Source of the DNA: Bifidobacterium lemurum
GTDB taxonomy: Bacteria > Actinomycetota > Actinomycetes > Actinomycetales > Bifidobacteriaceae
DNA: 64,000 nt
Assembly (NCBI RefSeq): GCF_014898175.1
Contig: NZ_CP062948.1
Location: 992,001 to 1,056,000, forward strand
Reading direction: 5' to 3'
Shown: positions 1 through 64,000 of the stretch, piece after piece
How positions within the stretch are numbered: position 1 is the stretch's first letter
Layout of the letters: every line of letters starts with the position of its first letter
The notes under the pieces: model-generated
The model's input: the letters and a program-made list of their open reading frames with translations, nothing else
The model's database searches: none
Told to the model about the DNA's origin: nothing
Position numbers and translations under genes: made by a program

Positions 1-349
1 GCACCGCGTTGGCGCGTTCGATGAACCATGCGATCACGGAGATCACGGTGGCGGCGAGCAGCAGGTAGACCAGCGGGTCTTGGAACTGCTGGAGGAACTT
101 CTTCCACTTGGGCACGGGAGGCGCGCCCGCGAGCTCGTTGGGGCCGAATTGTTCGAGTCGTCGTTTCGCTTCGTCCGAGCTCAGGCCGGTGTTCGGGTCG
201 ACGCCGAGCGCCTCGGCCACGGCAGCCGCGTCGGTCAGGCTCGGGTCGACGTCAAGGGGCAGGGCCTCGTTCTGGTTGGATTGCGCGACGTCGGATGCGG
301 ATGTGACGCCACTGCGAGAAGCGGATTGATCGATGTGATGATCAACCAT
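1..349 (-). CDS. P-type cation-transporting ATPase, N-terminal part (runs off the window)
   Basis: The reverse strand opens at an ATG at 349, preceded by an AAGGAG ribosome binding site, and stays open to the window edge (116 residues). The translation begins MVDHHIDQSASRSG. It continues with a cation-ATPase N-terminal domain (GLSSDEAKRRLEQFGPNELA, about residues 56-75), then a basic stretch PKWKKFLQQFQDPLVYLLL leading into the first membrane helix. The pattern of SxxEAxxRLxxxGxNEL followed by W/KKFLxQFxxPLVxxLL is typical of P2-type Ca2+ or Na+/K+-like pumps. The aspartyl phosphorylation site (DKTGT) would lie outside the window, so the transported ion cannot be stated. It is transcribed away from the surface-protein cluster. 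Confidence 0.85.
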   Translation of the reverse strand, partial: MVDHHIDQSASRSGVTSASDVAQSNQNEALPLDVDPSLTDAAAVAEALGVDPNTGLSSDEAKRRLEQFGPNELAGAPPVPKWKKFLQQFQDPLVYLLLAATVISVIAWFIERANAV

Positions 350-838
350 AATTGTCTCCTTAGGAGCGCCGCGAAGTAGTCAGCCCTCGCGAAGACATGG
401 CCGCAGGTCCGGCGGAAGTCGTTTCCGTCGTCGCTACGGCCATTCCTCGCGGCAAGACTGCGCGGTTGCGGGCACCGGGGCAAGTCGCGCCCGATGCATA
501 TGTGTGCCATTATTCCACAGACCCCTTCCCGCAGGGCGTAATGATTGCGACGCGCATTCCTAGTCAGGCTGATTATGAACGCCACGTGAACAATTTCGTA
601 GCCCCACCCTTTTTACGGGGGAATGACTGAGTGTCGTGCCATAAAAGAAGTAGAGTTGACAGGGTCAACATAATCGTCACGGCAAGATAGGCATCCACCC
701 CATTATCGTGGATGGTCCCACCAGGCCGGCTGTCGAGGGCAGGGGCACCGACGGCCTGCCGCATATCGACGTCGACCGCCGATGAGACACACGACACCGT
801 GGCGGTTCATGAGAAGAAGAGAGACGGGGAAAACGCTT
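350..838. other. Intergenic region between divergent ATPase and surface-protein genes
   Basis: No convincing gene lies here. From about 598 to 780 the sequence is related to the leader of another surface-protein gene at about 7775-7950. Shared blocks are CCCTTTTT-CGGGGGAAT, CTGAGTGTCG, GACAGGGT and a block around GCAGGGGC-CCGACG. A small inverted repeat, GTTGAC-AGG-GTCAAC, lies near 654-668. It probably holds the promoter and 5' leader of the 839 gene. I could not assign a confident -35/-10 pair. Confidence 0.5.
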
Positions 839-3800
839 ATGCGGACCATACGAATCCGCCAGGCCGTGGCAATCGCCGCCGCTTTGGCTTTGACCGCCAC
901 GATGCTGGGCACGACCCCGGCCTCCTCCTACGCCCTCGACACGGAGGGCAGCGGCAACACCGACAGCAGCATCATCGACAATGGCGCACCCGATGCAGCC
1001 GACAGCACGGCCGATGAAAGCGCCATCCCCGGCATCGGCGACACCTTCACTTCGTATGGTTTTGTGTACACCATCACGGATAATGAAAACTTCACGGTGG
1101 CGCTTTCTGGAGTCGATGGCGACGCCACCCTGCATCTGCTGCGACCCAGGGTGGATAATGACCAATCCATATATGATGTCACCTCAGTGGAGGAGCAGGC
1201 TCTGGCTTCACTGACCGGCAGGGTGATCATCTACGCGCGCGCGGCGAATATCGCCGCCGACGCGCTCGCCTCGGTTGGAAACGACGTCACGTTCTCCCTG
1301 CTGGTCAATGTCGATACGACACTGCAAAGCCCGTCTAGTTTCATGGCCAACGGCCATACCGTCACGCTGCCGCAGAATCGGACGTTCAACGAATTCCTGA
1401 CCGACGGCGGCGCCTCTCTTTCGTTCACCAACGACACCGGCTCACCGGTGGAGCTGTACATCATCGCCGAAGATTTCCAGCCGACCTATGACCCCATCAT
1501 CGTGGAACCTGGCGAGACCTTCGACAGTGCGACAGCATATCCAAGCCTTTACACCGGTTTCGACCTGCTCTATCGCGAGGTCGAATCACAGGATGGCTGG
1601 CAGCGACTGACCGTCACCGACATATACGACCGCTTTCATGAGATCCTTGTCGATTTGCCTTCGGGAATCGCCCATGACGCGACGCTTGAATTCGAATTGC
1701 AAAGCACGCCCGGTATCCAGGCCGGATACTTCACCAGCGACTGGGACACCACGCGCACGGTCACATTGAGCAGAGGGCAGGCGCAGGAGCCGCTGACGCT
1801 GTCGTCGCCGTACTATGGGGCGGAGTACACGCAAAACTACACCGTTTACATCTCCGTTGAAGACGCGCCCGAGGACGCAAGCAAGGCCGTATACATCGAC
1901 GGCGTCTACCATGACCAGAACTTCACCAGCGACGACGGCAGCATCGTCTTGGAATACGACGATGCCGGCAAACCGACGATCACACTGAACAATGCGACCA
2001 TCAACGCAACAGGCGGCCGCCCCGCATACGGCGGAATAAACGCCGCGGGAATCCTCAGCTACACCGATCTGACCCTGCGGCTCAAAGGCACATCCACCAT
2101 CAACACCGACGGCAGCAACCGGGCCGCAAGCAACATTCTGACGCCGGACACGCTCACCATCATCGGCGAGGACGACGAAGCCACGTTAATCGTGAACAAC
2201 GCCAACAATTACGCAAGCGACGTCAGCCTCATCGAGGCCGGCCAGATCGACGTGCAACACGCGAAACTCGACATCACGCTCCAATCAGGGTACTGGATAT
2301 ACAGCATGCTTTACGGCCAACGGGGCCTTAGCGTCAACGACAGCGAGATCAACCTCACGGCGTCCGACGGCGCAACGACAACCTTCGGACTGACCGCCAC
2401 CGCCGACGATGCCGACATACCGCTGTCGAACACACGCATCAACGCAAACGGTGACTTCACCGCCGCCGTGATATACGCCAACTACGTCTCCATCAACGGC
2501 CAATCGCAACTCGACCTGTCAAACACCGGCGGCATGACGCTCGGCGCCTGGGAAACTCTCAGCATCGACCTTACGGGCTCCGGTTTCGTGCGCGCCCGAA
2601 ACCTGAACTCCGGCGCCTACGCGGTACGGGCGGACACCATCGAACTCAACGGCAGCACCTTCATCAGCAATCCGGTGGACGCCCGCATCGTCACCTCCGA
2701 TAAGCAATTCCTGCGCACAACCATCGTCGATGAGAGCGGCAACGTCATCCGCGACGTGACTTTCAGGGCGGAACCCGCACCGAACGCCGTGTACGTCAAC
2801 GGCGTCTACCATGAACAGGACTTCACCAGCGACGACGGAACCATCAGCCTGACATACACCGATGGCAAGCCGACGCTCACTTTGGACGGCGCGCACATCA
2901 CGGAACTCGGCGACCCCGACGCCGAATTTGCCAGCGCCGGCATCTTCGCCGAAACGGACCTGACCATCCAGCTCAAAGGCGAATCCGTCATCGAACTCGA
3001 AAGCGGGGTCTTCCAGGCAAAAGCCATACAGGTGCTCGGCGCGCTAACCGTCATCGGCGATAGCGCCGAGCGATCGCCCGCGAGACTTTCGGTGACGCTC
3101 ACCCACATTCCGCTCGACTATTACGACATGGGAACCGTGGTGTTCGCAGACGAGTTCAACATGCAAAACACCGCACTTGACCTCACCTATCGGGCGACCG
3201 GCGCCCACCTACGCGCGTACTGCATCGCTTCCATGCGCGATGCCACCATCGCCAACAGCACGATCACACTGACGGTGCCGGACGGCTCCAGACCATACAC
3301 CGGAATATTCAGTTACGGTGATATTTCACTGACCGATGTCGACCTGACATCCACCGGAGCATTGAACTACGCGCTCGACGCCAGCAACGTCGACATCAGC
3401 GGCCAGTCGCATCTCGATATCGCCCATATCGCAAACCGGCGAGGAGCGGCGATCGAAGCAAGGGAAGGCACGGTACGATTCGATCTGCAAGGTTCCGGAT
3501 CGGTGCGGATCGGCGATGGACAGACAAACACCGCCGAAGGGGTTTACGCGGTGTATGCCGAACACATCGTGCTGGCCGACGGCACCGAGATTTCCGAGCC
3601 CACGCAAGGCCAAGTAATTCAATTCGAGCTCGATAACGACTACTACCTCGGCACCTACGAGACCATAGGCGACGCGGACGGCAACATCGCCTCCAGCGCG
3701 ACCATCAAGGCGAAGGCCACGCCCGAACCGGAGCAACCGGAGCAACCGGACGATACCGAACAACCGGAACAGCCCGGCGGATCTGATTCCAACCAGGGCA

Positions 3801-3964
3801 ACGACAACCAGGCGTCCGGCGACAAGCTGTCCAACTCCGGCAGCGAAACGATTCCGCTCACTATAGGAGCCCTCACGCTCGCACTGCTCGGACTGTGCGC
3901 GGCACTGGCGACGGGTGTCGCACGCCGCAGCCGCGGGACCCGCAACGGGAGGTCCCGCCGGTAA
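839..3964 (+). CDS. Cell-wall-anchored repetitive surface protein 1 (A-B-B modules, LSNSG signal)
   Basis: This encodes 1041 residues, taking the ATG at 839 (an in-frame ATG at 782 would place 19 extra residues before the signal peptide). An N-terminal signal peptide ends near SSYA-LD. Next comes an A module (about 1050-1860; FVYTITDNENF to GYFTSDWDTTRTVTLSRGQ). Two B modules follow, each opening with VYxxGVYHxxxF (about 1889 and 2788) and rich in alternating T/I/G strands such as LTIIGEDDEATL, which suggests a parallel beta-helix. The C-terminus has a Pro/Glu/Gln-rich spacer, LSNSG, a hydrophobic helix and an RRSRGTRNGRSRR tail, so it is probably sortase-anchored. The motif departs from LPXTG at two positions. 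A role as adhesin or glycan binder is only an inference. It probably shares a transcript with the 4135 gene, since no terminator is seen between them. Confidence 0.8.
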   Translation: MRTIRIRQAVAIAAALALTATMLGTTPASSYALDTEGSGNTDSSIIDNGAPDAADSTADESAIPGIGDTFTSYGFVYTITDNENFTVALSGVDGDATLHLLRPRVDNDQSIYDVTSVEEQALASLTGRVIIYARAANIAADALASVGNDVTFSLLVNVDTTLQSPSSFMANGHTVTLPQNRTFNEFLTDGGASLSFTNDTGSPVELYIIAEDFQPTYDPIIVEPGETFDSATAYPSLYTGFDLLYREVESQDGWQRLTVTDIYDRFHEILVDLPSGIAHDATLEFELQSTPGIQAGYFTSDWDTTRTVTLSRGQAQEPLTLSSPYYGAEYTQNYTVYISVEDAPEDASKAVYIDGVYHDQNFTSDDGSIVLEYDDAGKPTITLNNATINATGGRPAYGGINAAGILSYTDLTLRLKGTSTINTDGSNRAASNILTPDTLTIIGEDDEATLIVNNANNYASDVSLIEAGQIDVQHAKLDITLQSGYWIYSMLYGQRGLSVNDSEINLTASDGATTTFGLTATADDADIPLSNTRINANGDFTAAVIYANYVSINGQSQLDLSNTGGMTLGAWETLSIDLTGSGFVRARNLNSGAYAVRADTIELNGSTFISNPVDARIVTSDKQFLRTTIVDESGNVIRDVTFRAEPAPNAVYVNGVYHEQDFTSDDGTISLTYTDGKPTLTLDGAHITELGDPDAEFASAGIFAETDLTIQLKGESVIELESGVFQAKAIQVLGALTVIGDSAERSPARLSVTLTHIPLDYYDMGTVVFADEFNMQNTALDLTYRATGAHLRAYCIASMRDATIANSTITLTVPDGSRPYTGIFSYGDISLTDVDLTSTGALNYALDASNVDISGQSHLDIAHIANRRGAAIEAREGTVRFDLQGSGSVRIGDGQTNTAEGVYAVYAEHIVLADGTEISEPTQGQVIQFELDNDYYLGTYETIGDADGNIASSATIKAKATPEPEQPEQPDDTEQPEQPGGSDSNQGNDNQASGDKLSNSGSETIPLTIGALTLALLGLCAALATGVARRSRGTRNGRSRR

Positions 3965-4029
3965 CAACAGATAGCAATCCATAACTCGACCGGTCCGCTG
4001 CCCGCATGATGACGGGTGGAGGACCGACT

Positions 4030-4105
4030 CACCCGACCAAACCACTCGAACACAACCCATCTGACCGACACACCAGACCAAACCATCTGGCCACAACCAT
4101 CCGAC
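4030..4105 (+). other. C/A-rich, G-poor leader before surface protein 2
   Basis: The 170-bp gap between the first two surface-protein genes holds a stretch dominated by ACCAAACC, CACAACCC and CATCTGACC-like words. It contains loose repeats (GACCAAACCACTCG and GACCAAACCATCTGG). Similar unstructured C/A-rich leaders precede the genes at 11563 and 41053. It looks like a low-structure 5' leader rather than a coding region. Confidence 0.45.
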
Positions 4106-4134
4106 CACAATCGGAAGTACGGAAAGGACGCATC

Positions 4135-7100
4135 ATGCGAGCCAAACCAATCTCCCTCGCGGCGGCAATACTCGCCACCATGGCGATGACCGTATCAACG
4201 GCCGCCATCGCCCCAACCTCGTACGCCCTCGACGCGGAAGCCACGGACGACACCGGCACCAGCCTCGTCAACGACGACAACAGCACCGCCAATGACGACA
4301 GGACCGCCATCAACAATAGCGACGGCACTACCATCGACGACAGCGCTTCCACCGATAACACCGGCGACGCGGGCGACGACGCCAACACCTCCGGCGACAA
4401 TACCGACATTCCCGAAGGAACCGACGACATCATTCCCGATATCGACGTCCTTGACACCCCTGACACCACTGACGACTCCGACGGCACGGCCAGCAACGAC
4501 GCCGACGGCGGTGCGGCGAACCAAGACGACACAGACGACGGAAATACCGAAGAAGTCGCCGACAACGCGGTGTACGTCGACGGCGTCTACCATGACGAAG
4601 CATTCGATGACGGCAGCGTCAAGCTGGAATACGGCGAGGACGGCAAGCCCACGCTCACGCTGACCGACACCACGCTCACCCAGCCGAGCGAGTTCACAGC
4701 CGACGAGTACGGCACCGGCGCCGCGGTCATCCACAGCGCCGGCGACCTGACGATACGGCTCAAGGGCACAAACACCATCACCGTCGACGGCACCGCAATG
4801 ACGAACGCCATCTACGTCGGCGGCAACCTGACCATCATCGGCGACTCGAGCGACGGAACATCGGCTCTCAACATCAACGCCAACAACACCAGCGCCAACA
4901 TCTACAGCTTCTTGCTCATCCTGGCCATAGGCGATCTCAGCACCCAGCAGGCGACGCTTGACATGACCTATGACGGCGACGATTACGCCCCAACCTATGC
5001 GTTGGCTTCCTTCGGCGACATCACCATGGCAAACTCGACGCTTGCCGGCAAGGGGCTTCGCTTCGGTTTAGTCGCTGAGGGTGGCGCCACCGTAACCGAT
5101 AGCACGCTCACCTCCACCGACGGCGAAATGTCGTCCATGCTCCTCGCGACGAAAGACGCCACCATCGCAGGCAATTCAACGGTGGATGTGACCTACGCGC
5201 AAGGCCGGTGGTCGGCGATACACTCACGCAAAACGCTCACGATCGACCTGCAGGGATCAGGATCCATTCACCTCCAAGAGGCTGGTTCCGACACGGGATG
5301 GTACGCGCTGTTAGCGGGTGAGCGCCTCGTACTGGGCGCGCACACCGCGGTCAACGACCCTGCAGGGGCTTCCATCGGCAGAGTCGAGGATTACAGAGCC
5401 AACCCCATGACGCTGCTGGACGCCGATGGCAACGCCGTCTCCAACGTGACCCTCAAGGCGAGCGAGGAGGAAACCGAGCCGCTCGTCGGCACCACGTTTA
5501 TGTATGAGGGATTCGAATACACCATCACCAATAACGACGAGGACAACGGCACAGCGACGCTGACCGGCGTCGATCCCGATGCCAGCAAACACAGGCTGTA
5601 CGACTATCCCGATCTCACATGGGGCACAGACAGGAGGTTTTTCGCCGTCACCGACGTGCAACAGGGTGCGCTGACCGAGATGACCGGAACACTGACCCTC
5701 GCCACCCTCGGATCAACGGAACTCTGCAACCTCGCATTTAGCAACAGCTCCATCGGTGAGGAGGTGACCATCGAACTGCTGGTCTACTACGACGTGACGA
5801 TCACCGAGTCCGGCTTCGCAACCGACTACGCAACCGTCAACCTGCCTAGCGGACACCGTTTCGACAGAATCAACGCCTATTATATTGGTTGGGGCACGAT
5901 CACCAACGAAAGCGGCGCAACCGTGTCCGTGACCATCTTCGATTACGAAAGCGACCAACCGCTCGACGACCTGAGGAATCCCATCCAAGTGGCCGACAAT
6001 GAGAGCCTCGACATCCGCGTGCTGGCACCGAATCTGGCATCCATCGAATTCAACCTGATGTACCAGGTGGTCGGCTCGGAAGAGGGATGGCAGCCGTTGC
6101 CGATCACACGGGACAATTTCTCCGACTACTATTCGGGGATCTTGTTCGTCACGCTGCCCGACTCAGTACCAGCCGACGCGACGGTCAATCTGTCGTTCCA
6201 AGACTATCTCGACAAAAAACAGGGCTATATCTCCAGCAGTTGGGATGAATCCCGCGCGATAACGCTTACACGCGGCCGAGCCATGGATACCGTCACCTTC
6301 GCCTCGAACTTCGCCGACCTTGACCTCGCGTTGGATTACGCAATCCGCATCACCACCGAAGGCTCCGGCGATGCCGACAACAGCGTATACATCAACGGCG
6401 TCTACCATGACGAAGCGTTCACCAGCGACGACGGCAGCGTCTCGCTGACGTACGTCGACGACAAGCCCGTGCTCACGCTGGACAAGGCCACGCTCACCGT
6501 GTTGGGCGCGCCCGTGCTCGACAAGAGCAATGCAGCGATCATCCGCAGCGCCACCGACCTGACAATCCGGCTTAAAGGCGACTCCACCATCAGCAGCACC
6601 AGCATCGCCACGACAAGCAGCGCGATCAGCGTCAACGGCGATCTGACCATCATCGCAGACTCAACGGATACGGCACCGACGCTCACCATCCGCGAGACCG
6701 TCAGCACTGCCGTCATACCCCATCTCATCGAGGCCAACGACATCACCATCCAACAGGTGACGCTCGACATGACATACGACGGCAACGGCGAAGCCCGCGC
6801 ACTGTACGCCGGCGGCAGCATCACCGTGACCGACAGCACCATCACCATGGGCAGCTCGACGCTTGCCGGCGAAGGCATCTATTCGGGCCTATTCGCCCTT
6901 GCCGACATCACCGTGACCGACAGCGCGCTCAACGCCACCGACGGCAAAATGGATTCACTGATCCGTTCCGAATGGGGGAATGTCACCGTTTCCGGCAATT
7001 CGCAGGTGGAGATGTCGCACGGAGGGGAATATCACTTTTCGATGGCGATATTCGCCCGCCACACGCTCACCTTCGATTTGCAGGAATCGGGATTCGTGCA

Positions 7101-7590
7101 TATCAAGGCGACCCATCCCGACGTGAACCCGTACGCGATATCGGCATACAAAGGCGACATCGTGTTGGGTGAGAACACCGAGATCAGCGACCCCGAAGGA
7201 GCCATTGTCAAAAGAATCACGGCTGGCGGAGCCACCCACATGGCGTTGCTGGACGCGAACGACAACATCGTCTCCAACGTGACCATCAAGGCGAAAGCCG
7301 CAACGGAGCCGGAACAACCGGGCGGCACCGAACAGCCGGAGCAGCCGGGCGGCACCGAACAGCCGGAACAGCCGGGCGGCACCGAACAGCCGGAACAGCC
7401 GGGCGGATCCGATGCCGGGCATGGCAACGACAATCAGGCGTCCGGCGACAAGCTGGCCAACTCCGGCAGTGAGACGGTTCCGTTCGTGACGACCGCCCTC
7501 ACGCTCGCACTGCTCGGACTGTGCGCGGCACTGGCGGCGGGCACCGCACGTCGCAGCCGCGGAACCCACAACGGGAGGTCCCGCCAGTAA
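4135..7590 (+). CDS. Cell-wall-anchored repetitive surface protein 2 (acidic-B-A-B, LANSG signal)
   Basis: This encodes 1151 residues. The ATG at 4135 is chosen because GGAAAGGA precedes it and the product opens with a signal peptide ending TSYA-LD; the upstream in-frame ATG at 4006 lies in the C/A-rich leader. After the signal comes a long Asp/Thr/Asn-rich segment (about 4230-4560), probably an extended stalk. A B module follows (VYVDGVYHDEAF), then an A module (TFMYEGFEYTITNN, about 5500-6330), then a second B module (VYINGVYHDEAF, about 6385). Near the C-terminus are three perfect-frame GGTEQPEQP units, then LANSG, a hydrophobic helix and a basic tail. The A and second B modules closely match those of the 8000 gene. 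The product is probably displayed on the cell surface; its ligand is unknown. Confidence 0.8.
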   Translation: MRAKPISLAAAILATMAMTVSTAAIAPTSYALDAEATDDTGTSLVNDDNSTANDDRTAINNSDGTTIDDSASTDNTGDAGDDANTSGDNTDIPEGTDDIIPDIDVLDTPDTTDDSDGTASNDADGGAANQDDTDDGNTEEVADNAVYVDGVYHDEAFDDGSVKLEYGEDGKPTLTLTDTTLTQPSEFTADEYGTGAAVIHSAGDLTIRLKGTNTITVDGTAMTNAIYVGGNLTIIGDSSDGTSALNINANNTSANIYSFLLILAIGDLSTQQATLDMTYDGDDYAPTYALASFGDITMANSTLAGKGLRFGLVAEGGATVTDSTLTSTDGEMSSMLLATKDATIAGNSTVDVTYAQGRWSAIHSRKTLTIDLQGSGSIHLQEAGSDTGWYALLAGERLVLGAHTAVNDPAGASIGRVEDYRANPMTLLDADGNAVSNVTLKASEEETEPLVGTTFMYEGFEYTITNNDEDNGTATLTGVDPDASKHRLYDYPDLTWGTDRRFFAVTDVQQGALTEMTGTLTLATLGSTELCNLAFSNSSIGEEVTIELLVYYDVTITESGFATDYATVNLPSGHRFDRINAYYIGWGTITNESGATVSVTIFDYESDQPLDDLRNPIQVADNESLDIRVLAPNLASIEFNLMYQVVGSEEGWQPLPITRDNFSDYYSGILFVTLPDSVPADATVNLSFQDYLDKKQGYISSSWDESRAITLTRGRAMDTVTFASNFADLDLALDYAIRITTEGSGDADNSVYINGVYHDEAFTSDDGSVSLTYVDDKPVLTLDKATLTVLGAPVLDKSNAAIIRSATDLTIRLKGDSTISSTSIATTSSAISVNGDLTIIADSTDTAPTLTIRETVSTAVIPHLIEANDITIQQVTLDMTYDGNGEARALYAGGSITVTDSTITMGSSTLAGEGIYSGLFALADITVTDSALNATDGKMDSLIRSEWGNVTVSGNSQVEMSHGGEYHFSMAIFARHTLTFDLQESGFVHIKATHPDVNPYAISAYKGDIVLGENTEISDPEGAIVKRITAGGATHMALLDANDNIVSNVTIKAKAATEPEQPGGTEQPEQPGGTEQPEQPGGTEQPEQPGGSDAGHGNDNQASGDKLANSGSETVPFVTTALTLALLGLCAALAAGTARRSRGTHNGRSRQ
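7321..7401 (+). repeat. Three 27-bp tandem repeats in the wall-spanning segment
   Basis: Three consecutive 27-bp units encode GGTEQPEQP. The last two units are identical and the first differs by one base. They sit in the Pro/Glu/Gln-rich spacer that would cross the cell wall. Such in-frame repeats can change copy number by slippage without breaking the gene. Confidence 0.9.
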
Positions 7591-7613
7591 CAGCGGGATA
7601 AACCCAAACACCA

Positions 7614-7640
7614 GTGTGCCGGCATACCCCGCCGGCACAC
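7614..7640 (+). terminator. Hairpin after surface protein 2
   Basis: GTGTGCCGGC pairs perfectly with GCCGGCACAC (10-bp stem, 7-nt loop) 24 bp after the stop codon. There is no clear U-tract, so it is an atypical terminator or transcript-end stabiliser. Confidence 0.5.
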
Positions 7641-7999
7641 GCATATTCAGGCAACGAAGCCAGCCAACCTGCGGAACGCAGATCCAGACGCGGCTCAGCC
7701 GGCCGCGCTATAGTGCCGCTCCCCCGCGTTCGACTCGCGCGAAACACGAATAGGTGAAAGAAAACCTTATGGAGCTCCCCCTTTTTCGGGGGAATCAGCT
7801 GAGTGTCGCATCATAAGAACACTAAAGTGGACAGGGTACACACAGTCGCTACAGTAAGGTGGTTCCACCCGTTATCGCAACGACGGGCCAATACTCGACG
7901 ATCAGAAGCAGGGGCGCCGACGCCCTGACAGACATCGACGCCGACAACCGATACCACGCCATGCGACCTTTGCAGAAACCGAAATGAAGGGACCCCCAG
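7641..7999. promoter_or_regulatory. Leader/promoter region of surface protein 3, related to the one at 598-780
   Basis: No gene is seen. From about 7775 the sequence contains CCCCCTTTTTCGGGGG (a 5-bp stem with a 6-nt loop), then CTGAGTGTCG, GACAGGGT and a GCAGGGGCGCCGACG block. These occur in the same order as upstream of the 839 gene. The shared order suggests the two genes inherited one control region by duplication. The start at 8000 follows ATGAAGGGA. Confidence 0.5.
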
Positions 8000-10900
8000 A
8001 TGCGAACCTCGCGAATCCATGCGATAACGGCGGTTTTCGCCGTATTGGCGATGATCATCTCGATGATCGCCATCGTGCCGACCGCCTACGCCCTCGACAC
8101 GGAAGTCACAGGAGATACCGACACCAGCGTTGTTGACGACGGCACCAGCGTCACTGGCACCGATACCGACACCGACGACAGCGGGGCCATTGACGACGGC
8201 ACAGCCGCCGATGACGCCGACAACACCGGCGGCGCGGGCGATGACGCCGGCACAACCGGCACCGGCGACGACATATACGGAATCACTGGCGATGGCACCG
8301 CGGGAGAGAACGATTTGCCCACCGATGACTCCGATACCACCGTGACGGATGCCGACAAGAGCACGGCGAACCAAGACGCCACCGCCGGTGAGAGCAGCGA
8401 AATCGACGAAATCGACGTCTCCGACGAACGGAACGGCGTCTCCGTCAACGGCGTCTACCATGACGAGGCGTTCACCAGCGAAGACGGCACCATCACGCTG
8501 GGATACGACGATGACGGCAATCCGACGCTCACCTTGGACAACGCCCACATCACCACGGCTGGCGGACTGGACGGCCATGTCGCAGTCGCCGGCATCAAAA
8601 GCGAAACCGATCTGACCATCCTGCTCCAAGGCGAAAACACCATCGAAATCAAGGACGACACCCATCGCGCGGATGCCATCGATGTGGACGGTAAACTCAC
8701 CATCATCGGCGACGACTGGTATCCGTATGCGAAACTGCACGCAACGCTGACGTACACGCCGGCTTCCAGCGATTACAGAAGCACTGTGATCAGCGCGGAC
8801 TCGTTTTCCATGCGCGACGCGCAGCTCGACCTCACCTATGTGTCGGATGATGCGAACGGCACTGTCTACGGAATTAAAACCGGCGGGAACATCGATCTGA
8901 ACGACGGCACGGTCACACTGACCGCCCCGGAAACCTCCAGCAACTATTACGGACTGAACGCAGGCGGAAACATCACACTCACCGACACCGATCTAACTTC
9001 CAGCGGTGAGTGGCTCTCGGTGCTCGCCGGCGAGAACATCCTCATCAACGACTTTTCGCAACTGAATCTCAGTTGCGCCGACGAACGCTGGCCCGCGGCG
9101 ATCTACGCGCGCCAGACGCTGCGTTTCGATTTGCGGCGCACCGGCTCGGTGCAGATCCAGCCCAGCGCCACCGACCCCACCGAAGCGTTCACAAATTACG
9201 CGATGCTGGCGGAGCGTATCGAACTGATGCCGGGCGTCGCGGTCACCGATCCCACGGAAGTCACCATCGGCGAAGTCTACAACCCTTACACTTTCTCGAA
9301 CGCCATGGGATTGATCGATACCGACGGCAACGCCGTTTCCGGCGTGACCATCGAGGCGAGCGCGGAGGGCGAACCGCCCGTCGGCACCACGTTCATGTAT
9401 GACGGATTCGAATACACCATCACCGGTAACGGTGAGAACAACGGCACGCTGATGCTGACCGGCGTCGATTCCACCACCGACCAACACAGACTGTGTAGAG
9501 CGATCCGTCTCGCGTGGGGCAATACGTGGGAAAGGCTCACCGTCACCGACGTGCGGAAGGATACGTTGGCCGAGATGACCGGAACGCTGGTCATCGACAG
9601 CGACGAAACGGATATCGCCAACATGGCGCTGAACAGCGGCGCCATCGGCAACGGTGTGACCTTCGAGCTGTGGGCTCTGGACGATCTGACGCTCACCGAG
9701 TCCGGCTTCACCACCGACTCGGCAACCGTCGACCTGCCTGGCGGACGCCGTTTCGACAGAGTCAAAGCCTATTACGATTGGGCCACGATCACCAACGAAA
9801 GCGGCGCGACCGTGCCTGTGACCATCGTCGATTACGAAAACGACCAGACGATCAACGATCCGAAGAACCCCATCCAAGTGGCCGACAAGGAGAGCCTCGA
9901 CACCCGTGTGCTGTCACCGAATCTGGCATCCATCGAATTCAACCTGATGTACCGGGTGGTCGGCTCGGACGAGGGATGGCAGCCGTTGCCGGTCACGCGG
10001 AATAATTTCTCCGGCTACGATCCGAGGATTTTGTCCGTCACGCTGCCTGATTCGGTGCCTGCCGACGCGACGATCCAGCTGTCGTTCCGCGATTATCTCG
10101 GCAAGACGCAGGGGTACATCACCAGCAGTTGGGATGATTCCCGTGAGATAACGCTTGCACGCGGCCAAGCCGAGGACACCGCCACCTTCACCTCGTCGTT
10201 CGCCGTTCCCGACCGTACGCAGGATTACAAGATCCGCGTCACCACCAGCGGAGAGACGGGCGACGCCGACAATGCCGTGTACATCAACGGCGTCTACCAC
10301 GACGAGGATTTCGTGGACGCGGCCAACGGCATCGCGCTGGTATACGACGAAGACGACAAGCCCACGCTCACGCTGACCAACGCCAATCTCACCGCGTTGG
10401 GCGCGCCCTTGTTCAACCAGGACGACGCGGCGGCCATCCGTAGCGCCACCGACCTGACGATCCGGCTCAATGGCAAATCCACAGCCAGCATCACCAACGG
10501 CACCAAGACAAGCAGCATCATCAGCGTTGCCGGCGACCTGACCATCATCGGGAACTCGGCTGATGGGACATCGGCCCTCACCATCAAAGCCGCCGATGCA
10601 GCCAGCCTCGGCGGCACGTCCGGCTTCATGACCCATCTCATCGAAGCCAGCAACATCACCGTGCAGCAGGCGACGCTCGATATGACCTATGACGGCAACG
10701 GCGCGGCCTACGCGTTGTGCACCGACGGCGACATCACCGTAACCGACAGCACCATCACCATGGGCAGCGCGACGCTTGCCAGCAGAGGCATCTATTCGGG
10801 CCTGTACAGCGGTCATGGCGACATCACCGTGACCGACAGCGCGCTCAACGCCACCGACGGCAAAATGGACTCGCTGATCTATGCCGTATTTGGAAACGCC

Positions 10901-11422
10901 ACCGTTTCCGGCAATTCGCAGGTGGACATGTCGTTCGGGGCGGAACATCACTTCTCGCCGGCGATATTCGCCTACTACACGCTCACCTTCGATCTGCAGG
11001 AATCGGGATTCGTGCAGATCAAGGCGACCCATCCCGACGTGAACCCGCACGCGCTGATGAGCATCGACATCGTGCTGGGTGAGAACACCGAAATCAGCGA
11101 CCCGGAAGGGGCTGCTGTCGGTAGCATCACAGACGGCAGAGTCACCTACGCCACACTATTGGACAAGGAGGGCAACGTCGTCTCCGATGCGACCCTTAAG
11201 GCGAAAGCCGCGCCGGCACCGGAGCAGCCCGGACAGACGGATTCCGACAAGACGGACGGGAACGGTCAGGCCGCCGGCGAGAAACTGTCGGCCACCGGCA
11301 GCGGCGTGATCCCACTCGTCATGGGCGCGCTCACGCTCGCGATGATCGCGCTGTGCGCGGGCGTCGTCCGGCGCGCACGCGGCGCATACGGCACGCGCGG
11401 CATGCGGCACGGCCGCCGATAG
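8000..11422 (+). CDS. Cell-wall-anchored repetitive surface protein 3 (acidic-B-A-B, LSATG signal)
   Basis: This encodes 1140 residues. The signal peptide ends PTAYA-LD. A Thr/Asp-rich stalk covers about 8100-8430, followed by a B module (VSVNGVYHDEAF). An A module follows (TFMYDGFEYTITGN, about 9390-10240), then a second B module (VYINGVYHDEDF). The C-terminus has a short PEQPGQTDSDKTDGNGQ spacer, LSATG, a hydrophobic helix and a basic tail. The A and second B modules share long near-identical passages with the 4135 product (for example SPNLASIEFNLMY). This suggests tandem duplication with later exchange. Strand-rich B modules predict a beta-helical fold. The function is unknown beyond surface display. 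Confidence 0.8.
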   Translation: MRTSRIHAITAVFAVLAMIISMIAIVPTAYALDTEVTGDTDTSVVDDGTSVTGTDTDTDDSGAIDDGTAADDADNTGGAGDDAGTTGTGDDIYGITGDGTAGENDLPTDDSDTTVTDADKSTANQDATAGESSEIDEIDVSDERNGVSVNGVYHDEAFTSEDGTITLGYDDDGNPTLTLDNAHITTAGGLDGHVAVAGIKSETDLTILLQGENTIEIKDDTHRADAIDVDGKLTIIGDDWYPYAKLHATLTYTPASSDYRSTVISADSFSMRDAQLDLTYVSDDANGTVYGIKTGGNIDLNDGTVTLTAPETSSNYYGLNAGGNITLTDTDLTSSGEWLSVLAGENILINDFSQLNLSCADERWPAAIYARQTLRFDLRRTGSVQIQPSATDPTEAFTNYAMLAERIELMPGVAVTDPTEVTIGEVYNPYTFSNAMGLIDTDGNAVSGVTIEASAEGEPPVGTTFMYDGFEYTITGNGENNGTLMLTGVDSTTDQHRLCRAIRLAWGNTWERLTVTDVRKDTLAEMTGTLVIDSDETDIANMALNSGAIGNGVTFELWALDDLTLTESGFTTDSATVDLPGGRRFDRVKAYYDWATITNESGATVPVTIVDYENDQTINDPKNPIQVADKESLDTRVLSPNLASIEFNLMYRVVGSDEGWQPLPVTRNNFSGYDPRILSVTLPDSVPADATIQLSFRDYLGKTQGYITSSWDDSREITLARGQAEDTATFTSSFAVPDRTQDYKIRVTTSGETGDADNAVYINGVYHDEDFVDAANGIALVYDEDDKPTLTLTNANLTALGAPLFNQDDAAAIRSATDLTIRLNGKSTASITNGTKTSSIISVAGDLTIIGNSADGTSALTIKAADAASLGGTSGFMTHLIEASNITVQQATLDMTYDGNGAAYALCTDGDITVTDSTITMGSATLASRGIYSGLYSGHGDITVTDSALNATDGKMDSLIYAVFGNATVSGNSQVDMSFGAEHHFSPAIFAYYTLTFDLQESGFVQIKATHPDVNPHALMSIDIVLGENTEISDPEGAAVGSITDGRVTYATLLDKEGNVVSDATLKAKAAPAPEQPGQTDSDKTDGNGQAAGEKLSATGSGVIPLVMGALTLAMIALCAGVVRRARGAYGTRGMRHGRR

Positions 11423-11562
11423 GAACTCCCCCAACCAGACATCCGACGACCAGACAGGCAGGTAAACAAACAGCCAACCAACCGCCAATCAACAACCTAT
11501 AGAGCCCATCAAGCACCAACCATCAACCATCAACCACAGCATCGCAACTTGAGAAAGGGTAT
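11423..11562 (+). other. C/A-rich leader between surface proteins 3 and 4
   Basis: The 140-bp gap is strongly biased to A and C, with repeated CCAACC, CATCAACC and CCAATCAAC words and few G residues until GAGAAAGG before the start at 11563. No terminator is visible, so the two flanking genes are probably co-transcribed. Confidence 0.45.
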
Positions 11563-13602
11563 ATGATGCATAGCAAACGAAGCTCCCTAGCGGCGATCAT
11601 CGCCGCATTCGCGATGGTCGCGGCGGCGGTCGTCGCGGCGCCCGCCGCGCACGCCCTCGACGCGCAGAACACGGACAATCCCACGTTCACCTACCTTGGC
11701 ATGGAATACACCATCACCGACGGCGAGAACCGTCACGTGACCCTGTCCGGAGTCGATACGGAGGCTGACACGCACGTCCTGACGGACGAGGTGGACCTCG
11801 CGGACACCGACGAGCAGTACACCGTCACCGACGTGCAAGGCAACGCGTTGGAAGGCATCCAGGGCACCTTGCGGATGGACAGCGCGGCCGCCGCCATCGC
11901 CAGCAAAGCGCTTGACGGCGCGAACCTCGACGGGGTGGACTCCATCGACCTGCTGGTGTGCGGCGACGTGACGATCAACCAGACGGGCTTCACCGCCGGC
12001 GAGGAATCACTGACGCTGCCCGACGGCAGGATCTTCGACCACGCCGCCACCGAGGCCTTCGAGGGAACAATCACCAACAGCACCGGCACGGACGTCCCGC
12101 TGCTGGTGCTCGACAACGGAACCGCGGTGAACGCCGAGAATCCGATCACCATCGCGAACGGCGGCACCTTCGACACCTCCCTCCTGGGCACAACGCTCGA
12201 ACCCGACTTCACTGTGCGATACCGCATAGACGGCACCGGGAAATGGCAAGAGGCCACGGTCACCAGCGACAACTTCTACAGCGACAATGAATTCATCGTC
12301 TTCCTCCCAACCGGCACCGCGCGCGACGCGACCGTCGAGTTCTCCCTCGCCGAACTGCCCGGCGTCAAAGCGGGATACATCACCACCTCGTGGGAGAACA
12401 ACTCCGCCACCTTCACCCTAAGAACGGGCAATATAGGAGACGATACGCTGAAGATCTCCTCCACGATAACAGGTGCGAGCACCGACTACAGGTTCCGCGC
12501 CTCCGTAACGGCCCCCTCGAGCATCGTGTACATCGACGGAGCCTATCATGAGCGGCCGTTCACCAGCGAAGACGGCAGCGTCCGGCTGGAATACGACAAC
12601 GACGGCAAGCCGATCATCACTCTCGACAACGCGGACATCACGGAAATCGACAGCGACTACACCTACGAATACCACAGCGTCGCCATCTACAGCTACGAGG
12701 ATCTGACCATCCGTCTCAAAGGCGAATCCACCCTCGACGTCGAAAGCGATGGCCTCACCGCGACTGCCATACGCACCGACGGCAAACTGACCATCATCGG
12801 CGAGGACGATGCCTCGGGCACGCCGGCGAAGCTCTCCGTGTCGTTCAACCATGTGGCGCCCGAGTCGGAAGACAGCCAGGGTGGATTCCTCATGGCGAAC
12901 TCGATCGACGTACGCAACGCTGACCTCGATCTCACTCTCGAATCTGATACCACCACCCAACCCATCTGGTGGCTCGCTTCCCTAGAGGACGTCAACATCG
13001 CCGACAGCTCCCTCACGCTGACCGCGCCGACCGACGGCGGTGCATATATCGGAGTGCAGGGCGACACCGACGTCACGCTGTCTGACGTTGACATGACGAC
13101 CCGCGGCAAAATGAACATCGCGATTATCGGTACCAACATCACCGTCAGTGGGCAGTCGCATCTGGATCTCGAATGCGCCGACAACCGCGAGCCCGCGGCG
13201 ATCGGCGCAAGCAAGAAGGTGTACTTCAACCTGCAAGGCACCGGCTCGGTGTACGTCCGCGGCAATCCGGACACGGAGGCCCCTTCACCTTACGCGGTGC
13301 TTTCGCGCAACATCGAACTGGCTGACGGCACCGAGGTCACCGACCCCGAGCAGGCGACCACCGTTCCCGTCATCACCTCACAAACCGACGGAAGCGAGTT
13401 CTTCAGTCTGGCCGACAAGGACGGCAAGGCCGTCTCCACCGTGACCATCAAGGCGAAAGCCTCGGCCCAGCCCAGCGGCGGCGAGCAACTGCCGGCCACC
13501 GGCAGCGGCACGGCCACAATCGCGGCGGGCATGCTCGTCCTCGCCGCACTCGGCATAGGCTTGGCGCTTCTCACGCGTCGCGGCATCGGCACGCGGCGAT
13601 GA
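11563..13602 (+). CDS. Cell-wall-anchored surface protein 4 (A-B modules, LPATG signal)
   Basis: This encodes 679 residues. The ATG at 11563 (or 11566) follows GAGAAAGGG. The signal peptide ends PAAHA-LD. It is the shortest paralogue, with one A module (TFTYLGMEYTITDGEN, about 11690-12500) and one B module (VYIDGAYHERPF, from about 12528). There is no acidic stalk and almost no proline-rich spacer. It ends QLPATG, a hydrophobic helix and RRGIGTRR. LPATG is a canonical sortase motif, unlike those of the first two paralogues. It may represent the minimal architecture from which the longer family members were built. Confidence 0.82.
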   Translation: MMHSKRSSLAAIIAAFAMVAAAVVAAPAAHALDAQNTDNPTFTYLGMEYTITDGENRHVTLSGVDTEADTHVLTDEVDLADTDEQYTVTDVQGNALEGIQGTLRMDSAAAAIASKALDGANLDGVDSIDLLVCGDVTINQTGFTAGEESLTLPDGRIFDHAATEAFEGTITNSTGTDVPLLVLDNGTAVNAENPITIANGGTFDTSLLGTTLEPDFTVRYRIDGTGKWQEATVTSDNFYSDNEFIVFLPTGTARDATVEFSLAELPGVKAGYITTSWENNSATFTLRTGNIGDDTLKISSTITGASTDYRFRASVTAPSSIVYIDGAYHERPFTSEDGSVRLEYDNDGKPIITLDNADITEIDSDYTYEYHSVAIYSYEDLTIRLKGESTLDVESDGLTATAIRTDGKLTIIGEDDASGTPAKLSVSFNHVAPESEDSQGGFLMANSIDVRNADLDLTLESDTTTQPIWWLASLEDVNIADSSLTLTAPTDGGAYIGVQGDTDVTLSDVDMTTRGKMNIAIIGTNITVSGQSHLDLECADNREPAAIGASKKVYFNLQGTGSVYVRGNPDTEAPSPYAVLSRNIELADGTEVTDPEQATTVPVITSQTDGSEFFSLADKDGKAVSTVTIKAKASAQPSGGEQLPATGSGTATIAAGMLVLAALGIGLALLTRRGIGTRR

Positions 13603-13696
13603 GATAACCCGCCTCGCTCGAGACGAGTCCGGCGCGATACGGACGCGCGGGCGGCAGGCCTCATGTGGAATGACCATCTCACCCCGTTCCACACCC

Positions 13697-13747
13697 ACAG
13701 GGCCGCATCCGTTGGTATACGTTGGTATACGACGGATGCGGCCCTGT
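13697..13747. terminator. 16-bp perfect hairpin with a tandem repeat in its loop
   Basis: ACAGGGCCGCATCCGT (13697-13712) pairs perfectly with 13732-13747. The 19-nt loop lies within two tandem TTGGTATACG copies (13712-13731), each containing the palindrome GTATAC. It sits between the last surface-protein gene and the methyltransferase gene. A terminator is the simplest reading; the repeated loop could also be a protein site. Confidence 0.55.
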
Positions 13748-13783
13748 TCGTTTGCGCACGAAATGACTTCGGGTTCTGGGACA

Positions 13784-14785
13784 ATGGCGGGTATGGCTAT
13801 GAAAAAAGGACCGACCAAGGGGTCGGGTGGCAAGCATCGCAATGCCCTGAGGGGCCACGGCCCGACGCCCAAGGCTGAGGACCGCGTGTATCACAAGGCG
13901 TATTTCGCCAAGAAGGAGGCCGACAAGCGCAAGGCGGCCGACCCACGTCTCGCGGCCCGTCGCCGCGCCGACAAGTTCGCGACCGACGCGACCGATCTGG
14001 TGTTCGGCCGCAATTCCGTGCTGGAGGCGCTGCGTGTGGGCGTGCCGTCGAACACGCTGTACATCCTCTCGCGACTCGAGCATGACGACCGCACGCGCGA
14101 GATCGTGAAGATCGCCAGCGCGAACGGCCTGCACATGCTGGAGGCCGACCGCTTGGAGATGGACCGCATCGCACGTTCCGGCAACCATCAGGGCGTGATC
14201 CTCAAGGTGCAGCCCTACCAGTATTCCTCGCTGGCCGAGCTCGCCGACCGCGCCGAGAAGAAGGCGCGCGCCATGGAGGCGGCGAATTCCGCGGCCGCGC
14301 GCATCAAGGCGCGTCCGCTGTTCATCGCGCTTGACGGCGTGACCGATCCGCAGAACCTTGGCGCGGTGATCCGTTCCGCCGCCGCGTTCGGCGCGAACGG
14401 TGTGATTCTGCCCGAGCGTCGTTCCGCGTCGGTGACCGCCGCCGCGTGGAAGGTGTCGGCCGGCGCGGCCGCGCATCTGCCGGTGGCCCGCGTGGTGAAT
14501 CTGACCAAGGCGATCGAAAGCCTGCGCGAGCGCGGCTACTACACCGTCGGCCTTGACGGCGGTGGCGACAAGCTCGTGGGCGAAACCGGATTCGAAGCCG
14601 ATCCGCTGGTGATTGTGCTCGGATCGGAAGGCAAGGGATTGAGCCGTTTGGTGCGTGAGGCGTGCGACGCCATCGCCGGCATTCCGATCTCCAGTTCGGT
14701 GGAATCGCTGAACGCCTCGGTGGCCGCGGGCATTTCGCTGTATGCCGTCGACCGCGCCCGCCGCGAGGCCGCCGCCAACAGCTGA
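13784..14785 (+). CDS. rlmB: TrmH/SpoU-family RNA 2'-O-methyltransferase, RlmB-like
   Basis: This encodes 333 residues if the ATG at 13784 (MAGMAMKKGPTKGSGGK) is used; ATGs at 13793 and 13799 are equally possible, and the upstream in-frame ATG at 13670 overlaps the hairpin. The enzyme would transfer a methyl group from S-adenosylmethionine to a ribose in 23S rRNA. A basic Lys/Arg-rich extension (to about residue 65) precedes the substrate-binding domain (LVFGRNSVLEALRVG). The SpoU domain follows with the three knot motifs: ALDGVTDPQNLGAVIRSAAAFG, then VIVLGSEGKGLSRLVREACD, then IPISSSVESLNASVAAGISLY. The basic N-terminal extension is typical of actinobacterial members. The exact target nucleotide is inferred from family similarity. 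Confidence 0.88.
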   Translation: MAGMAMKKGPTKGSGGKHRNALRGHGPTPKAEDRVYHKAYFAKKEADKRKAADPRLAARRRADKFATDATDLVFGRNSVLEALRVGVPSNTLYILSRLEHDDRTREIVKIASANGLHMLEADRLEMDRIARSGNHQGVILKVQPYQYSSLAELADRAEKKARAMEAANSAAARIKARPLFIALDGVTDPQNLGAVIRSAAAFGANGVILPERRSASVTAAAWKVSAGAAAHLPVARVVNLTKAIESLRERGYYTVGLDGGGDKLVGETGFEADPLVIVLGSEGKGLSRLVREACDAIAGIPISSSVESLNASVAAGISLYAVDRARREAAANS

Positions 14786-14813
14786 GCGGAACACTTCTCT
14801 CTCCTCGATGCTC

Positions 14814-15657
14814 CTATAGTTTGTCAAGCTGTTGTTGGGGTGGTGTGTCGGTGGTGCTGTGGATCCATTGGGTGGCTCGTCGTTCGAGTTCGGGCAGGTC
14901 GCGGGCGCCTCGTTCGATCTCGCTGATCCTGCTGGAGGGCACGCCGAGGGCCTGTCCGACCTGTCGCTGGGTCAGCGCGTGGGAGAGCCTCAGTTCGCGC
15001 AGCATGGCGCCGCGCCGGGCGGGTGGCTCGCGTCCGGGGTCGCCGTCGCGGACGGCGATGAGGACGCGGTGGATCTCGCGGGCGATGTAGCGTTTGAGGC
15101 AGCGGATGGTCTCCATCTTGCTTTTGCCCTCGCGGGTCCTTTTGGCCATGTAGTCGCGGGTGGGCTGGTGGTGGCGCAGGCGCACGACGGCGATCTGGTG
15201 CAGGGCCTTGTTGCCCTGCCGGTTGCCTCCCCGGTTGAGCCGGTGGCGGCTGGTCCTGCCGCTGGAGGCGGGCAGGGGGCACGCGCCGCACAGTTTGGCG
15301 AACGCGGCCTCGCTTCTGACTCGTTCGGGGTTGTCGCCGGCGACGACGGCCAGGGTGGCCGCGGTGACGACGCCGACCCCGTTCAGGTCGAGCAGCGCGC
15401 GGGCGTGTTCCTCGAGGATCTCGCGCATCGCCCTCTCGAGCCCGTCCGCCTGTTCGCGGAGGGCCTTCCACGCCGTCGCGGACGCCTTCATCGCGGTGAG
15501 CGCGGCGCGCTCGACCGGCCCGCCGGCGGGCCGGCAGGCGGCAAGGCGGGTCATGCGCCTCCCGGTCCTCAGGCTCCGGTAGCGGTCCCGGACGGTCTCG
15601 GGCGCGGTGACGAGCATGCCGTTGACGCTGTTGGACAGCGTGGTCATGGCCGACACC
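14814..15657 (-). pseudogene. IS110-family transposase, C-terminal part (interrupted by IS21 element)
   Basis: This is the 3' part of a transposase gene whose 5' part lies at 18219-18637. It carries the serine-containing IS110 C-terminal domain (LNGVGVVTAATLAVVAGDN, CGACPLPASSGRTS, NRQGNKALHQIAVVRLR). An unusual tail follows that looks like a Cro/XRE-type helix-turn-helix (LTQRQVGQALGVPSSRISEI). Removing 15658-18218 and one GACACC copy joins the halves in frame through RDRLVSAMTTLSNSV, giving a 418-residue protein, normal for the family. Any short ORF starting inside this fragment is a by-product of the insertion. Confidence 0.88.
15652..15657. repeat. IS21 target-site duplication, left copy (GACACC)
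   Basis: GACACC directly abuts the TGT end of the IS21 element and recurs at 18219-18224 at the other end. Six bases is within the usual range for IS21-family insertions. Confidence 0.8.
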
Positions 15658-15774
15658 TGTCTTTTGTCAAGTTCGTGTCGGCTGGATGGTCGTGTTGTTT
15701 TCCGCAGGATGTGCAGCGGGTTTTCCGCAGGATGATCGTCCTGTGGGTTCGCCCGCTGCCTTGGTTTGTTTTGG

Positions 15775-16560
15775 TTATTTGGTCATGAGGGCGTTGCGGC
15801 TGCGGTAGCTTTCGCCCTTGAAGCGGATGAGCCTGCCGTGGTGGACGGTGCGGTCCACGACCGCGGCGGCCATGTTCGGGTCGCCGAACACCCTGGCCCA
15901 TCCGGAGAATTCGATGTTGGTGGTGTAGACGACGCTCCTTGTCTCGTAGGAGTCGGATATGACCTGGAAGAGGAGGCGGCTGCCCTCCTCGTCGATGGGG
16001 ATGTATCCGAGCTCGTCGATGATGATGAGGCGGGCCTTGGCGATGGCGGCGAGCTCCCTGTCGAGCCGGTTGTCCGCCTTGGCGCGTCTCAGGCGCATGA
16101 CCAGGCTGGAGGCGGTGAAGAACCTCACCGGTATCCCGGCCCGGCACGCGGCCCTGCCGAGCGCGATGGCGAGATGGCTTTTGCCGGTGCCGACCGGCCC
16201 GTAGAGCACGAGGTCCTCGGCTTTCCCGACGAATTCGAGGCCTTCGAGCTGGCTCCGTCCCCAGTCGGCGGGCATGTCCAGGTTGGTCCAGTCGTATCCG
16301 TCGAGCTCCTTGTCGGACGGGAACCCCGCCGTCTTCATCAGCCGGGCGCGTTTGGCCCGGTCGCGCGATTCGAGTTCGGCTTGGAACCATCGTTCGATGA
16401 AGTCGAGCTGGGCGGGCGTGGCCTCGGCCAGCGTGTTGGCGAGCACGCTGCGGGTCAGGGTCAGTTGCTTGCTCATCGCCATGATGCGCTGGCTTGTGGC
16501 GATGGTGTCGGCCCTGCGCCTGCGGGTCTCGGGGATCTGTGGTTCGGGTCTGGTGCTCAT
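15775..16560 (-). CDS. istB: IstB, ATP-binding helper of IS21 transposition
   Basis: This encodes 261 residues. The ATG at 16560 overlaps the istA stop in an ATGA arrangement and follows GGAAAGGAG, so the pair is translationally coupled. IstB is an AAA+ ATPase that selects the target and activates the IstA transposase. Visible motifs are Walker A (YGPVGTGKSHLA), Walker B (LIIIDELGYIP) and the conserved C-terminal VVDRTVHHGRLIRFKGESYR. Length and motifs are complete. Confidence 0.95.
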   Translation of the reverse strand: MSTRPEPQIPETRRRRADTIATSQRIMAMSKQLTLTRSVLANTLAEATPAQLDFIERWFQAELESRDRAKRARLMKTAGFPSDKELDGYDWTNLDMPADWGRSQLEGLEFVGKAEDLVLYGPVGTGKSHLAIALGRAACRAGIPVRFFTASSLVMRLRRAKADNRLDRELAAIAKARLIIIDELGYIPIDEEGSRLLFQVISDSYETRSVVYTTNIEFSGWARVFGDPNMAAAVVDRTVHHGRLIRFKGESYRSRNALMTK

Positions 16561-18026
16561 GCGGTCTCCTTTCCGGGCCGGTTGAACCTGTCGTAGGCGC
16601 CGAGGTCGGGCAGGTCGCCGCCGTAGTCGATGTCGCCTTCCGCGATGCGTCTGGCCAGGATCGTCATATCGGCCTCGGAGAAATCGCATCCGTGTCGGAT
16701 GAGATGGCCGGCGGCCCGCATCGCCGGTTCGAAGCCCGCGGCCTCGCAGGCCCTGGCGATGGCACTGAGACTGGCCTTGAGGGTCTTGTCGTCGGCCTGG
16801 TCGAGCCGTTCCCTCACGTCGTCGGGCACGTCGGGGCGGATCGAGCAGTCGCGCCACGCGCCGGGTTTGCGCGCGAGCAGAGGGAACACCGTGGCGGGAT
16901 CCTGGATCGTGCGCGACGATCTGCCGTAGACGCGGGAGAGCTCCGCGATTGTGCGCCCGTCCGGATCCTTGACGGTGACGCTTGTGGCGCGGATGGCGAC
17001 GTCGACCCTTCTGCCGTGCAGCGCGGGGCCGATCTGGTAGCGGTTGGAGTCGATCTCGACGCACCCGTACTTGTCGGCCTTGCGGGTCTCCCATCTGACC
17101 GCGTCGAACCGGCACGAGGGCAGCGGGCGCAACGCCTTCAAATCGTCGGCGAACAGCACGTCGATCGGCTCCAGGGCGCGGTAATGGACCTGTTCGCCGA
17201 GTTCGTCGCATTTGGCGAGCATGAGCCGGGTGAGCTGTTCGTGGGTCTCGGCCGCCATGGGCGGGACCATGAGGTTGCGCCGCAGGAACCCGACCGCGTT
17301 CTCCACGCTGCCCTTCTCGTTGCCCGAGTACGGGTTGCAGAAGCGCACGTCGAGGCGATGGTGGCTGACGAACGCCTCGAACACGCGCGACAAGGTCACG
17401 TTCCCCCTAGAGTCGCGATGGCCCGCGCCGGACGCGTTGTCGATCACGAGCGTGTGCGGGACGCCGCCGATGTGCTCGAATATCGAGGTCAGGCCCTCGC
17501 AGATGCATTCCGCGTTCTCGGCGGGCAGGCTCGCCGCGTACCGCTTGTTCGAATGCGGGAACGTGACGACCAGGCAATGGTCGTCCACCCATTCGCCCGC
17601 CAGCCGCGCCTTGGCCAGGCCGAAGTCCATCTGCACGCTCCCCGGCATCCACTCCAGCTCCACGTAGCCGTCGGACGGCTCGCGGTTCGCCGCGCGCCAC
17701 TCGTCCACGTAGCGCAGCACGGTGGAGTACGAGCCCGTGAACCCGTGCTCGTCCCTGAGCCGGTCGTGCACGCGCTTGGCGGTGTGGCGCTGCTTGCGTG
17801 GCATGAGACGGTCGGCCTCCAGCCACGAATCAATCAACGGCTTGTAGCCGTCGAGCACCGACTTCACCCTGCGCCTGGCGGGCGGTTTCGGCGAGCAGTC
17901 CTCCATGCCCGCCCACTTCGCGACCGTGCCCCGGTCCACACCGAGCCTTCTGGCGATCTCCGTATGCGGCAGGCCCTTCGCGTCGAGCCTCCTGATATCT
18001 TGCTGTTTGGACATGGGTATCGTCAC
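16557..18026 (-). CDS. istA: IstA, DDE transposase of IS21 family
   Basis: This encodes 489 residues from a GTG at 18026, placed a few bases after GGAAAGGAC; an ATG four codons later (18014) is the alternative. IstA cuts and joins the element ends. An N-terminal helix-turn-helix (IRRLDAKGLPHTEIARRLGVDRGTVAKW) precedes an integrase core. The likely catalytic acids are Asp in VQMDFG, Asp in TLVIDNASG and Glu in GNEKGSVEN. The C-terminal Mu-transposase-like beta domain (VEIDSNRYQIGPALHGRRV) is present. The reading frame is intact. Confidence 0.95.
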   Translation of the reverse strand: MTIPMSKQQDIRRLDAKGLPHTEIARRLGVDRGTVAKWAGMEDCSPKPPARRRVKSVLDGYKPLIDSWLEADRLMPRKQRHTAKRVHDRLRDEHGFTGSYSTVLRYVDEWRAANREPSDGYVELEWMPGSVQMDFGLAKARLAGEWVDDHCLVVTFPHSNKRYAASLPAENAECICEGLTSIFEHIGGVPHTLVIDNASGAGHRDSRGNVTLSRVFEAFVSHHRLDVRFCNPYSGNEKGSVENAVGFLRRNLMVPPMAAETHEQLTRLMLAKCDELGEQVHYRALEPIDVLFADDLKALRPLPSCRFDAVRWETRKADKYGCVEIDSNRYQIGPALHGRRVDVAIRATSVTVKDPDGRTIAELSRVYGRSSRTIQDPATVFPLLARKPGAWRDCSIRPDVPDDVRERLDQADDKTLKASLSAIARACEAAGFEPAMRAAGHLIRHGCDFSEADMTILARRIAEGDIDYGGDLPDLGAYDRFNRPGKETA

Positions 18027-18218
18027 TGTCCTTTCCTTCCCCGGGCCGGCGGCAACCGGCCCCTGGCTGCTATTGGTTTGCAACCCGGGAATCTAACAGG
18101 CAGGACGAACCCATGGCCGCTCATATCATCACGAAGATGACGACACTGCGGAAAAACAGCTGCACATCAAGCGGAAAACACCATGCCACTCCTGCCCAAA
18201 GAACATTGAACATAAACA

Positions 18219-18224
18219 GACACC
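18219..18224. repeat. IS21 target-site duplication, right copy (GACACC)
   Basis: This is the second copy of GACACC, matching 15652-15657. It lies inside the codons for L-V-S of the interrupted transposase. Confidence 0.8.
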
Positions 18225-18637
18225 AGCCGGTCGCGCTGCGTGTTGAGGTGGCGCAGGGCCTCGACCCAGCCGTCCGAGCTCTTCGGCCCGGTCCCGTCTC
18301 CGGCCATGACGCTCCTGGCCGCCTCGGCGGCGTCGACGGGGTCGGACTTGCCGTCCCTGCGGCGCACCGCGCGTTTGGGGCGCAGCACCTCGCGCGTCTC
18401 GTAGCCCGCGGCGGCGAGCCTGCGGGCCAGGGCCGCGCCGTACGAGTTGGTCCCCTCCACGCCCACCACGACCCGGGACGGGTCGGGCAGCATGCCCGCC
18501 AGCGCCTCGTAGCCGGCGGCGTCGGTCGGGAACGTCCGCGTGGCCAGCGGCCGTCCGCGCCAGTCGAGCAGGGCGAGCGTGTGGGTGTCGGTGTGGGTGT
18601 CCACCCCGGCGTAGATCGTCTCCATGGGCGGCGTCAT
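18219..18637 (-). pseudogene. IS110-family transposase, N-terminal part (interrupted by IS21 element)
   Basis: The gene starts at the ATG at 18637 after AAGGAGG. It encodes the RuvC-like DEDD nuclease domain, with YAGVDTHTDTHTLALLD (first Asp), VVVGVEGTNSYG (Glu) and KSDPVDAAEAARSV (paired Asp). The frame is broken after RDRLVS by the IS21 insertion at 18218/18219. Beyond that the frame reads into IS sequence. The remainder is at 14814-15657. Confidence 0.88.
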
Positions 18638-18870
18638 CGTTGTCCTCCTTCGCTGGCCGTCGATGGTCGTTCCGGGGGCTTCCGGCGCAGACGGGACGTT
18701 GACGGGACACGCTACCATGGACGATGCGGGGTCCGATGGGAGCGTCCACGCTCCTATGAGGTCATGCGTCCATGGCCCTCGGTCCGGCGGTCCCGGGCGG
18801 GACAGATCGAGGGCGGGACAGCCGCTTCCCGAAAGGAACGGCGTCAGTCATCCTGGGGGTCACCGCCCGG
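18638..18870 (-). ncRNA. 5' noncoding end of the IS110 element; possible bridge-RNA region
   Basis: This stretch lies upstream of the IS110 transposase start and holds no convincing gene. In elements of the IS110 subgroup, the noncoding left end before the transposase encodes a structured bridge RNA that pairs with target and donor DNA. The segment is GC-rich with several short self-complementary pieces (for example around 18775-18800, TCCGGCGGTCCCGGGCGGGAC). I did not fold it, and the outer boundary is not defined. Confidence 0.3.
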
Positions 18871-18919
18871 ACCGCCACCTTCAATTATCACCGGACAAAC
18901 CGGCAATAACCATCATCAA

Positions 18920-19018
18920 CGTCATCCTGAGCGGAGGACGATGCCCAGAGTCGAAGGACCTCCAGGCATCCAACGCTATGAGATGCTTCGACTCCGCTGC
19001 GCTCCGCTCAGCATGACG
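18920..19018. repeat. Dispersed GTCATCCTGAGCGGAG-type intergenic repeat
   Basis: CGTCATCCTGAGCGGAG (18920-18936) and CTCCGCTCAGCATGACG (19002-19018) form inverted arms with 16 of 17 positions paired. Words such as GTCGAAGGACCTC and CTTCGACTCCGC lie between them. The same vocabulary recurs at 54706-54833, 60176-60345 and 60930-61060. It is a REP-like dispersed repeat. Confidence 0.7.
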
Positions 19019-19028
19019 GGTGGGTGTT

Positions 19029-19144
19029 GAGTTTGGTGTGTCTGGGGCGCAGAATTGCGAAGAGCCTTGTTTAAGGAATGGCGGAATTCCGCCATTCCTT
19101 AAACAAGGCTCAGTCGTTTATCGCTGTCTGAACACACCAAACTC
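19029..19144. repeat. Nested inverted-repeat element with a perfect 50-bp palindrome
   Basis: The outer arms are GAGTTTGGTGTGT (19029-19041) and its exact complement (19132-19144). At the centre, 19062-19111 is a perfect 50-bp palindrome centred on GGAATTCC, with no spacer. It lies just after the REP-like repeat and just before the end of the DUF4032 gene. The same outer arms bound another element at 28613-28717. Confidence 0.85.
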
Positions 19145-19158
19145 GAATTCGCCGGTTT

Positions 19159-20577
19159 TTAGTGGCTCCAGACGGCCGCATCCGGGTCATCGTCGGGGTT
19201 GTAGCCGTCGTCGTCCGGGTCGTTGTAGGTGTATTCGTCGTCCACCACGCCGGAATCGGCCTCTTCGTTCAACGCGTCGACGGCCTTCTGGTCGAGCTTG
19301 TACTTTGGCAGGGCGGATTCGATATAGCTTTGCACCGCTTCGGCCATCGGCACGTCATGACCGACCTGTTCGGCCAAATACCAGCGGTGAGTGAGCACCT
19401 CGTGGAAGAACTGCGCGGGTTCGATCTGCGAACGGTATTCGCGTGGAATCATACGCGTGGTGGGTTCGAACACCTCACGCATCCAGTCGGTGGCGACGAT
19501 TTCGATCTCCTCGCCCTCACGCCATGTGGAGGCGCGGTAGGCGTCCAGATCGTTGAGCAGACGGCGGGCCTGGTTCTCCTGCACGTCCAAGCCGGTCAGG
19601 CGCAGCAGCTTACGGGAGGCGTAGCCGGCATCGACCACGCGGGGACGCACCAGAATACGCTTGCCGTCCTCCGCGGTTTTCATCTCCAGCTCGTCCACGT
19701 CGAATCCGAGCTCGTTGAGTTTGTTGACGCGCTTCTCGATCTTCCACATCTCGTCCGGATTGAACTTGTCGGTGTCGGTGAGCGCGCTCCACAGCGAATG
19801 GTAGCGGTCGACCAAGCGGTTGCCCACCTCGATCTCGTCCACATCGCCCGGCAGCAGCTTGCCGGAACTCAGATCCATAAGTTCGCCGATGATATTGGTG
19901 CGGGCCAGATCGATATCGTATTCGCGCTGGCCTTCGGTCAGAGTCATCTGCAGGTCGCCGGTTTCGGCATCCACCAGGAACGCGGAGAACGCGTCGGCGT
20001 CGCGCAGGAACAGCACGTTCGACAGGCTCACATCACCACAGTAGAAACCGGCGAGATGCAGGCGCACCATCAGCACGGCCAGCGCATCGATCAGACGCTC
20101 GGCGGTGTCGGGGCGCAGGTTGCGCGCGAACAGGGCGCGGTACGGCAGCGAGAACTTCAGATGCTTGGTGACGAGAATCGCCTCCAGCGGCTCGCCTTCC
20201 CGATCATGACGGCCCGTGACCACCGCGATCGGCGTGACGCACGGCAGTTCCAGCTTCTCCAAGCGGCGCAGCATCTCGTACTCGCGTTCGGCGACCTGAC
20301 GGGTGATCTCCTTCATCGCGTACACCTCGTCGCCCACGTGCACGAAGCGCACCACGTGGCGGGAGATGCCTCGCGGCAGGTTGGCCAGCAGCTCCTGCGG
20401 CCAAGTGGCCAGCGGCATATGCCACGGCAGCGTGAACATCTTCGGATTGGAGCTTGCGGCGGTGATCTTCAACGCCTGGGGCTCGACGTTAGTGGCGCTT
20501 TCATCCTGCGCCTGAACCGAAGTTGCTTTGGCGGCGCGCGGATCCAACTGCGACAAATCCATTCCTGATTGCATCAT
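19159..20577 (-). CDS. DUF4032 / lipopolysaccharide-kinase-like protein
   Basis: This encodes 472 residues from the ATG at 20577; a TTG at 20586 or an ATG at 20574 cannot be excluded, and no clear ribosome binding site is seen. The N-terminal half resembles a kinase lobe: VRFVHVGDEVYAMKEITRQVAEREYEMLRRLEKLELPCVTPIAVV contains the ATP-lysine-like and glutamate-helix-like pattern. LAGFYCGDVSLSNVLF resembles the catalytic loop (HxD-like, with GDxxxxN) and FLVDAETGD the metal-binding DxE. The C-terminal half is DUF4032. The C-terminus is very acidic (NDPDDDGYNPDDDPD). DUF4032 proteins are common in actinobacteria and their substrate is unknown. Kinase activity is inference. Confidence 0.8.
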   Translation of the reverse strand: MMQSGMDLSQLDPRAAKATSVQAQDESATNVEPQALKITAASSNPKMFTLPWHMPLATWPQELLANLPRGISRHVVRFVHVGDEVYAMKEITRQVAEREYEMLRRLEKLELPCVTPIAVVTGRHDREGEPLEAILVTKHLKFSLPYRALFARNLRPDTAERLIDALAVLMVRLHLAGFYCGDVSLSNVLFLRDADAFSAFLVDAETGDLQMTLTEGQREYDIDLARTNIIGELMDLSSGKLLPGDVDEIEVGNRLVDRYHSLWSALTDTDKFNPDEMWKIEKRVNKLNELGFDVDELEMKTAEDGKRILVRPRVVDAGYASRKLLRLTGLDVQENQARRLLNDLDAYRASTWREGEEIEIVATDWMREVFEPTTRMIPREYRSQIEPAQFFHEVLTHRWYLAEQVGHDVPMAEAVQSYIESALPKYKLDQKAVDALNEEADSGVVDDEYTYNDPDDDGYNPDDDPDAAVWSH

Positions 20578-20625
20578 GTGTACCAATCTACCCGACCGCG
20601 CGGTCAGAATACACCGGAAACGAAG

Positions 20626-20653
20626 AAAAGCCCCGCAACAACGCGGGGCTTTT
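20626..20653. terminator. Bidirectional-looking Rho-independent terminator after msiK
   Basis: AAAAGCCCCGC pairs perfectly with GCGGGGCTTTT across an AACAAC loop. Read on the minus strand it follows the msiK stop with a run of T residues, a textbook terminator. It separates msiK from the DUF4032 gene. Confidence 0.9.
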
Positions 20654-20723
20654 CCAACGAGACGGTTAGAGAGGAAGAGAAACGTCTCGTTTAATGGTTG
20701 ACAGGACTCTCATCCCGCCAAGC

Positions 20724-21851
<1,128 letters not shown>

Positions 21852-21893
21852 AATATTTTCCTTTCATGAGCAGGTACGTGCTCAACGATCCGT

Positions 21894-21911
21894 AGTAAAA
21901 GGGTTTTTACT
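21894..21911. promoter_or_regulatory. Small inverted repeat in the msiK leader
   Basis: AGTAAAA-GGGT-TTTTACT forms a perfect 7-bp inverted repeat 43 bp upstream of the msiK start, inside the predicted transcript. It could be an operator or a leader hairpin. Confidence 0.4.
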
Positions 21912-22027
21912 GTTTCGGTGCTTCAGCGCATTGCCTACCGCCAACTACATCATCAACGGCATGCCGCAAACCTCGGCGTTTACTTGTTGCGACTCTCGGA
22001 AGAGCTCTCTTCTTTGAGCCACGTTCC

Positions 22028-22055
22028 ACTATACACGCGGATGCGACGTTGGCAA
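22028..22055 (-). promoter_or_regulatory. msiK: Predicted promoter of msiK
   Basis: On the minus strand TTGCCA (22055-22050) and TATAGT (22033-22028) are separated by 16 bp. This would give a leader of about 170 nt before the msiK start at 21851. The rest of 21852-22279 shows no gene. Confidence 0.5.
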
Positions 22056-22279
22056 GGGCGTGTCCGCGAAATACGGCGAGTCTCTACAACGATGCACTAT
22101 TTCTTCACGGGCGGAGTGGTCGTTCGGTCGTCACGCTGGACAGGCGGATGTCGCCGAGGATGAACATCCTCCATCAGATAGCCACTCGCGGGGACTGGGA
22201 GGTCTTGCCGTTCATCTCGACGATTCCGCCAAATCTTTACAGCAGCGCATCATTCAACAATCCTTGGCGCAAAGCCCTG

Positions 22280-23404
22280 TCACAGCCCTACCAGCAAATT
22301 CGCCACAGGGTAGGTCTCAGGAACCTCTCCGTGGCCGCAAATAGTCATGCTCCTGGTGGAGAGATTGTACACAGTGGTGCACAGCGTTTCCAGCGGATCT
22401 CCGTCACGCGCCGTCCGATAGACCCCCTCCGGCAGCTCACGCTTCGCCATAAGCTCAAGCAACCAGGCTTCATCGACTGAATCCCCGACCGCACCGGGAT
22501 CTCGCGACGCCAACAACCGGCCTCGCGCCCGGCTCTCATCCACGGGACCGAGCGAATACGCGACCTGAGCGGCATCGGCGTCACCCGCGGCCCCCGCATC
22601 TTCCATCGCGTCATCCAACATAAGCAAGTGATTGCTATGCCATCGATACGGACGCTCCGCATCCGCCCATTCCACTGCGACCCGCCCCGCCGCGCACTCA
22701 ACACAGGCCAACCTACCGCTCGCGGCATCAGAGAAATTGAAGCTGAAACCGCCTGCCATGGGATGCGATCGAAGGAAATCTATGGCTTCGTCAACGTTGC
22801 GGGCCCCCTGAAGCCGACGAGCGACAAAATGTCGACCAGCATAGGGGCCTGGACGGCCGACCGACAAGTGGTTGATGCCCCACGCCAACCCACAAGCGTT
22901 AACCGTAAACGCATTGCAGGGCAAGAAGCCCGGATACCATTGCGCCAGCACGGGAAGCTCACCATCAATCAGCAGTGTCAGCCATGTGAGACCACGCCCC
23001 ACAGCAGGCGCACCATCCTCATTATGAGCGCCGAACGAAGGGGCCTCACCTCCGCAATAGAGAATATCCGTGCATCCCGTGCCATCGCGGAAACCAATAT
23101 CCCCCCGGATGTTCGCCAGGAAGATCTCCTCAAGTTCCATGCCAGCGCCGCGGGCCATCGCCGCAAGCTCCGCCATTTCCTGCGGATAGTCGCGACATGC
23201 GATGTTCCACATACGCTGGTACGAAACCGCACCGGACGAGCTTCCCCGCCACCGCAGAAGCGACTCACGCTCAGGCATGGACCGTATCACTTCACGAATG
23301 CGGGCGCCGAAGACGCGTCCCAATTCCTCGAACACCTCGTTGCGCCCACCACTCAAGGTCATCCACGTCAACCCTGACAAATCGCGGTTCTTCTTAATCA
23401 TCAT
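22280..23404 (-). CDS. C45-family autoproteolytic acyltransferase/hydrolase
   Basis: This encodes 374 residues from the ATG at 23404, which follows AAGGAAG. The family (Ntn-hydrolase fold; penicillin acyltransferase-like) cleaves itself before a cysteine, which becomes the catalytic N-terminus and attacks amide bonds. The likely site is GTG-C-TDILY near residue 111, inside NIRGDIGFRDGTGCTD. Other family landmarks are FGAHNEDGAP, WYPGFLPCNAFTVNACGLAWGINHL, and WHSNHLLM near the end of the core. No signal peptide is seen, so it should act in the cytoplasm. It is divergent from an amino acid importer operon across a 163-bp region with two palindromes. The substrate is unknown; an N-acyl amino acid or similar amide is plausible from context. 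Confidence 0.82.
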   Translation of the reverse strand: MMIKKNRDLSGLTWMTLSGGRNEVFEELGRVFGARIREVIRSMPERESLLRWRGSSSGAVSYQRMWNIACRDYPQEMAELAAMARGAGMELEEIFLANIRGDIGFRDGTGCTDILYCGGEAPSFGAHNEDGAPAVGRGLTWLTLLIDGELPVLAQWYPGFLPCNAFTVNACGLAWGINHLSVGRPGPYAGRHFVARRLQGARNVDEAIDFLRSHPMAGGFSFNFSDAASGRLACVECAAGRVAVEWADAERPYRWHSNHLLMLDDAMEDAGAAGDADAAQVAYSLGPVDESRARGRLLASRDPGAVGDSVDEAWLLELMAKRELPEGVYRTARDGDPLETLCTTVYNLSTRSMTICGHGEVPETYPVANLLVGL

Positions 23405-23459
23405 GGTCTTCCTTTCCACAAGCGGCAGTTGCATCGCAAAATGATTAACACCACGGTAA

Positions 23460-23475
23460 CGCAATTTTCATTGCG
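23460..23475. promoter_or_regulatory. Operator-like palindrome 1 (CGCAAT-TTTC-ATTGCG)
   Basis: CGCAAT and ATTGCG form a perfect inverted repeat with a 4-bp spacer in the region between the divergent C45 and importer genes. A second palindrome sharing GCAA/TTGC lies 13 bp away. The likely ligand is the RpiR-type regulator encoded at 27172, which is inference from context. Confidence 0.55.
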
Positions 23476-23488
23476 GAAATATTAATTG

Positions 23489-23506
23489 ACGCAATATGAG
23501 TTGCGT
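23489..23506. promoter_or_regulatory. Operator-like palindrome 2 (ACGCAA-TATGAG-TTGCGT)
   Basis: ACGCAA and TTGCGT form a perfect inverted repeat with a 6-bp spacer. It overlaps a TTGACG hexamer (23486-23491) that could be the -35 element of the rightward importer operon, a position suited to repression. Confidence 0.55.
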
Positions 23507-23567
23507 ACCTAGTGGCATTGCCGAACCGCCCCGGCAGCCCCACGAAAGAACACAGAGAGGAACCGCC

Positions 23568-24350
23568 ATGAACAAGCTCGCCAAGAAGATGCTCGCCGGC
23601 GCCAGCGCCGCCGCCCTCGTCGTCCCCCTGCTCGCCGGATGCGGAAGCTCATCCACAGACGCCAGCGATTCAGACACAACCCTGATCGTCGCCACCGATA
23701 CGTCCTTCGTTCCCTTCGAGTTCAAGGAAGGGGACTCCTACACAGGTTTCGACATCGACCTATGGGACGCCATCGCTGATGACCTTGGCATCGAATACGA
23801 ACTGCAGCCGATGGATTTCAACGGGATTCTACCGGCATTGCAGACAGGTCAAGTGGATGCGGCACTGGCCGGCATCACCATCACCGATGAACGCAAACAG
23901 GCCATCGACTTCTCGGATGGATACTATGACTCCGGCTTCTCCGTGATGGTCGCCGCCGATAGCGACATCACAGGTTTCGACGATCTTGCCGGTAAAACGG
24001 TTGCCATGAAGACCGGCACCTCAGCCGCTCAATGGGCCGAAGAAAACCTAACCGACACCACCATCAAATTGTTCCCGAATATCGATAACGCCTACCTTGA
24101 GTTGCAGGCGGGAGGCGTCGACGCCGCCATCCACGACACACCGAATGTGATGTACTACATCACCCAAAACGGCGACGGAAAGGTCAAAAAGGTCGGAGAC
24201 CAGGTCGAAGCGCAACAATATGGCATTGCCTTCCCGAAGGGCTCAAGCCTGACCGCCGAGGTGAACCAGGCGCTTGACGACCTTAAGAACGACGGCACCT
24301 ACAACACGTTATACAAGAAATGGTTCGGCGAAGAACCCTCCACCAAGTGA
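23568..24350 (+). CDS. Polar amino acid ABC importer, substrate-binding lipoprotein
   Basis: This encodes 260 residues from the ATG at 23568 after GAGAGGAA. The N-terminus is a lipoprotein signal with lipobox LLAG-C-GSS, so the mature protein is lipid-anchored outside the membrane. The body is an SBP_bac_3 fold: [36 protein letters not shown], then [37 protein letters not shown], then the ligand-side [15 protein letters not shown]. This family binds glutamine, arginine or similar residues, but the ligand cannot be fixed from sequence. It is the first gene of a tight operon with the permease, ATPase and aminotransferase. Confidence 0.92.
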
Positions 24351-24356
24351 GGCATC

Positions 24357-25013
24357 ATGTCATTTGATTGGTCTGTCATCATAGAATCCCTGCCATCATT
24401 GATCAGCGGAGCCGGCGTCACTCTACAAATCGCCGTCACCGGTCTGATCGGCGGTCTCGCAATCGGAGTTCTGCTCGGGCTCGTCCGCGCATATGCACCC
24501 AAAATATTTAACGTCATCGCCTTGGCATACATCGAGCTCATCCGCGGCACGCCCATCATCGTGCAGGTCATGTTTATCTATTTCGCCATTCCCATCATGT
24601 TCGGAGTGCGCGTGGATGCCATGGTGGCAGCGGTCACCGCCATCACCATCAATTCCAGCGCCTATATAGCCGAACTAGTGCGAGGCGCGTATCTGGCCCT
24701 TCCGAAAGGCCTTACCGAAGCCGGCTTGGCCATGGGCCTGCCGTTTGGCAGGGTGCTACTTGAGGTGCTTTCACCTGTGGCTGTCCGCCGTCTTATTCCG
24801 TCGCTGGGCAACCAATTCATCATCAGCCTGAAAGACACATCACTGTTCACCGTAATCAGCGTGGCCGAACTGACCCGCACCGGACAGGAAATAATGGCCG
24901 CGAACTTCAAAGCCGTCGAAGTCTGGACCGCAGTTGCCGTGCTGTATTTGGTCATGACCGGAACGCTGAGCGTCATCCTACGCCTGACCGAACGAAAGAT
25001 GAGGATCCTATGA
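24357..25013 (+). CDS. Polar amino acid ABC importer, permease
   Basis: This encodes 218 residues, starting 6 bp after the binding-protein stop. It is a HisM/GlnP-type inner-membrane subunit with about five hydrophobic helices. The conserved EAA loop reads LPKGLTEAGLAMGLPFGRVLLEVLSPVAVRRLIPSLGNQFI, which docks the ATPase. The motif YIELIRGTPIIVQVMFIYFA is typical of glutamine/histidine-type permeases. A single permease gene implies a homodimeric channel. Its last codons overlap the start of the ATPase gene by 4 bp. Confidence 0.93.
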   Translation: MSFDWSVIIESLPSLISGAGVTLQIAVTGLIGGLAIGVLLGLVRAYAPKIFNVIALAYIELIRGTPIIVQVMFIYFAIPIMFGVRVDAMVAAVTAITINSSAYIAELVRGAYLALPKGLTEAGLAMGLPFGRVLLEVLSPVAVRRLIPSLGNQFIISLKDTSLFTVISVAELTRTGQEIMAANFKAVEVWTAVAVLYLVMTGTLSVILRLTERKMRIL

Positions 25014-25738
25014 GCATCATCGATTTCCAATCCGTCACCAAGAAATTCGGAGACGTCACCATCCTTGACAACATCACCTTATCCATCGACAAAGGCGAGG
25101 TCGTAACGGTAATCGGCCCATCCGGCTCCGGAAAATCCACCTTTCTGCGTTGCATCAACGCGCTGGAGACCATCAACGACGGCGACCTGATAGTCGATGA
25201 CACCTCCGTCAAAGGCACACCGTCCGATATTCGCCGCATCCGTCGAACAGCGGGAATGGTGTTCCAGCAATTCAACCTGTTCCCCAACCTCACCGCCTTG
25301 GAAAACGTCGCCTTCGGAGCACGCAAAGTGTGCGGTATGAACAAAAAGGAAGCGAACGAGCTTGCCGACGCGCTGCTAGCCAAAGTACATCTGGCCGACC
25401 GCAAGGACAACTACCCGAACCAGCTGTCCGGAGGCCAACAGCAACGCGTCGCCATCGCGCGGTCATTGGCGCTCAAACCCCAGGTCATGCTGTTCGACGA
25501 ACCAACATCCGCCCTTGATCCCGAACTCCGGCAAGAGGTACTGCATGTTATGCAGGAATTGGCGCAAGAAGGCATGACAATGGTCGTTGTCACCCATGAG
25601 ATGGGTTTTGCTCGCGACGTTGGCACACGCTTGCTGTTCATCGAAAACGGTCACATCGTTGTTGACGACAATCCCAAGAAAGTGTTCGAACACCCCGACA
25701 ATCCGCGACTCAAAGAGTTTCTGAGTTTTGCGGTCTGA
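25010..25738 (+). CDS. Polar amino acid ABC importer, ATPase
   Basis: This encodes 242 residues and overlaps the permease stop in an ATGA arrangement, so translation is coupled. Motifs are Walker [11 protein letters not shown]-loop [18 protein letters not shown], signature [16 protein letters not shown], Walker [16 protein letters not shown] and switch [12 protein letters not shown]. It is a GlnQ/HisP-type ATPase without a C-terminal regulatory domain, as expected for amino acid importers. Confidence 0.94.
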
Positions 25739-25779
25739 CCACGCGAATCTTGTCAAACCACGCTGTTCAAGAAGGAAAA

Positions 25780-27024
25780 ATGGTACATAAATCAGCCACC
25801 CTGGCCATCAACGAAGCTCTCGAACGCCGTCTCAAAGCCGGCGAAAAGGTACTGCATCTCGGGTTTGGCGAGGCCGGGCTACCCGTCCCCGATTTCATCC
25901 TCGATGTGTTACGTGAAGCCGCCCCCGCGAATCACTACGCACCGGTCACCGGCGAGATGGCCGCACGGGAAGCCGCAGCCGGATGGTTCACCCGACGAGG
26001 ATATCCCACCGACTATTCGCAAATCCTGCTGGGCCCCGGATCCAAGCCACTGCTTTTCGCCGCAATTATGGCATTGGACGGCGCCCTGATCATTCCACAA
26101 CCTGCATGGGTGAGTTATGCAGCGCAAGCCGAATTGCTCGGCGTGGACACCATCAAGGTGCCAATCGGCGACGAGTGCGGCGGAGTACCGGATCCTAGAC
26201 TATTATCCGAGGCCATAGCACAGGCCAATCATGATGGAGTCAAAATCGGAGGCATCCTACTGACGCTACCGGATAACCCCACCGGTACGGTCGCCTCGCA
26301 ACAAGACGTGGATGCCGTCGTGGAGATTGCCCGAGTCAACAATCTGACCATCATCTCCGATGAGATATACGCCGATCTGGTTTACTCCGGCGAAGCGCCC
26401 AGCCCGCTGAAAACCTATCCGGAAAAGACGCTGGTCACGTCGGGCCTGAGCAAGAACATGTCGCTCGGTGGCTGGCGCATCGGATACATCCGATTCCCAC
26501 GTAACGACTGGGGCGACACCATGCGTGACACTCTTATCGGCATCGCCTCGGAAACCTGGTCCGCCATGGCTTCCCCGATGCAGGATGTCGCCGCTTACGC
26601 CTTGTCCGAACCTCCGGAGATCCAGGAATTCGTAACCAAATCCAAACGGTTACACGAAATTATCTCCACCGCCATCTGGCAAGAGTTCGTCAACGCCGGA
26701 GCCATCTGCCGCAAGCCAACAGCCGCATTCTACATCTATCCGGATTTCGACCCCTTGCGTGACATCCTCGCCGCAAAAGGCATCGATACCAGCGAAAAAC
26801 TCGCACACGAGCTCCTCACCAAGCATGGCATCGGCACGTTGCAGGGATCCGCATTCGGCGACGTTCCCGAAGCGCTGCGCTTGCGCGTGGCTACATCATT
26901 GGTCTACGGACGCACGAACGAGCAACGTTGGACGGCCTATGATTCCGAAGACCCCTTGGAGCTGCCATGGATCCAAGAATCCTTGGAGTTCCTGCGCGAC
27001 GGATTGGCGGCGTTACGTCGGTGA
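25780..27024 (+). CDS. Class I/II PLP-dependent aminotransferase
   Basis: This encodes 414 residues from the ATG at 25780 after AAGGAAAA (a TTG at 25750 is in frame but less likely). Fold-type I features are LGFGEAGLPVPDFI near the N-terminus, GSKPLLFAAIMAL, LTLPDNPTGTV, the PLP-binding Asp region TIISDEIYADLVY, and SGLSKNMSLGGWRIGY containing the PLP lysine. The C-terminal RLRVATSLVYGRTNEQRW supplies the substrate-carboxylate arginine. It would transaminate an amino acid or release its nitrogen. Its place directly after an amino acid importer suggests the imported residue is its substrate. Confidence 0.88.
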   Translation: MVHKSATLAINEALERRLKAGEKVLHLGFGEAGLPVPDFILDVLREAAPANHYAPVTGEMAAREAAAGWFTRRGYPTDYSQILLGPGSKPLLFAAIMALDGALIIPQPAWVSYAAQAELLGVDTIKVPIGDECGGVPDPRLLSEAIAQANHDGVKIGGILLTLPDNPTGTVASQQDVDAVVEIARVNNLTIISDEIYADLVYSGEAPSPLKTYPEKTLVTSGLSKNMSLGGWRIGYIRFPRNDWGDTMRDTLIGIASETWSAMASPMQDVAAYALSEPPEIQEFVTKSKRLHEIISTAIWQEFVNAGAICRKPTAAFYIYPDFDPLRDILAAKGIDTSEKLAHELLTKHGIGTLQGSAFGDVPEALRLRVATSLVYGRTNEQRWTAYDSEDPLELPWIQESLEFLRDGLAALRR

Positions 27025-27058
27025 CCGACTGTAATAACTGGTTTCAGCTCATATCAAT

Positions 27059-27101
27059 GAATGCCAAGTGGGGCGAGATGCAGCCGCCCTACTTGGCATT
27101 C
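27059..27101 (+). terminator. Hairpin after the aminotransferase gene
   Basis: GAATGCCAAGT (27059-27069) pairs with ACTTGGCATTC (27091-27101), with a further GGGCG/CGCCC pairing inside. It probably ends the importer operon. No strong U-tract follows. Confidence 0.6.
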
Positions 27102-27171
27102 GGAAGGCGCGCGGAATTCCCCTCCCGTCAAGACGATGATCTTTCAACACGGACACAGATAAGATAGCGTC

Positions 27172-28083
27172 ATGACCACTACACAGCCCCCTCATACGTA
27201 CGAGGAATTATGCGAAGTCCTGCGCGCCAACCTCGCCGACTACGCGCCTGGGCAGAAACGCATCGCCACTTTGCTATTAGACGATGCCTCCAGCATCGCA
27301 GTACGATCGTTAAGCGAAAACGCCAAAGCGGCAGGCGTGCACAGTTCCTCAGTGGTGAGGTTCGCCAAAGCGTTGGGCTTCGATGGATACCCGGCGCTGG
27401 CCCGCATGTGCCGAAAATACTTGTCCGAACAGGCGCGACTTATCGACCGTTTCGATCAGGCAACATCACAGAGCACCATGTCCGACCGCGACGAAACCGC
27501 GTCCCCCATCAATGCGGCAGGGGACCCGCAATCATCGCGCCACCACGAGCGCAATGTCGTTCTTAGCCTGTCTTCCATCAATCCCAATGTGTGGAACAAC
27601 GCGGTAGACGCCATCGCGAACGCCCACGATCTGTACATCGTCGGCTTGCAAAAATGCTTCGCTCCCGCGTATCTGTGCGCATATCTCCTGCAAATGGCAC
27701 GCGGACGCATTCACCTGCTATCGGAAACAACGGGCAATGTGCTCAGCGAAATCCGCGATATCAGCCCAGGCGACACACTCATCGCCATGTCTATCCGACA
27801 ATACACGGCGATGACCGTGCGCGTTGTCGAACAGGCTTCGGCCAATGGCGGAACAATCGTCGCAATCACCGACGAGCCATCGTCGCCATTGGCGATCAAG
27901 GCCGATCACACATTCATCGCGCAATGCGAAAGCCCATACGTGTTCCGATCGCTGAGCGGAATCACCGCCATTGTCGAATCATTGGCAGGCGAGGTCTCCC
28001 TGCGATTGGGAACGACGGCTCGTGAACAATTGCAAAAAGACGACGAACTTTTCTCACGGTTCGGTATTTACTGGACCGAATAA
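27172..28083 (+). CDS. RpiR/MurR-family transcriptional regulator
   Basis: This encodes 303 residues. The N-terminal helix-turn-helix (residues 1-80) contains YAPGQKRIATLLLDDASSIAVRSLSENAKAAGVHSSSVVRFAKALGFDGYPAL, the RpiR signature. A SIS sugar-isomerase domain follows (about 125-285), with DLYIVGLQKCFAPAYLCAYLL, SPGDTLIAMSIRQYTAMTVRVVEQA and GGTIVAITDEPSSPLA. SIS domains usually sense phosphosugars. This member sits beside amino acid genes, so its ligand may be different. It likely controls the importer operon and the C45 gene through the palindromes at 23460-23506. Confidence 0.88.
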   Translation: MTTTQPPHTYEELCEVLRANLADYAPGQKRIATLLLDDASSIAVRSLSENAKAAGVHSSSVVRFAKALGFDGYPALARMCRKYLSEQARLIDRFDQATSQSTMSDRDETASPINAAGDPQSSRHHERNVVLSLSSINPNVWNNAVDAIANAHDLYIVGLQKCFAPAYLCAYLLQMARGRIHLLSETTGNVLSEIRDISPGDTLIAMSIRQYTAMTVRVVEQASANGGTIVAITDEPSSPLAIKADHTFIAQCESPYVFRSLSGITAIVESLAGEVSLRLGTTAREQLQKDDELFSRFGIYWTE

Positions 28084-28463
28084 CGGAAGCAAGCGAGCCG
28101 GTCTCCACATAGTCGTATCGCCCATCCATCACCAAATGTTTGATCATCTCGCGCGCGGATGGGTACAGCTGAACCTCATCGAAGATGATCAGGGAGCACC
28201 GCCGCACAAGTTGGGTTCGGTAATAGACGAAAAGAATCATGAAGAACGTATCCAGATTGTCTTTCTGTTCCTCGAAATCGACCTGACATCTTTGAGGAAT
28301 CGGGAGAAATCCGCGAGAATGGTGGATTCATACTCGCTTCTTCCGAATTCCTGCGCCACAGTGCTTTTCCCCCACGACGGACCACTTCAATCAGCAAGGC
28401 CTCTTTGCCTGCCGCGCGGTTTCTCCAGGAAACCAAATCCTGCAACGCTTTTCGCTTCAACAT
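28084..28463 (-). pseudogene. Decayed AAA_14/DUF4143 ATPase, N-terminal part, frameshifted
   Basis: The minus strand from the ATG at 28463 reads MLKRKALQDLVSWRNRAAGKEALLIE. It then shifts frame into WGKSTVAQEFGRSEYESTIL (Walker A region), and shifts again into SLIIFDEVQLYPSAREMIKH (Walker B DEVQ) and GRYDYVETGSLAS. At least two frameshifts and loss of the whole C-terminal half make it a pseudogene. It stops at the end of the regulator gene. Two 14-bp direct repeats lie 13 bp upstream of its start. AGAGG before the ATG is a relict ribosome binding site. Confidence 0.8.
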
Positions 28464-28476
28464 ATCAACCTCTTAT

Positions 28477-28523
28477 CACGATGCCGCCGTATGGGGATTG
28501 CCAGATTTACACGATGCCGCCGT
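28477..28523. repeat. Direct repeats upstream of the decayed ATPase gene
   Basis: CACGATGCCGCCGT occurs at 28477-28490 and 28510-28523, a 33-bp period. It lies directly before the start of the decayed AAA_14/DUF4143 gene. This matches the repeat placement seen at the three other ATPase loci of the window. Confidence 0.75.
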
Positions 28524-28612
28524 GGAGGAATCGGCATCCTCTGGCGCTGCAGCAATCGCCAGAACTAAATACTTCGAGGACTCGAGCGGAACGCCCCTCA
28601 ACAGGCCCTGGC

Positions 28613-28717
28613 GAGTTTGGTGTGTCGGCCCGCCGAGCCGGCCTCACGTAAAACGATTGATTCGAGAGTTCGGTGTGCGAAATCGGCCCTGTCTGGCAAA
28701 TCCGACACACCAAACTC
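28613..28717. repeat. Inverted-repeat-bounded element (GAGTTTGGTGTGTCGG arms)
   Basis: A 16-bp arm at 28613-28628 is exactly complementary to 28702-28717. Inside, a variant arm (GAGTTCGGTGTGCG) appears near 28674. The outer 13 bases match the arms of the element at 19029-19144 while the interior differs. There is no coding potential. The remaining bases of 28524-28799 show nothing else. Confidence 0.8.
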
Positions 28718-28799
28718 GTTATCACCTCGCAATCCACCGAATAATAGGAAAATCCGGACACGCCTTTGACCTGCAACCCGAGCATGAGCGCATATAGCG

Positions 28800-28834
28800 A
28801 AGCCGCCGCGCGGCTTGTGGCTGCGCGGCGGCTT
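28800..28834 (-). terminator. Strong hairpin after the GtrA-like gene
   Basis: AAGCCGCCGCGC pairs perfectly with GCGCGGCGGCTT (12-bp stem, 11-nt loop), 57 bp beyond the stop of the 28892 gene in its direction of transcription. No U-tract is present. Confidence 0.6.
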
Positions 28835-28891
28835 GCTGTCGAGGAAAGGAGAAAGAGAAGTCGTAAGAGATTGCCCGGGATTACCCGAGGA

Positions 28892-29446
28892 TTACTTGGC
28901 GTCGGCCGCCTTGGCGTCCTTGTTCTTGGGCATGATCCAGAACTTGAGCAGCGGGTAGCTCACGATAACCGCGAGCAGCGTGTTCACCACGGAGGCGATG
29001 GTTCCGGCGATGCCGGCGCCCATGCCCCAGCCCTGGCACAGCGAGGTGACGTAGCCCGGCAGCACGAGGTTGACGACCACGATGACCACGGCGAGGATCG
29101 CGTACTTCCAAGCGGCGTCCTTGAAGCTGGAGTCGGACTTGAACACCCACTTCATCTGCACGAAGAAGTTCACGACCTGCGCGATCACCTCGGCGAAGAG
29201 GAAGGTGAGGAAGCCGCCCAGACCGTTGCCGGATTCGGGATAGTTGAAGATGAGGAAGTAGAACGGCGTGGTCAGGCCCATGCCCGTGACGAAGATCGCA
29301 GTGCCAATCCAAGTGACCACGAAGCGGGAGATCGTGGAGACGTTCGACAGGACGTTGAACAGGATGAACTCCCAGATGGTCGGATGGTTCTTGATCCACT
29401 GGCGGATCGGGCCAAGCTGCTTGTTGTCGGCGGTGGTTTCGGTCAT
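28892..29446 (-). CDS. GtrA-like small membrane protein
   Basis: This encodes 184 residues with four predicted membrane helices (about 27-50, 55-90, 118-138 and 145-168). The opening WEFILFNVLSNVSTISRFVVTW and the helix containing AQVVNFFVQMKWVFK recall the GtrA family, which helps flip or transfer lipid-linked glycosyl groups. The C-terminus is Lys/Ala-rich. It lies 131 bp downstream of a cytoplasmic GH3 glucosidase on the same strand, so the two may share a transcript. The exact role is unknown. Confidence 0.72.
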   Translation of the reverse strand: MTETTADNKQLGPIRQWIKNHPTIWEFILFNVLSNVSTISRFVVTWIGTAIFVTGMGLTTPFYFLIFNYPESGNGLGGFLTFLFAEVIAQVVNFFVQMKWVFKSDSSFKDAAWKYAILAVVIVVVNLVLPGYVTSLCQGWGMGAGIAGTIASVVNTLLAVIVSYPLLKFWIMPKNKDAKAADAK

Positions 29447-29577
29447 GATGCGCTCCTTAGCGTTCTTCAGTTGATCTCGTTGTCTCTCATAGGCGTCGGC
29501 CGTCCGGCGGATTGGTCGGCCGGCCGACGCATGTGTTGGTTATCGGGTCGAAGCTTGGGCGGGTAGGCACCCGTCGG

Positions 29578-32004
29578 TCACGACTCCAGTTCCTTCGCGG
29601 TCTTCTTATTGGCGGACTGGTTGCGGAAGAATCCGGAGATCACCGTGCCGAGTCCGCGGAAGGTGTGGCCGTTGGAGATTTTGACGATGCCGTCGACCAT
29701 GGCCGCGTCGACCATGCCTTGGGTCATCTTGCTCATGGCGCGCGGCGGCATGTTGAGCAGGAACAGCGCGTTGAGGTCCGGCTGGCCGGTCTTCTCGCGG
29801 ACCTTGCGTTCCTGGTTCTTCAGCGTCTTGGCGACGGTGCGCGCCACGAAGCCCTTCGAATCCTCCCAGGCGGAGATCGGGTCGTTCACGCCGAACGTCG
29901 TCGGCTTGCCGGGGGCGATCACGTCGTGGCCGAACAGCACCACCATCTCGGCGTCGGTCACTTCCTTGACCTTGCCGTTCAGGTAGGCGCCCAGCGCGGG
30001 GTTGGACGGCTTCGGCTCCACGGTGCCCGCGACGGCGTGCGTGGTGGTGAGCGCGATATCGTGCGCGTTGGTGCCGATCATCAGCGTCCACTCGCCCGAC
30101 TCGGTCTGCCAGGAGTTGCTTGCCGTCTCGAAGTGGCGGAAGGTGTAGCGGTCGAAGTCGATGCGGACGGTCTGGGTCTCATGCGCGTCGAGCTGCACCT
30201 TGACGAATCCCTTGAGCTCGTGGTCCGGACGGAGCGTGCCGCCCTGGGGTCCGCGCACGTACAGCTGGGCGACGGTGGCGCCCGGCACGTCGGAATCGTT
30301 GGTGATGGTGAAGCTGACGCCCTGCTCGTCGGCGACGAGATCGGCGTACACGAAGGTCGAGTAGCTCAGACCGTAGCCGAACGGGAAGCGCACGGGCACG
30401 CCGGCGGTCTCGTAGTAGCGGTAGCCAACGAACGGACCCTCACGGTAGATGGCGTCGCGGCCGATCGCAGGATACCAGCCGGCGCTCGGGCAATCCTCGT
30501 AGCGGATCGGCCAGCTTTCGGCCAGATGACCGGAGGGGTTGACCGCACCGGTCAGGGCACGGGCGGTGGCGGAGGCGCCGGCCTGGCCGGACAGACCGAT
30601 GTAGAGCACGGCGTCCACGTCGGCGACCCAGTCGGTTTCGACCGGAGAGCCGGCGACCAGCACGACGACGATCGGCTTGCCTGCGCCCTTGAGCGCCTTG
30701 ACCAGGTCGATCTGCACGTGCGGGATGGCCATGGTGGAGCGGTCGAGGCCTTCGGATTCGCTGCGCTCGTCGAGGCCGATCACGGCGACCACGACATCAG
30801 TGTCCTCGCGGGCAGCCAGCGCGACCGCATCCTCGATCAGCGCACGGTTCTCGCCGCCCTGGCGCTCGTAGCCCTGCGCGTAGCCGGCCACGGTCACGCC
30901 GTCGATGGCGGTGAGCTCGTCGAGGATGTTCTCCTCGCGGGTGGCGTTCACCTTGGAGGAGCCGGAGCCCTGGAAGCGCGGGGTCTTGGCCATGTCGCCG
31001 ACGACGGCGACGCGGGTGCCGGGCTTGAGCGGCAGCGTGCCGCCCTCGTTCTTGAGCAGCACGGAAGCGTTCTCGGCCACACGGCGGGCGACCTCGTGAT
31101 GGTCGGCGATGACGTCGTCCTTGAGCAGGTCGTTGCGGCCGACGCCGGTGGTCTTGGTGAGCTGCGCGATCTTGGCGACCTCGGCGGCGCGGGCGTTGAG
31201 ATCGGCCTCGGCGAGGGTGCCGGCGTTCACGGCGCCGACGAGCTCACGCACGGAGGTGAAGCCGGGGCTAGGCATCTCCAGCGTGCCGCCGGCCTTGACC
31301 GCGGCGACGGCGGAGTTGGAGCCGCCCCAGTCGGAGACGACCATGCCGTCGAATCCCCACTCGTTGCGCAGGATGTCGATGAGCAGATGCGCGTTCTCAT
31401 GCGCGTACACGCCGTTGATCTCGTTGTAGGCGGTCATGATGGTCCACGGCTTGGCTTCGCGCACGGCGATCTCGAAGGCGGTGAGATAGATCTCGCGCAT
31501 GGTGCGCTCGTCGATCACGGAGTTCGAGGCCTGGCGGCGCAGCTCCTGGCTGTTGACCGCGAAATGCTTGGGGCAGGCGGCGATGCCGTTGGACTGGATG
31601 CCCTTGATCAGACCGGAGGCCATACGGCCGGCGACCTGCGGATCCTCGGAATAGTATTCGAAGTTGCGGCCGCACCACGGGTTGCGCTTGATGTTCATGC
31701 CCGGACCGAGCAGCACGTTCACGTCGAGGTCGTGCGCCTCGCGGCCCAGCGCCTTGCCCATGTCTTCGGCGAGCGCGGGATCCCACGAATTGGCCACGGT
31801 GGCGGCGGTCGGGAAGCAGGTGGCGGGCTTGGATTCGCCCAGACCCAGATGGTCGCCTTCGCCGAGCTGGCGACGCACGCCGTGGGGGCCGTCGCTCATC
31901 ACGAAGCTGGGGATGTCGGCACGTTCGATGCCGCGCGAGTCCCATTCGGAAGCGCCGGACAGCAGTGACGCCTTTTCCAGTACTGAGAGGTTTTCGATCT
32001 CCAT
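29578..32004 (-). CDS. Cytoplasmic GH3 beta-glycosidase, ordinary domain order
   Basis: This encodes 808 residues from the ATG at 32004 after AGGGAG. There is no signal peptide or membrane helix, so it acts inside the cell. The (beta/alpha)8 barrel comes first: IPSFVMSDGPHGVRRQ near residue 38, CPKHFAVNSQELRRQ, and the nucleophile Asp in GMVVSDWGG near residue 225. The GH3_C sandwich follows (RVAVVGDMAKTPRFQGSGSSKVN), then a fibronectin-III-like domain opening at FGYGLSYSTF near residue 546. About 130 further residues (from YLNGKVKEVTDAEM) form an extra C-terminal domain. It would hydrolyse terminal beta-glucosides or similar. It is the only one of six GH3 proteins here with normal order. It lies just downstream of a LytTR regulator. 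Confidence 0.92.
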   Translation of the reverse strand: MEIENLSVLEKASLLSGASEWDSRGIERADIPSFVMSDGPHGVRRQLGEGDHLGLGESKPATCFPTAATVANSWDPALAEDMGKALGREAHDLDVNVLLGPGMNIKRNPWCGRNFEYYSEDPQVAGRMASGLIKGIQSNGIAACPKHFAVNSQELRRQASNSVIDERTMREIYLTAFEIAVREAKPWTIMTAYNEINGVYAHENAHLLIDILRNEWGFDGMVVSDWGGSNSAVAAVKAGGTLEMPSPGFTSVRELVGAVNAGTLAEADLNARAAEVAKIAQLTKTTGVGRNDLLKDDVIADHHEVARRVAENASVLLKNEGGTLPLKPGTRVAVVGDMAKTPRFQGSGSSKVNATREENILDELTAIDGVTVAGYAQGYERQGGENRALIEDAVALAAREDTDVVVAVIGLDERSESEGLDRSTMAIPHVQIDLVKALKGAGKPIVVVLVAGSPVETDWVADVDAVLYIGLSGQAGASATARALTGAVNPSGHLAESWPIRYEDCPSAGWYPAIGRDAIYREGPFVGYRYYETAGVPVRFPFGYGLSYSTFVYADLVADEQGVSFTITNDSDVPGATVAQLYVRGPQGGTLRPDHELKGFVKVQLDAHETQTVRIDFDRYTFRHFETASNSWQTESGEWTLMIGTNAHDIALTTTHAVAGTVEPKPSNPALGAYLNGKVKEVTDAEMVVLFGHDVIAPGKPTTFGVNDPISAWEDSKGFVARTVAKTLKNQERKVREKTGQPDLNALFLLNMPPRAMSKMTQGMVDAAMVDGIVKISNGHTFRGLGTVISGFFRNQSANKKTAKELES

Positions 32005-32249
32005 GGTTCTCCCTTGCACTCGAGGTCTTGTCGATGAGTCGAGGTGTGTGCTGCGGCGCACGACCGTCTACGGTTCATCGCTAATGTCGATTGAACCAGA
32101 CCTTGGCCGCGGCATGAGAGCGGTTTTCACAACCTGTCGTTTTCGCCGCACAATCGGTCGGCGGGCGTCAGGCGGAGAATCGGGGCCGACGTAACGGTTC
32201 GTCTGGGTTAGCGCCGTGGGATGGCCGCAACGCCAAATCCCGCCTCCGG

Positions 32250-32969
32250 CTAGGCGGCGATGGTGGCGGCGAGCGCTTCGAGCAGTTGTTTGCGACGACG
32301 ACGGGAGACGGCGAGTCGGGTGTCGTCGCGCAGCTGGCAGATGGTTTGGTCGACGGCCACCACGTACCGCAGGTTCACCAAATAGCAGGAGTTCACCGTG
32401 ACAAAGCCTTTGCCTTCCAGTTGCGGGAGGAAGCTTTTGAGTGTGCCGGTGAACTCGTACCGCGCATCGACCGCATGCACGATGATTTTGTGCTTGCTGC
32501 ATTCCAAATATGTGATATGCGACAAGGGCACGCGCGCCACGCCACGTGCGGTGGAGAACGTCATCGTCTCGTTGGACCCACGCACACGCTTCGCCGTCAG
32601 GCACCGATCAATCTCCCGCGCGAAGGCGAAATAACTGACGGGTTTGAGCAGGTAGCTCAACGCGTTCACCTCATAGCCGCGGATGGCGAACTGCGCCATA
32701 TTGGTGACGAACAGTAACGTCACGTCGATATCGCGTTCGCGAATCGCACGGGCCGTCTCAAAGCCGTCCAAATCCCCCATCTCCACATCGAGCATCACCA
32801 CGTCGGCGTCACCGCGCCAGTTGCGCAACATGGCCTCTCCGGATTCGTATTCATGCACGTCGAACAGCACGTCGGAGTGAGACCGCTCGTACCGACGCAG
32901 ATGGTCGTTGAGAATCGCTCGCGCCTCGCCGTCATCATCAACAATCGCTATCCGCAATGTCTCACACAT
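32250..32969 (-). CDS. LytTR-family response regulator (no adjacent kinase)
   Basis: This encodes 239 residues from the ATG at 32969 after GGAGGAG. The receiver domain has the acidic pair in IAIVDDDGEA, the phospho-acceptor Asp in VVMLDVEMG and the conserved Lys in YLLKPVSY. The LytTR DNA-binding domain follows (ISHITYLECS-like LSHITYLECSKHKIIVHA, then FVTVNSCYLVNLRYV). Proteins of this type bind paired direct repeats. No kinase gene is next to it, so it may be served by the kinase at 58060 or by one outside the window. It lies between two GH3 genes, suggesting control of glycosidase expression. Confidence 0.9.
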   Translation of the reverse strand: MCETLRIAIVDDDGEARAILNDHLRRYERSHSDVLFDVHEYESGEAMLRNWRGDADVVMLDVEMGDLDGFETARAIRERDIDVTLLFVTNMAQFAIRGYEVNALSYLLKPVSYFAFAREIDRCLTAKRVRGSNETMTFSTARGVARVPLSHITYLECSKHKIIVHAVDARYEFTGTLKSFLPQLEGKGFVTVNSCYLVNLRYVVAVDQTICQLRDDTRLAVSRRRRKQLLEALAATIAA

Positions 32970-33093
32970 ACCGCTCTCCTCCATGTCTCTCCGCACGAGG
33001 GAATGATTCATTCATCACGTTTCAGAAGCAGTAAACAACCTTGAACTTGGTTTAAGGCAAATAACGACACGCACGATACCTTGTCATAATGCA

Positions 33094-33137
33094 TGAATCG
33101 GCGGAAGGCGCTCAAAATGAGTCCTTCCGCCGATTCA
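33094..33137 (-). terminator. 15-bp-stem hairpin after membrane GH3 gene
   Basis: TGAATCGGCGGAAGG pairs perfectly with CCTTCCGCCGATTCA across a 14-nt loop. It lies 28 bp beyond the stop of the 33166 gene and separates it from the LytTR gene. Confidence 0.65.
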
Positions 33138-33165
33138 TACACTATTCGGCCGCGGTTATCGCCCT

Positions 33166-36051
33166 TTACGCAAGACCGACCTGTGCAGTCTCCGCCTTGC
33201 GCCGCGCAAAATAACGCCGCACCGTCAACGTCTCCAGTGCGATGAACGCGACCGCCGCGACGGCGACCGCCGCGTATGTCAACCGCTGCCACATGAGCAT
33301 GGTGGTCTTCGGTTCGCCATTCTCATATGCCCAGCTGTTCACCGCGGTGTACAGGATATTGTGAGACGCGTTCCGCATGGCCTTGATCGACGTGGCCGAT
33401 TGGTCGGTGATGTGATTCGTGCCATCCATAGGAGCGAGCATCGCATCGTTGCCATTGCGAATGCCTTCGTCGGCGTACATGTATCCGGCTCCTTCGAAAT
33501 AGTCGGTCAACACGAAGCCACGGAAGCCCCACTCGTCGCGCAGCACGGTCTGCAGCAGGTTGGCGCTGCCGCCGGCCCACGTCGTGCCAATGTAGTTGAA
33601 CGAGCTCATCACCGCCTGCGCTCCGCCTTGCTTCACCGACATCTCGAACGGCTTGAGATAGATTTCACGAATCGCCTGCTCGTCGGCCCAAGTGCACAGC
33701 ATGCTGGCTCGGTTGGTTTCCTGGTCGTTGAGGGCGAAATGCTTCATGAACGCATACACACCCTTGGTGCGAGCCCCGGCGATCTGACTGGACGCCATCA
33801 CACCAGACAGGTACCCATCTTCGGAGAAGTATTCGAAGTTACGGCCTGCGAACGCCGAACGGTGGATATTCATCGCCGGCGCATACCAACCATGGATGCT
33901 TAATTCGCGCGCCATCTGTCCCATCATCTCACCGTACTGTGTGGCAAGATCCTGGTTCCAGGTGCAGGCGACCGAAGTGGATGCAGGGAATCCAATTGAG
34001 GCCGCACCGGTGAAATTGTTGTTCAGCGCGGCCGGACCGTCTGAATCGGTGAGCGCCACCTTACCGATCGAATCAATGGCTTGGGTGCCGTAACCAGCGA
34101 GCGCGATCAAATCGTCCATCTGCTCAAAGGTCAGCTGGTCAAGCAGCGCGTCCCACTGCTCATCATCGTAGTCAACACCGCGAAGATCGGCCAGACGGAT
34201 GCCATTGTCAGCACCGGTGACAGGCATCTCATCATCGGAATCGTTGCGCGATTCCAAGTCGTAGTTGGAGATATTCGTGAACTGCGCCTTGAGGTCCTCG
34301 GCCATCGACAAACTCTCGGGCGCAGCCGTGGCCTGCGTGTAGTTCGCGAACTGATCAGCACGGCTGAGGTATGTCACATGGCCCTCAGCGTTGTCGAACT
34401 GGTTGGTGGCCACGATCTGGTCACCGTCGTGGGTGTTGTCCTCGGTGTCATAGGTGATGGTCTCGTCGACCGTCACGGTCTGCTCGTCGATCACCGTGTG
34501 GGAGTCCGAATTGATGGACACCACATAATCACCGGCCTCCAGCACGTACGCCTCGGCGTTCTCGGAATCGTAGGACGCCATGTCGTCGTCCTCGAACTCG
34601 ACCGTCAACGTCTGGCTCTCGCCCGGCTCCAACAGATCGGTCTTGTCGAACTCCACCAGATTCGCGGTGGCCTTCTCGATGCCTCCATTGGTGTACGGCG
34701 GATTGTAATAGACCTCGACCACATCCTTGCCCGCGGTGTCGCCCGTGTTGGTGACGGTCACATCGAAGCTCACGGTGCCGTCCGCATAGGTCACATCACC
34801 CATCTCTTGAGAGAAGGTGGTGTAGGACAGGCCGTAGCCGAACGGATACTGCACCGTGGCGTCGTAGTCGATCAGACCTTCGTCGGCGGCCGTCTCATAG
34901 AACTTGTAACCCACATAAATACCCTCAACGTAGTTCACGAACGACGGTTTGCGCACTTCTCCTCGGTTCTCGGTGTTGAATTCCGACATGTTGTCGTAGT
35001 AGAACGAGCCGAAGTTGTTGAAGGTGGGGGTCGCGGTGAGATCACGGGCGAATGTGTCCGAGGTCTTGCCGGAGGGATTCGTTGCACCGGTCAGAATCTC
35101 GCCGAGTGCCGCGAAACCGGTCTGGCCGGCGGGCGGGCACCACAGCACGGACTTGATTTGAGGGTATGCGTCGACGAAATCGAGTTCGAAAGCGTTCGCG
35201 CCGTTATACACGACGGTGACGTTATCGAAGTTTTCCGTGACCAGATCGACCATGTTCCGCTCGGTCTGGCTCAACTCCAGAAAATGCGCGCCATCCGCAA
35301 AATCCTCGTATTCTGTGGAGTTGTCGGTATAGGTGATGCCATCGGCTTTCATGTTCGTCGGCAAGTCGGCACCCTCGCCGCCCACACGCGCGATCACGAT
35401 CACCGCTTGGTCGGAGAATGACTTGGCATTTGAAATCAAGTCATCGGAATACTGGTCGGCCGGCACCTCGGGCAGCGTCCAATCCTGTTCCCACATCCCC
35501 ACTTCGGGACGATCGGCGCGGTACTGCGTATACAGGTCACTGAGCTCGGTGTTGGTCTCGAGCCCCGCGTCCTTCATGCCATCGAGCAGTGAAGTGGTGG
35601 CATACTGGTCGTTCATCGAGCCCGATCCCGTGCCCCCATACACAGGATTGGTTGACGCCCAACCGAACACGTTCACCTTTGTGGAACCCAACGGCAGGTT
35701 GGCCTCATCGTTCTGCAACAATGTGACCGCTTCACGTTGGATATCCGTCGCGAGTTCATTGGCGGAGTCAATCGAAGATTCCGAAAGCGTGTATTTCTCT
35801 CCGGTGGACATGGTGATGAGATTGGACAATGGTCCGAACAGCATCATGACGATGGCCACTACCATCGCCACGAACACCACCAACCACGATTGCGAATGAA
35901 TAAGTTTTCGCGTGGCCTCCTGCGGCATTCTACGGGTATTGGTTACAACCGTCGTGACCACGGCCAAAACCAATACCACGGCGATGGCAATCAGATATGG
36001 TGCCACCGATTCCAGCACGGTTATGACATCGGCCATGTTGATCTGCAGCAT
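33166..36051 (-). CDS. Membrane-tethered GH3 glycosidase with reversed domain order (1)
   Basis: This encodes 961 residues from the ATG at 36051 after GGAGGAG. Two N-terminal helices (about 11-37 and 55-80) flank a basic loop. A third helix near 925-945 is followed by RRYFARRK. By the positive-inside rule the catalytic part lies outside, held at both ends. Domain order is reversed: the GH3_C-like domain comes first (VFGWASTNPVYGGTGSGS near 128-145), then a FnIII-like domain opening at YPFGYGLSYTTF (about 400), then the barrel (TDSDGPAALNN near 670, MKHFALNDQETNR, and the presumed nucleophile Asp in FVLTDYFEGAGY near 850). Other GH3 enzymes with this reversed order are known in rumen bacteria. 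The merR gene lies upstream on the same strand. Confidence 0.9.
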   Translation of the reverse strand: MLQINMADVITVLESVAPYLIAIAVVLVLAVVTTVVTNTRRMPQEATRKLIHSQSWLVVFVAMVVAIVMMLFGPLSNLITMSTGEKYTLSESSIDSANELATDIQREAVTLLQNDEANLPLGSTKVNVFGWASTNPVYGGTGSGSMNDQYATTSLLDGMKDAGLETNTELSDLYTQYRADRPEVGMWEQDWTLPEVPADQYSDDLISNAKSFSDQAVIVIARVGGEGADLPTNMKADGITYTDNSTEYEDFADGAHFLELSQTERNMVDLVTENFDNVTVVYNGANAFELDFVDAYPQIKSVLWCPPAGQTGFAALGEILTGATNPSGKTSDTFARDLTATPTFNNFGSFYYDNMSEFNTENRGEVRKPSFVNYVEGIYVGYKFYETAADEGLIDYDATVQYPFGYGLSYTTFSQEMGDVTYADGTVSFDVTVTNTGDTAGKDVVEVYYNPPYTNGGIEKATANLVEFDKTDLLEPGESQTLTVEFEDDDMASYDSENAEAYVLEAGDYVVSINSDSHTVIDEQTVTVDETITYDTEDNTHDGDQIVATNQFDNAEGHVTYLSRADQFANYTQATAAPESLSMAEDLKAQFTNISNYDLESRNDSDDEMPVTGADNGIRLADLRGVDYDDEQWDALLDQLTFEQMDDLIALAGYGTQAIDSIGKVALTDSDGPAALNNNFTGAASIGFPASTSVACTWNQDLATQYGEMMGQMARELSIHGWYAPAMNIHRSAFAGRNFEYFSEDGYLSGVMASSQIAGARTKGVYAFMKHFALNDQETNRASMLCTWADEQAIREIYLKPFEMSVKQGGAQAVMSSFNYIGTTWAGGSANLLQTVLRDEWGFRGFVLTDYFEGAGYMYADEGIRNGNDAMLAPMDGTNHITDQSATSIKAMRNASHNILYTAVNSWAYENGEPKTTMLMWQRLTYAAVAVAAVAFIALETLTVRRYFARRKAETAQVGLA

Positions 36052-36170
36052 GGTTCGTCTCCTCCTTGATGTTCTTCTTGTGCAATGGCGATTCGACGCT
36101 GACTTGCCGACAGTACGTCGTCATACCATCGCTCTCATTCCATCAAGGAAAACCCTGCTACAACCGTTGT

Positions 36171-36204
36171 TTACTTTTTCGGCCGTTCCTGCGCCTTTTT
36201 TGGT
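36171..36204 (-). pseudogene. Orphaned 3' end of the merR gene
   Basis: On the minus strand this segment encodes the last residues KKAQERPKK and a TAA stop. They would follow MLSSKP of the MerR protein at 37315 if the IS30 element and its 2-bp GT duplication were removed. The segment is cut off from its gene by the insertion. Confidence 0.6.
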
Positions 36205-37319
36205 CTTGAATTTTCAGAGCAAGTGCAACGGGTGTGAATGATATGGGCCCATGGGTTCCCGATAGCATGGTGTTTGCTTACGACAACCAGACATCGGGAG
36301 GGCCCATGGGCCGGTACACTCATCTTACCTTGGCCGAACGCGAGGAGATCATGCTGCTCAGGCACGAGGGCAGGAGCTATGGCGAGATCGCCCTGGCCAC
36401 GGGCAGGGACAAATCGACCATCAGCCGCGAGATAGACCGCAACTCGTTCAAGGTCGGCACGGGCCGCTGCTACCGCGCCTCGACGGCCCAACGCCGTTAC
36501 GAGGAACGCCGGCTCGCCTGCGCGCGTCCGCGTCGCCTCGACGACGGGGAACTGGCCGGGCTGGTCGTGCGGCTGATCGCGCGGGAGCGTTGGTCCCCCG
36601 AGCAGATCGCGGGCAGGATTGGTCTGGAACGGCCCGATCTGGCCGTCTCCGCGTCGACGATCTACCGGGCGATCAACGGCCGCGAGCTCGACCCGCCCGA
36701 TCTGGCCCGCACCCGCCGCGGGATCAAGGGCCGGCTGCGCCGCAAGGGCAAACGCCGGCACCGCAAGGACGGGCCCGAGGAACGCCGGGGCAAGATCCCC
36801 GACGCAAGGCCCATATCGGAGCGGCCCGCCGAGGTCGAGGAGCGTTCCAGGCTGGGCGACTGGGAAGGCGACACCGTCGTGGGTAAAGGCGCGGGAGCGT
36901 GCCTGGTCACGCTCGTGGACCGCAAAAGCGGTCTGCTTGCCGGCGGACGCGCCGCCACGCACACCAAACGCGACGTCGCCCGCGTGGAGAGCCGGATGCT
37001 CCGCGAGCATCCCGAGACGCGCACCATCACCCTGGACCGGGGCATGGAGTTCGCCGATTTCAAGAAGGTCGAGCAATCCACCGGCGCGGTCTGCTACTTC
37101 GCGCTGCCGCACCACCCCTGGCAGCGCGGCAGCAACGAGAACACCAACGGCCTAGTCCGCGAGTACTTCCCCAAAGGCACCGACTTCGCCACCATCGACG
37201 ACGACCAGGTCCAGGCCGTGTACGACGCTATCAACCACAGACCACGCAAACGCCACGGCTACAGGACACCCTGGGAAATCCACCACTCAACAACGTTGCA
37301 CTTGCTCTGAAAATTCAAG
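36205..37319 (+). mobile_element. IS30-family insertion sequence (1115 bp)
   Basis: Perfect 26-bp terminal inverted repeats occupy 36205-36230 (CTTGAATTTTCAGAGCAAGT...) and 37294-37319. A GT dinucleotide at 36203-36204 and 37320-37321 may be the target duplication. It holds one intact transposase gene. The right repeat supplies a new stop codon to the neighbouring merR gene. Confidence 0.93.
36306..37310 (+). CDS. IS30-family transposase
   Basis: This encodes 334 residues from the ATG at 36306 after GGGAGG; upstream in-frame ATGs lie in the element's end. The N-terminal helix-turn-helix is LTLAEREEIMLLRHEGRSYGEIALATGRDKSTISREI. The DDE core reads LGDWEGDTVVGKG (first Asp), ITLDRGMEFADFKKVE (second Asp) and HHPWQRGSNENTNGLVREYFPKGTDF (Glu). 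The C-terminal NHRPRKRHGYRTPWE is the family hallmark. The frame is intact and the stop lies inside the right terminal repeat, so the element may be active. Confidence 0.95.
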   Translation: MGRYTHLTLAEREEIMLLRHEGRSYGEIALATGRDKSTISREIDRNSFKVGTGRCYRASTAQRRYEERRLACARPRRLDDGELAGLVVRLIARERWSPEQIAGRIGLERPDLAVSASTIYRAINGRELDPPDLARTRRGIKGRLRRKGKRRHRKDGPEERRGKIPDARPISERPAEVEERSRLGDWEGDTVVGKGAGACLVTLVDRKSGLLAGGRAATHTKRDVARVESRMLREHPETRTITLDRGMEFADFKKVEQSTGAVCYFALPHHPWQRGSNENTNGLVREYFPKGTDFATIDDDQVQAVYDAINHRPRKRHGYRTPWEIHHSTTLHLL

Positions 37320-37746
37320 GTTTTGACGACAGCATGTCACGCATCCAAGCGATATCGGCGTCTTGAAACTCCTCTTTGTCAGCCGCCGAAAACTGTTCAG
37401 ATTCATAACGTTCTGCAAAGGAATCGATAAGCTCCAACGCATGACGCAACCGCTGGATCTCGGCCTCGACCTCGCTGCGCGTGACGCGCAAAAGCTCCTG
37501 GCGATCATCCATATCCAATTCACTGTTGTTCGCCAACACGGCCAGCCTGCGGATATTCTCTATTGACATGCCTGTATGCCGCCAAAAATCCACGATTCTT
37601 AATTCATTAACAGCCGCATCATCGAACACACGATAACCTGATTCATTACGGCGTACCCTTAACAGCAAGCCTTTACGATCGTAAAAACGGATCGTCGACG
37701 CCGCGATACCGGTAAGTTCGGCAGTTTCCTGAATTGTGCGCTCCAT
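37315..37746 (-). CDS. MerR-family regulator, C-terminus clipped by IS30
   Basis: This encodes 143 residues from the ATG at 37746 after GGAAGGA. The winged helix-turn-helix is MERTIQETAELTGIAASTIRFYDRKGLLLRVRRNESGYRVFDDAAVNELRIV, followed by FWRHTGMSIENIRRL and a coiled-coil effector helix (about 75-115). The stop is TGA formed by the IS30 end, after MLSSKP. The uninterrupted gene would end about nine residues later, with KKAQERPKK. The core is whole, so the protein probably still works. It is on the same strand as, and upstream of, the membrane GH3 gene at 33166. The IS30 element now lies between them. Confidence 0.85.
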   Translation of the reverse strand: MERTIQETAELTGIAASTIRFYDRKGLLLRVRRNESGYRVFDDAAVNELRIVDFWRHTGMSIENIRRLAVLANNSELDMDDRQELLRVTRSEVEAEIQRLRHALELIDSFAERYESEQFSAADKEEFQDADIAWMRDMLSSKP

Positions 37747-37870
37747 ATTCCTTCCACTCCCCGTCGTATCGATGCCATACCTATTCGGATGGGCAAGCAG
37801 TGGCACACGCCAAGCGCATCATTGTCACCTTCCAATGATTGCACGAAAGTCTCCGCTCGGCCATATCCGT

Positions 37871-37928
37871 ATACTTCTCAAATTTTTTGAGAAGTATGTG
37901 GCATAACTTCTCAAAAAATTTGAGAAGT
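37871..37928. repeat. Twin palindromes upstream of an AAA_14/DUF4143 gene
   Basis: Two 23-bp palindromes, 37873-37895 and 37906-37928, each have arms ACTTCTCAAA/TTTGAGAAGT around a 3-bp centre. The second is the exact reverse complement of the first, so the whole region is itself an inverted repeat with a 10-bp spacer. They end 34 bp before the ATPase start at 37963. They could be binding sites for the ATPase or its control elements. Confidence 0.9.
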
Positions 37929-37962
37929 GTATGATGGAAGGAGATGGGCAGGGAGGTGCGTT

Positions 37963-39333
37963 ATGGTGCCGGAGAATCCGCGGGAGACGTACGCCGCGCT
38001 GGTGCGCGAGGCGATGCGGTTCGATATGCCCACGCCCGTACGGCGCGATGAGGCGATACGCGAACTGGCGCAGCCGGCCCCCTTCAATATCGTGCACATC
38101 ATCACCGGCGTGCGCCGCTGCGGCAAAACCTTCTACCTGTTCCAGAAAATCCACGACCTGCTCGACGCGGGCGTGCCTCGGAGCCGCATCTTCTACTTCA
38201 ACTTCTCCGACGACCGCCTGCGCCCCATGCCAGACGACATCCTCGACGACATCGTCAACGAGTACTGGCGGCAGGTGCCCAGCGCCCGGGAGGAAGGCGC
38301 CTACCTCTTTCTCGACGAGGTGCAGGAATGCGCGAACTGGCAGGGGTTCTGCCAGCGTCTCGCCGAGCGTGAGAAGGTGACGCTGACCATCACCGGATCA
38401 TCATCCAAACTTTCCAGCGACGAAATCGCCACCACCTTCCGCGGGCGGTCGCACCCCCACGAGATGATGCCGCTCTCCTTCCGTGAATACTGCCTGTTCC
38501 ACAACCTGGCGACCCCGGATCCAAGCGATACGAGCGCGACGTTCTCCCCGCAGGAGACCACCGCGTTCGAAAGCGCCTACGAGCGGTATCTCGTCACCGG
38601 CGGATTCCCCGCGGTGCAGCACGCGCTTGAGCCGGATCGCATCGAACTGCTGCAGGGCTATCTGCGCGACGTGGTGGCGCGGGATGTCGCCGAACGCTTC
38701 GGCCGGGAGAACATAGCCCTCGCCACACAGACCGCGCTGTACGCCTTGCGCAACACCGCATGCGAACTGTCGGTGAACAGTCTGGTCGAGGCGCTCAAAA
38801 CCCAAGGCTGGAAGGTCTACTGGGACAAGATCAACACCCTGCTCGCCCTGTTCAAGCAGGCGTACTTGGTCTACGAATTGCAGGAATACCAGACCACGCT
38901 CAAACCCGACAGCACCTCGGTGCCGAAACTGTACGCGGTGGACCCGGGCATGGCGTACGCGGTGTCGCGGGCCAACCAGCAGGATGTCGGCAAACGCTTG
39001 GAGACGGCCGTGTTTGGCGAACTGCGCCGCCGCACCTCGGGCAAACGCACCGAAGCGGTCACCTCATACACCATGCCCACGGCACGGCAGGAGAAAGTGG
39101 ACTTCCTCGTCGGCGACGCGATGGCCGCCGAGCCTTACGCGCTCTATCAGGTCACCGCCGACATGGAGGCGGAGAAAACCCGCGCGAGGGAGATCGGCTC
39201 GCTTGACGCGGTGATGCGGCGCACCGGATTGACGGAAGGCACCATCATCACCCTGCGCGAGGAAGGCGGCGAAACCACCGAAGCCGGCCGGATCCGCATC
39301 ATTCCGGCATGGAAGTGGGCGCTGCTGGGCTAG
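37963..39333 (+). CDS. AAA_14/DUF4143 ATPase, intact
   Basis: This encodes 456 residues from the ATG at 37963 after GGGAGG; a GTG at 37927 in frame overlaps the palindrome and is less likely. Walker A is ITGVRRCGKTFYLFQ (about residues 47-60), Walker B is AYLFLDEVQECANW (about 111-124), and LTITGSSSKLSS is the sensor-like stretch. The C-terminal DUF4143 domain contains LYAVDPGMAYAVSR, VFGELRRR and EKVDFLVGDAMAAEPYALYQV, which resembles a PD-(D/E)XK nuclease core but has a Gln-Val where E-x-K is expected. Family members are widespread, often strain-variable, and of unknown function. The palindromes upstream are the notable feature. Confidence 0.9.
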   Translation: MVPENPRETYAALVREAMRFDMPTPVRRDEAIRELAQPAPFNIVHIITGVRRCGKTFYLFQKIHDLLDAGVPRSRIFYFNFSDDRLRPMPDDILDDIVNEYWRQVPSAREEGAYLFLDEVQECANWQGFCQRLAEREKVTLTITGSSSKLSSDEIATTFRGRSHPHEMMPLSFREYCLFHNLATPDPSDTSATFSPQETTAFESAYERYLVTGGFPAVQHALEPDRIELLQGYLRDVVARDVAERFGRENIALATQTALYALRNTACELSVNSLVEALKTQGWKVYWDKINTLLALFKQAYLVYELQEYQTTLKPDSTSVPKLYAVDPGMAYAVSRANQQDVGKRLETAVFGELRRRTSGKRTEAVTSYTMPTARQEKVDFLVGDAMAAEPYALYQVTADMEAEKTRAREIGSLDAVMRRTGLTEGTIITLREEGGETTEAGRIRIIPAWKWALLG

Positions 39334-39517
39334 CCGCCGTTCCGTCGCCGCGTCGCCGTATACACCGCAATCTTCGGGGCGAACCCTGTATGCGATGGAA
39401 ACGCCATGTCGTTCGCGGTTTTTCCTTTGCGACTCTAGTATCGTGCGTATTGACGGCAGGAGAGAGACAGCGGAGTCCCCCACCCCGTCATGAACCCAGA
39501 GGTTAAAGGGGTGATCT

Positions 39518-40972
39518 ATGGCAGATCAGCAACAATCCACAGAACAGACATCCACCACACCGGCACCGCCGGGAGCGGGCGGAGGCCTGCAGAAAAGCCT
39601 GAAACTCGTCTTCGTCTACACGGTGGCCACCGGCTCGATCTTCACGTTCGTAAGCTACTGGGATTCCGTGTTCTTCAGCTATTGCGGAGCGGGCACGTTC
39701 CTCGCCTTCGCGCTGATGACGCTGGCGATCCTGCCCGTCGCGCTGGTGTACAGCGAGATATCGCCGCTGTTCAAAACGGCCGGCGGCGAGCTCATCTACA
39801 ACACGGTCGGCTTCAACAAGCACGTCGGATTCCTGGCCTCGTGGCTGATCATGGCGGCGTGGATCTCCGTGCCGCCGGCCGTGGTGATGGCCATCGCCAC
39901 CTACATCAGCAAACTGTTCGGCCTGAACCTGAGCTTCGGCACCACCGTGCTGATCGGCGTGGTGATTCTCGTGCTCGTGTTCATCATGAGCCTGCAGGAC
40001 ATCCAGTTCCTCGTCAAGGCGCAGGCCACCTGCCTGTTCGCCAACATCGCCACCACGCTGATCACCGCGGTGCTGCTCCTCACCTGCGGGCATTGGAGCA
40101 TCTCGAATCTCGCGGGCATGTTCTCGTTCTCGTCCATCGATTCCACGTGGGCCATCCCGGGGTGGATCATCGGCATGGCGCTGCTCATCACCCCGTATTT
40201 CGGCTTCGAGACCGTGCCGCAGATGGTCGAGGAGGGCGACTTCCCCATCGCGAACACCAAGAAGGCCATCTGCGGGTCGGTGATCACCTGCGGTGTGATC
40301 TACACGATCTTCTTCTTCTGCGTGGCCGGCCTCGCGCCCGCGGAGGAGCTGCTCGCCGGGGATTCGGCCAACGGATTCATGACCATCAACGCCATGGAGA
40401 ACATGCTCGGCTGGCGATTCTGGCCCGTGGTCTACGGCCTCATCTCGATCCTCATGGGCATGACCGCCTCGATTCTCGGCTTCTGGATGTCGACCGTGCG
40501 CATGCTGTACTCGATGGGCAAGAAGAACTTCCTGCCCGAGGTGTTCACCAAGGTGAACAAGCACCAGCAGCCGATCCTGCCGAACATCTTCCTGCTCGGC
40601 GTGAGCCTGACGTTCATTCTGCTGCAGAACGCGGGCAGTTTCATGAACGACTTCTTCAACCTGATGTCGTTCGGCTGCGCCTGCGCCTACGCGCTGACCA
40701 TGGTCTCGGCCGTGCGCATCCGGCACAAGCATCCGCAATGGTATGAGAACAACAAGAACGTGGTGCGCGGCGGCGACGCCTTGCGCATCCTCGCCATGGT
40801 AATCATGATCGCGATCGCGTTCTTCTGCACGCTCGGCCAGGGCATCGGCTCGTGGATCTCGTTCGGCGTGTATCTCGGCATCGGCGTGCTCATCTGGGCA
40901 TGGATGGTGCTGGTGCGCTGGAAGCAATCCACCGTGACGATCGAAACCCCCGACGGCGAGCAGACCTTCTAG
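39518..40972 (+). CDS. APC-superfamily amino acid/amine permease
   Basis: This encodes 484 residues after AAAGGGGTG. A polar, Pro/Thr-rich N-terminus (about 25 residues) precedes roughly twelve hydrophobic helices. Family features are GSIFTFVSYWDSVFFSYCG in helix 1, a glycine-rich start to the next helices, and ITPYFGFETVPQMVEEGDFP, the conserved intracellular loop typical of APC transporters. It would import or exchange an amino acid or amine by proton or substrate gradient. The substrate is not evident. It is followed after 80 bp by an SDR dehydrogenase, perhaps acting on the imported compound. Confidence 0.85.
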   Translation: MADQQQSTEQTSTTPAPPGAGGGLQKSLKLVFVYTVATGSIFTFVSYWDSVFFSYCGAGTFLAFALMTLAILPVALVYSEISPLFKTAGGELIYNTVGFNKHVGFLASWLIMAAWISVPPAVVMAIATYISKLFGLNLSFGTTVLIGVVILVLVFIMSLQDIQFLVKAQATCLFANIATTLITAVLLLTCGHWSISNLAGMFSFSSIDSTWAIPGWIIGMALLITPYFGFETVPQMVEEGDFPIANTKKAICGSVITCGVIYTIFFFCVAGLAPAEELLAGDSANGFMTINAMENMLGWRFWPVVYGLISILMGMTASILGFWMSTVRMLYSMGKKNFLPEVFTKVNKHQQPILPNIFLLGVSLTFILLQNAGSFMNDFFNLMSFGCACAYALTMVSAVRIRHKHPQWYENNKNVVRGGDALRILAMVIMIAIAFFCTLGQGIGSWISFGVYLGIGVLIWAWMVLVRWKQSTVTIETPDGEQTF

Positions 40973-40982
40973 CCCGCGGCCC

Positions 40983-41040
40983 GAACCAACCAATCAATCA
41001 ATCAACCAACCAATCAGCCCTCACAACAATCCCCAACAAT
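40983..41040 (+). other. C/A-rich leader before the dehydrogenase gene
   Basis: The stretch consists almost wholly of AACCAACC, AATCAATC and CCAACAAT words with hardly any G, up to the AAGGAGAA site. It resembles the leaders before the surface-protein genes at 4135 and 11563. It is probably an unstructured spacer within a transcript. Confidence 0.5.
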
Positions 41041-41052
41041 AAGGAGAACATC

Positions 41053-41853
41053 ATGGCAAAGCTTGACGGCAAAGTCGCCCTCATCACCGGCGCGGCGGCC
41101 GGACTCGGCGAAGGCATCGCCGAAGTGTACGCCAAATACGGCGCGAAGATCTGCATGGTCGATCTCGACCCGGCCGTGGAGGCCACGGCCGACCGCATCC
41201 GCGGCCTGTACCCGGACGCGCAGATCATCACCGCGATCGCCAACGTGGCCGACCGCGCGCAGGTGGACGAGGCCGCCGCACGCACCATCGCCGAATTCGG
41301 CACCATCGACGTGGCCTGCGCCAACGCCGGCGTGTGCCGTCTTGCGCCGTTCGAGGAGATGCCGGACGAGATGCGCGACTTCCATATCGACGTGAACATC
41401 AAGGGCGCGTGGAACACCTGCAAGGCGGTGATTCCCGCCATGCTCAAGGCCGGCAAGGGCGCGATCGTGATCGCCTCCTCCGTGACCGGCGACATCGTGG
41501 CCGACGCCGGCGAGGCCGCCTACGCGATGAGCAAGGCCGCGCTGGTGGGTCTGACCAAGTGCCTGGCGGTGGAGTACGCGGACCGCAACATCCGCGTCAA
41601 CTGCTCGCAGCTGGGCTATGCGCGCACGCCGATGGTCGAGAAGATGGCGGTCGAATCGAATCCGGACGATCCGGAGTCGGCGATCAACGACATCGCCGTC
41701 GGCGTGCCGATGAAGCGCCTGGCCAAGCCGACCGAGGTGGGCGAGCTGTTCGCGTTCCTCGGCTCCGACGAGGCGAGCTACATCACCGGCGAGCAGGTGG
41801 TCATCGACGGCGGCAGCACCCTGCCCGAGACGATGAGCATCGGCACCAACTAA
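41053..41853 (+). CDS. Short-chain dehydrogenase/reductase (SDR)
   Basis: This encodes 266 residues after AAGGAGAA. A Rossmann fold opens with VALITGAAAGLGEGIAEVY (TGxxxGxG). MVDLDP after beta-2 favours NAD(H) over NADP(H). CANAG is the NxAG motif. IVIASSVTGD carries the catalytic Ser, and AYAMSKAAL the Tyr-x-x-x-Lys pair. YITGEQVVIDGGST is the usual C-terminal signature. It oxidises or reduces an alcohol/ketone pair; the substrate is unknown. It is probably co-transcribed with the APC permease. Confidence 0.93.
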   Translation: MAKLDGKVALITGAAAGLGEGIAEVYAKYGAKICMVDLDPAVEATADRIRGLYPDAQIITAIANVADRAQVDEAAARTIAEFGTIDVACANAGVCRLAPFEEMPDEMRDFHIDVNIKGAWNTCKAVIPAMLKAGKGAIVIASSVTGDIVADAGEAAYAMSKAALVGLTKCLAVEYADRNIRVNCSQLGYARTPMVEKMAVESNPDDPESAINDIAVGVPMKRLAKPTEVGELFAFLGSDEASYITGEQVVIDGGSTLPETMSIGTN

Positions 41854-41870
41854 ACGCGATTCAACGGACA

Positions 41871-41908
41871 CGAAGGGCGTGCGACGGATTCCAGTCGCAC
41901 GCCCTTCG
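41871..41908. terminator. Bidirectional terminator between converging genes
   Basis: CGAAGGGCGTGCGAC pairs perfectly with GTCGCACGCCCTTCG (15-bp stem, 8-nt loop). It lies between the converging SDR gene and the 41924 regulator gene and could serve both. Confidence 0.8.
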
Positions 41909-41923
41909 CTATGTTCCGTTGGA

Positions 41924-42694
41924 TTAGGCGGCGGGGGTGAAATACTCCGATACCGCCTGGCGGAACAGGGAACGGCGGCGGCGCGCGATCGGCAGCCGAA
42001 GCGATCGCCGCACGACGCAGACATCGCCGTTTACGGCGCTGACATGGCGAAGATTGACCAGACAACCGCTGCTGCATTGCGCGAAACCGAACGACGACAG
42101 GCGTTCGCCAAGTCGGGCGATCGAATCCTTGAAAAGGAAATCACCACCCACCGTATGCACCGTGATCAGACGGTCGCGGCTTTCCACATACACGACATCG
42201 TCAACCGGCACCCGCAGGCAACGACCGCATTGCGCGAACAGCAGCGTCTTCCCGCCCGAACGGGCCAACCGGTCCATGCACCGGTCGAACACCGCCGCGC
42301 ACTCCCGATATCGCGCCTCCGCCTCGCGTAGGGCGCGCCGCGGCCGCATGATGTATCCGCACGCGTCCACCTCATAGCCCAACACGGCGTCGCGTAGATC
42401 ATCGGCGATGAATGCTATGGCCGGATTCCCTCCCATACGACGGATCGAGCGCGCCATCTCCATACCGTCGGCGCCCCGGCTACCGTCGAGAACCAGCAGA
42501 TCGATGAACGCCGAATACGAGGCCAACAGCTGCGAGGCCTGATCCATTTCGTAAATATCGAAGGCGATATGACGGTGTTCGTCGGCATAACGACGCAGCA
42601 TCGCGCACACCGTCTCACGCTCGGCGGCATCCGCGAGCGCCACCGCGACGGATACGACCGCTCCGGGATGCGTCCGCTCATTGTCGGTGGACAT
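41924..42694 (-). CDS. LytTR-family regulator with degenerate receiver domain
   Basis: This encodes 256 residues from the ATG at 42694 after AAGGAGGA. The receiver-like domain keeps an Asp in DLLVLDGSRGADGMEMAR. The usual Asp-Asp metal pair is replaced (VSVAVALADAAERE), and the conserved Lys is Arg (GYIMRPRRAL). Phosphorylation is therefore doubtful. The LytTR domain is well kept (VDDVVYVESRDRLITVHTV, then GFAQCSSGCLVNLRHVSAV and a basic C-terminus). The gene is divergent from a membrane GH3 gene across 288 bp and is a good candidate to control it. Confidence 0.85.
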   Translation of the reverse strand: MSTDNERTHPGAVVSVAVALADAAERETVCAMLRRYADEHRHIAFDIYEMDQASQLLASYSAFIDLLVLDGSRGADGMEMARSIRRMGGNPAIAFIADDLRDAVLGYEVDACGYIMRPRRALREAEARYRECAAVFDRCMDRLARSGGKTLLFAQCGRCLRVPVDDVVYVESRDRLITVHTVGGDFLFKDSIARLGERLSSFGFAQCSSGCLVNLRHVSAVNGDVCVVRRSLRLPIARRRRSLFRQAVSEYFTPAA

Positions 42695-42982
42695 CGATCC
42701 TCCTTCGGTTTGATGATGTCGGACCATTCGCAGACACCGGCAGGCAAGGCCAACATCGTTATTCAGCCGCGACCACGCCGGCGCCTCTTCCACTGTATCC
42801 GCATCATCGCAGGCGAAACCCCTCACGGAAAAGCAAGTTGTTCCACAAGGGTTTTTCCAAAAAGTACAAACAAAACCCACTTTCGTCCGACGGTCGTCAA
42901 TTCAGCCGAAACCACGACGGCGGGGACCTCGGCTCTGCTGCAATAAGCGTGTCATCATATGCCCCAGATCAAAGGAGAGTCG
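42695..42982. promoter_or_regulatory. Divergent control region between LytTR regulator and GH3 gene
   Basis: No gene is seen in these 288 bp. The region must hold promoters for both divergent genes, and AAAGGAGAG at the right end is the GH3 ribosome binding site. I did not find a clear pair of LytTR direct repeats by eye. Confidence 0.4.
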
Positions 42983-45967
42983 ATGCATATGAACCAACAC
43001 ACACCCTCGAACGGACGCAGGATCCTGTTGCGTGCGGGAACCGCGGTATGCGCGTTGCTGGCCGGCCTGTCGCTCACGGCGACGACGCTGACCGAAGCGA
43101 ACGCATCCAAGGTGCACAACTTCCTGGGCACCAACGCGACGCAGATCGTCAACGACGGCGATGAGAACGAGGACACCACCTATTTCGCGAGCGAATTCGA
43201 CTCGTGGGAGGACGCGTACAACAACGCGCTGGACACCAACCAGGACATCCAGGAGGAAGGCTCCGTGCTGGTGGAGAACAACGGCGCGCTGCCGCTGGCC
43301 TCCGGCGCGCGGGTGAGCATGTTCTCACGCTCGTCCACCGACATCGTCTACGGCGGCACGGGTTCCGGCTCCATCGACGAATCCACCGTCGTGGATCTGA
43401 AAACCGCGATGGAGAGCGCCGGATTCAGCATCAACCAGACCCTGTACGACTTCTACGACGGCCAGGAGGGCTACACGCGCACCACTTCGGACGTCGCCGA
43501 GGTGCCGGTCTCCGAATTCACCAGCGAGGTCGAAGCCTCCTACGCGGATTATTCCGACGCGGCCATCGTGGTCATCTCCCGCACCGGCGGCGAAGGCGAC
43601 GATTTGGACGCCGACACCGCGTACCTCAACCTGCAGGATTCCGAAAGGGAGCTGCTGGACTACGTGCAGCAGCGCTTCGACACGGTCGTCGTGCTGGTGA
43701 ACAGCTCCAACGCGATGTCGCTGGATTGGCTGGACGACTACGGCGTGGACGCCTGCCTGTGGATCGGCGGCCCCGGCCAGTCCGGCCTGACCGCCGTGGC
43801 GGAGATGCTCAACGGCACCCGCACCCCGAGCGGCAAGTTCACCGACACGTACGCAGCGGACTCGCTCTCCTCGCCGGCGATGCAGAACTTCGGCGACTAC
43901 ACCTACACGAACGCCACCACCCAGGCCAGCGACGGCGCGTCCATGTCGGACACCGTCTACGATCTGCTCACCGACAGCAGCGGCAATGTCACCGAAATCG
44001 CCAACGCGAAGAACTACGTCGTCTACGCCGAGGGCATCTACGTGGGCTACGCCTACTACGAGACCCGCTACGAGGACAGCGTGCTCGGCCAGGGCAACGC
44101 CGACGGCGACGCGGGCACCTTCGCCTCATCCTCGTCGTGGGATTATGACGAGGAGGTCAACTACGCCTTCGGCTACGGCCAGTCCTACACCACCTTCGAG
44201 CAGACCCTCGATTCGGTCGACTTCGACGGCGACAAGGCCACGGTGACCGTGACGGTGACCAATACGGGCGACACCTACTCCGGCAAGGACGTGGTCGAGG
44301 TCTACGCGCAGGCGCCCTATATCGAAGGCGGTCTGGAGAAGGCCAGCGTGCAGCTGTGCGGCTACGACAAAACCGAGGAGCTGGCGCCGGGCGAGTCCGA
44401 AACCCTCACCATCGACGTGGATCTGCGCGACATCGCCTCCTACGATTCCGAAAACGAGGAAGCCTATGTGCTCGACGAGGGCACGTATTATCTGGCCATC
44501 GGCTCCGACGCCCACAACGCGCTGAACAACATCCTCGCGGCCAAGGGCATGACCACGGCCGACGGCATGGACGAGGACGGCGACGCGGACAAGACCGCCA
44601 CCACCGAGCTGGACTACACGGTGTACGACACCGACGAGAACAGCGGCAACGCGATCGAGAACCGCTTCGAGGACGCCGACCTGAACTACTATCAGGACGA
44701 CACCGTCACATACCTCTCCCGCTCCGACTGGCAGGGCACCTGGCCGGAATCCTATGATTCCGTGGAGGCCACCGACGAGATGATCGCCGACCTGGAGAAC
44801 AACTACACCGCCAACGAGGCCGAAACCACCGAAATCACCTACGGCGCCGACAACGGGCTCAACATCGCCACGATGCGCGACGCCGACTACGACGATGAGG
44901 CGTGGGACCAGTTGCTCGACCAGATGACGCTCGAAGAGCAGGTGGAGCTCGTGCAGAACGGCGCCAGCCAGACGGCCGCCGTCGAATCGATCGCCTTCCC
45001 CGGCAGCGTGGACGCCGACGGCCCCGCCGGCTTGGGCAGCTCCACCGGCCGCCGCTACTATCTCGAGGACATCAACGACAAGGACAGCGCCACCACGACC
45101 AGCGCCGTGGGCTACAACTCCTCCGTGGTGATCGCCTCCACCTGGAGCCGCGACATGGCACGCCAGCGCGGCGAAGCCATCGGCGAGGATGGTCTGTGGA
45201 CCAATACCCAAGGCTGGTGGGGCCCGGGCGCGAACACGCACCGCACCCCGTACGGCGGCCGCAACTTCGAGTACTACTCCGAGGATTCCTTCCTCGGCGG
45301 CACCATCGGCGCGGAGGACATCGCCGGCGCGCAGTCCAAGGGCCTGCGTTCCTTCGTCAAGCATTTCGCGGTCAACGACCAGGAGCTCAACCGCCATGGC
45401 CTGTCCACCTTCGCCAACGAGCAGTCGCTGCGCCAGATCTACCTCAAGCAGTTCGAGTACGTCGTCAAGGACGGCGGCACGCTGTCGCTGATGTCGTCCT
45501 TCAACCGCATCGGCGTCAAGTGGGCCGGCGGCGACGCCGCGCTGTGCACCGACCTGCTGCGTGACGAATGGGGCTTCGTGGGTAGCGTGGAGACCGATTT
45601 CAACTTCCACGCCACCGACGGCTACATGAACGTGCGCTCCGGCCTGCGCGGCGGCACCGACCAGTGGCTCGCCATGGGCGAGAGCGGCCTGATCGACTTC
45701 GTCAAGGAGGACGCCGACCTCGCGGCCGAAGTGCGTGAGGCCTGCCACCGCATCCTCTACTCGATCTCCCGCTCCTCGGCCATCAACGGCATCGGCTCCA
45801 GCGGACGCATCGTCAAAACGACCGTCTGGTGGCAGTGGCTGCTCTACGGCATGACCGGCGTGACCGGCGTGCTCACGCTCGCCCAGCTCGGCCTGCTCGG
45901 CTACGGCACCGTCCGTGACGAGCGCCGCCGCGAAGCCCACATCACCGTGGCACCGACCGCCCAATGA
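42983..45967 (+). CDS. Membrane-tethered GH3 glycosidase with reversed domain order (2)
   Basis: This encodes 994 residues from the ATG at 42983 after AAAGGAGAG (an ATG at 42959 precedes the binding site). The N-terminus has one hydrophobic helix (AVCALLAGLSLTATTLTEANA), either an anchor or a signal peptide. A C-terminal helix (WQWLLYGMTGVTGVLTLAQLGLLGY) is followed by RDERRRE, so the enzyme faces outward. The GH3_C-like domain comes first (FSRSSTDIVYGGTGSGSIDES), then FnIII at FGYGQSYTTF (about residue 394). The barrel follows with DADGPAGLG (about 677), KHFAVNDQELNRH, and the presumed nucleophile Asp in SVETDFNFHATDGY (about 870). A small membrane protein gene follows 32 bp downstream. Confidence 0.9.
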   Translation: MHMNQHTPSNGRRILLRAGTAVCALLAGLSLTATTLTEANASKVHNFLGTNATQIVNDGDENEDTTYFASEFDSWEDAYNNALDTNQDIQEEGSVLVENNGALPLASGARVSMFSRSSTDIVYGGTGSGSIDESTVVDLKTAMESAGFSINQTLYDFYDGQEGYTRTTSDVAEVPVSEFTSEVEASYADYSDAAIVVISRTGGEGDDLDADTAYLNLQDSERELLDYVQQRFDTVVVLVNSSNAMSLDWLDDYGVDACLWIGGPGQSGLTAVAEMLNGTRTPSGKFTDTYAADSLSSPAMQNFGDYTYTNATTQASDGASMSDTVYDLLTDSSGNVTEIANAKNYVVYAEGIYVGYAYYETRYEDSVLGQGNADGDAGTFASSSSWDYDEEVNYAFGYGQSYTTFEQTLDSVDFDGDKATVTVTVTNTGDTYSGKDVVEVYAQAPYIEGGLEKASVQLCGYDKTEELAPGESETLTIDVDLRDIASYDSENEEAYVLDEGTYYLAIGSDAHNALNNILAAKGMTTADGMDEDGDADKTATTELDYTVYDTDENSGNAIENRFEDADLNYYQDDTVTYLSRSDWQGTWPESYDSVEATDEMIADLENNYTANEAETTEITYGADNGLNIATMRDADYDDEAWDQLLDQMTLEEQVELVQNGASQTAAVESIAFPGSVDADGPAGLGSSTGRRYYLEDINDKDSATTTSAVGYNSSVVIASTWSRDMARQRGEAIGEDGLWTNTQGWWGPGANTHRTPYGGRNFEYYSEDSFLGGTIGAEDIAGAQSKGLRSFVKHFAVNDQELNRHGLSTFANEQSLRQIYLKQFEYVVKDGGTLSLMSSFNRIGVKWAGGDAALCTDLLRDEWGFVGSVETDFNFHATDGYMNVRSGLRGGTDQWLAMGESGLIDFVKEDADLAAEVREACHRILYSISRSSAINGIGSSGRIVKTTVWWQWLLYGMTGVTGVLTLAQLGLLGYGTVRDERRREAHITVAPTAQ

Positions 45968-45999
45968 CGGACGTTCCGCATCGATTCAAGGAGAACATC

Positions 46000-46416
46000 A
46001 TGGAAACCCAAACCACATCATTCGATTTGACCATGCGGCTCCGCGCCAAAGGGGCCGGATTCTACGTGGCCGCGTTGGCGGCCGTGGCGGCCGTCATCGG
46101 CATCGTCGGCAATGCCATGCTCGGCTCGTTCGCGACCCTGTCGACGCTGCTGCTGGCGGCGGGCGTGGTCCTCTTCCTGGCATCCGTCGCGCTGCCGTGG
46201 GATCTGGTGGTCATGTGCAGCTATTTCTGCTACATCGCGGCATTCTGCCGGTTCATCGCCGAACAGCTGTACACCATCTCGAACGTGCTCACGGCCATCG
46301 ACGCGAACTCGTTCGCGACCTCGTTCATCATCGCCGCAGCGGGTTGCGCCGCCGCGATGGTGATCGGTCTGGTCGGCGCCATCATGCCGCAGGATAAGAG
46401 GCAGACGGCCGCCTAA
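46000..46416 (+). CDS. Small four-helix membrane protein of unknown function
   Basis: This encodes 138 residues from the ATG at 46000 after AAGGAGAA. Four hydrophobic segments (about 20-40, 45-65, 66-88 and 105-128) make up nearly the whole protein. The short basic tail (QDKRQTAA) should be cytoplasmic. I recognise no family. Its tight position after the membrane GH3 gene suggests the same transcript, perhaps a partner of that enzyme in the membrane. Confidence 0.72.
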   Translation: METQTTSFDLTMRLRAKGAGFYVAALAAVAAVIGIVGNAMLGSFATLSTLLLAAGVVLFLASVALPWDLVVMCSYFCYIAAFCRFIAEQLYTISNVLTAIDANSFATSFIIAAAGCAAAMVIGLVGAIMPQDKRQTAA

Positions 46417-46441
46417 ACCAGCCGCACCGTCCCACCGCCGC

Positions 46442-46481
46442 ACCGCCCGTCCGCGACCTTCCAGATTCGCGGACGGGCGGT
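46442..46481 (+). terminator. Hairpin ending the GH3-membrane protein unit
   Basis: ACCGCCCGTCCGCGA pairs perfectly with TCGCGGACGGGCGGT (15-bp stem, 10-nt loop), 25 bp after the membrane-protein stop. No U-tract follows. Confidence 0.65.
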
Positions 46482-46555
46482 TGCACATGCACTCCGCCCA
46501 GACACGCGCACTACACTGGAATCCATGCCACGACCTCAAGCCGCGAAGGAGCGCC

Positions 46556-47488
46556 ATGATCGACAATGCGACCAAAGTGTTTCTCTCCGTGGTCGAATGC
46601 GGCAGTTTCAGCAAAGCCGCCTCCCGGCTTTATGTGACCCCGAGCGCCGTGATGAAGCAGATCAACCGTCTGGAATCCGCCATCGGCGTCCAGCTGCTCG
46701 AGCGGCATCCGACCGGCGTCGCGCCCACCGCCGCCGGGCAATCGTATTACAAAGACGCACGGGCCATGGTGGACATGGAACAGGCCGCCATCAAACGGGC
46801 CAAGGCGGCGCAGACACGGCAGCCGACGGCCGTGCGCATCGGAGACTCCCAGCTCAACCCCAGCCGGCCTTTGCTCGACGCCTGGTATACGGCGGTGAAG
46901 GAACGCCCTGAATGGCACCTCGACGAGCGCTATAAAATCATCATCACGCCGTTCAGCGACGAAGACACCTTCGACAACATCTTCGCCCGGCTGAACACGG
47001 ACATCGACCTGCTCACCAGCGCCATCGACGACCGCTATGTGAACGACACGATCGGCGCCGTGCCCTTATGGGAAAGCCACCTGTGCGTTCTGGTGCCGGG
47101 CGGACACCCGCTCGCACGCATCGCCGACTTCTCGCTGGACGACCTCAACGGGTATGACATCATATCCGCTCCGGTCGGTGCCGTGCATTCCATCGACGCA
47201 TTGCGCGCGTATCTGGCCGGCACCCATCCCGACATCCATCTGGTCACCACGCGCATCCCGATGATGGGAATCGCCACATTCAACTACTGCGCCGTGGAGG
47301 GATTGCCGATGCTCACCCACGAGGCGTGGGCGAATGTCCATCCCGCATTCGTGAGACTGCCCATCGAATGGGATTTCCACGAGAACTACGGCGTGCTGTA
47401 TGCCAAATCGAAGCGGGCGGAGCTTGAACCGCTGATCGAACTGATTTCCAGCCGGCAGTTCAATCCCTGGCGAGACCGACAGCCGTGA
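46556..47488 (+). CDS. LysR-family transcriptional regulator
   Basis: This encodes 310 residues from the ATG at 46556 after GAAGGAG. The winged helix-turn-helix is VFLSVVECGSFSKAASRLYVTPSAVMKQINRLESAIGVQLLERHPTGVAPTAAGQ. The effector-binding half (about 90-305) has LNTDIDLLTSAIDDRY and GAVPLWESHLCVLVPGGHPLA, as in LysR co-inducer domains. Its ligand is unknown. Its targets might be the adjoining GH3 unit, but LysR proteins usually control a divergent gene and none is present here. Confidence 0.9.
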   Translation: MIDNATKVFLSVVECGSFSKAASRLYVTPSAVMKQINRLESAIGVQLLERHPTGVAPTAAGQSYYKDARAMVDMEQAAIKRAKAAQTRQPTAVRIGDSQLNPSRPLLDAWYTAVKERPEWHLDERYKIIITPFSDEDTFDNIFARLNTDIDLLTSAIDDRYVNDTIGAVPLWESHLCVLVPGGHPLARIADFSLDDLNGYDIISAPVGAVHSIDALRAYLAGTHPDIHLVTTRIPMMGIATFNYCAVEGLPMLTHEAWANVHPAFVRLPIEWDFHENYGVLYAKSKRAELEPLIELISSRQFNPWRDRQP

Positions 47489-47492
47489 TTCG

Positions 47493-47597
47493 CCAAATGA
47501 GGAAGTCAAAACGGTCCAAACGAGGAAATGAAAACGGTCCAAATGAGGAAGTAAAATATGTCCAAATGAGGAAATGAAAACGGTCCAAATGAGGAAA
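47493..47597. repeat. 23-bp tandem repeats upstream of an AAA_14/DUF4143 gene
   Basis: Four 23-bp units (starting at 47493, 47516, 47539 and 47562) and a 13-bp partial fifth (47585) share CCAAATGAGGAA (CCAAACGAGGAA in one). They begin just after the LysR stop and end 38 bp before the ATPase start at 47636. Units 2 and 4 differ at one base; unit 3 ends TATGT instead of ACGGT. Having no spacers, the array is not CRISPR. It may be a set of binding sites. Confidence 0.92.
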
Positions 47598-47635
47598 CAG
47601 CCTCTGTGAGACCTACAAACGTAAGGATTTTCACT

Positions 47636-48913
47636 ATGGCAACATCGTACCTTTCCCGCATCTATGACCGCATCATCACCAAACGACTGAAGGCGAAAGG
47701 AGCGCTTCTGGTCGAAGGCACCAAATGGTGCGGCAAAACCACCACATGCGAGCAAATCACCAACAGCACGCTGTATATGGCCGACCCATCCGACCGTGAA
47801 CAGAATCTGTTTCTTGCGCAGACCCAGCCATCCATCCTCCTCGACGGCCCCACACCTCGCCTTATCGACGAATGGCAGCTGGCACCCAGCTTGTGGGATG
47901 CCGTGCGTTTCGAAGTCGACCATCGCGATGAATTCGGGCAGTTCCTGCTCACAGGATCCAGCGTCCCACCGGATTTGAACCAATTGGCCCATACCGGCAC
48001 CGGACGTATCGCGAGGGTTCGCATGCGCCCGATGAGCCTTTTTGAATCCGAAGATTCCACCGGCAGCACTTCCCTGCAATCCTTGTTCGACGGAGATCGA
48101 CTGCAGCCCGCGAAAGCGGAAGCAACGATTCAGAGCATCGCATTCCTCCTGTGCCGCGGAGGATGGCCGAGAGCAATCAACACTGACCGCGAAATCGCTC
48201 TGCAGCAAGCGTTCGACTATGTGGATGCGATTGTGGAATCGGATATCTCACGCACAGATGGAGTGGAGCGAGACCCGCATATCGCGCGACGGCTTCTTCG
48301 CTCATGTGCGCGCATGGAATCCTCTCAAGCCTCAATAGCTCAAATCACCGGCGATATCGCCAACAACGACGAAGCCGGACCGACATCGAAAACGGTGCAG
48401 ACATATCTTCGCGCCTTGGAACGCATATTCGTCATCGAAAACATGCCCGCATGGAACCCCAACCTTCGTTCAAAAACAGCCATACGTGCGGCGGAAACAC
48501 GGCATTTCGTCGACCCCTCGATCGCGACGGCGGCGCTCGGAGTCAACCCCGACGGCCTGCTGAACGACATCGAAACCATGGGATTGCTGTTCGAAGGCAT
48601 GTGTGTGCGAGACCTACGCGTATATGCCGACGCGCTTAACGGTGAAGTGTTCCATTACCGAGACAAAACCGGCCTGGAATGCGACGCGGTTATCCACCTA
48701 CGTGACGGACGCTACGGGCTGATCGAAGTGAAACTCGGCGGCGAGCGCCTCATTGAGGAAGGTGCCGCGAATCTCTTGAAACTCGCTTCCAAAATAGACA
48801 CCACACGAATGCCGGAGCCGAGCTTCCTTATAGTGCTCACCGGTGTGGGCTCCTACAGTCTGACGCGCCCCGATGGTGTAATCGTCGCGCCGGTAACCAC
48901 GTTACGGCCGTAG
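47636..48913 (+). CDS. AAA_14/DUF4143 ATPase with nuclease-like C-terminus, intact
   Basis: This encodes 425 residues from the ATG at 47636 after AAGGA; a GTG at 47606 is in frame. Walker A is LLVEGTKWCGKTTTCEQ (about residues 23-39), Walker B is PRLIDEWQLAPSLW (about 74-87), and FLLTGSSVPPD is the sensor-like region. The C-terminal domain has RHFVDPSIATAALG, then ETMGLLFEGMCVRDLRVYA. GLECDAVIHLRDGRYGLIEVKLG follows (about 345-367). Here an Asp followed by E-x-K matches the PD-(D/E)XK nuclease core, better kept than in the 37963 protein. Function is unknown. A 23-bp tandem repeat array precedes it. Confidence 0.9.
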   Translation: MATSYLSRIYDRIITKRLKAKGALLVEGTKWCGKTTTCEQITNSTLYMADPSDREQNLFLAQTQPSILLDGPTPRLIDEWQLAPSLWDAVRFEVDHRDEFGQFLLTGSSVPPDLNQLAHTGTGRIARVRMRPMSLFESEDSTGSTSLQSLFDGDRLQPAKAEATIQSIAFLLCRGGWPRAINTDREIALQQAFDYVDAIVESDISRTDGVERDPHIARRLLRSCARMESSQASIAQITGDIANNDEAGPTSKTVQTYLRALERIFVIENMPAWNPNLRSKTAIRAAETRHFVDPSIATAALGVNPDGLLNDIETMGLLFEGMCVRDLRVYADALNGEVFHYRDKTGLECDAVIHLRDGRYGLIEVKLGGERLIEEGAANLLKLASKIDTTRMPEPSFLIVLTGVGSYSLTRPDGVIVAPVTTLRP

Positions 48914-48995
48914 GCTGTACGACATGTAGCGCGGTAATCCGTATTCATCCGCATGTCCGTCGAACGCCAACGATGGCGATGGTGCCAAAAGAGAA

Positions 48996-49026
48996 AAGGG
49001 CCTGAACCGGGATGGTTCAGGCCCTT
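48996..49026. terminator. Bidirectional terminator between converging genes
   Basis: AAGGGCCTGAACC pairs perfectly with GGTTCAGGCCCTT (13-bp stem, 5-nt loop). Read on the minus strand a TTTTC tail follows, suiting the ene-reductase gene; read on the plus strand it follows the ATPase gene. Confidence 0.85.
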
Positions 49027-49049
49027 GAGCTGGCTGCCGTTTCGCCAGG

Positions 49050-51197
49050 CTAGGCGGCGATGGCGGCCAGATAGCCTTCTTCGACGGCGCGGTTGATGTC
49101 GGCGGCGCGGCCGTTGCAGTCGCCGGCCAGAGTCACCTTGATGCCGGCGGCCTCAAGCGGGGCCGTGTCGAAGGCGACCGGGGCGGTGCCGAGCGCCAGC
49201 ACCACGCAGTCGCAGGGGATGGAGACGGCCTGCGTTTCCGGCTCGGGCGCGTCGGCGGGAGCGGAACCGGGAGCACCAGGAGCGGCGGGACCACCGGGAC
49301 GCACGCCGGCACCGGGGGCACCGGCACCCGGACGAGCTCCGCCCGCGCCCGGGCCTGCGGGACGTCCGCCGGAAGCTCCGCCCGGAGCGGCACCCGGAGC
49401 ACCCGGAGCACCCGGACGGCCAGCGGGGGCCGGCGGGTTCAGGGTTTCGGTGGCTTCGACCGATTCGGCGGTGATGCGGTCCACCTTGGTGTTGGTTTTC
49501 AGCGCAACGCCATGCTCGGCGAAGTCGGCCATCATCACCGGCTTGATGGTCTGCGATTCCTCGGCGGCGATCTGGCCCATCATCTCCACGATGGTGACCT
49601 CGCAGCCGTAGTCGTCGCCGGCGATCAGTTCGGCGGTTTCCGCGCCGACCAGGCCGCCGCCGATCACGACGGTGCGGCCGTGGGGCTTGACCTTGCCCTC
49701 CAGCACCGACCATGCGTCCATCACATGCGGCTGATCGAGCCCGGGGATGGGTGGCGCGGCGTTGCGGCCGCCGACCGCGACGATCACCTCGTCGTAGCCG
49801 TCGGCCACCAGCGATTCGGACGTGACATCCGCGTTCAGACGCACGTCCACGCCCGCGGCTTGAAGCGCGCGCCCATACCATGCGGTCGCGCGGCGCATGT
49901 TCTCCTTGCGCGGCGGGACGCTAGCGATGCCGAGCTGGCCGCCCAGCTCGCCGGCCTTCTCGAACAGCGTGACCGTGTGTCCACGCAGGGCGGCCACGCG
50001 GGCGGCCTCCATGCCGGCGGGGCCCGCGCCGACCACTGCGACGCGGTGCGGCGTTTCGGCCGGCTTGATCACACGTGCGTACTCATGGCCGTTTTCGGCG
50101 TTGAGTACGCAGGAGATGAACCGCCTGCTGGCGATGGCGTCCGTGCAGCCGCGGTTGCACATGATGCACGGGCGGATGAGGTCCTCCTCACCGGCGGCGA
50201 CCTTGTTCGCGTAGTCCGGATCGCACAGCATCGGGCGGCCGAGTCCCACGTAATCGCAGGCACCGGATTCGATCAGCCGTTCGGCTTCGGCGGCGGTGGG
50301 GATCGCGCCGACCGTGGAGACCGGCACCGGCACCACGGCCTTGATGCGCCGCGAATACTCCTCCATAAAGCAGTTGGGGCGCGTGCCCATCGCGGGGATG
50401 GTGTCGTTGAGGTTGCCGGTGTGGTTGGCCTGGCCGACGTGGAAGGTGTCGACGCCGTCCTCGACAAGCAGTTTCGCCAGTTCCACGGCCTCGTCGATGA
50501 ACAGGCCGCCGCGGCCGATCTGCGGGTTCTCGGTGATGATCGGCAGCTTGTAGTCGATGCAGATGTCGGGCGAGCCCTCGCGGATCGCGCGCACCACCTC
50601 GCGGGCGAAGCGCGTGCGGTGTTCGAAGGTTCCGCCGTATTCGTCGTCGCGCTGGTTGATCAGCGGCGAGCACAAGGAGCCGACCAGACGGTCGCCGTGC
50701 ACTTCGATCGCGTCGGCGCCGGCAAGGGTCGCGCGACGGGCGAGCGCCTTGATGGATTCGAGGATCTCGCCGAGGCGGTCGGCCGACACTTCGTTGATGT
50801 AGTGCGCCATGTCATGGTGGAGTTTGGCGCGGGCGCCCATCATGTCGCCTTTGGCGAAGAGTTCGGCGACGGCGACCGTGTCGTATTCGGGATGGAACAC
50901 CTGCAGACCGAGCTTGCAGTCGAATTCGTGCAGGGCGTCGGCGAGCGCGCGGAAGCTGGGGATCTGTTCGTCGGTGACGAGTTTGGGCGTGGGCGAGATC
51001 GTGTGCACGGGCGTCACGTCGCCGAGCACGATGTAGGCGGCGCCGCCTTCGGCCACGCGCTTGTAGAAGTTGATGCTCTGGTCGGTGATCGATCCGTCGC
51101 GGGCCTCGTAGCCGGTGGTCATCGGCGGGAACATCATACGGTTCTTCAGCCGCATATGGTTGATCTCCAGTGGTTCCAGCAGTCGCTGCAATGTCAT
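49050..51197 (-). CDS. FMN/Fe-S/FAD ene-reductase (2,4-dienoyl-CoA reductase type) with collagen-like insert
   Basis: This encodes 715 residues from the ATG at 51197 after AAGGAGGT. The N-terminal old-yellow-enzyme barrel (1-335) starts LEPLEINHMRLKNRMMFPPM, with EVHGDRLVGSLCSPLINQRDDEYGG as family landmark. A 4Fe-4S motif follows (CIMCNRGCTDAIASRRFISC, about 342-362). The FAD/NAD(P)H domain has AVVGAGPAGMEAARVAALRGH and TVVIGGGLVGAETAELI. A Gly/Pro/Ala-rich stretch of about 70 residues (about 586-655, 49232-49440) interrupts this last domain near its end, which is unusual. Such enzymes reduce C=C bonds of enoates. It lies downstream of a membrane GH3 gene on the same strand, so it could reduce a released aglycone (inference). 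Confidence 0.88.
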   Translation of the reverse strand: MTLQRLLEPLEINHMRLKNRMMFPPMTTGYEARDGSITDQSINFYKRVAEGGAAYIVLGDVTPVHTISPTPKLVTDEQIPSFRALADALHEFDCKLGLQVFHPEYDTVAVAELFAKGDMMGARAKLHHDMAHYINEVSADRLGEILESIKALARRATLAGADAIEVHGDRLVGSLCSPLINQRDDEYGGTFEHRTRFAREVVRAIREGSPDICIDYKLPIITENPQIGRGGLFIDEAVELAKLLVEDGVDTFHVGQANHTGNLNDTIPAMGTRPNCFMEEYSRRIKAVVPVPVSTVGAIPTAAEAERLIESGACDYVGLGRPMLCDPDYANKVAAGEEDLIRPCIMCNRGCTDAIASRRFISCVLNAENGHEYARVIKPAETPHRVAVVGAGPAGMEAARVAALRGHTVTLFEKAGELGGQLGIASVPPRKENMRRATAWYGRALQAAGVDVRLNADVTSESLVADGYDEVIVAVGGRNAAPPIPGLDQPHVMDAWSVLEGKVKPHGRTVVIGGGLVGAETAELIAGDDYGCEVTIVEMMGQIAAEESQTIKPVMMADFAEHGVALKTNTKVDRITAESVEATETLNPPAPAGRPGAPGAPGAAPGGASGGRPAGPGAGGARPGAGAPGAGVRPGGPAAPGAPGSAPADAPEPETQAVSIPCDCVVLALGTAPVAFDTAPLEAAGIKVTLAGDCNGRAADINRAVEEGYLAAIAA

Positions 51198-51354
51198 GCG
51201 TACCTCCTTGTAGTTGCGACGCTTATTGACTTCCGTTGCCGCGGGCCGGCGCGGCACGCCGGTTCGCGGCAACGGAAGAAAGGTTGTTCGGCCGTTCGTC
51301 AGGCGGTCGGCGAAGCGTCCGTCGACCGCCTGTCAGGCCGTTTCAGGCCGACCG

Positions 51355-54300
51355 TCAGGCCGTCGGCGGCTGGTCGCCCAATGCGGACGGCATATCCGCG
51401 ACGGACTGCGATGCGGACGCGGGCGCGGCGGCATCCATACCTACGGTCGAGTCAGGCAGCGGAGAGCCGGCCTTGACCCACTTGCGCCAGCGATGGCGGC
51501 GGATCACGCCGCGCGTGGCGAGGAACACGAGTCCGATGATCAGCAGCGAGACCACGACTTCGATGCCCCACAGCCACTTCTGCCAGATGGGGGTGATGTG
51601 CTTGACGCCGCTGTCCACACCCATGGTGTTCATGGCGTTGGAGTTGGCGATGGCGTACACCACGTTCTTGGCGGCGCGCTGGAAGTCGGCCTGCACGGCG
51701 GGCGTCATCTCCTCGTCGGAGAGCTTCCACAGGGTGGAGCTGGAGTTGAGCCACAGGTCGGTGCCGGCGGCCAGGCCTTCGCGCAGGTCGGAGTATCCGA
51801 AGTTCGGGAAGGAGGTCTGGTCGGTGATGGCCATGCCTTCGAAGCCCCATTCGCCACGGATCACGTTGGTCATCAGGCCCTTGTGGCCGCCGGACCAGCG
51901 TGCGCCGATGCGGTTCATCGAGGTCATGAGGCCCATGCAGTCGGCGTCGCGGATGGCGGTTTCGAAGGGCTTGAGGTAGATGTCGCGCACGGACTGCTCG
52001 TTGGCGAACATCGCGCCGCCCGCACGGTTGGTCTCCTGGTCGTTGACCACGAAGTGCTTGAGGAAGGGGATCACGCCCTTGGCTTGGGCGGCGGCGACGA
52101 TTTTCGCGGTGAGCTGGCCGGAGAGCATCGGATCTTCGGAGAAGTACTCGAAGGCGCGGCCGCCGTAGGGCGAGCGGTGGATGTTGGCGGCGGGGCCGTA
52201 CCAGCCGGCGACGCCGAGCGCGAGCGAATCCTCGCCGATGGCGTTGCCGAAGCGTTCGGCGAGCTCGTCGTTCCATGTGGCGGCGATCACGACCTCGGGC
52301 GGGAAGCCGGTGCCGGACGCGCCGCCCACCAGGGTCGAGGAGATGCCGGCGGGGCCGTCCTTGTCGATGGTGCCGGGCAGGGAGATGGATTCGATGGCGT
52401 TGGTGGTGTAGCCGCCGTTGCGCACGAGGGAGTCGATGTCGTCCACGCTCATGCGCTCGACCAGCTGCATCCAGCCTTCGTCGTCGTAGTCCTCGCCGAT
52501 CATCTCGACCACCTTGCTCGGGCCTTCGGTTCCTTCGGTGGTGACCTCGGTCGCGTCGGAGCCGGGCGTGGTGTCGATTTCGAGCGCGTCGACGAACTCC
52601 TGGGGAGCGGTCCACTCGCCGTCGGCGTACACCTCGGGCCAGGTGCCGGTCCAGTCGGAGCGGCTCAGGTAGGTGAAGGAGTCGTCGTAGGCGCGGATGT
52701 CCACGTCGTCGAACTGGTTTTCGATGGTCTCGCCGGTGGCCACGGAGGTGGCGTAGGTGGCGGTGTCGAGTTCGGCGACGGTGACCTTGGCGGTCATGGC
52801 GGCGTTACCGTCGGCGTCCATGCCGTCGGCCGTGGTCTTGCCCTTGGCGGCGAGCACGTTGTTGAGCGCGGCGTGCGCGTCGGTGCCGGCGGCGAAGTAG
52901 TAGTCGCCCGCGTCGACGATGTAGGTGCCGGCGCCGTCGGCGTCGTAGGCCTTCATCGATTCCTTGGCGACGGTGACGGTGACGGTCTGGCTTTCGCCGG
53001 GCTCAAGCGTGTCGGTTTTCGCGTATCCGACGAGTTCGACCGCGGATTTCTCGATGCCGTTGGCCTTGTCGTAGTCCGTGTAGGGCGACTGCATGTACAG
53101 CTGCACGACGTCCTTGCCGGCCACATCGCCCGTGTTGGTCACGGTGGTGGTGAACTCGTAGGAGTCGCCGGCGTCGCGCATCGCGAAATCGCTCCAGTCG
53201 AAGTCTGTGTAGCTCATGCCGTAGCCGAAGGGATACTGCACGAGTTCGCCGTAGTCGAAGTCGCCCACATTGCCCTGGTTCAGCACCATATCCTCATAGC
53301 GGGTCTCGTAGTAGCGGTAGCCCACGTAGATGCCTTCGGCGTACACCATGTATTTGTCGCCGGAGGTCACGTCGGAGTTGGCGATGGTGTAGTCGCCGGT
53401 GTTCACCACGCTGGGGGCGGAGTCGAGGTCGTAGGCGAAGGTGTCCACGAGATGGCCGGAGGGGTTGATGGAGCCGTCCAGCAGTTCGCCGATGGCGTTC
53501 GCGCCGGTTTCGCCGAACGCGCCCACCCAGGCGACCGCGCCCACGCCGGTGTCGGCCAGGGGGCCGAGCTCGACGGGGTTCTGCGTGTTGAGCAGCACGA
53601 CGACCTTGTCGAAGTTCTCGCAGGCCATGTTGATCATGTCGAGCTCATCGGGGTCGAGCTGCAGGTATTCGACGCCGGATTCGAGCGTGCCGATCGGCAG
53701 GTCGGAGCTTTCGGAACCGGAGCGGCCGATCACCACCACGGCGGCGTCGCCGTAGTCGGCGAAGCTGGCCTTCACTTCGTCGGTGTAGACGCTGACGGGC
53801 ACTTCGTTGACGGCGAAGGAGCCGACGCCGGTTTCGCCGGGCAGGACGCGGCGGTAGTCCTTGCCCGCGCCGTTCTCATAAAAGTCTGTGAGGGTGGGGT
53901 TGACGGCGAAGCCGTCCTCCTTAAGGGAGTCGATCAGGGTGTCGGCGTTGCTCACGTCGATGGAGCCGGCGCCGCCGCCGCCATGGATGAGGTCCACGGA
54001 GCCCTGGCCGAAGACGGACAGCCTCGCGCCCATGGCCAGGGGCAGGGTGTCGTCGTCGTTCTGCAGCAGGGTGACGCCCTCGCGCATGATGTCGGTGCCG
54101 ATCTCGCGGTTGGCCTCCTGGCGTTCCGCGTCCGACGAATAGTCGGAGGCGAAATAGGCGGCCGATTCGTCGGGGTTGGTGATCTCGGAGTTCACCTGCC
54201 CCGCGAACGAGGTGATGAGATTCGCATAGCTGCCGGTCAGCACCATGACGGCGACGAGGATAACCGTCAGCAGCAGCGCCAGCAGATAGGTCAGAATGGG

Positions 54301-54381
54301 CCAGACGATGAACCAGCCCTTATAGGGTTTGCCGTTCTTTTTGAACCGCATCTTCAACTTGGGTGTCGCGTTCCGTGACAT
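51355..54381 (-). CDS. Membrane-tethered GH3 glycosidase with reversed domain order (3)
   Basis: This encodes 1008 residues from the ATG at 54381, with AAGGAG about ten bases upstream. A basic N-terminus (KMRFKKNGKPYKG) precedes one long helix (about 22-50). A C-terminal helix (WGIEVVVSLLIIGLVFLATRGVI) precedes RRHRWRKW and a 35-residue Pro/Ala/Ser-rich tail, so the catalytic part faces out. The GH3_C-like domain (VFGQGSVDLIHGGGGAGSID) is first, then FnIII at YPFGYGMSYTDF (about 387). The barrel has DKDGPAGISS (about 675) and KHFVVNDQETNR. The presumed nucleophile Asp is in GMAITDQTSFPNFGY (about 854), where TDQ replaces the usual SDW. It is the most divergent of the five reversed enzymes. 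The ene-reductase gene lies 157 bp downstream. Confidence 0.9.
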   Translation of the reverse strand: MSRNATPKLKMRFKKNGKPYKGWFIVWPILTYLLALLLTVILVAVMVLTGSYANLITSFAGQVNSEITNPDESAAYFASDYSSDAERQEANREIGTDIMREGVTLLQNDDDTLPLAMGARLSVFGQGSVDLIHGGGGAGSIDVSNADTLIDSLKEDGFAVNPTLTDFYENGAGKDYRRVLPGETGVGSFAVNEVPVSVYTDEVKASFADYGDAAVVVIGRSGSESSDLPIGTLESGVEYLQLDPDELDMINMACENFDKVVVLLNTQNPVELGPLADTGVGAVAWVGAFGETGANAIGELLDGSINPSGHLVDTFAYDLDSAPSVVNTGDYTIANSDVTSGDKYMVYAEGIYVGYRYYETRYEDMVLNQGNVGDFDYGELVQYPFGYGMSYTDFDWSDFAMRDAGDSYEFTTTVTNTGDVAGKDVVQLYMQSPYTDYDKANGIEKSAVELVGYAKTDTLEPGESQTVTVTVAKESMKAYDADGAGTYIVDAGDYYFAAGTDAHAALNNVLAAKGKTTADGMDADGNAAMTAKVTVAELDTATYATSVATGETIENQFDDVDIRAYDDSFTYLSRSDWTGTWPEVYADGEWTAPQEFVDALEIDTTPGSDATEVTTEGTEGPSKVVEMIGEDYDDEGWMQLVERMSVDDIDSLVRNGGYTTNAIESISLPGTIDKDGPAGISSTLVGGASGTGFPPEVVIAATWNDELAERFGNAIGEDSLALGVAGWYGPAANIHRSPYGGRAFEYFSEDPMLSGQLTAKIVAAAQAKGVIPFLKHFVVNDQETNRAGGAMFANEQSVRDIYLKPFETAIRDADCMGLMTSMNRIGARWSGGHKGLMTNVIRGEWGFEGMAITDQTSFPNFGYSDLREGLAAGTDLWLNSSSTLWKLSDEEMTPAVQADFQRAAKNVVYAIANSNAMNTMGVDSGVKHITPIWQKWLWGIEVVVSLLIIGLVFLATRGVIRRHRWRKWVKAGSPLPDSTVGMDAAAPASASQSVADMPSALGDQPPTA

Positions 54382-54705
54382 GGTGATGCACTCCTTGCAT
54401 GCCGCGCCCGGGACGGCGTCGCCCCGGGTCGTGTTCTCTCTACTCGTGTCGCTTTCTCGTGTGATCGCGCATGGATGATGAACCACTGATTTCCGAGGAC
54501 TTCAGCGGGAGTTCCGAATCGTCAACGCTTCGGAACCCGTTTTTGCATTTTTGTTAAGTGTCTTAACAGTAGTGCATGCACTCGACAAATCGCTTCATTC
54601 GAGTCGTCCCACACCCGACACACATCGCCCGGCACATGATTCACGCCACCCAGCGAACATTCCATCGCCGTCGCTACCGCTACCGCGTACAGCAGTAGGA
54701 GTGAG
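54382..54705. promoter_or_regulatory. Upstream region of the 51355 GH3 gene with two palindromes
   Basis: GTTAAG-TGT-CTTAAC (54553-54567) and the 12-bp palindrome AGTGCATGCACT (54571-54582) lie close together about 170-200 bp before the GH3 start. They look like operator sites. No gene is seen in this stretch. Confidence 0.5.
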
Positions 54706-54833
54706 ATTCCTCGACTACGCCCTGCGGGCTTCGCTCGGAATGACGAGGGATTGGAGATCCCCCGACTCTGGCTGTGCCTCCGCACGGGATGGCGGAGGGA
54801 TTACTCGGGATGACGAAAGGGATTCGCCTGGAA
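54706..54833. repeat. Dispersed REP-like repeat tract
   Basis: The tract is built from degenerate words such as GATTCCTCGACTACGCCC, CTCGGAATGACGAGGGATT and CGGGATGACGAAAGGGATTC. The same words recur at 60176-60345 and 60930-61060. It leads directly into a terminator that is duplicated at 61073. Confidence 0.7.
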
Positions 54834-55179
54834 TGGCAACGAAAACGGGCGGCACCCGGATTGCTCCGGATGCCGCCCGTATGGCTACTGGGTTGGATTC
54901 CCGACCGCTATGGGCGGGAATTCAGGCTCAGGCCTGGACCTCGATGGTGGCGGCCTTCTTGCGATCGAGGAACTTCTTGATCGCCAAGGCGCTCAGGCCG
55001 AGGAACAGAACCGCGGTCACACCCCAAGCCACATACATGGCCGTACGCCAGATCGGAGTCGTGGTCTCCGGCTCGCCATCCGCGTACTGCCAGCCGTTGG
55101 CGGTGGTGTACAGGATGTTGTGGGCCGCGGTGCGCATCGCCTGGACCGAAGTGGCCGAGGTGTCGGTCACATGGTTGGT
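54834..55179. repeat. 346-bp direct repeat (copy 1) spanning a GH3 gene end and terminator
   Basis: By eye, 54834-55179 is identical to 61061-61406. It covers the terminator, the stop and the last 84 codons of the GH3 gene. Divergence begins sharply at both edges, which suggests gene conversion or recent duplication. Confidence 0.85.
54846..54879 (-). terminator. Rho-independent terminator of the 54928 GH3 gene
   Basis: CGGGCGGCA and TGCCGCCCG form a 9-bp stem, with further pairing of CCGGA and TCCGG inside. On the minus strand it follows the GH3 stop and is trailed by TTTTC. An identical copy is at 61073-61106. Confidence 0.85.
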
Positions 55180-57822
55180 CAGTTCCATCGTCGCCAGCAT
55201 GGCGTCGCCGCCGTTGCGGATTTCCTGATCGGCGTTCTGGTAACCGTAGCCGCCGAAGTAGTCGGTGAGCACGAAGCCGCGGAAGCCCCATTCGTCGCGC
55301 AGCACGGTGTTCAGCAGGTTGGGGGACGCGCCGGCGTAGGTGGTGCCGATGTAGTTGTAGGCGCTCATCACGGCCTGCGCGCCACCGTCCTTCACCGCCA
55401 TTTCGAAGGGCTTCAAGTAGATTTCACGGATCGCCTGCTCGTTGGACCAGGTGCACAGCATCTGCGTGCGGTTGGCCTCCTGATCGTTGAGCGCGAAGTG
55501 CTTGATGAAGGAGTACACGCCCTTCGAGCGGGCACCCGCCACCTCATTCGCGGCCATCACGCCGGAGAGCAGGCTGTCTTCGGAGAAGTACTCGAAGTTG
55601 CGGCCCGAGAACGGGGAACGGTGGATGTTCATGGCCGGGGCGTACCAACCGGTCACATGCATCTCACGCGCCATATCGCCGATCGCCTCGCCGAATTCCG
55701 TCGCCAGATCCTCGTTCCAGGTGCAGGCGAACGCCACCGAGGAGGGGAACGCGATGGAGCTGACTCCGGTGAAGTTGTTCACGAAGCTGGCGGGGCCGTC
55801 CAAGTCGGTGAGTTCGACCTTGCCGATGCTGTCGATCGCACGGGTGCCGTAGCCGCCCATGGCGATGAGGTTGTCCATCTCGTCGACGGTGAGCTGGTCG
55901 AGCAGGTCTTCCCACAGCGGATCGTCGTAGTCCTTGTCTCGCAGCTCGTACAGCTGGACTCCGTTGTCGGCGCCGGTGGTCGGCATCTCATCCGAGTCGT
56001 CGTTGTAGTCGGCGGGATCGTAGTTCGCGTTGTTGGTGAAGGTCGCCTTCGCCTCCTCGCTCATCGACAGGCTCGCCGGAGCGGCGACGGCCTCGGCGTA
56101 ATTCGCGAAGCCGTCGGCGCGGGACAGGTAGGTCACGTCGCCGGCCGCGTAGTCGAACTGGTTGGTGGCCACGACCTCGTCGCCGTCGTGGGTGTTGCTT
56201 TCGCTGTCGTAGGTGATGGTCTCGTCGACCGTCACGGTCTGCTCGTCGATCACCGTATGGGAATCCGAATTGATGGACACCACATAGTCGCCCGCCTCCA
56301 GCACATACGCTTCGGCGTTTTCGGAATCGTAGGACGCCATGTCGTCGTCCTCGAACTCGATCGAAACGGTCTGGCTCTCGCCCGGCTCCAACAGGTCGGT
56401 CTTGTCGAATTCGACGAGGTTGGCGGTGGCCTTTTCGATGCCGCCGTTGGTGTACGGCGGGTTGTAGTAGACCTCGACGACTTCCTTGCCGGCGGTGTCG
56501 CCAGTGTTGGTCACGGTCACGTCGAAGGAGACGGTGCCGCCGGAGTACGTCACATCACCCATCTCCTGCTCGAAGGTGGTATAGCTCAGACCGTAGCCGA
56601 AGGGGAACTGCACCGTGGCGTCGTAGTCGATCAGACCTTCGTCGGCGGCCGTCTCATAGAACTTGTAACCCACATAGATGCCCTCGTTGTAGTTGACGAA
56701 GGTCGGCGTGGTGCGGCCCTCGTTACCCGCGAAAGTGAAGGTCGCGGCAAGGTCGTCCACATTGTCGTAGGCGAAGCGGCCGAAGTTGTTGAACGACGGC
56801 GAGGCGCTCACGTCACGCAGGAAGGTGTCGGCGGTTTTGCCGGAGGGGTTCACCTCGCCGGCGAGGATCTCGCCCAGCGAGTTGAAACCGGACTGCCCTG
56901 CCGGCGGGCACCACAGCACGGACTTGATCTGCGGATAGTCGTCGAGGAAGTCGAACTGCAGCGCGTTGGAACCGTTGTAGACCAGCGTGACGTTGTCGAA
57001 GTTCTCGGTGACCAGCGTGAGCAGGTCGCGCTCAGTGCGGCTGAGCTCAAGGATGCTCTCCCCCGCCTCGAAGTCCTCGTAATCCTCGGAATTGTTGGTG
57101 TAGACGATGCCTTCGGCCTTCATGTCGGTGGGCAGGTCGGCGTTCTCGCCGCCGAAGCGGGTCAGCACGATGATCGCCTCGTCGGAGAAATCCCGGGCAT
57201 CCTGGATCAGCTCATCGGAGTATTGGGCCGCGGGTACCTCGGGCAGCGTCCAATCCTGATAGAACATGTTGAGATCGGGACGCTCGGCGCGGTAGTCGGT
57301 ATACAGGTCGGTCAGTTCGGTGTTGGTTTCGAATCCGGCGTTATGCAAACCGTCCAGCAGCGACACCATCGGATGCTCGTTGGACATGGAGCCCGAACCG
57401 GAACCGCCCAGCACCGGCTGCGTGGAACCCCAGCCGAACACGTTGACCCGCGAAGCGGCCATCGGCAGATTGCCGTCGTTGTTCTGCAGCATCGTCACGG
57501 CCTCGTCGTACACCTGCTTGGCCTGCGTGTTGGTCCGTTCGATGGTGGCTTCCGAAAGCTCATACTTCGTCGCGGTCGCGTTGGTCAGCAGTGTGGCCAG
57601 CGGGCCGGTGAGCATCATGGACACCGAGGCCACCACGGCCACCAGCACCACAAGCCACGACTCGGAATGCACCAGTTTGCGAACGCCGACGTTCTTCACG
57701 GTCTTTTTGTTCACCGCGACCGTCACCACTATCGCCAGCACCAGGAACACGCCGATGGCCACCAGATAGGGGATCAGCGAGTCCAGCACGGCGTACACGT
57801 CCGACATATTGATATCTAACAT
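54928..57822 (-). CDS. Membrane-tethered GH3 glycosidase with reversed domain order (4)
   Basis: This encodes 964 residues from the ATG at 57822 after AAGGAAGAG. Two N-terminal helices (about 12-38 and 54-80) bracket a basic loop (NKKTVKNVGVRK). A C-terminal helix (MYVAWGVTAVLFLGLSALAI) precedes KKFLDRKK, so both termini anchor an outward-facing enzyme. The GH3_C-like domain comes first (GSTQPVLGGSGSGSMSN), then FnIII at FPFGYGLSYTTF (about 405). The barrel has DLDGPASFVNN (about 676), KHFALNDQEANR, and the presumed nucleophile Asp in FVLTDYFGGYGY (about 854). It closely matches the 61155 gene, with identical DNA blocks. The LytTR-kinase pair lies just upstream on the same strand. Confidence 0.92.
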   Translation of the reverse strand: MLDINMSDVYAVLDSLIPYLVAIGVFLVLAIVVTVAVNKKTVKNVGVRKLVHSESWLVVLVAVVASVSMMLTGPLATLLTNATATKYELSEATIERTNTQAKQVYDEAVTMLQNNDGNLPMAASRVNVFGWGSTQPVLGGSGSGSMSNEHPMVSLLDGLHNAGFETNTELTDLYTDYRAERPDLNMFYQDWTLPEVPAAQYSDELIQDARDFSDEAIIVLTRFGGENADLPTDMKAEGIVYTNNSEDYEDFEAGESILELSRTERDLLTLVTENFDNVTLVYNGSNALQFDFLDDYPQIKSVLWCPPAGQSGFNSLGEILAGEVNPSGKTADTFLRDVSASPSFNNFGRFAYDNVDDLAATFTFAGNEGRTTPTFVNYNEGIYVGYKFYETAADEGLIDYDATVQFPFGYGLSYTTFEQEMGDVTYSGGTVSFDVTVTNTGDTAGKEVVEVYYNPPYTNGGIEKATANLVEFDKTDLLEPGESQTVSIEFEDDDMASYDSENAEAYVLEAGDYVVSINSDSHTVIDEQTVTVDETITYDSESNTHDGDEVVATNQFDYAAGDVTYLSRADGFANYAEAVAAPASLSMSEEAKATFTNNANYDPADYNDDSDEMPTTGADNGVQLYELRDKDYDDPLWEDLLDQLTVDEMDNLIAMGGYGTRAIDSIGKVELTDLDGPASFVNNFTGVSSIAFPSSVAFACTWNEDLATEFGEAIGDMAREMHVTGWYAPAMNIHRSPFSGRNFEYFSEDSLLSGVMAANEVAGARSKGVYSFIKHFALNDQEANRTQMLCTWSNEQAIREIYLKPFEMAVKDGGAQAVMSAYNYIGTTYAGASPNLLNTVLRDEWGFRGFVLTDYFGGYGYQNADQEIRNGGDAMLATMELTNHVTDTSATSVQAMRTAAHNILYTTANGWQYADGEPETTTPIWRTAMYVAWGVTAVLFLGLSALAIKKFLDRKKAATIEVQA

Positions 57823-58059
57823 GATCCGTCTCTTCCTTGTACTCGGTCATCTTCACGACCACGTCGGCCGGGGCCTCAACCCCTACGCCTCACGTCGTCC
57901 CTCACACCGCTCTCGTTGCCGCAGCCGCAGCTTCACCGCTGGGCGACGGCATCTTGAACAGGTGATGCGTCCACTGTATGAAGACTGACCCCGACCACGC
58001 GGGGGAGATTGCGCGAAAGGTCGAATCGCACTCGCGAAGCGCACCGACCGAACGCCCGG
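57823..58059. promoter_or_regulatory. Region between the kinase gene and the 54928 GH3 gene
   Basis: These 237 bp hold no gene. They contain the GH3 ribosome binding site and presumably its promoter. I saw no clear terminator for the kinase gene, so read-through into the GH3 gene is possible. Confidence 0.4.
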
Positions 58060-59367
58060 CTACCGGTATGCCGGTGGGATGGGGATCACAATCGACACGG
58101 AGAACACCCCGTCCCGCGCCTCCATGGTCATCTCGCCATGGTATTTGCGCACCTGCATCGCAATCGAACGCGTGCCGAATCCGTGGTGGCGCGTGTCCGA
58201 TTTGGTGGTCACCGGCAGGCCGTCGCGGAACACCGGCGCATGTTCGGGCGCGAAATAGTTCTCCTCCTGAATCACCAGCAGGTTCGCGTTGGCCTCGACA
58301 TTAAGGTCGATCACGCGACGTCCGGCGTCATCCACCTGCTGCGCGCTCTCTATGGCGTTGTCCAGAAGATTGCCGAACAGCGAATACAGGTCCGAATCCT
58401 CCATAAACACCAAAGCATGGCCGTCGGCCAGACAGGTCAGGGTGATGCCTTTGCCCGAGCAGTAGAGGCTTTTCTCCGTCAACAACACGTCCAGGGAGTC
58501 GCTGCCGGTATGGAACACCGAATCGTAAACGCGGATGCTGTTCTCGATTTCGCGGATCGAAGCCTCGGAAGGACGCCCGCCCGTTTGGGCATACAGCTCG
58601 GAGAACGATTTGCGGATGTCATGGCATTTGATGTTGATCAGCTCGATGTTCTCCTTGGCCAACTCGTAATGCTCCGCCTTCAACCGGTCGGCCTCCTGCA
58701 TCACCACCAAATCACCATGCAGACGGTCATTGGCGGAACCCAACATCAGCACCGCCAACGCAAGCATCATACATAAGGCGTCATAGAACGAGCCCACGAA
58801 CTGGGTCTCTTCAAGCCGACGCTGCACGAACACCAGACTGAACACGTTCGCGAACACCATGATGCCGATGCCGGCGCACACCCATACCCATCGGCTGCGG
58901 ATCTTGTCTTCGGCGAACGCGAACCGTCGTCCCAACAGCAGATACGCCGCCCCATACACCACGGCGAACACCGCCAAGGTCGCAATCGTGCCGACAGGTG
59001 AGCCACCCATCTGATCCGGACGCGGCGGAATGACGATGCTCACCACATCGTAGGCGATATGCTGCACCGCATATCCGGCGACCGCCGTGATCAGGGATTC
59101 CAACCACGTCATATCCGTGCACCACCGCACCAAGGCGACCACCGTCAGAAAACACAGGCCGAAATACGCCGATTTGACCAGCACACCCACCGTAGTCGGC
59201 GCGGCGATATCCCATGGCAACACCAGCGGCGCATAGATGCACCCATACGCCAGCACGGCCGCCGGTGCCGCCAGCAGACGCCACGACCTACGCCATACGT
59301 GGCCTCGACAGAACAGCGCCGCTCCCACAACCAGCAGCAGCATGAACAGATTGAATGAGGCGATCAT
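58060..59367 (-). CDS. AgrC-like GHKL sensor histidine kinase
   Basis: This encodes 435 residues. The N-terminal half has about six hydrophobic helices (to about residue 210), an integral-membrane sensor without a large outer domain. The dimerisation helix has NIKCHDIRKSF, giving the presumed phospho-His. The GHKL ATPase domain has DLYSLFGNLLDNAIESAQQ (N box) and DTRHHGFGTRSIAMQVRKYHGEM (G box). It starts 4 bp after the stop of the LytTR regulator gene, so the two form a two-component pair. AgrC-type kinases often sense peptides, but the signal here is unknown. Confidence 0.92.
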   Translation of the reverse strand: MIASFNLFMLLLVVGAALFCRGHVWRRSWRLLAAPAAVLAYGCIYAPLVLPWDIAAPTTVGVLVKSAYFGLCFLTVVALVRWCTDMTWLESLITAVAGYAVQHIAYDVVSIVIPPRPDQMGGSPVGTIATLAVFAVVYGAAYLLLGRRFAFAEDKIRSRWVWVCAGIGIMVFANVFSLVFVQRRLEETQFVGSFYDALCMMLALAVLMLGSANDRLHGDLVVMQEADRLKAEHYELAKENIELINIKCHDIRKSFSELYAQTGGRPSEASIREIENSIRVYDSVFHTGSDSLDVLLTEKSLYCSGKGITLTCLADGHALVFMEDSDLYSLFGNLLDNAIESAQQVDDAGRRVIDLNVEANANLLVIQEENYFAPEHAPVFRDGLPVTTKSDTRHHGFGTRSIAMQVRKYHGEMTMEARDGVFSVSIVIPIPPAYR

Positions 59368-59371
59368 CGGC

Positions 59372-60073
59372 TCACCTTCTGTAATAGGCGGCGAGCGCCT
59401 GCATCAGCGACTTCTTTTTGGACCGGCTTACCGGCAGCGAGGTCTCTCCCACCACAATCGTGTTGTCCACCACGGCCTTGACCCATTCCAGATTCACCAG
59501 ACAATACCTGCTGCACAAAGCGAAATGGACGGGTTCCAGCAGCGTGGCGGCCTCGCGCAGACTCCCCCATACCTTCCACGCGCCGTCTGCGGTGTGGTAG
59601 ACGACCTCATGGCCGAGCACCTCCACGTATTGCACGTCGTGTGAGGAGAGGAAATGCGTCTGGGTGCCGATCGTCAGGGACAGGGTCACGCCTTGGCGCT
59701 TGGCGACCAACGCCTCCGCCTTGCGCATCTTCAACGCGAAATCGTAGTAGTCGAACGGCTTGACCAGATAGCCGATCGCGTCCACGTCATAACCCATGGC
59801 CGCGTACTGCGCCATCTTCGTCGTGAACGCCAACACCACCTGCGAATCCAACTCGCGCAGCCGGCGCGCCACACCCAGACCATCCGTGCCCGGCATCTCC
59901 ACGTCCAGAAACACCACGTCGAACGCGGCCCTGTACCCCTCGAGGAACGAATCGCCGTCCATGAACCGGGTGACGGCGTACCGCGACGAGTCGCCCTCGT
60001 AATACCGGCCGACCGCCTCCGCGGTGCGGGCCGCGTCCTCATCGTCGTCATCGACGATCGCAATGGAAATCAT
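59372..60073 (-). CDS. LytTR-family response regulator paired with the GHKL kinase
   Basis: This encodes 233 residues from the ATG at 60073 after GGAAGGAG. The receiver domain is complete: IAIVDDDDED, phospho-Asp in VVFLDVEMPGTDG, and Lys in GYLVKPFDYYDF. The LytTR domain has SSHDVQYVEVLGHEVVYHTADG and HFALCSRYCLVNLEWVKAV, ending in a basic stretch (SRSKKKSLMQAL). The order regulator-kinase-GH3 on one strand suggests it controls the GH3 gene at 54928, and perhaps the others. Confidence 0.92.
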   Translation of the reverse strand: MISIAIVDDDDEDAARTAEAVGRYYEGDSSRYAVTRFMDGDSFLEGYRAAFDVVFLDVEMPGTDGLGVARRLRELDSQVVLAFTTKMAQYAAMGYDVDAIGYLVKPFDYYDFALKMRKAEALVAKRQGVTLSLTIGTQTHFLSSHDVQYVEVLGHEVVYHTADGAWKVWGSLREAATLLEPVHFALCSRYCLVNLEWVKAVVDNTIVVGETSLPVSRSKKKSLMQALAAYYRR

Positions 60074-60175
60074 CACCACTCCTTCCACGGCCGACCACTC
60101 TCCGATACCAAGCCTAACGCCTCCGAGCTCAGGATGATGAATCCCATCATGTCGGACGAAGCGCAGCACCTCCCG

Positions 60176-60345
60176 TCATGTTGAGCGAAGCGGGGCGGAG
60201 TCGAAACATCTCGAGATCCCTTGACTACGCTCGGAATGACGAAGGATTGGAGATCCCCCGACTCCGGCTGCGCCTCCGCTCGGAATGACGAGAGGAACTG
60301 CGCTCGGAATGACGAGAGGATTATCTGGGATGACGGAAGGAGGAT
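60176..60345. repeat. Dispersed REP-like repeat tract
   Basis: Several degenerate copies of CTCGGAATGACGA-type words, with GGAGATCCCCCGACTCCGGC between them, recur here. The block GATTGGAGATCCCCCGACTC is shared with 54750-54770. It is noncoding. Confidence 0.7.
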
Positions 60346-60404
60346 TCCGAATGTCGCTCGCCGTTGTCGAGCGGCCACCCATGCCGCATAGGGACTTCCC
60401 CAGC

Positions 60405-60455
60405 TTTCTATCAACTTAATACTTGATACATTAACTTGATAGAAAGTATTAAGTT
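60405..60455. repeat. Nested AT-rich inverted repeat
   Basis: AACTTAATACTT (60413-60424) pairs perfectly with AAGTATTAAGTT (60444-60455). TTTCTATCAACTTAA (60405-60419) also pairs with TTAACTTGATAGAAA (60431-60445) at 14 of 15 positions. The overlapping pairings make two alternative hairpins. It lies just before the 34-bp-arm palindrome and is AT-rich compared with its surroundings. Confidence 0.8.
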
Positions 60456-60493
60456 CATTAGTATGTTGGCTCTCGAGTTGCCATATACAAAAG

Positions 60494-60567
60494 TTCCATC
60501 CTAAAACGTGTGGGTTTACACATTTTAGGATGATAAAATGTGTAAACCCACACGTTTTAGGATGGAA
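60494..60567. repeat. Palindrome with 34-bp perfect arms upstream of an ATPase remnant
   Basis: 60494-60527 is exactly complementary to 60534-60567 across a GGATGA spacer. Within each arm, CATCCTAAAA and TTTTAGGATG words make a smaller inverted repeat. This mirrors the design at 37871-37928: a palindromic unit followed by its inverted copy. The first ATG of the following open frame lies in the spacer. Confidence 0.9.
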
Positions 60568-60931
60568 GGGTGAGGCCGGTATCGACGCGTCGACCGTACT
60601 CTCCGGCGATTCGCTCTTCACCGAATTCAAGGGCACGCTCACCGAGCAATACGTCTGCCAACAACTTATCGCCCAAGGATTCCAGCCATACTACTGGGCA
60701 AATCCCGACGGTCGCGCCGAAGTCGATTTCGTCATCAGCAGCAACGGCATGATCCTGCCCATCGAGGTCAAGGCGGAGCGCAATCTGCGAGCGAAAAGCC
60801 TGCATGTCGCCGTGGCCAAATACGACATCCCCATGTCCGTCCGGACCAGCCTCGCCGACTACCACCGCGAGGATTGGCTGACCAACGTGCCGCTGTGGGC
60901 CATCGGCTGCGTGAATCGCATACGGCAGTAA
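60530..60931 (+). pseudogene. AAA_14/DUF4143 ATPase remnant, C-terminal part only
   Basis: The frame opens at an ATG inside the palindrome and encodes 133 residues. From about residue 16 it matches the C-terminal end of DUF4143 proteins: DASTVLSGDSLFTEFKGTLTEQYVCQQLIAQGFQPYYW, then GRAEVDFVISSNGMILPIEVKAERN, a well-kept D...E-x-K nuclease-like core. The ATPase domain is missing. It looks as though a deletion fused the upstream repeat directly to the C-terminal fragment. There is no ribosome binding site, so expression is doubtful. Confidence 0.8.
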
Positions 60932-61060
60932 GGGACGAGATTCCTCGACTTCGGCTACGCCTGCGCTCGGGATGACGAGAGGGATTCGCTCGGGATGACG
61001 GATGGATTACCCGGGATAACGAGAGGGTCGCTCGGGATGACGAGAGGGATTCGCCTGGAG
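60932..61060. repeat. Dispersed REP-like repeat tract
   Basis: Copies of GCTCGGGATGACGAGAGGGATTCGC-like words follow one another, closely matching the end of the tract at 54706-54833. It joins directly to the 346-bp direct repeat. Confidence 0.7.
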
Positions 61061-61406
61061 TGGCAACGAAAACGGGCGGCACCCGGATTGCTCCGGATGC
61101 CGCCCGTATGGCTACTGGGTTGGATTCCCGACCGCTATGGGCGGGAATTCAGGCTCAGGCCTGGACCTCGATGGTGGCGGCCTTCTTGCGATCGAGGAAC
61201 TTCTTGATCGCCAAGGCGCTCAGGCCGAGGAACAGAACCGCGGTCACACCCCAAGCCACATACATGGCCGTACGCCAGATCGGAGTCGTGGTCTCCGGCT
61301 CGCCATCCGCGTACTGCCAGCCGTTGGCGGTGGTGTACAGGATGTTGTGGGCCGCGGTGCGCATCGCCTGGACCGAAGTGGCCGAGGTGTCGGTCACATG
61401 GTTGGT
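61061..61406. repeat. 346-bp direct repeat (copy 2) spanning a GH3 gene end and terminator
   Basis: By eye it is identical to 54834-55179, including the terminator and the 3' end of the GH3 gene. Other identical blocks between the two genes lie at about 56102-56388 and 62327-62614. Confidence 0.85.
61073..61106 (-). terminator. Rho-independent terminator of the 61155 GH3 gene
   Basis: This is the same hairpin as at 54846-54879: CGGGCGGCA with TGCCGCCCG, followed on the minus strand by TTTTC. Confidence 0.85.
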
Positions 61407-64000
61407 GATGTCCGTGGTGGCCAGCATGATGTCGTTGCCGTTGCGGATCAGCTGATCGGCGTTCTGGTAGCCATAGCCGCCGAAGTAGTCGGTGAGCACC
61501 ATGCCGCGGAAGCCCCACTCGTCGCGCAGCACGGTCTGCTGCAAGGCAGCGGTCGCGCCGGCGTAGTTGGTGCCGATGTAGTTGAAGGAGCTCATGACGG
61601 CGGTGGCGCCGCCATCCTTCACGCTCATCTCGAAGGGCTTGAGGTAGATCTCACGGATCGACTGCTCGTTGGCCCAGGTGCACAGCATCTCGGTACGGTT
61701 GGTCTCCTGGTCGTTGAGCGCGAAGTGCTTCATGAACACGTACACGCCCTGCTCCTGCGCGCCGGCGGTCTGCTCGGCGGCCATCACGCCGGAGAGCAGA
61801 GCGTCCTCGGAGAAGTACTCGAAGGTACGGCCCGAGAAGGCGGAACGGTGGATGTTCATGGCGGGGGCGTACCAGCCGGCCACGTGCATGTCGTGCGCCA
61901 TCTGACCGATCATGTCGCCGAACTGGCGGGCAAGATCACGGTTCCAGGTGCAGGCGAACGCCGTGGAGGCCGGGAAGCCGATGGAGCCCACGCCGGTGAA
62001 GTTGTTGTTCAGCGAGGCCGGGCCGTCGGCGTCGGTCATCTGGATCTTACCGATGGAGCTGATGGCCGGGGTGCCATAGCCGCCGTTGGCGATGAGGTTG
62101 TCCATATCGTCGACGGTGAGCTGGTCGAGCATCTCGTCCCACAGCGGATCGTCGTAGTCCAGACCGTACAGGTCGGCCAGACGCACGTCGTTGTCGGCAC
62201 CGGTGGTCGGCATCTCATCCGAATCGTCGTTGTAGTCGGCCGGATCGTAGATGTCGTTGTTGATGAAGGTGGCCTTGTCCTCGTCGGACATGCTGTAGTT
62301 GGTCGGGGCGGCGGTGGCCTCGGCGTAGTTCGCGAAGCCGTCGGCGCGGGACAGGTAGGTCACGTCGCCGGCCGCGTAGTCGAACTGGTTGGTGGCCACG
62401 ACCTCGTCGCCGTCGTGGGTGTTGCTTTCGCTGTCGTAGGTGATGGTCTCGTCGACCGTCACGGTCTGCTCGTCGATCACCGTATGGGAATCCGAATTGA
62501 TGGACACCACATAGTCGCCCGCCTCCAGCACATACGCTTCGGCGTTTTCGGAATCGTAGGACGCCATGTCGTCGTCCTCGAACTCGATCGAAACGGTCTG
62601 GCTCTCGCCCGGCTCGAGCAGGTCGGTCTTCTCGAAGTCCACGAGATTCACGGAAGACTTCTCGATGCCGCCGTTGGTGTACGGCGGGTTGTAGTAGACC
62701 TCGACGACTTCCTTGCCGGCGGTGTCGCCAGTGTTGGTCACGGTCACGTCGAAGGAGACGGTGCCGTCGGAGTACGTCACATCGCCCATCTCCTGGGTGA
62801 ACGTGGTATAGGACAGGCCGTAGCCGAACGGGAAGGCGATCATCTCGTCGTAGTTGATCGCGCCCTCGTCGTCCGCGGTCTCGTAGAACTTATAGCCCAC
62901 GTAGATGCCTTCGGTGTAATTCACGAAGTTCGGGGTCACCTCGGTGGTCTCGCCGGTGAAGCCGGTCACGGAAGCGGCCAGATCGTCGACGTTGTCGTAG
63001 GCGAAATCGCCGAAGTTGTTGTAAGTGACCTGCTGGGTGAGATCCTTCACGAAGGTGTCGGAGGTCTTGCCGGAGGGGTTCACGTCACCGGCGAGAACTT
63101 CGCCCAGGGCGGAGAAGCCGGTCTGGCCTGCCGGCGGCACCCACAGCACGGAAGAGATCTGCGGATAGTCGTCCAGGAAGCCCAGCTGGAAGGTGTTCGC
63201 GCCGTTGTAGATCAGCGTGACGTTCTCGAAGTTCGAGGTGACCAGATCGATCATGTCCTGCTCGGTCTGGCTCAGCTGCAGGAAGTGCTCGCCGGCCTCG
63301 AAGTCGGCGTAGTCCTCGGAGTTGTTGGTGTAGGTGATGCCTTCGGCGGTCATATCCATCGGCAGATCGGCGCCCTCGCCACCCACGCGGGTGATGACGA
63401 CCACGGCCTCATCGGAGAAGGCCTTGGCCTCCTCGATCAGGGAATCGGAGTACTGGGCGGCCGGAACCTCAGGCAGGGTCCAATCCTGGGCCCACATGCC
63501 CACCACCGGGCGGTCGGCGCGGTATTCGGTGTACAGGTTGATCAGATCCTCGTTCACCGTGAAGCCGGCCTCGTCCAGACCCTGCAGGATCGAGGTGGTC
63601 TCGTACTGGTCGGACATGGAGCCGGAGCCGGTGCCGCCGTAGACGGGCTGGGTGACGCCCCAGCCGAACACGTTGACGTTCTTGTCGGCCAGCGGCAGGG
63701 TGTCGTTCTCGTTCTTCAGCATCGTGATGGCCTCGGCCTCGACGTCCTTGGCGAGATCGTTGGCCGCGGCGACGGTGTCGTCCGAAAGCATGTACTTGGT
63801 GACGGTGGCGTTGTTGAGCAGCGTGGCCAGCGGACCGGTCAGCATCATGGACACCGAGGCCACCACGGCCACGAGCACCACGAGCCAGGACTCGGAATGG
63901 ACCAGTTTGCGAACGCCGACGTTCTGCACGGTCTTCTTGTTCACAGCGAACGTCACGATGATGCCGAGCACCAGGAACACGCCAATGGCGATCAGGTACG
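61155..64000 (-). CDS. Membrane-tethered GH3 glycosidase with reversed domain order (5), start outside window
   Basis: About 948 residues are visible; the frame is open to the window edge (YLIAIGVFLVLGIIVTFAVNKK), so roughly the first twenty residues are missing. The layout matches the 54928 gene: part of a first helix, a basic loop, a second helix, then the GH3_C-like domain (GVTQPVYGGTGSGSMSD). FnIII opens at FPFGYGLSYTTF, and the barrel has DADGPASLNN, KHFALNDQETNR and the presumed nucleophile Asp in MVLTDYFGGYGY. A C-terminal helix and KKFLDRKK end the protein. It shares identical DNA blocks with the 54928 gene and the same terminator. It should be an outward-facing beta-glycosidase. Confidence 0.92.
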   Translation of the reverse strand, partial: YLIAIGVFLVLGIIVTFAVNKKTVQNVGVRKLVHSESWLVVLVAVVASVSMMLTGPLATLLNNATVTKYMLSDDTVAAANDLAKDVEAEAITMLKNENDTLPLADKNVNVFGWGVTQPVYGGTGSGSMSDQYETTSILQGLDEAGFTVNEDLINLYTEYRADRPVVGMWAQDWTLPEVPAAQYSDSLIEEAKAFSDEAVVVITRVGGEGADLPMDMTAEGITYTNNSEDYADFEAGEHFLQLSQTEQDMIDLVTSNFENVTLIYNGANTFQLGFLDDYPQISSVLWVPPAGQTGFSALGEVLAGDVNPSGKTSDTFVKDLTQQVTYNNFGDFAYDNVDDLAASVTGFTGETTEVTPNFVNYTEGIYVGYKFYETADDEGAINYDEMIAFPFGYGLSYTTFTQEMGDVTYSDGTVSFDVTVTNTGDTAGKEVVEVYYNPPYTNGGIEKSSVNLVDFEKTDLLEPGESQTVSIEFEDDDMASYDSENAEAYVLEAGDYVVSINSDSHTVIDEQTVTVDETITYDSESNTHDGDEVVATNQFDYAAGDVTYLSRADGFANYAEATAAPTNYSMSDEDKATFINNDIYDPADYNDDSDEMPTTGADNDVRLADLYGLDYDDPLWDEMLDQLTVDDMDNLIANGGYGTPAISSIGKIQMTDADGPASLNNNFTGVGSIGFPASTAFACTWNRDLARQFGDMIGQMAHDMHVAGWYAPAMNIHRSAFSGRTFEYFSEDALLSGVMAAEQTAGAQEQGVYVFMKHFALNDQETNRTEMLCTWANEQSIREIYLKPFEMSVKDGGATAVMSSFNYIGTNYAGATAALQQTVLRDEWGFRGMVLTDYFGGYGYQNADQLIRNGNDIMLATTDITNHVTDTSATSVQAMRTAAHNILYTTANGWQYADGEPETTTPIWRTAMYVAWGVTAVLFLGLSALAIKKFLDRKKAATIEVQA

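Follow-up and report, generated by a model that had tools for sequence, protein, structure and literature searches.

Private upstream repeats as probable operators of AAA_14/DUF4143 ATPase genes in Bifidobacterium lemurum and other bacteria

Genes for AAA_14/DUF4143 ATPases in Bifidobacterium lemurum are commonly preceded by a repeat that lies close to the start codon, and comparison of these sequences suggests that each such gene has a private operator, in that the ATPase probably binds its own repeat and in doing so represses itself. What can be read from the DNA itself is that the repeats are there, keep a fixed spacing, coincide with promoter-like boxes, are private and drift in step with the protein. 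An earlier note on a stretch of 64,000 nucleotides of this genome (the window) had described two intact genes of the family and two remnants, each directly behind a repeat, and the Pfam domains and repeat coordinates confirm this arrangement (Table 1). The remnant near 28 kb is a genuine AAA_14 fragment, but its orientation had been misread: it runs along the minus strand from a start side at 28463, and the direct units stand before that side. Similar units occur in a sister species (G052), to which positions 28092-28523 show 90.6% DNA homology. As for the remnant near 60 kb, both the DUF4143 fragment and the 34-bp arms are as described, but the ATG assigned to it sits between the arms, so that this ORF start is probably an artefact, and a second, outer inverted repeat had gone unmentioned. 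Homology to the G052 gene begins at 60574, and the differences between the arms and their G052 counterpart are matching changes in both arms.

Table 1. Repeats and AAA_14/DUF4143 genes of the window, with strand and position relative to neighboring features.
Feature	Position	Strand	Remarks
Twin 23-bp palindromes	37873-37895 and 37906-37928	+	Centres 33 bp apart; 34 bp 5' of the 37963 ATG
Whole palindrome pair, proposed operator of the 37963 gene	37873-37928	+	Orthologous palindromes in relatives
Intact AAA_14/DUF4143 ATPase, 456 aa	37963-39333	+	Pfam: both domains over curated cut-off
Five tandem 23-bp units	47493-47607	+	28 bp 5' of the 47636 ATG; proposed operator array
Intact AAA_14/DUF4143 ATPase, nuclease-like, 425 aa	47636-48913	+	Pfam: both domains over curated cut-off
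Outer inverted repeat of the 60-kb remnant	60404-60458	+	Occurs too before the intact G052 orthologue
34-bp inverted arms, fully complementary	60494-60527 and 60534-60567	+	Proposed operator of the decayed gene
C-terminal DUF4143 fragment (remnant)	60530-60931	+	Pfam DUF4143 profile positions 93-159
Two 27-nt direct units	28477-28503 and 28510-28536	-	Spaced 33 bp; 78% alike, first 14 bp shared
AAA_14 gene remnant	28092-28463	-	Split between reading frames, truncated; Pfam AAA_14 positions 60-105

The four loci understate the case, as there are many more members of the family in the same genome. Profile searches gave 19 matches to DUF4143 and 25 to AAA_14, 21 of the latter over the cut-off, and the 18 intact members are scattered over one contig of 2.97 Mb; the sister species has 20 DUF4143 matches over the cut-off. 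Both intact genes of the window and the 60-kb fragment also match PADLOC models of the candidate system PDC-S01, with best E-values of 4.3e-93 (PDLC04787) for the 37963 gene, 1.9e-65 for the 47636 gene and 2.7e-39 for the fragment. The PD-(D/E)XK site differs between subfamilies: D350, E364 and K366 are invariant, and E348 nearly so, in an alignment of 40 sequences of the 47636 subfamily, whereas in 27 sequences of the 37963 subfamily D380, Q396 and V397 are invariant and the usual place of the lysine has no conserved one.

The comparison with control genes suggested by the earlier note was run, and upstream repeats are enriched at family genes. In the host genome (G000) a significant repeat (doubled p ≤ 0.01, a score reached by none of 200 dinucleotide shuffles) precedes 14 of the 18 intact members as against 25 of 155 control genes (Fisher p = 1.7e-7), or 16/18 against 40/155 at doubled p ≤ 0.05. 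The corresponding counts in G052 are 16/18 and 27/121 (Fisher p = 6.7e-8, doubled p ≤ 0.01), two of its 20 DUF4143 matches being absent from the 18 because they were missed by the gene caller; ten members are orthologous between the two genomes, and the two tests are therefore not independent. Control genes had 80 bp or more of intergenic DNA upstream and lay no closer than 500 bp to a family start, one antisense ORF was tallied among them, and gene starts were taken as the longest open starts. Some repeat precedes 16-22% of the control genes in these genomes, and at p ≤ 0.01 none was detected upstream of 4/18 (host) and 2/18 (G052) family genes. A third subfamily, found in several phyla, was sampled as the best 80 of 527 confirmed candidates, two of which were dropped for too little upstream DNA; here a repeat occurs at 44 of 78 loci as against 4 of 73 control stretches, which are mostly coding DNA, intergenic controls having been drawn from the two Bifidobacterium-like genomes only. 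No repeat was detected at 19 of these 78 loci at p ≤ 0.05. Loci with the same arrangement of gene and repeat come from Bifidobacterium, Bacteroidota, Pseudomonadota and Omnitrophota, and four of ten plasmid copies, hand-picked from 40 listed of 363 records, are without a clear repeat, two of the four being from Thermus.

The spacing of the repeats is fixed within a subfamily. Relatives of the 47636 gene (54 of 61 loci, excluding L061 with a masked upstream region, L068, where a contig end shifts the offset, and the cut or partial L161-L165) display a period of 23 in 54 of 54 cases when periods of 21-24 are scanned, and in 53 of 54 the best direct lag is 23 or 46; the units meanwhile drift in sequence with the protein. 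Relatives of the 37963 gene (28 of 30 loci, L194 and L195 being partial; the lag and TANNNT tests also omit L186, whose start is misplaced) have a best direct lag of 32 or 33 in 25 of 27 cases and retain two palindromes, spaced by about 33 bp, whose arms covary. Of pairs ±4 to ±8 of these arms, 81-98% are complementary, with two to four pair types occurring, and shuffling lowers the share to 34-66%; the palindromes were placed by their own complementarity, and therefore this test, as well as the TANNNT and palindrome Mantel tests described below, leans towards structure. The arm-covariation and palindrome Mantel tests further omit L180, L183 and L184, in which the palindrome pair was not cleanly placed. 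Across G000 and G052, lags of 21-24, 31-34 or 40-42 bp account for 27 of 28 significant direct repeats at family genes and for 7 of 45 at controls.

The repeats also coincide with promoter-like boxes. A -10-like hexamer, TAAAAT, is found inside the 47493-47607 array in the third unit counted from its end, and 10 of the 27 palindrome genes share a TANNNT at a single offset, where the mean over offsets is 0.87. About 12 third-subfamily loci (among the best 80 of 527 candidates) have a palindrome that holds the -35 box. With TTGACA or TTGATA as the anchor, complementarity of the outer arms reaches 60% of cells for one centre, against 21-35% at 16 other shifts, in a test that leans towards structure because the geometry was first spotted in the same loci.

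The earlier note had held that the repeats have no common sequence and are nonetheless placed alike, and paralogues indeed proved no more similar in this respect than unrelated genes: the median cross-similarity of repeats over 153 within-genome paralogue pairs is 8.0, equal to that of unrelated upstream regions (8.0), and the 99th percentile of the controls is exceeded by 2 of these 153 pairs and by 10 of 10 orthologue pairs. Neither the motif of the 47493-47607 array nor the near-consensus pattern of 37873-37928 has another match in the host genome at up to three mismatches, and these two and a third G000 motif, the three searched genome-wide, were found only before their own gene, on which grounds we reject targets elsewhere in the genome for these three; one degenerate motif searched in viral contigs gave no exact match. 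The earlier note had further suggested testing whether the repeat follows the protein, and this was borne out in two subfamilies by Mantel tests in which 0 of 500 permutations reached the observed correlation between motif and protein similarity (rho 0.575 for the 47636 series, 0.83 for the palindrome subfamily). In the 47636 series the median motif similarity is 0.93 at protein identities of at least 90% and 0.30-0.32 below 47%, close to the random value of 0.29; the relation is not monotonic, with 0.56 at 47-55% identity and 0.43 at 55-65%, and common descent alone would be expected to produce part of the co-drift. By domain, the ATPase domain tracks the motif best through its C-terminal part in one subfamily (partial correlation 0.58; winged helix 0.18) and through its core in the other (0.65; winged helix 0.00), and by this correlation the winged helix is unsupported as the reader of the site.

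It is reasonable to postulate that the protein, which combines an AAA+ ATPase, a winged-helix domain and a domain of PD-(D/E)XK fold, would assemble as an ordered oligomer upon its own repeat. One subfamily would place head-to-tail protomers on units spaced 23 bp, another would place dimers on a palindrome pair spaced about 33 bp, and the third would occupy either direct units of 22-23 bp or a single palindrome over the -35 box. Binding at a site that overlaps the core promoter would most likely repress, rather than activate, transcription of the gene, and such self-repression would keep the protein at a low, self-set level, while the private sequences would prevent cross-regulation among the many paralogues of one genome. 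Of the roles entertained in the earlier note, self-recognition for self-control is strongly supported by the enrichment and by the repeat following the protein at the level of sequence, so that neither of the two outcomes named in that note as refuting it was obtained. The defence-like element it proposed agrees with the assignment to PDC-S01, a PADLOC phage-defence candidate, although validation is pending for most such candidates and, in the excerpts consulted, none is given for PDC-S01 (PMC12988326); we infer that the protein probably acts in antiviral defence.

It is possible, and we offer it tentatively, that the repeat serves as both operator and sensor, such that invading DNA or an inhibitor would pull the protein off its site, leading to derepression and unleashing the ATPase-nuclease, with the privacy of the sites permitting parallel alarms. 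Each member would then diversify its DNA recognition code together with its private promoter repeat, a proposition that we hold equally tentatively.

An alternative that we regard as unlikely is that the repeats are sites at which the ATPase-nuclease acts, by cleavage, recombination or mobility, gene and repeat forming a minimal mobile unit. By eye, the DNA homology of several orthologue pairs sets in no more than a few bp from where the repeat begins and that of some ends at the stop codon, and the sister species has two arrays whose DUF4143 gene is missing. However, 7 of 11 members (one lacking DUF4143) lose homology 40-160 bp ahead of the start as compared with 13 of 46 controls (p = 0.04), the one clean empty site has no obvious duplication and a border that is not at the repeat, the 37963 subfamily retains its palindromes without the conserved catalytic lysine, and viral contigs yielded only 9 loci with a relative of the single query profile used. 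The selfish unit of gene and repeat suggested by the earlier note is thus weakly supported, and it is left as a rival reading because the excess of breakpoints is small.

Orc/Cdc6 proteins are AAA+ proteins with a winged helix, and a replication-initiator-like pair (in the manner of archaeal Orc1/Cdc6 with origin boxes, or plasmid Rep with iterons), the repeat being a present or past private origin or a titration site, is a further reading that we consider quite improbable. In a Foldseek search with a structure model of the 47636 protein (pLDDT 92.6), an archaeal AAA+ ATPase ranked first and Cdc6/Orc1 on origin DNA third, and the modelled fold resembles DNA-binding AAA+ proteins, Orc1/Cdc6 among them, which counts in favor of the private operator as well. 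Haloarchaeal genomes are reported to hold several orc/cdc6 paralogues, each with its own diverse adjacent repeats (PMC3528665, PMC3936714), much as seen here, and in Haloarcula hispanica individual origins depend on the co-located cdc6 genes (PMC3936714). The haloarchaeal sites, however, are replication origins, whereas the present repeats overlap promoter-like boxes and belong to 18 intact genes scattered through a single contig; moreover, the Cdc6 match (E 1.2e-5) has a low TM-score of 0.26-0.28, and the protein has an additional nuclease-fold domain.

That a separate host regulator binds the repeats is more improbable still. There is a precedent in RptR, reported to repress an E. coli defence locus by binding direct repeats in its promoter (PMC12255303) and resembling the present case in having direct repeats before a (here candidate) defence gene. 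RptR, as described there, is nevertheless a small protein of its own whose site is single and conserved, whereas here the putative regulator is the ATPase and the site varies with each copy; the many private motifs of one genome would require as many regulators, each tracking one member, and an informal look beside the units turned up no regulator gene inherited with them. Least probable by our estimate is a function in the 5' leader RNA, for although the repeats adjoin the start codon and include inverted ones, the units of the 23-bp arrays are direct, the third-subfamily palindromes with a -35-like box inside would for that reason stay untranscribed, and a spacing held at 23 or 33 bp would sooner be expected of proteins arranged along a DNA helix.

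The private operator that we favor has familiar company, as toxin-antitoxin systems, the C proteins of restriction-modification systems and plasmid iterons all involve a protein that sets its own level through repeats at its own promoter. Those proteins are antitoxins, controllers and replication proteins, whereas the present one would be a single-gene ATPase-nuclease. PDC-S01, whose models describe an ATPase fused to PD-(D/E)XK, is the closest match, yet two of the three papers that name it make no mention, in the excerpts consulted, of a repeat or operator, and in the open-licence literature we found neither a description of these repeats nor a mechanism for PDC-S01. Among the defence systems and candidates of prokaryotes it is reported to rank fourth in frequency (PMC12988326). 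The repeats may offer an entry point to PDC-S01, in that the DNA each protein should bind would be readable from its own upstream sequence. Dozens of homologues with predicted cognate sites would furthermore constitute a natural series for the evolution of protein-DNA specificity, and a possible source of orthogonal regulators.

Both in the host genome (G000, one 2.97-Mb contig) and in that of a sister species (G052), members of the AAA_14/DUF4143 ATPase-nuclease family, PADLOC label PDC-S01, are enriched in upstream repeats. The host holds 25 AAA_14 matches, of which 21 pass the cut-off; of its 19 DUF4143 matches, 18 lie in intact genes. By eye, nearly every intact host member is preceded by a repeat of its own, and no repeat was seen at four sub-threshold AAA_14 matches that we read as RuvB-, RarA-, DnaA- and ClpX-like. 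As a statistic we used the best ungapped direct or inverted repeat between positions -200 and +40 relative to the longest start, scored against 200 dinucleotide shuffles; the controls were genes whose upstream intergenic DNA spans 80 bp or more. At a doubled p of at most 0.01, repeats were found at 14/18 host members versus 25/155 control genes (Fisher 1.7e-7) and at 16/18 sister members versus 27/121 (Fisher 6.7e-8); at 0.05 the counts are 16/18 versus 40/155 and 16/18 versus 41/121, and the two member sets overlap, ten genes being orthologues in both. The host members missing 0.05 are those at 2370749, where an inverted repeat is visible downstream of the longest start, and 626561, which has no clear repeat. 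Significant inverted repeats also precede two host AAA_14 genes and one G052 ATPase gene with no DUF4143 match over the cut-off; we read these three as ATPase_2-like, and the rule may thus reach beyond DUF4143.

Family loci of the window, and host AAA_14 genes without a DUF4143 match, with their repeats
Feature	Location	Strand	Repeat at start side
Intact AAA_14/DUF4143 gene	window 37963-39333	plus	twin 23-bp palindromes
Intact AAA_14/DUF4143 gene	window 47636-48913	plus	five 23-bp tandem units
Family remnant (28-kb)	window 28092-28463	minus	two direct units 33 bp apart
Family remnant (60-kb)	window about 60574-60931	plus	34-bp inverted arms
AAA_14 gene without DUF4143 match	G000 523568, in L107	minus	significant inverted repeat before start
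AAA_14 gene without DUF4143 match	G000 355421, in L112	plus	significant inverted repeat before start

The earlier note had placed four such loci in the window, each with its own repeat, and its coordinates are correct; the ATG at 60530 is not a credible start, as this position falls between the arms of the inverted repeat. Relative to the intact G052 counterpart of the 60-kb remnant, a change in one arm is mirrored by a change in the other. Several further features were observed in this region. Two host blocks of about 5.6-5.7 kb each (window 32163-37873 and 41918-47492), in place of which G052 has 85 and 188 bp, each terminate at a family repeat, on its outer side. A dispersed inverted-repeat element of about 105 bp, which looks like a MITE, lies at window 28612-28718 and at many other places in the host; its arm, GAGTTTGGTGTGTCGG, has 48 matches at up to one mismatch across G000 (control pattern, none), and paired arms start 89 bp apart. 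One copy adjoins the 28-kb remnant, and one arm adjoins an orphan array in G052. Copies of a GCTCGGGATGACG-like repeat lie at window 54733-54815 and 60229-61042, with nine window matches (one at 18920) versus 0.37 expected.

The repeats are private to their genes. Over the 153 paralogue pairs of the 18 host members the median cross-similarity is 8.0, equal to that of unrelated upstreams, and 2/153 exceed the control 99th percentile, about chance level. Of the G000-G052 orthologue pairs, 10/10 exceed it, with scores of 32.5 to 142.5. Three motifs searched genome-wide (two at up to three mismatches, one at up to two) matched only before their own gene, and their backward-read control patterns gave zero matches in the whole-genome search. 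In the 23-bp array series, named after the gene at 47636 (54 members including the window's own, collected by searching 101 genomes of this genus), the best period among those scanned (21-24) is 23 in 54/54, and when every lag of 8 bp or more is considered the best direct lag is 23 or 46 in 53/54. Median motif similarity is 0.93 at protein identities of at least 90%, 0.81 at 75-90%, 0.68 at 65-75%, 0.43 at 55-65%, 0.56 at 47-55% and 0.30-0.32 below 47%, with column-shuffled motifs at 0.29 (motif versus protein identity, rho 0.575; Mantel 0/500 permutations). The palindrome series, named after 37963, has a best lag of 32 or 33 in 25/27, of which two palindromes are the source in most, and its half-sites drift along with the protein (rho 0.83, 0/500 Mantel permutations, 24 genes). 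Across 48 palindromes, pairs ±4 to ±8 are 81-98% complementary, each position showing two to four pair types, versus 34-66% after right arms were reassigned among genes, an excess partly built in because the palindromes were positioned by complementarity. The two palindromes of one gene have a similarity of 0.78, versus 0.54 between genes.

A two-member canonical profile extended the survey to the best 80 of 527 loci, from many phyla; among the matches listed, the closest named relatives are Bifidobacterium (57-64% protein identity), which makes this the probable genus of the host. Of these 80, 78 had enough upstream DNA, and repeats were found at 44/78 (doubled p at most 0.01) and 59/78 (0.05), versus 4/73 and 9/73 for control stretches at -600 to -465, which are mostly coding. 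Direct repeats of 22-23 bp occur in many actinobacterial and some Bacteroidota members of this set, and a single palindrome in many others. Among ten plasmid copies hand-picked from 363 records, six reach 0.05 with p doubled (Runella, Moraxella, Spartinivicinus, Salipiger, Collinsella and Thermus JL-18, the last through a low-complexity stretch); that of Azotobacter does so before doubling only, and those of Sinorhizobium, Acidithiobacillus and Thermus HB5018 did not pass at 0.05.

DNA conserved with the sister species often starts exactly at the repeat's first base or close to it, but homology is lost near the gene start at control genes too (7/11 members versus 13/46 control genes, p 0.04). 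One clean empty site has no relation to the repeat edge, and in G052 two arrays orthologous to those of two host genes (near 1441510 and 1420699; loci L278 and L277) have no DUF4143 gene behind them; we therefore make no claim that gene and repeat form a mobile unit. According to PMC12988326, PDC-S01 is the fourth most common defence in prokaryotes and a fused ATPase and PD-(D/E)XK member, most such candidates still awaiting validation. No mention of upstream repeats was found in the consulted passages of open-licence papers on PDC-S01; PF13635 has no full-text match in the open-licence literature, where DUF4143 and PDC-S01 are rarely named.

In the Bifidobacterium-like loci, the layout is that of a proposed operator over the core promoter, as read from sequence. 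In the palindrome series TANNNT stands at -16 relative to the centre of the second palindrome in 10/27 genes (next offsets 7, 6, 6, 6; mean 0.87 per offset), these related sequences not being independent, and in the array series TAAAAT or TAGAAT was seen by eye in the third-last unit of 7/8 members at 75% protein identity or above. Among the best 80 of 527 cross-phyla loci, TTGACA/TTGATA provided 24 anchor sites in 23 loci; in a geometry first spotted in some of these loci and then tested, 60% of outer-arm cells are complementary with the centre 3 bp before the hexamer, versus 21-35% at 16 other shifts, and at least 5/8 outer pairs are complementary at 12/24 sites. The hexamer lies 34-40 bp ahead of the start codon in 15 loci, and in three of them (L230 and its close relative L240, and L254) a TATACT or TATAAT lies 17 bp beyond it, so that their transcripts may be leaderless.

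The predicted model of the 47636 protein, a confident one (pLDDT 92.6, pTM 0.92), has what we read as an AAA+ domain, a winged helix (about 206-291; helices 214-226, 234-242 and 251-263, plus wing) and a PD-(D/E)XK-like domain from about 292 to the end. Foldseek against the PDB puts SSO1545, an AAA+ ATPase from an archaeon (TM-score no higher than 0.47), a clamp loader and origin-bound Cdc6/Orc1 at the top, with CED-4, RuvB and an entry for a maltose-system regulator lower down; these are hints at the level of fold only. When the motif was correlated with each domain separately, the winged helix was not favoured as site reader in either series: the C-terminal portion of the ATPase domain came out best in one, the ATPase core in the other. 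Residues typical of the catalytic site are retained by the 47636 series and not by the 37963 series, which argues that the repeat would concern binding, not cutting. For each private repeat, the protein encoded next to it is the simplest candidate reader, as a putative binder. Repeats that overlie promoter-like boxes, and that occur in cis only where searched, point to self-control, in which binding would repress the protein's own gene, the commonest outcome of such overlap.
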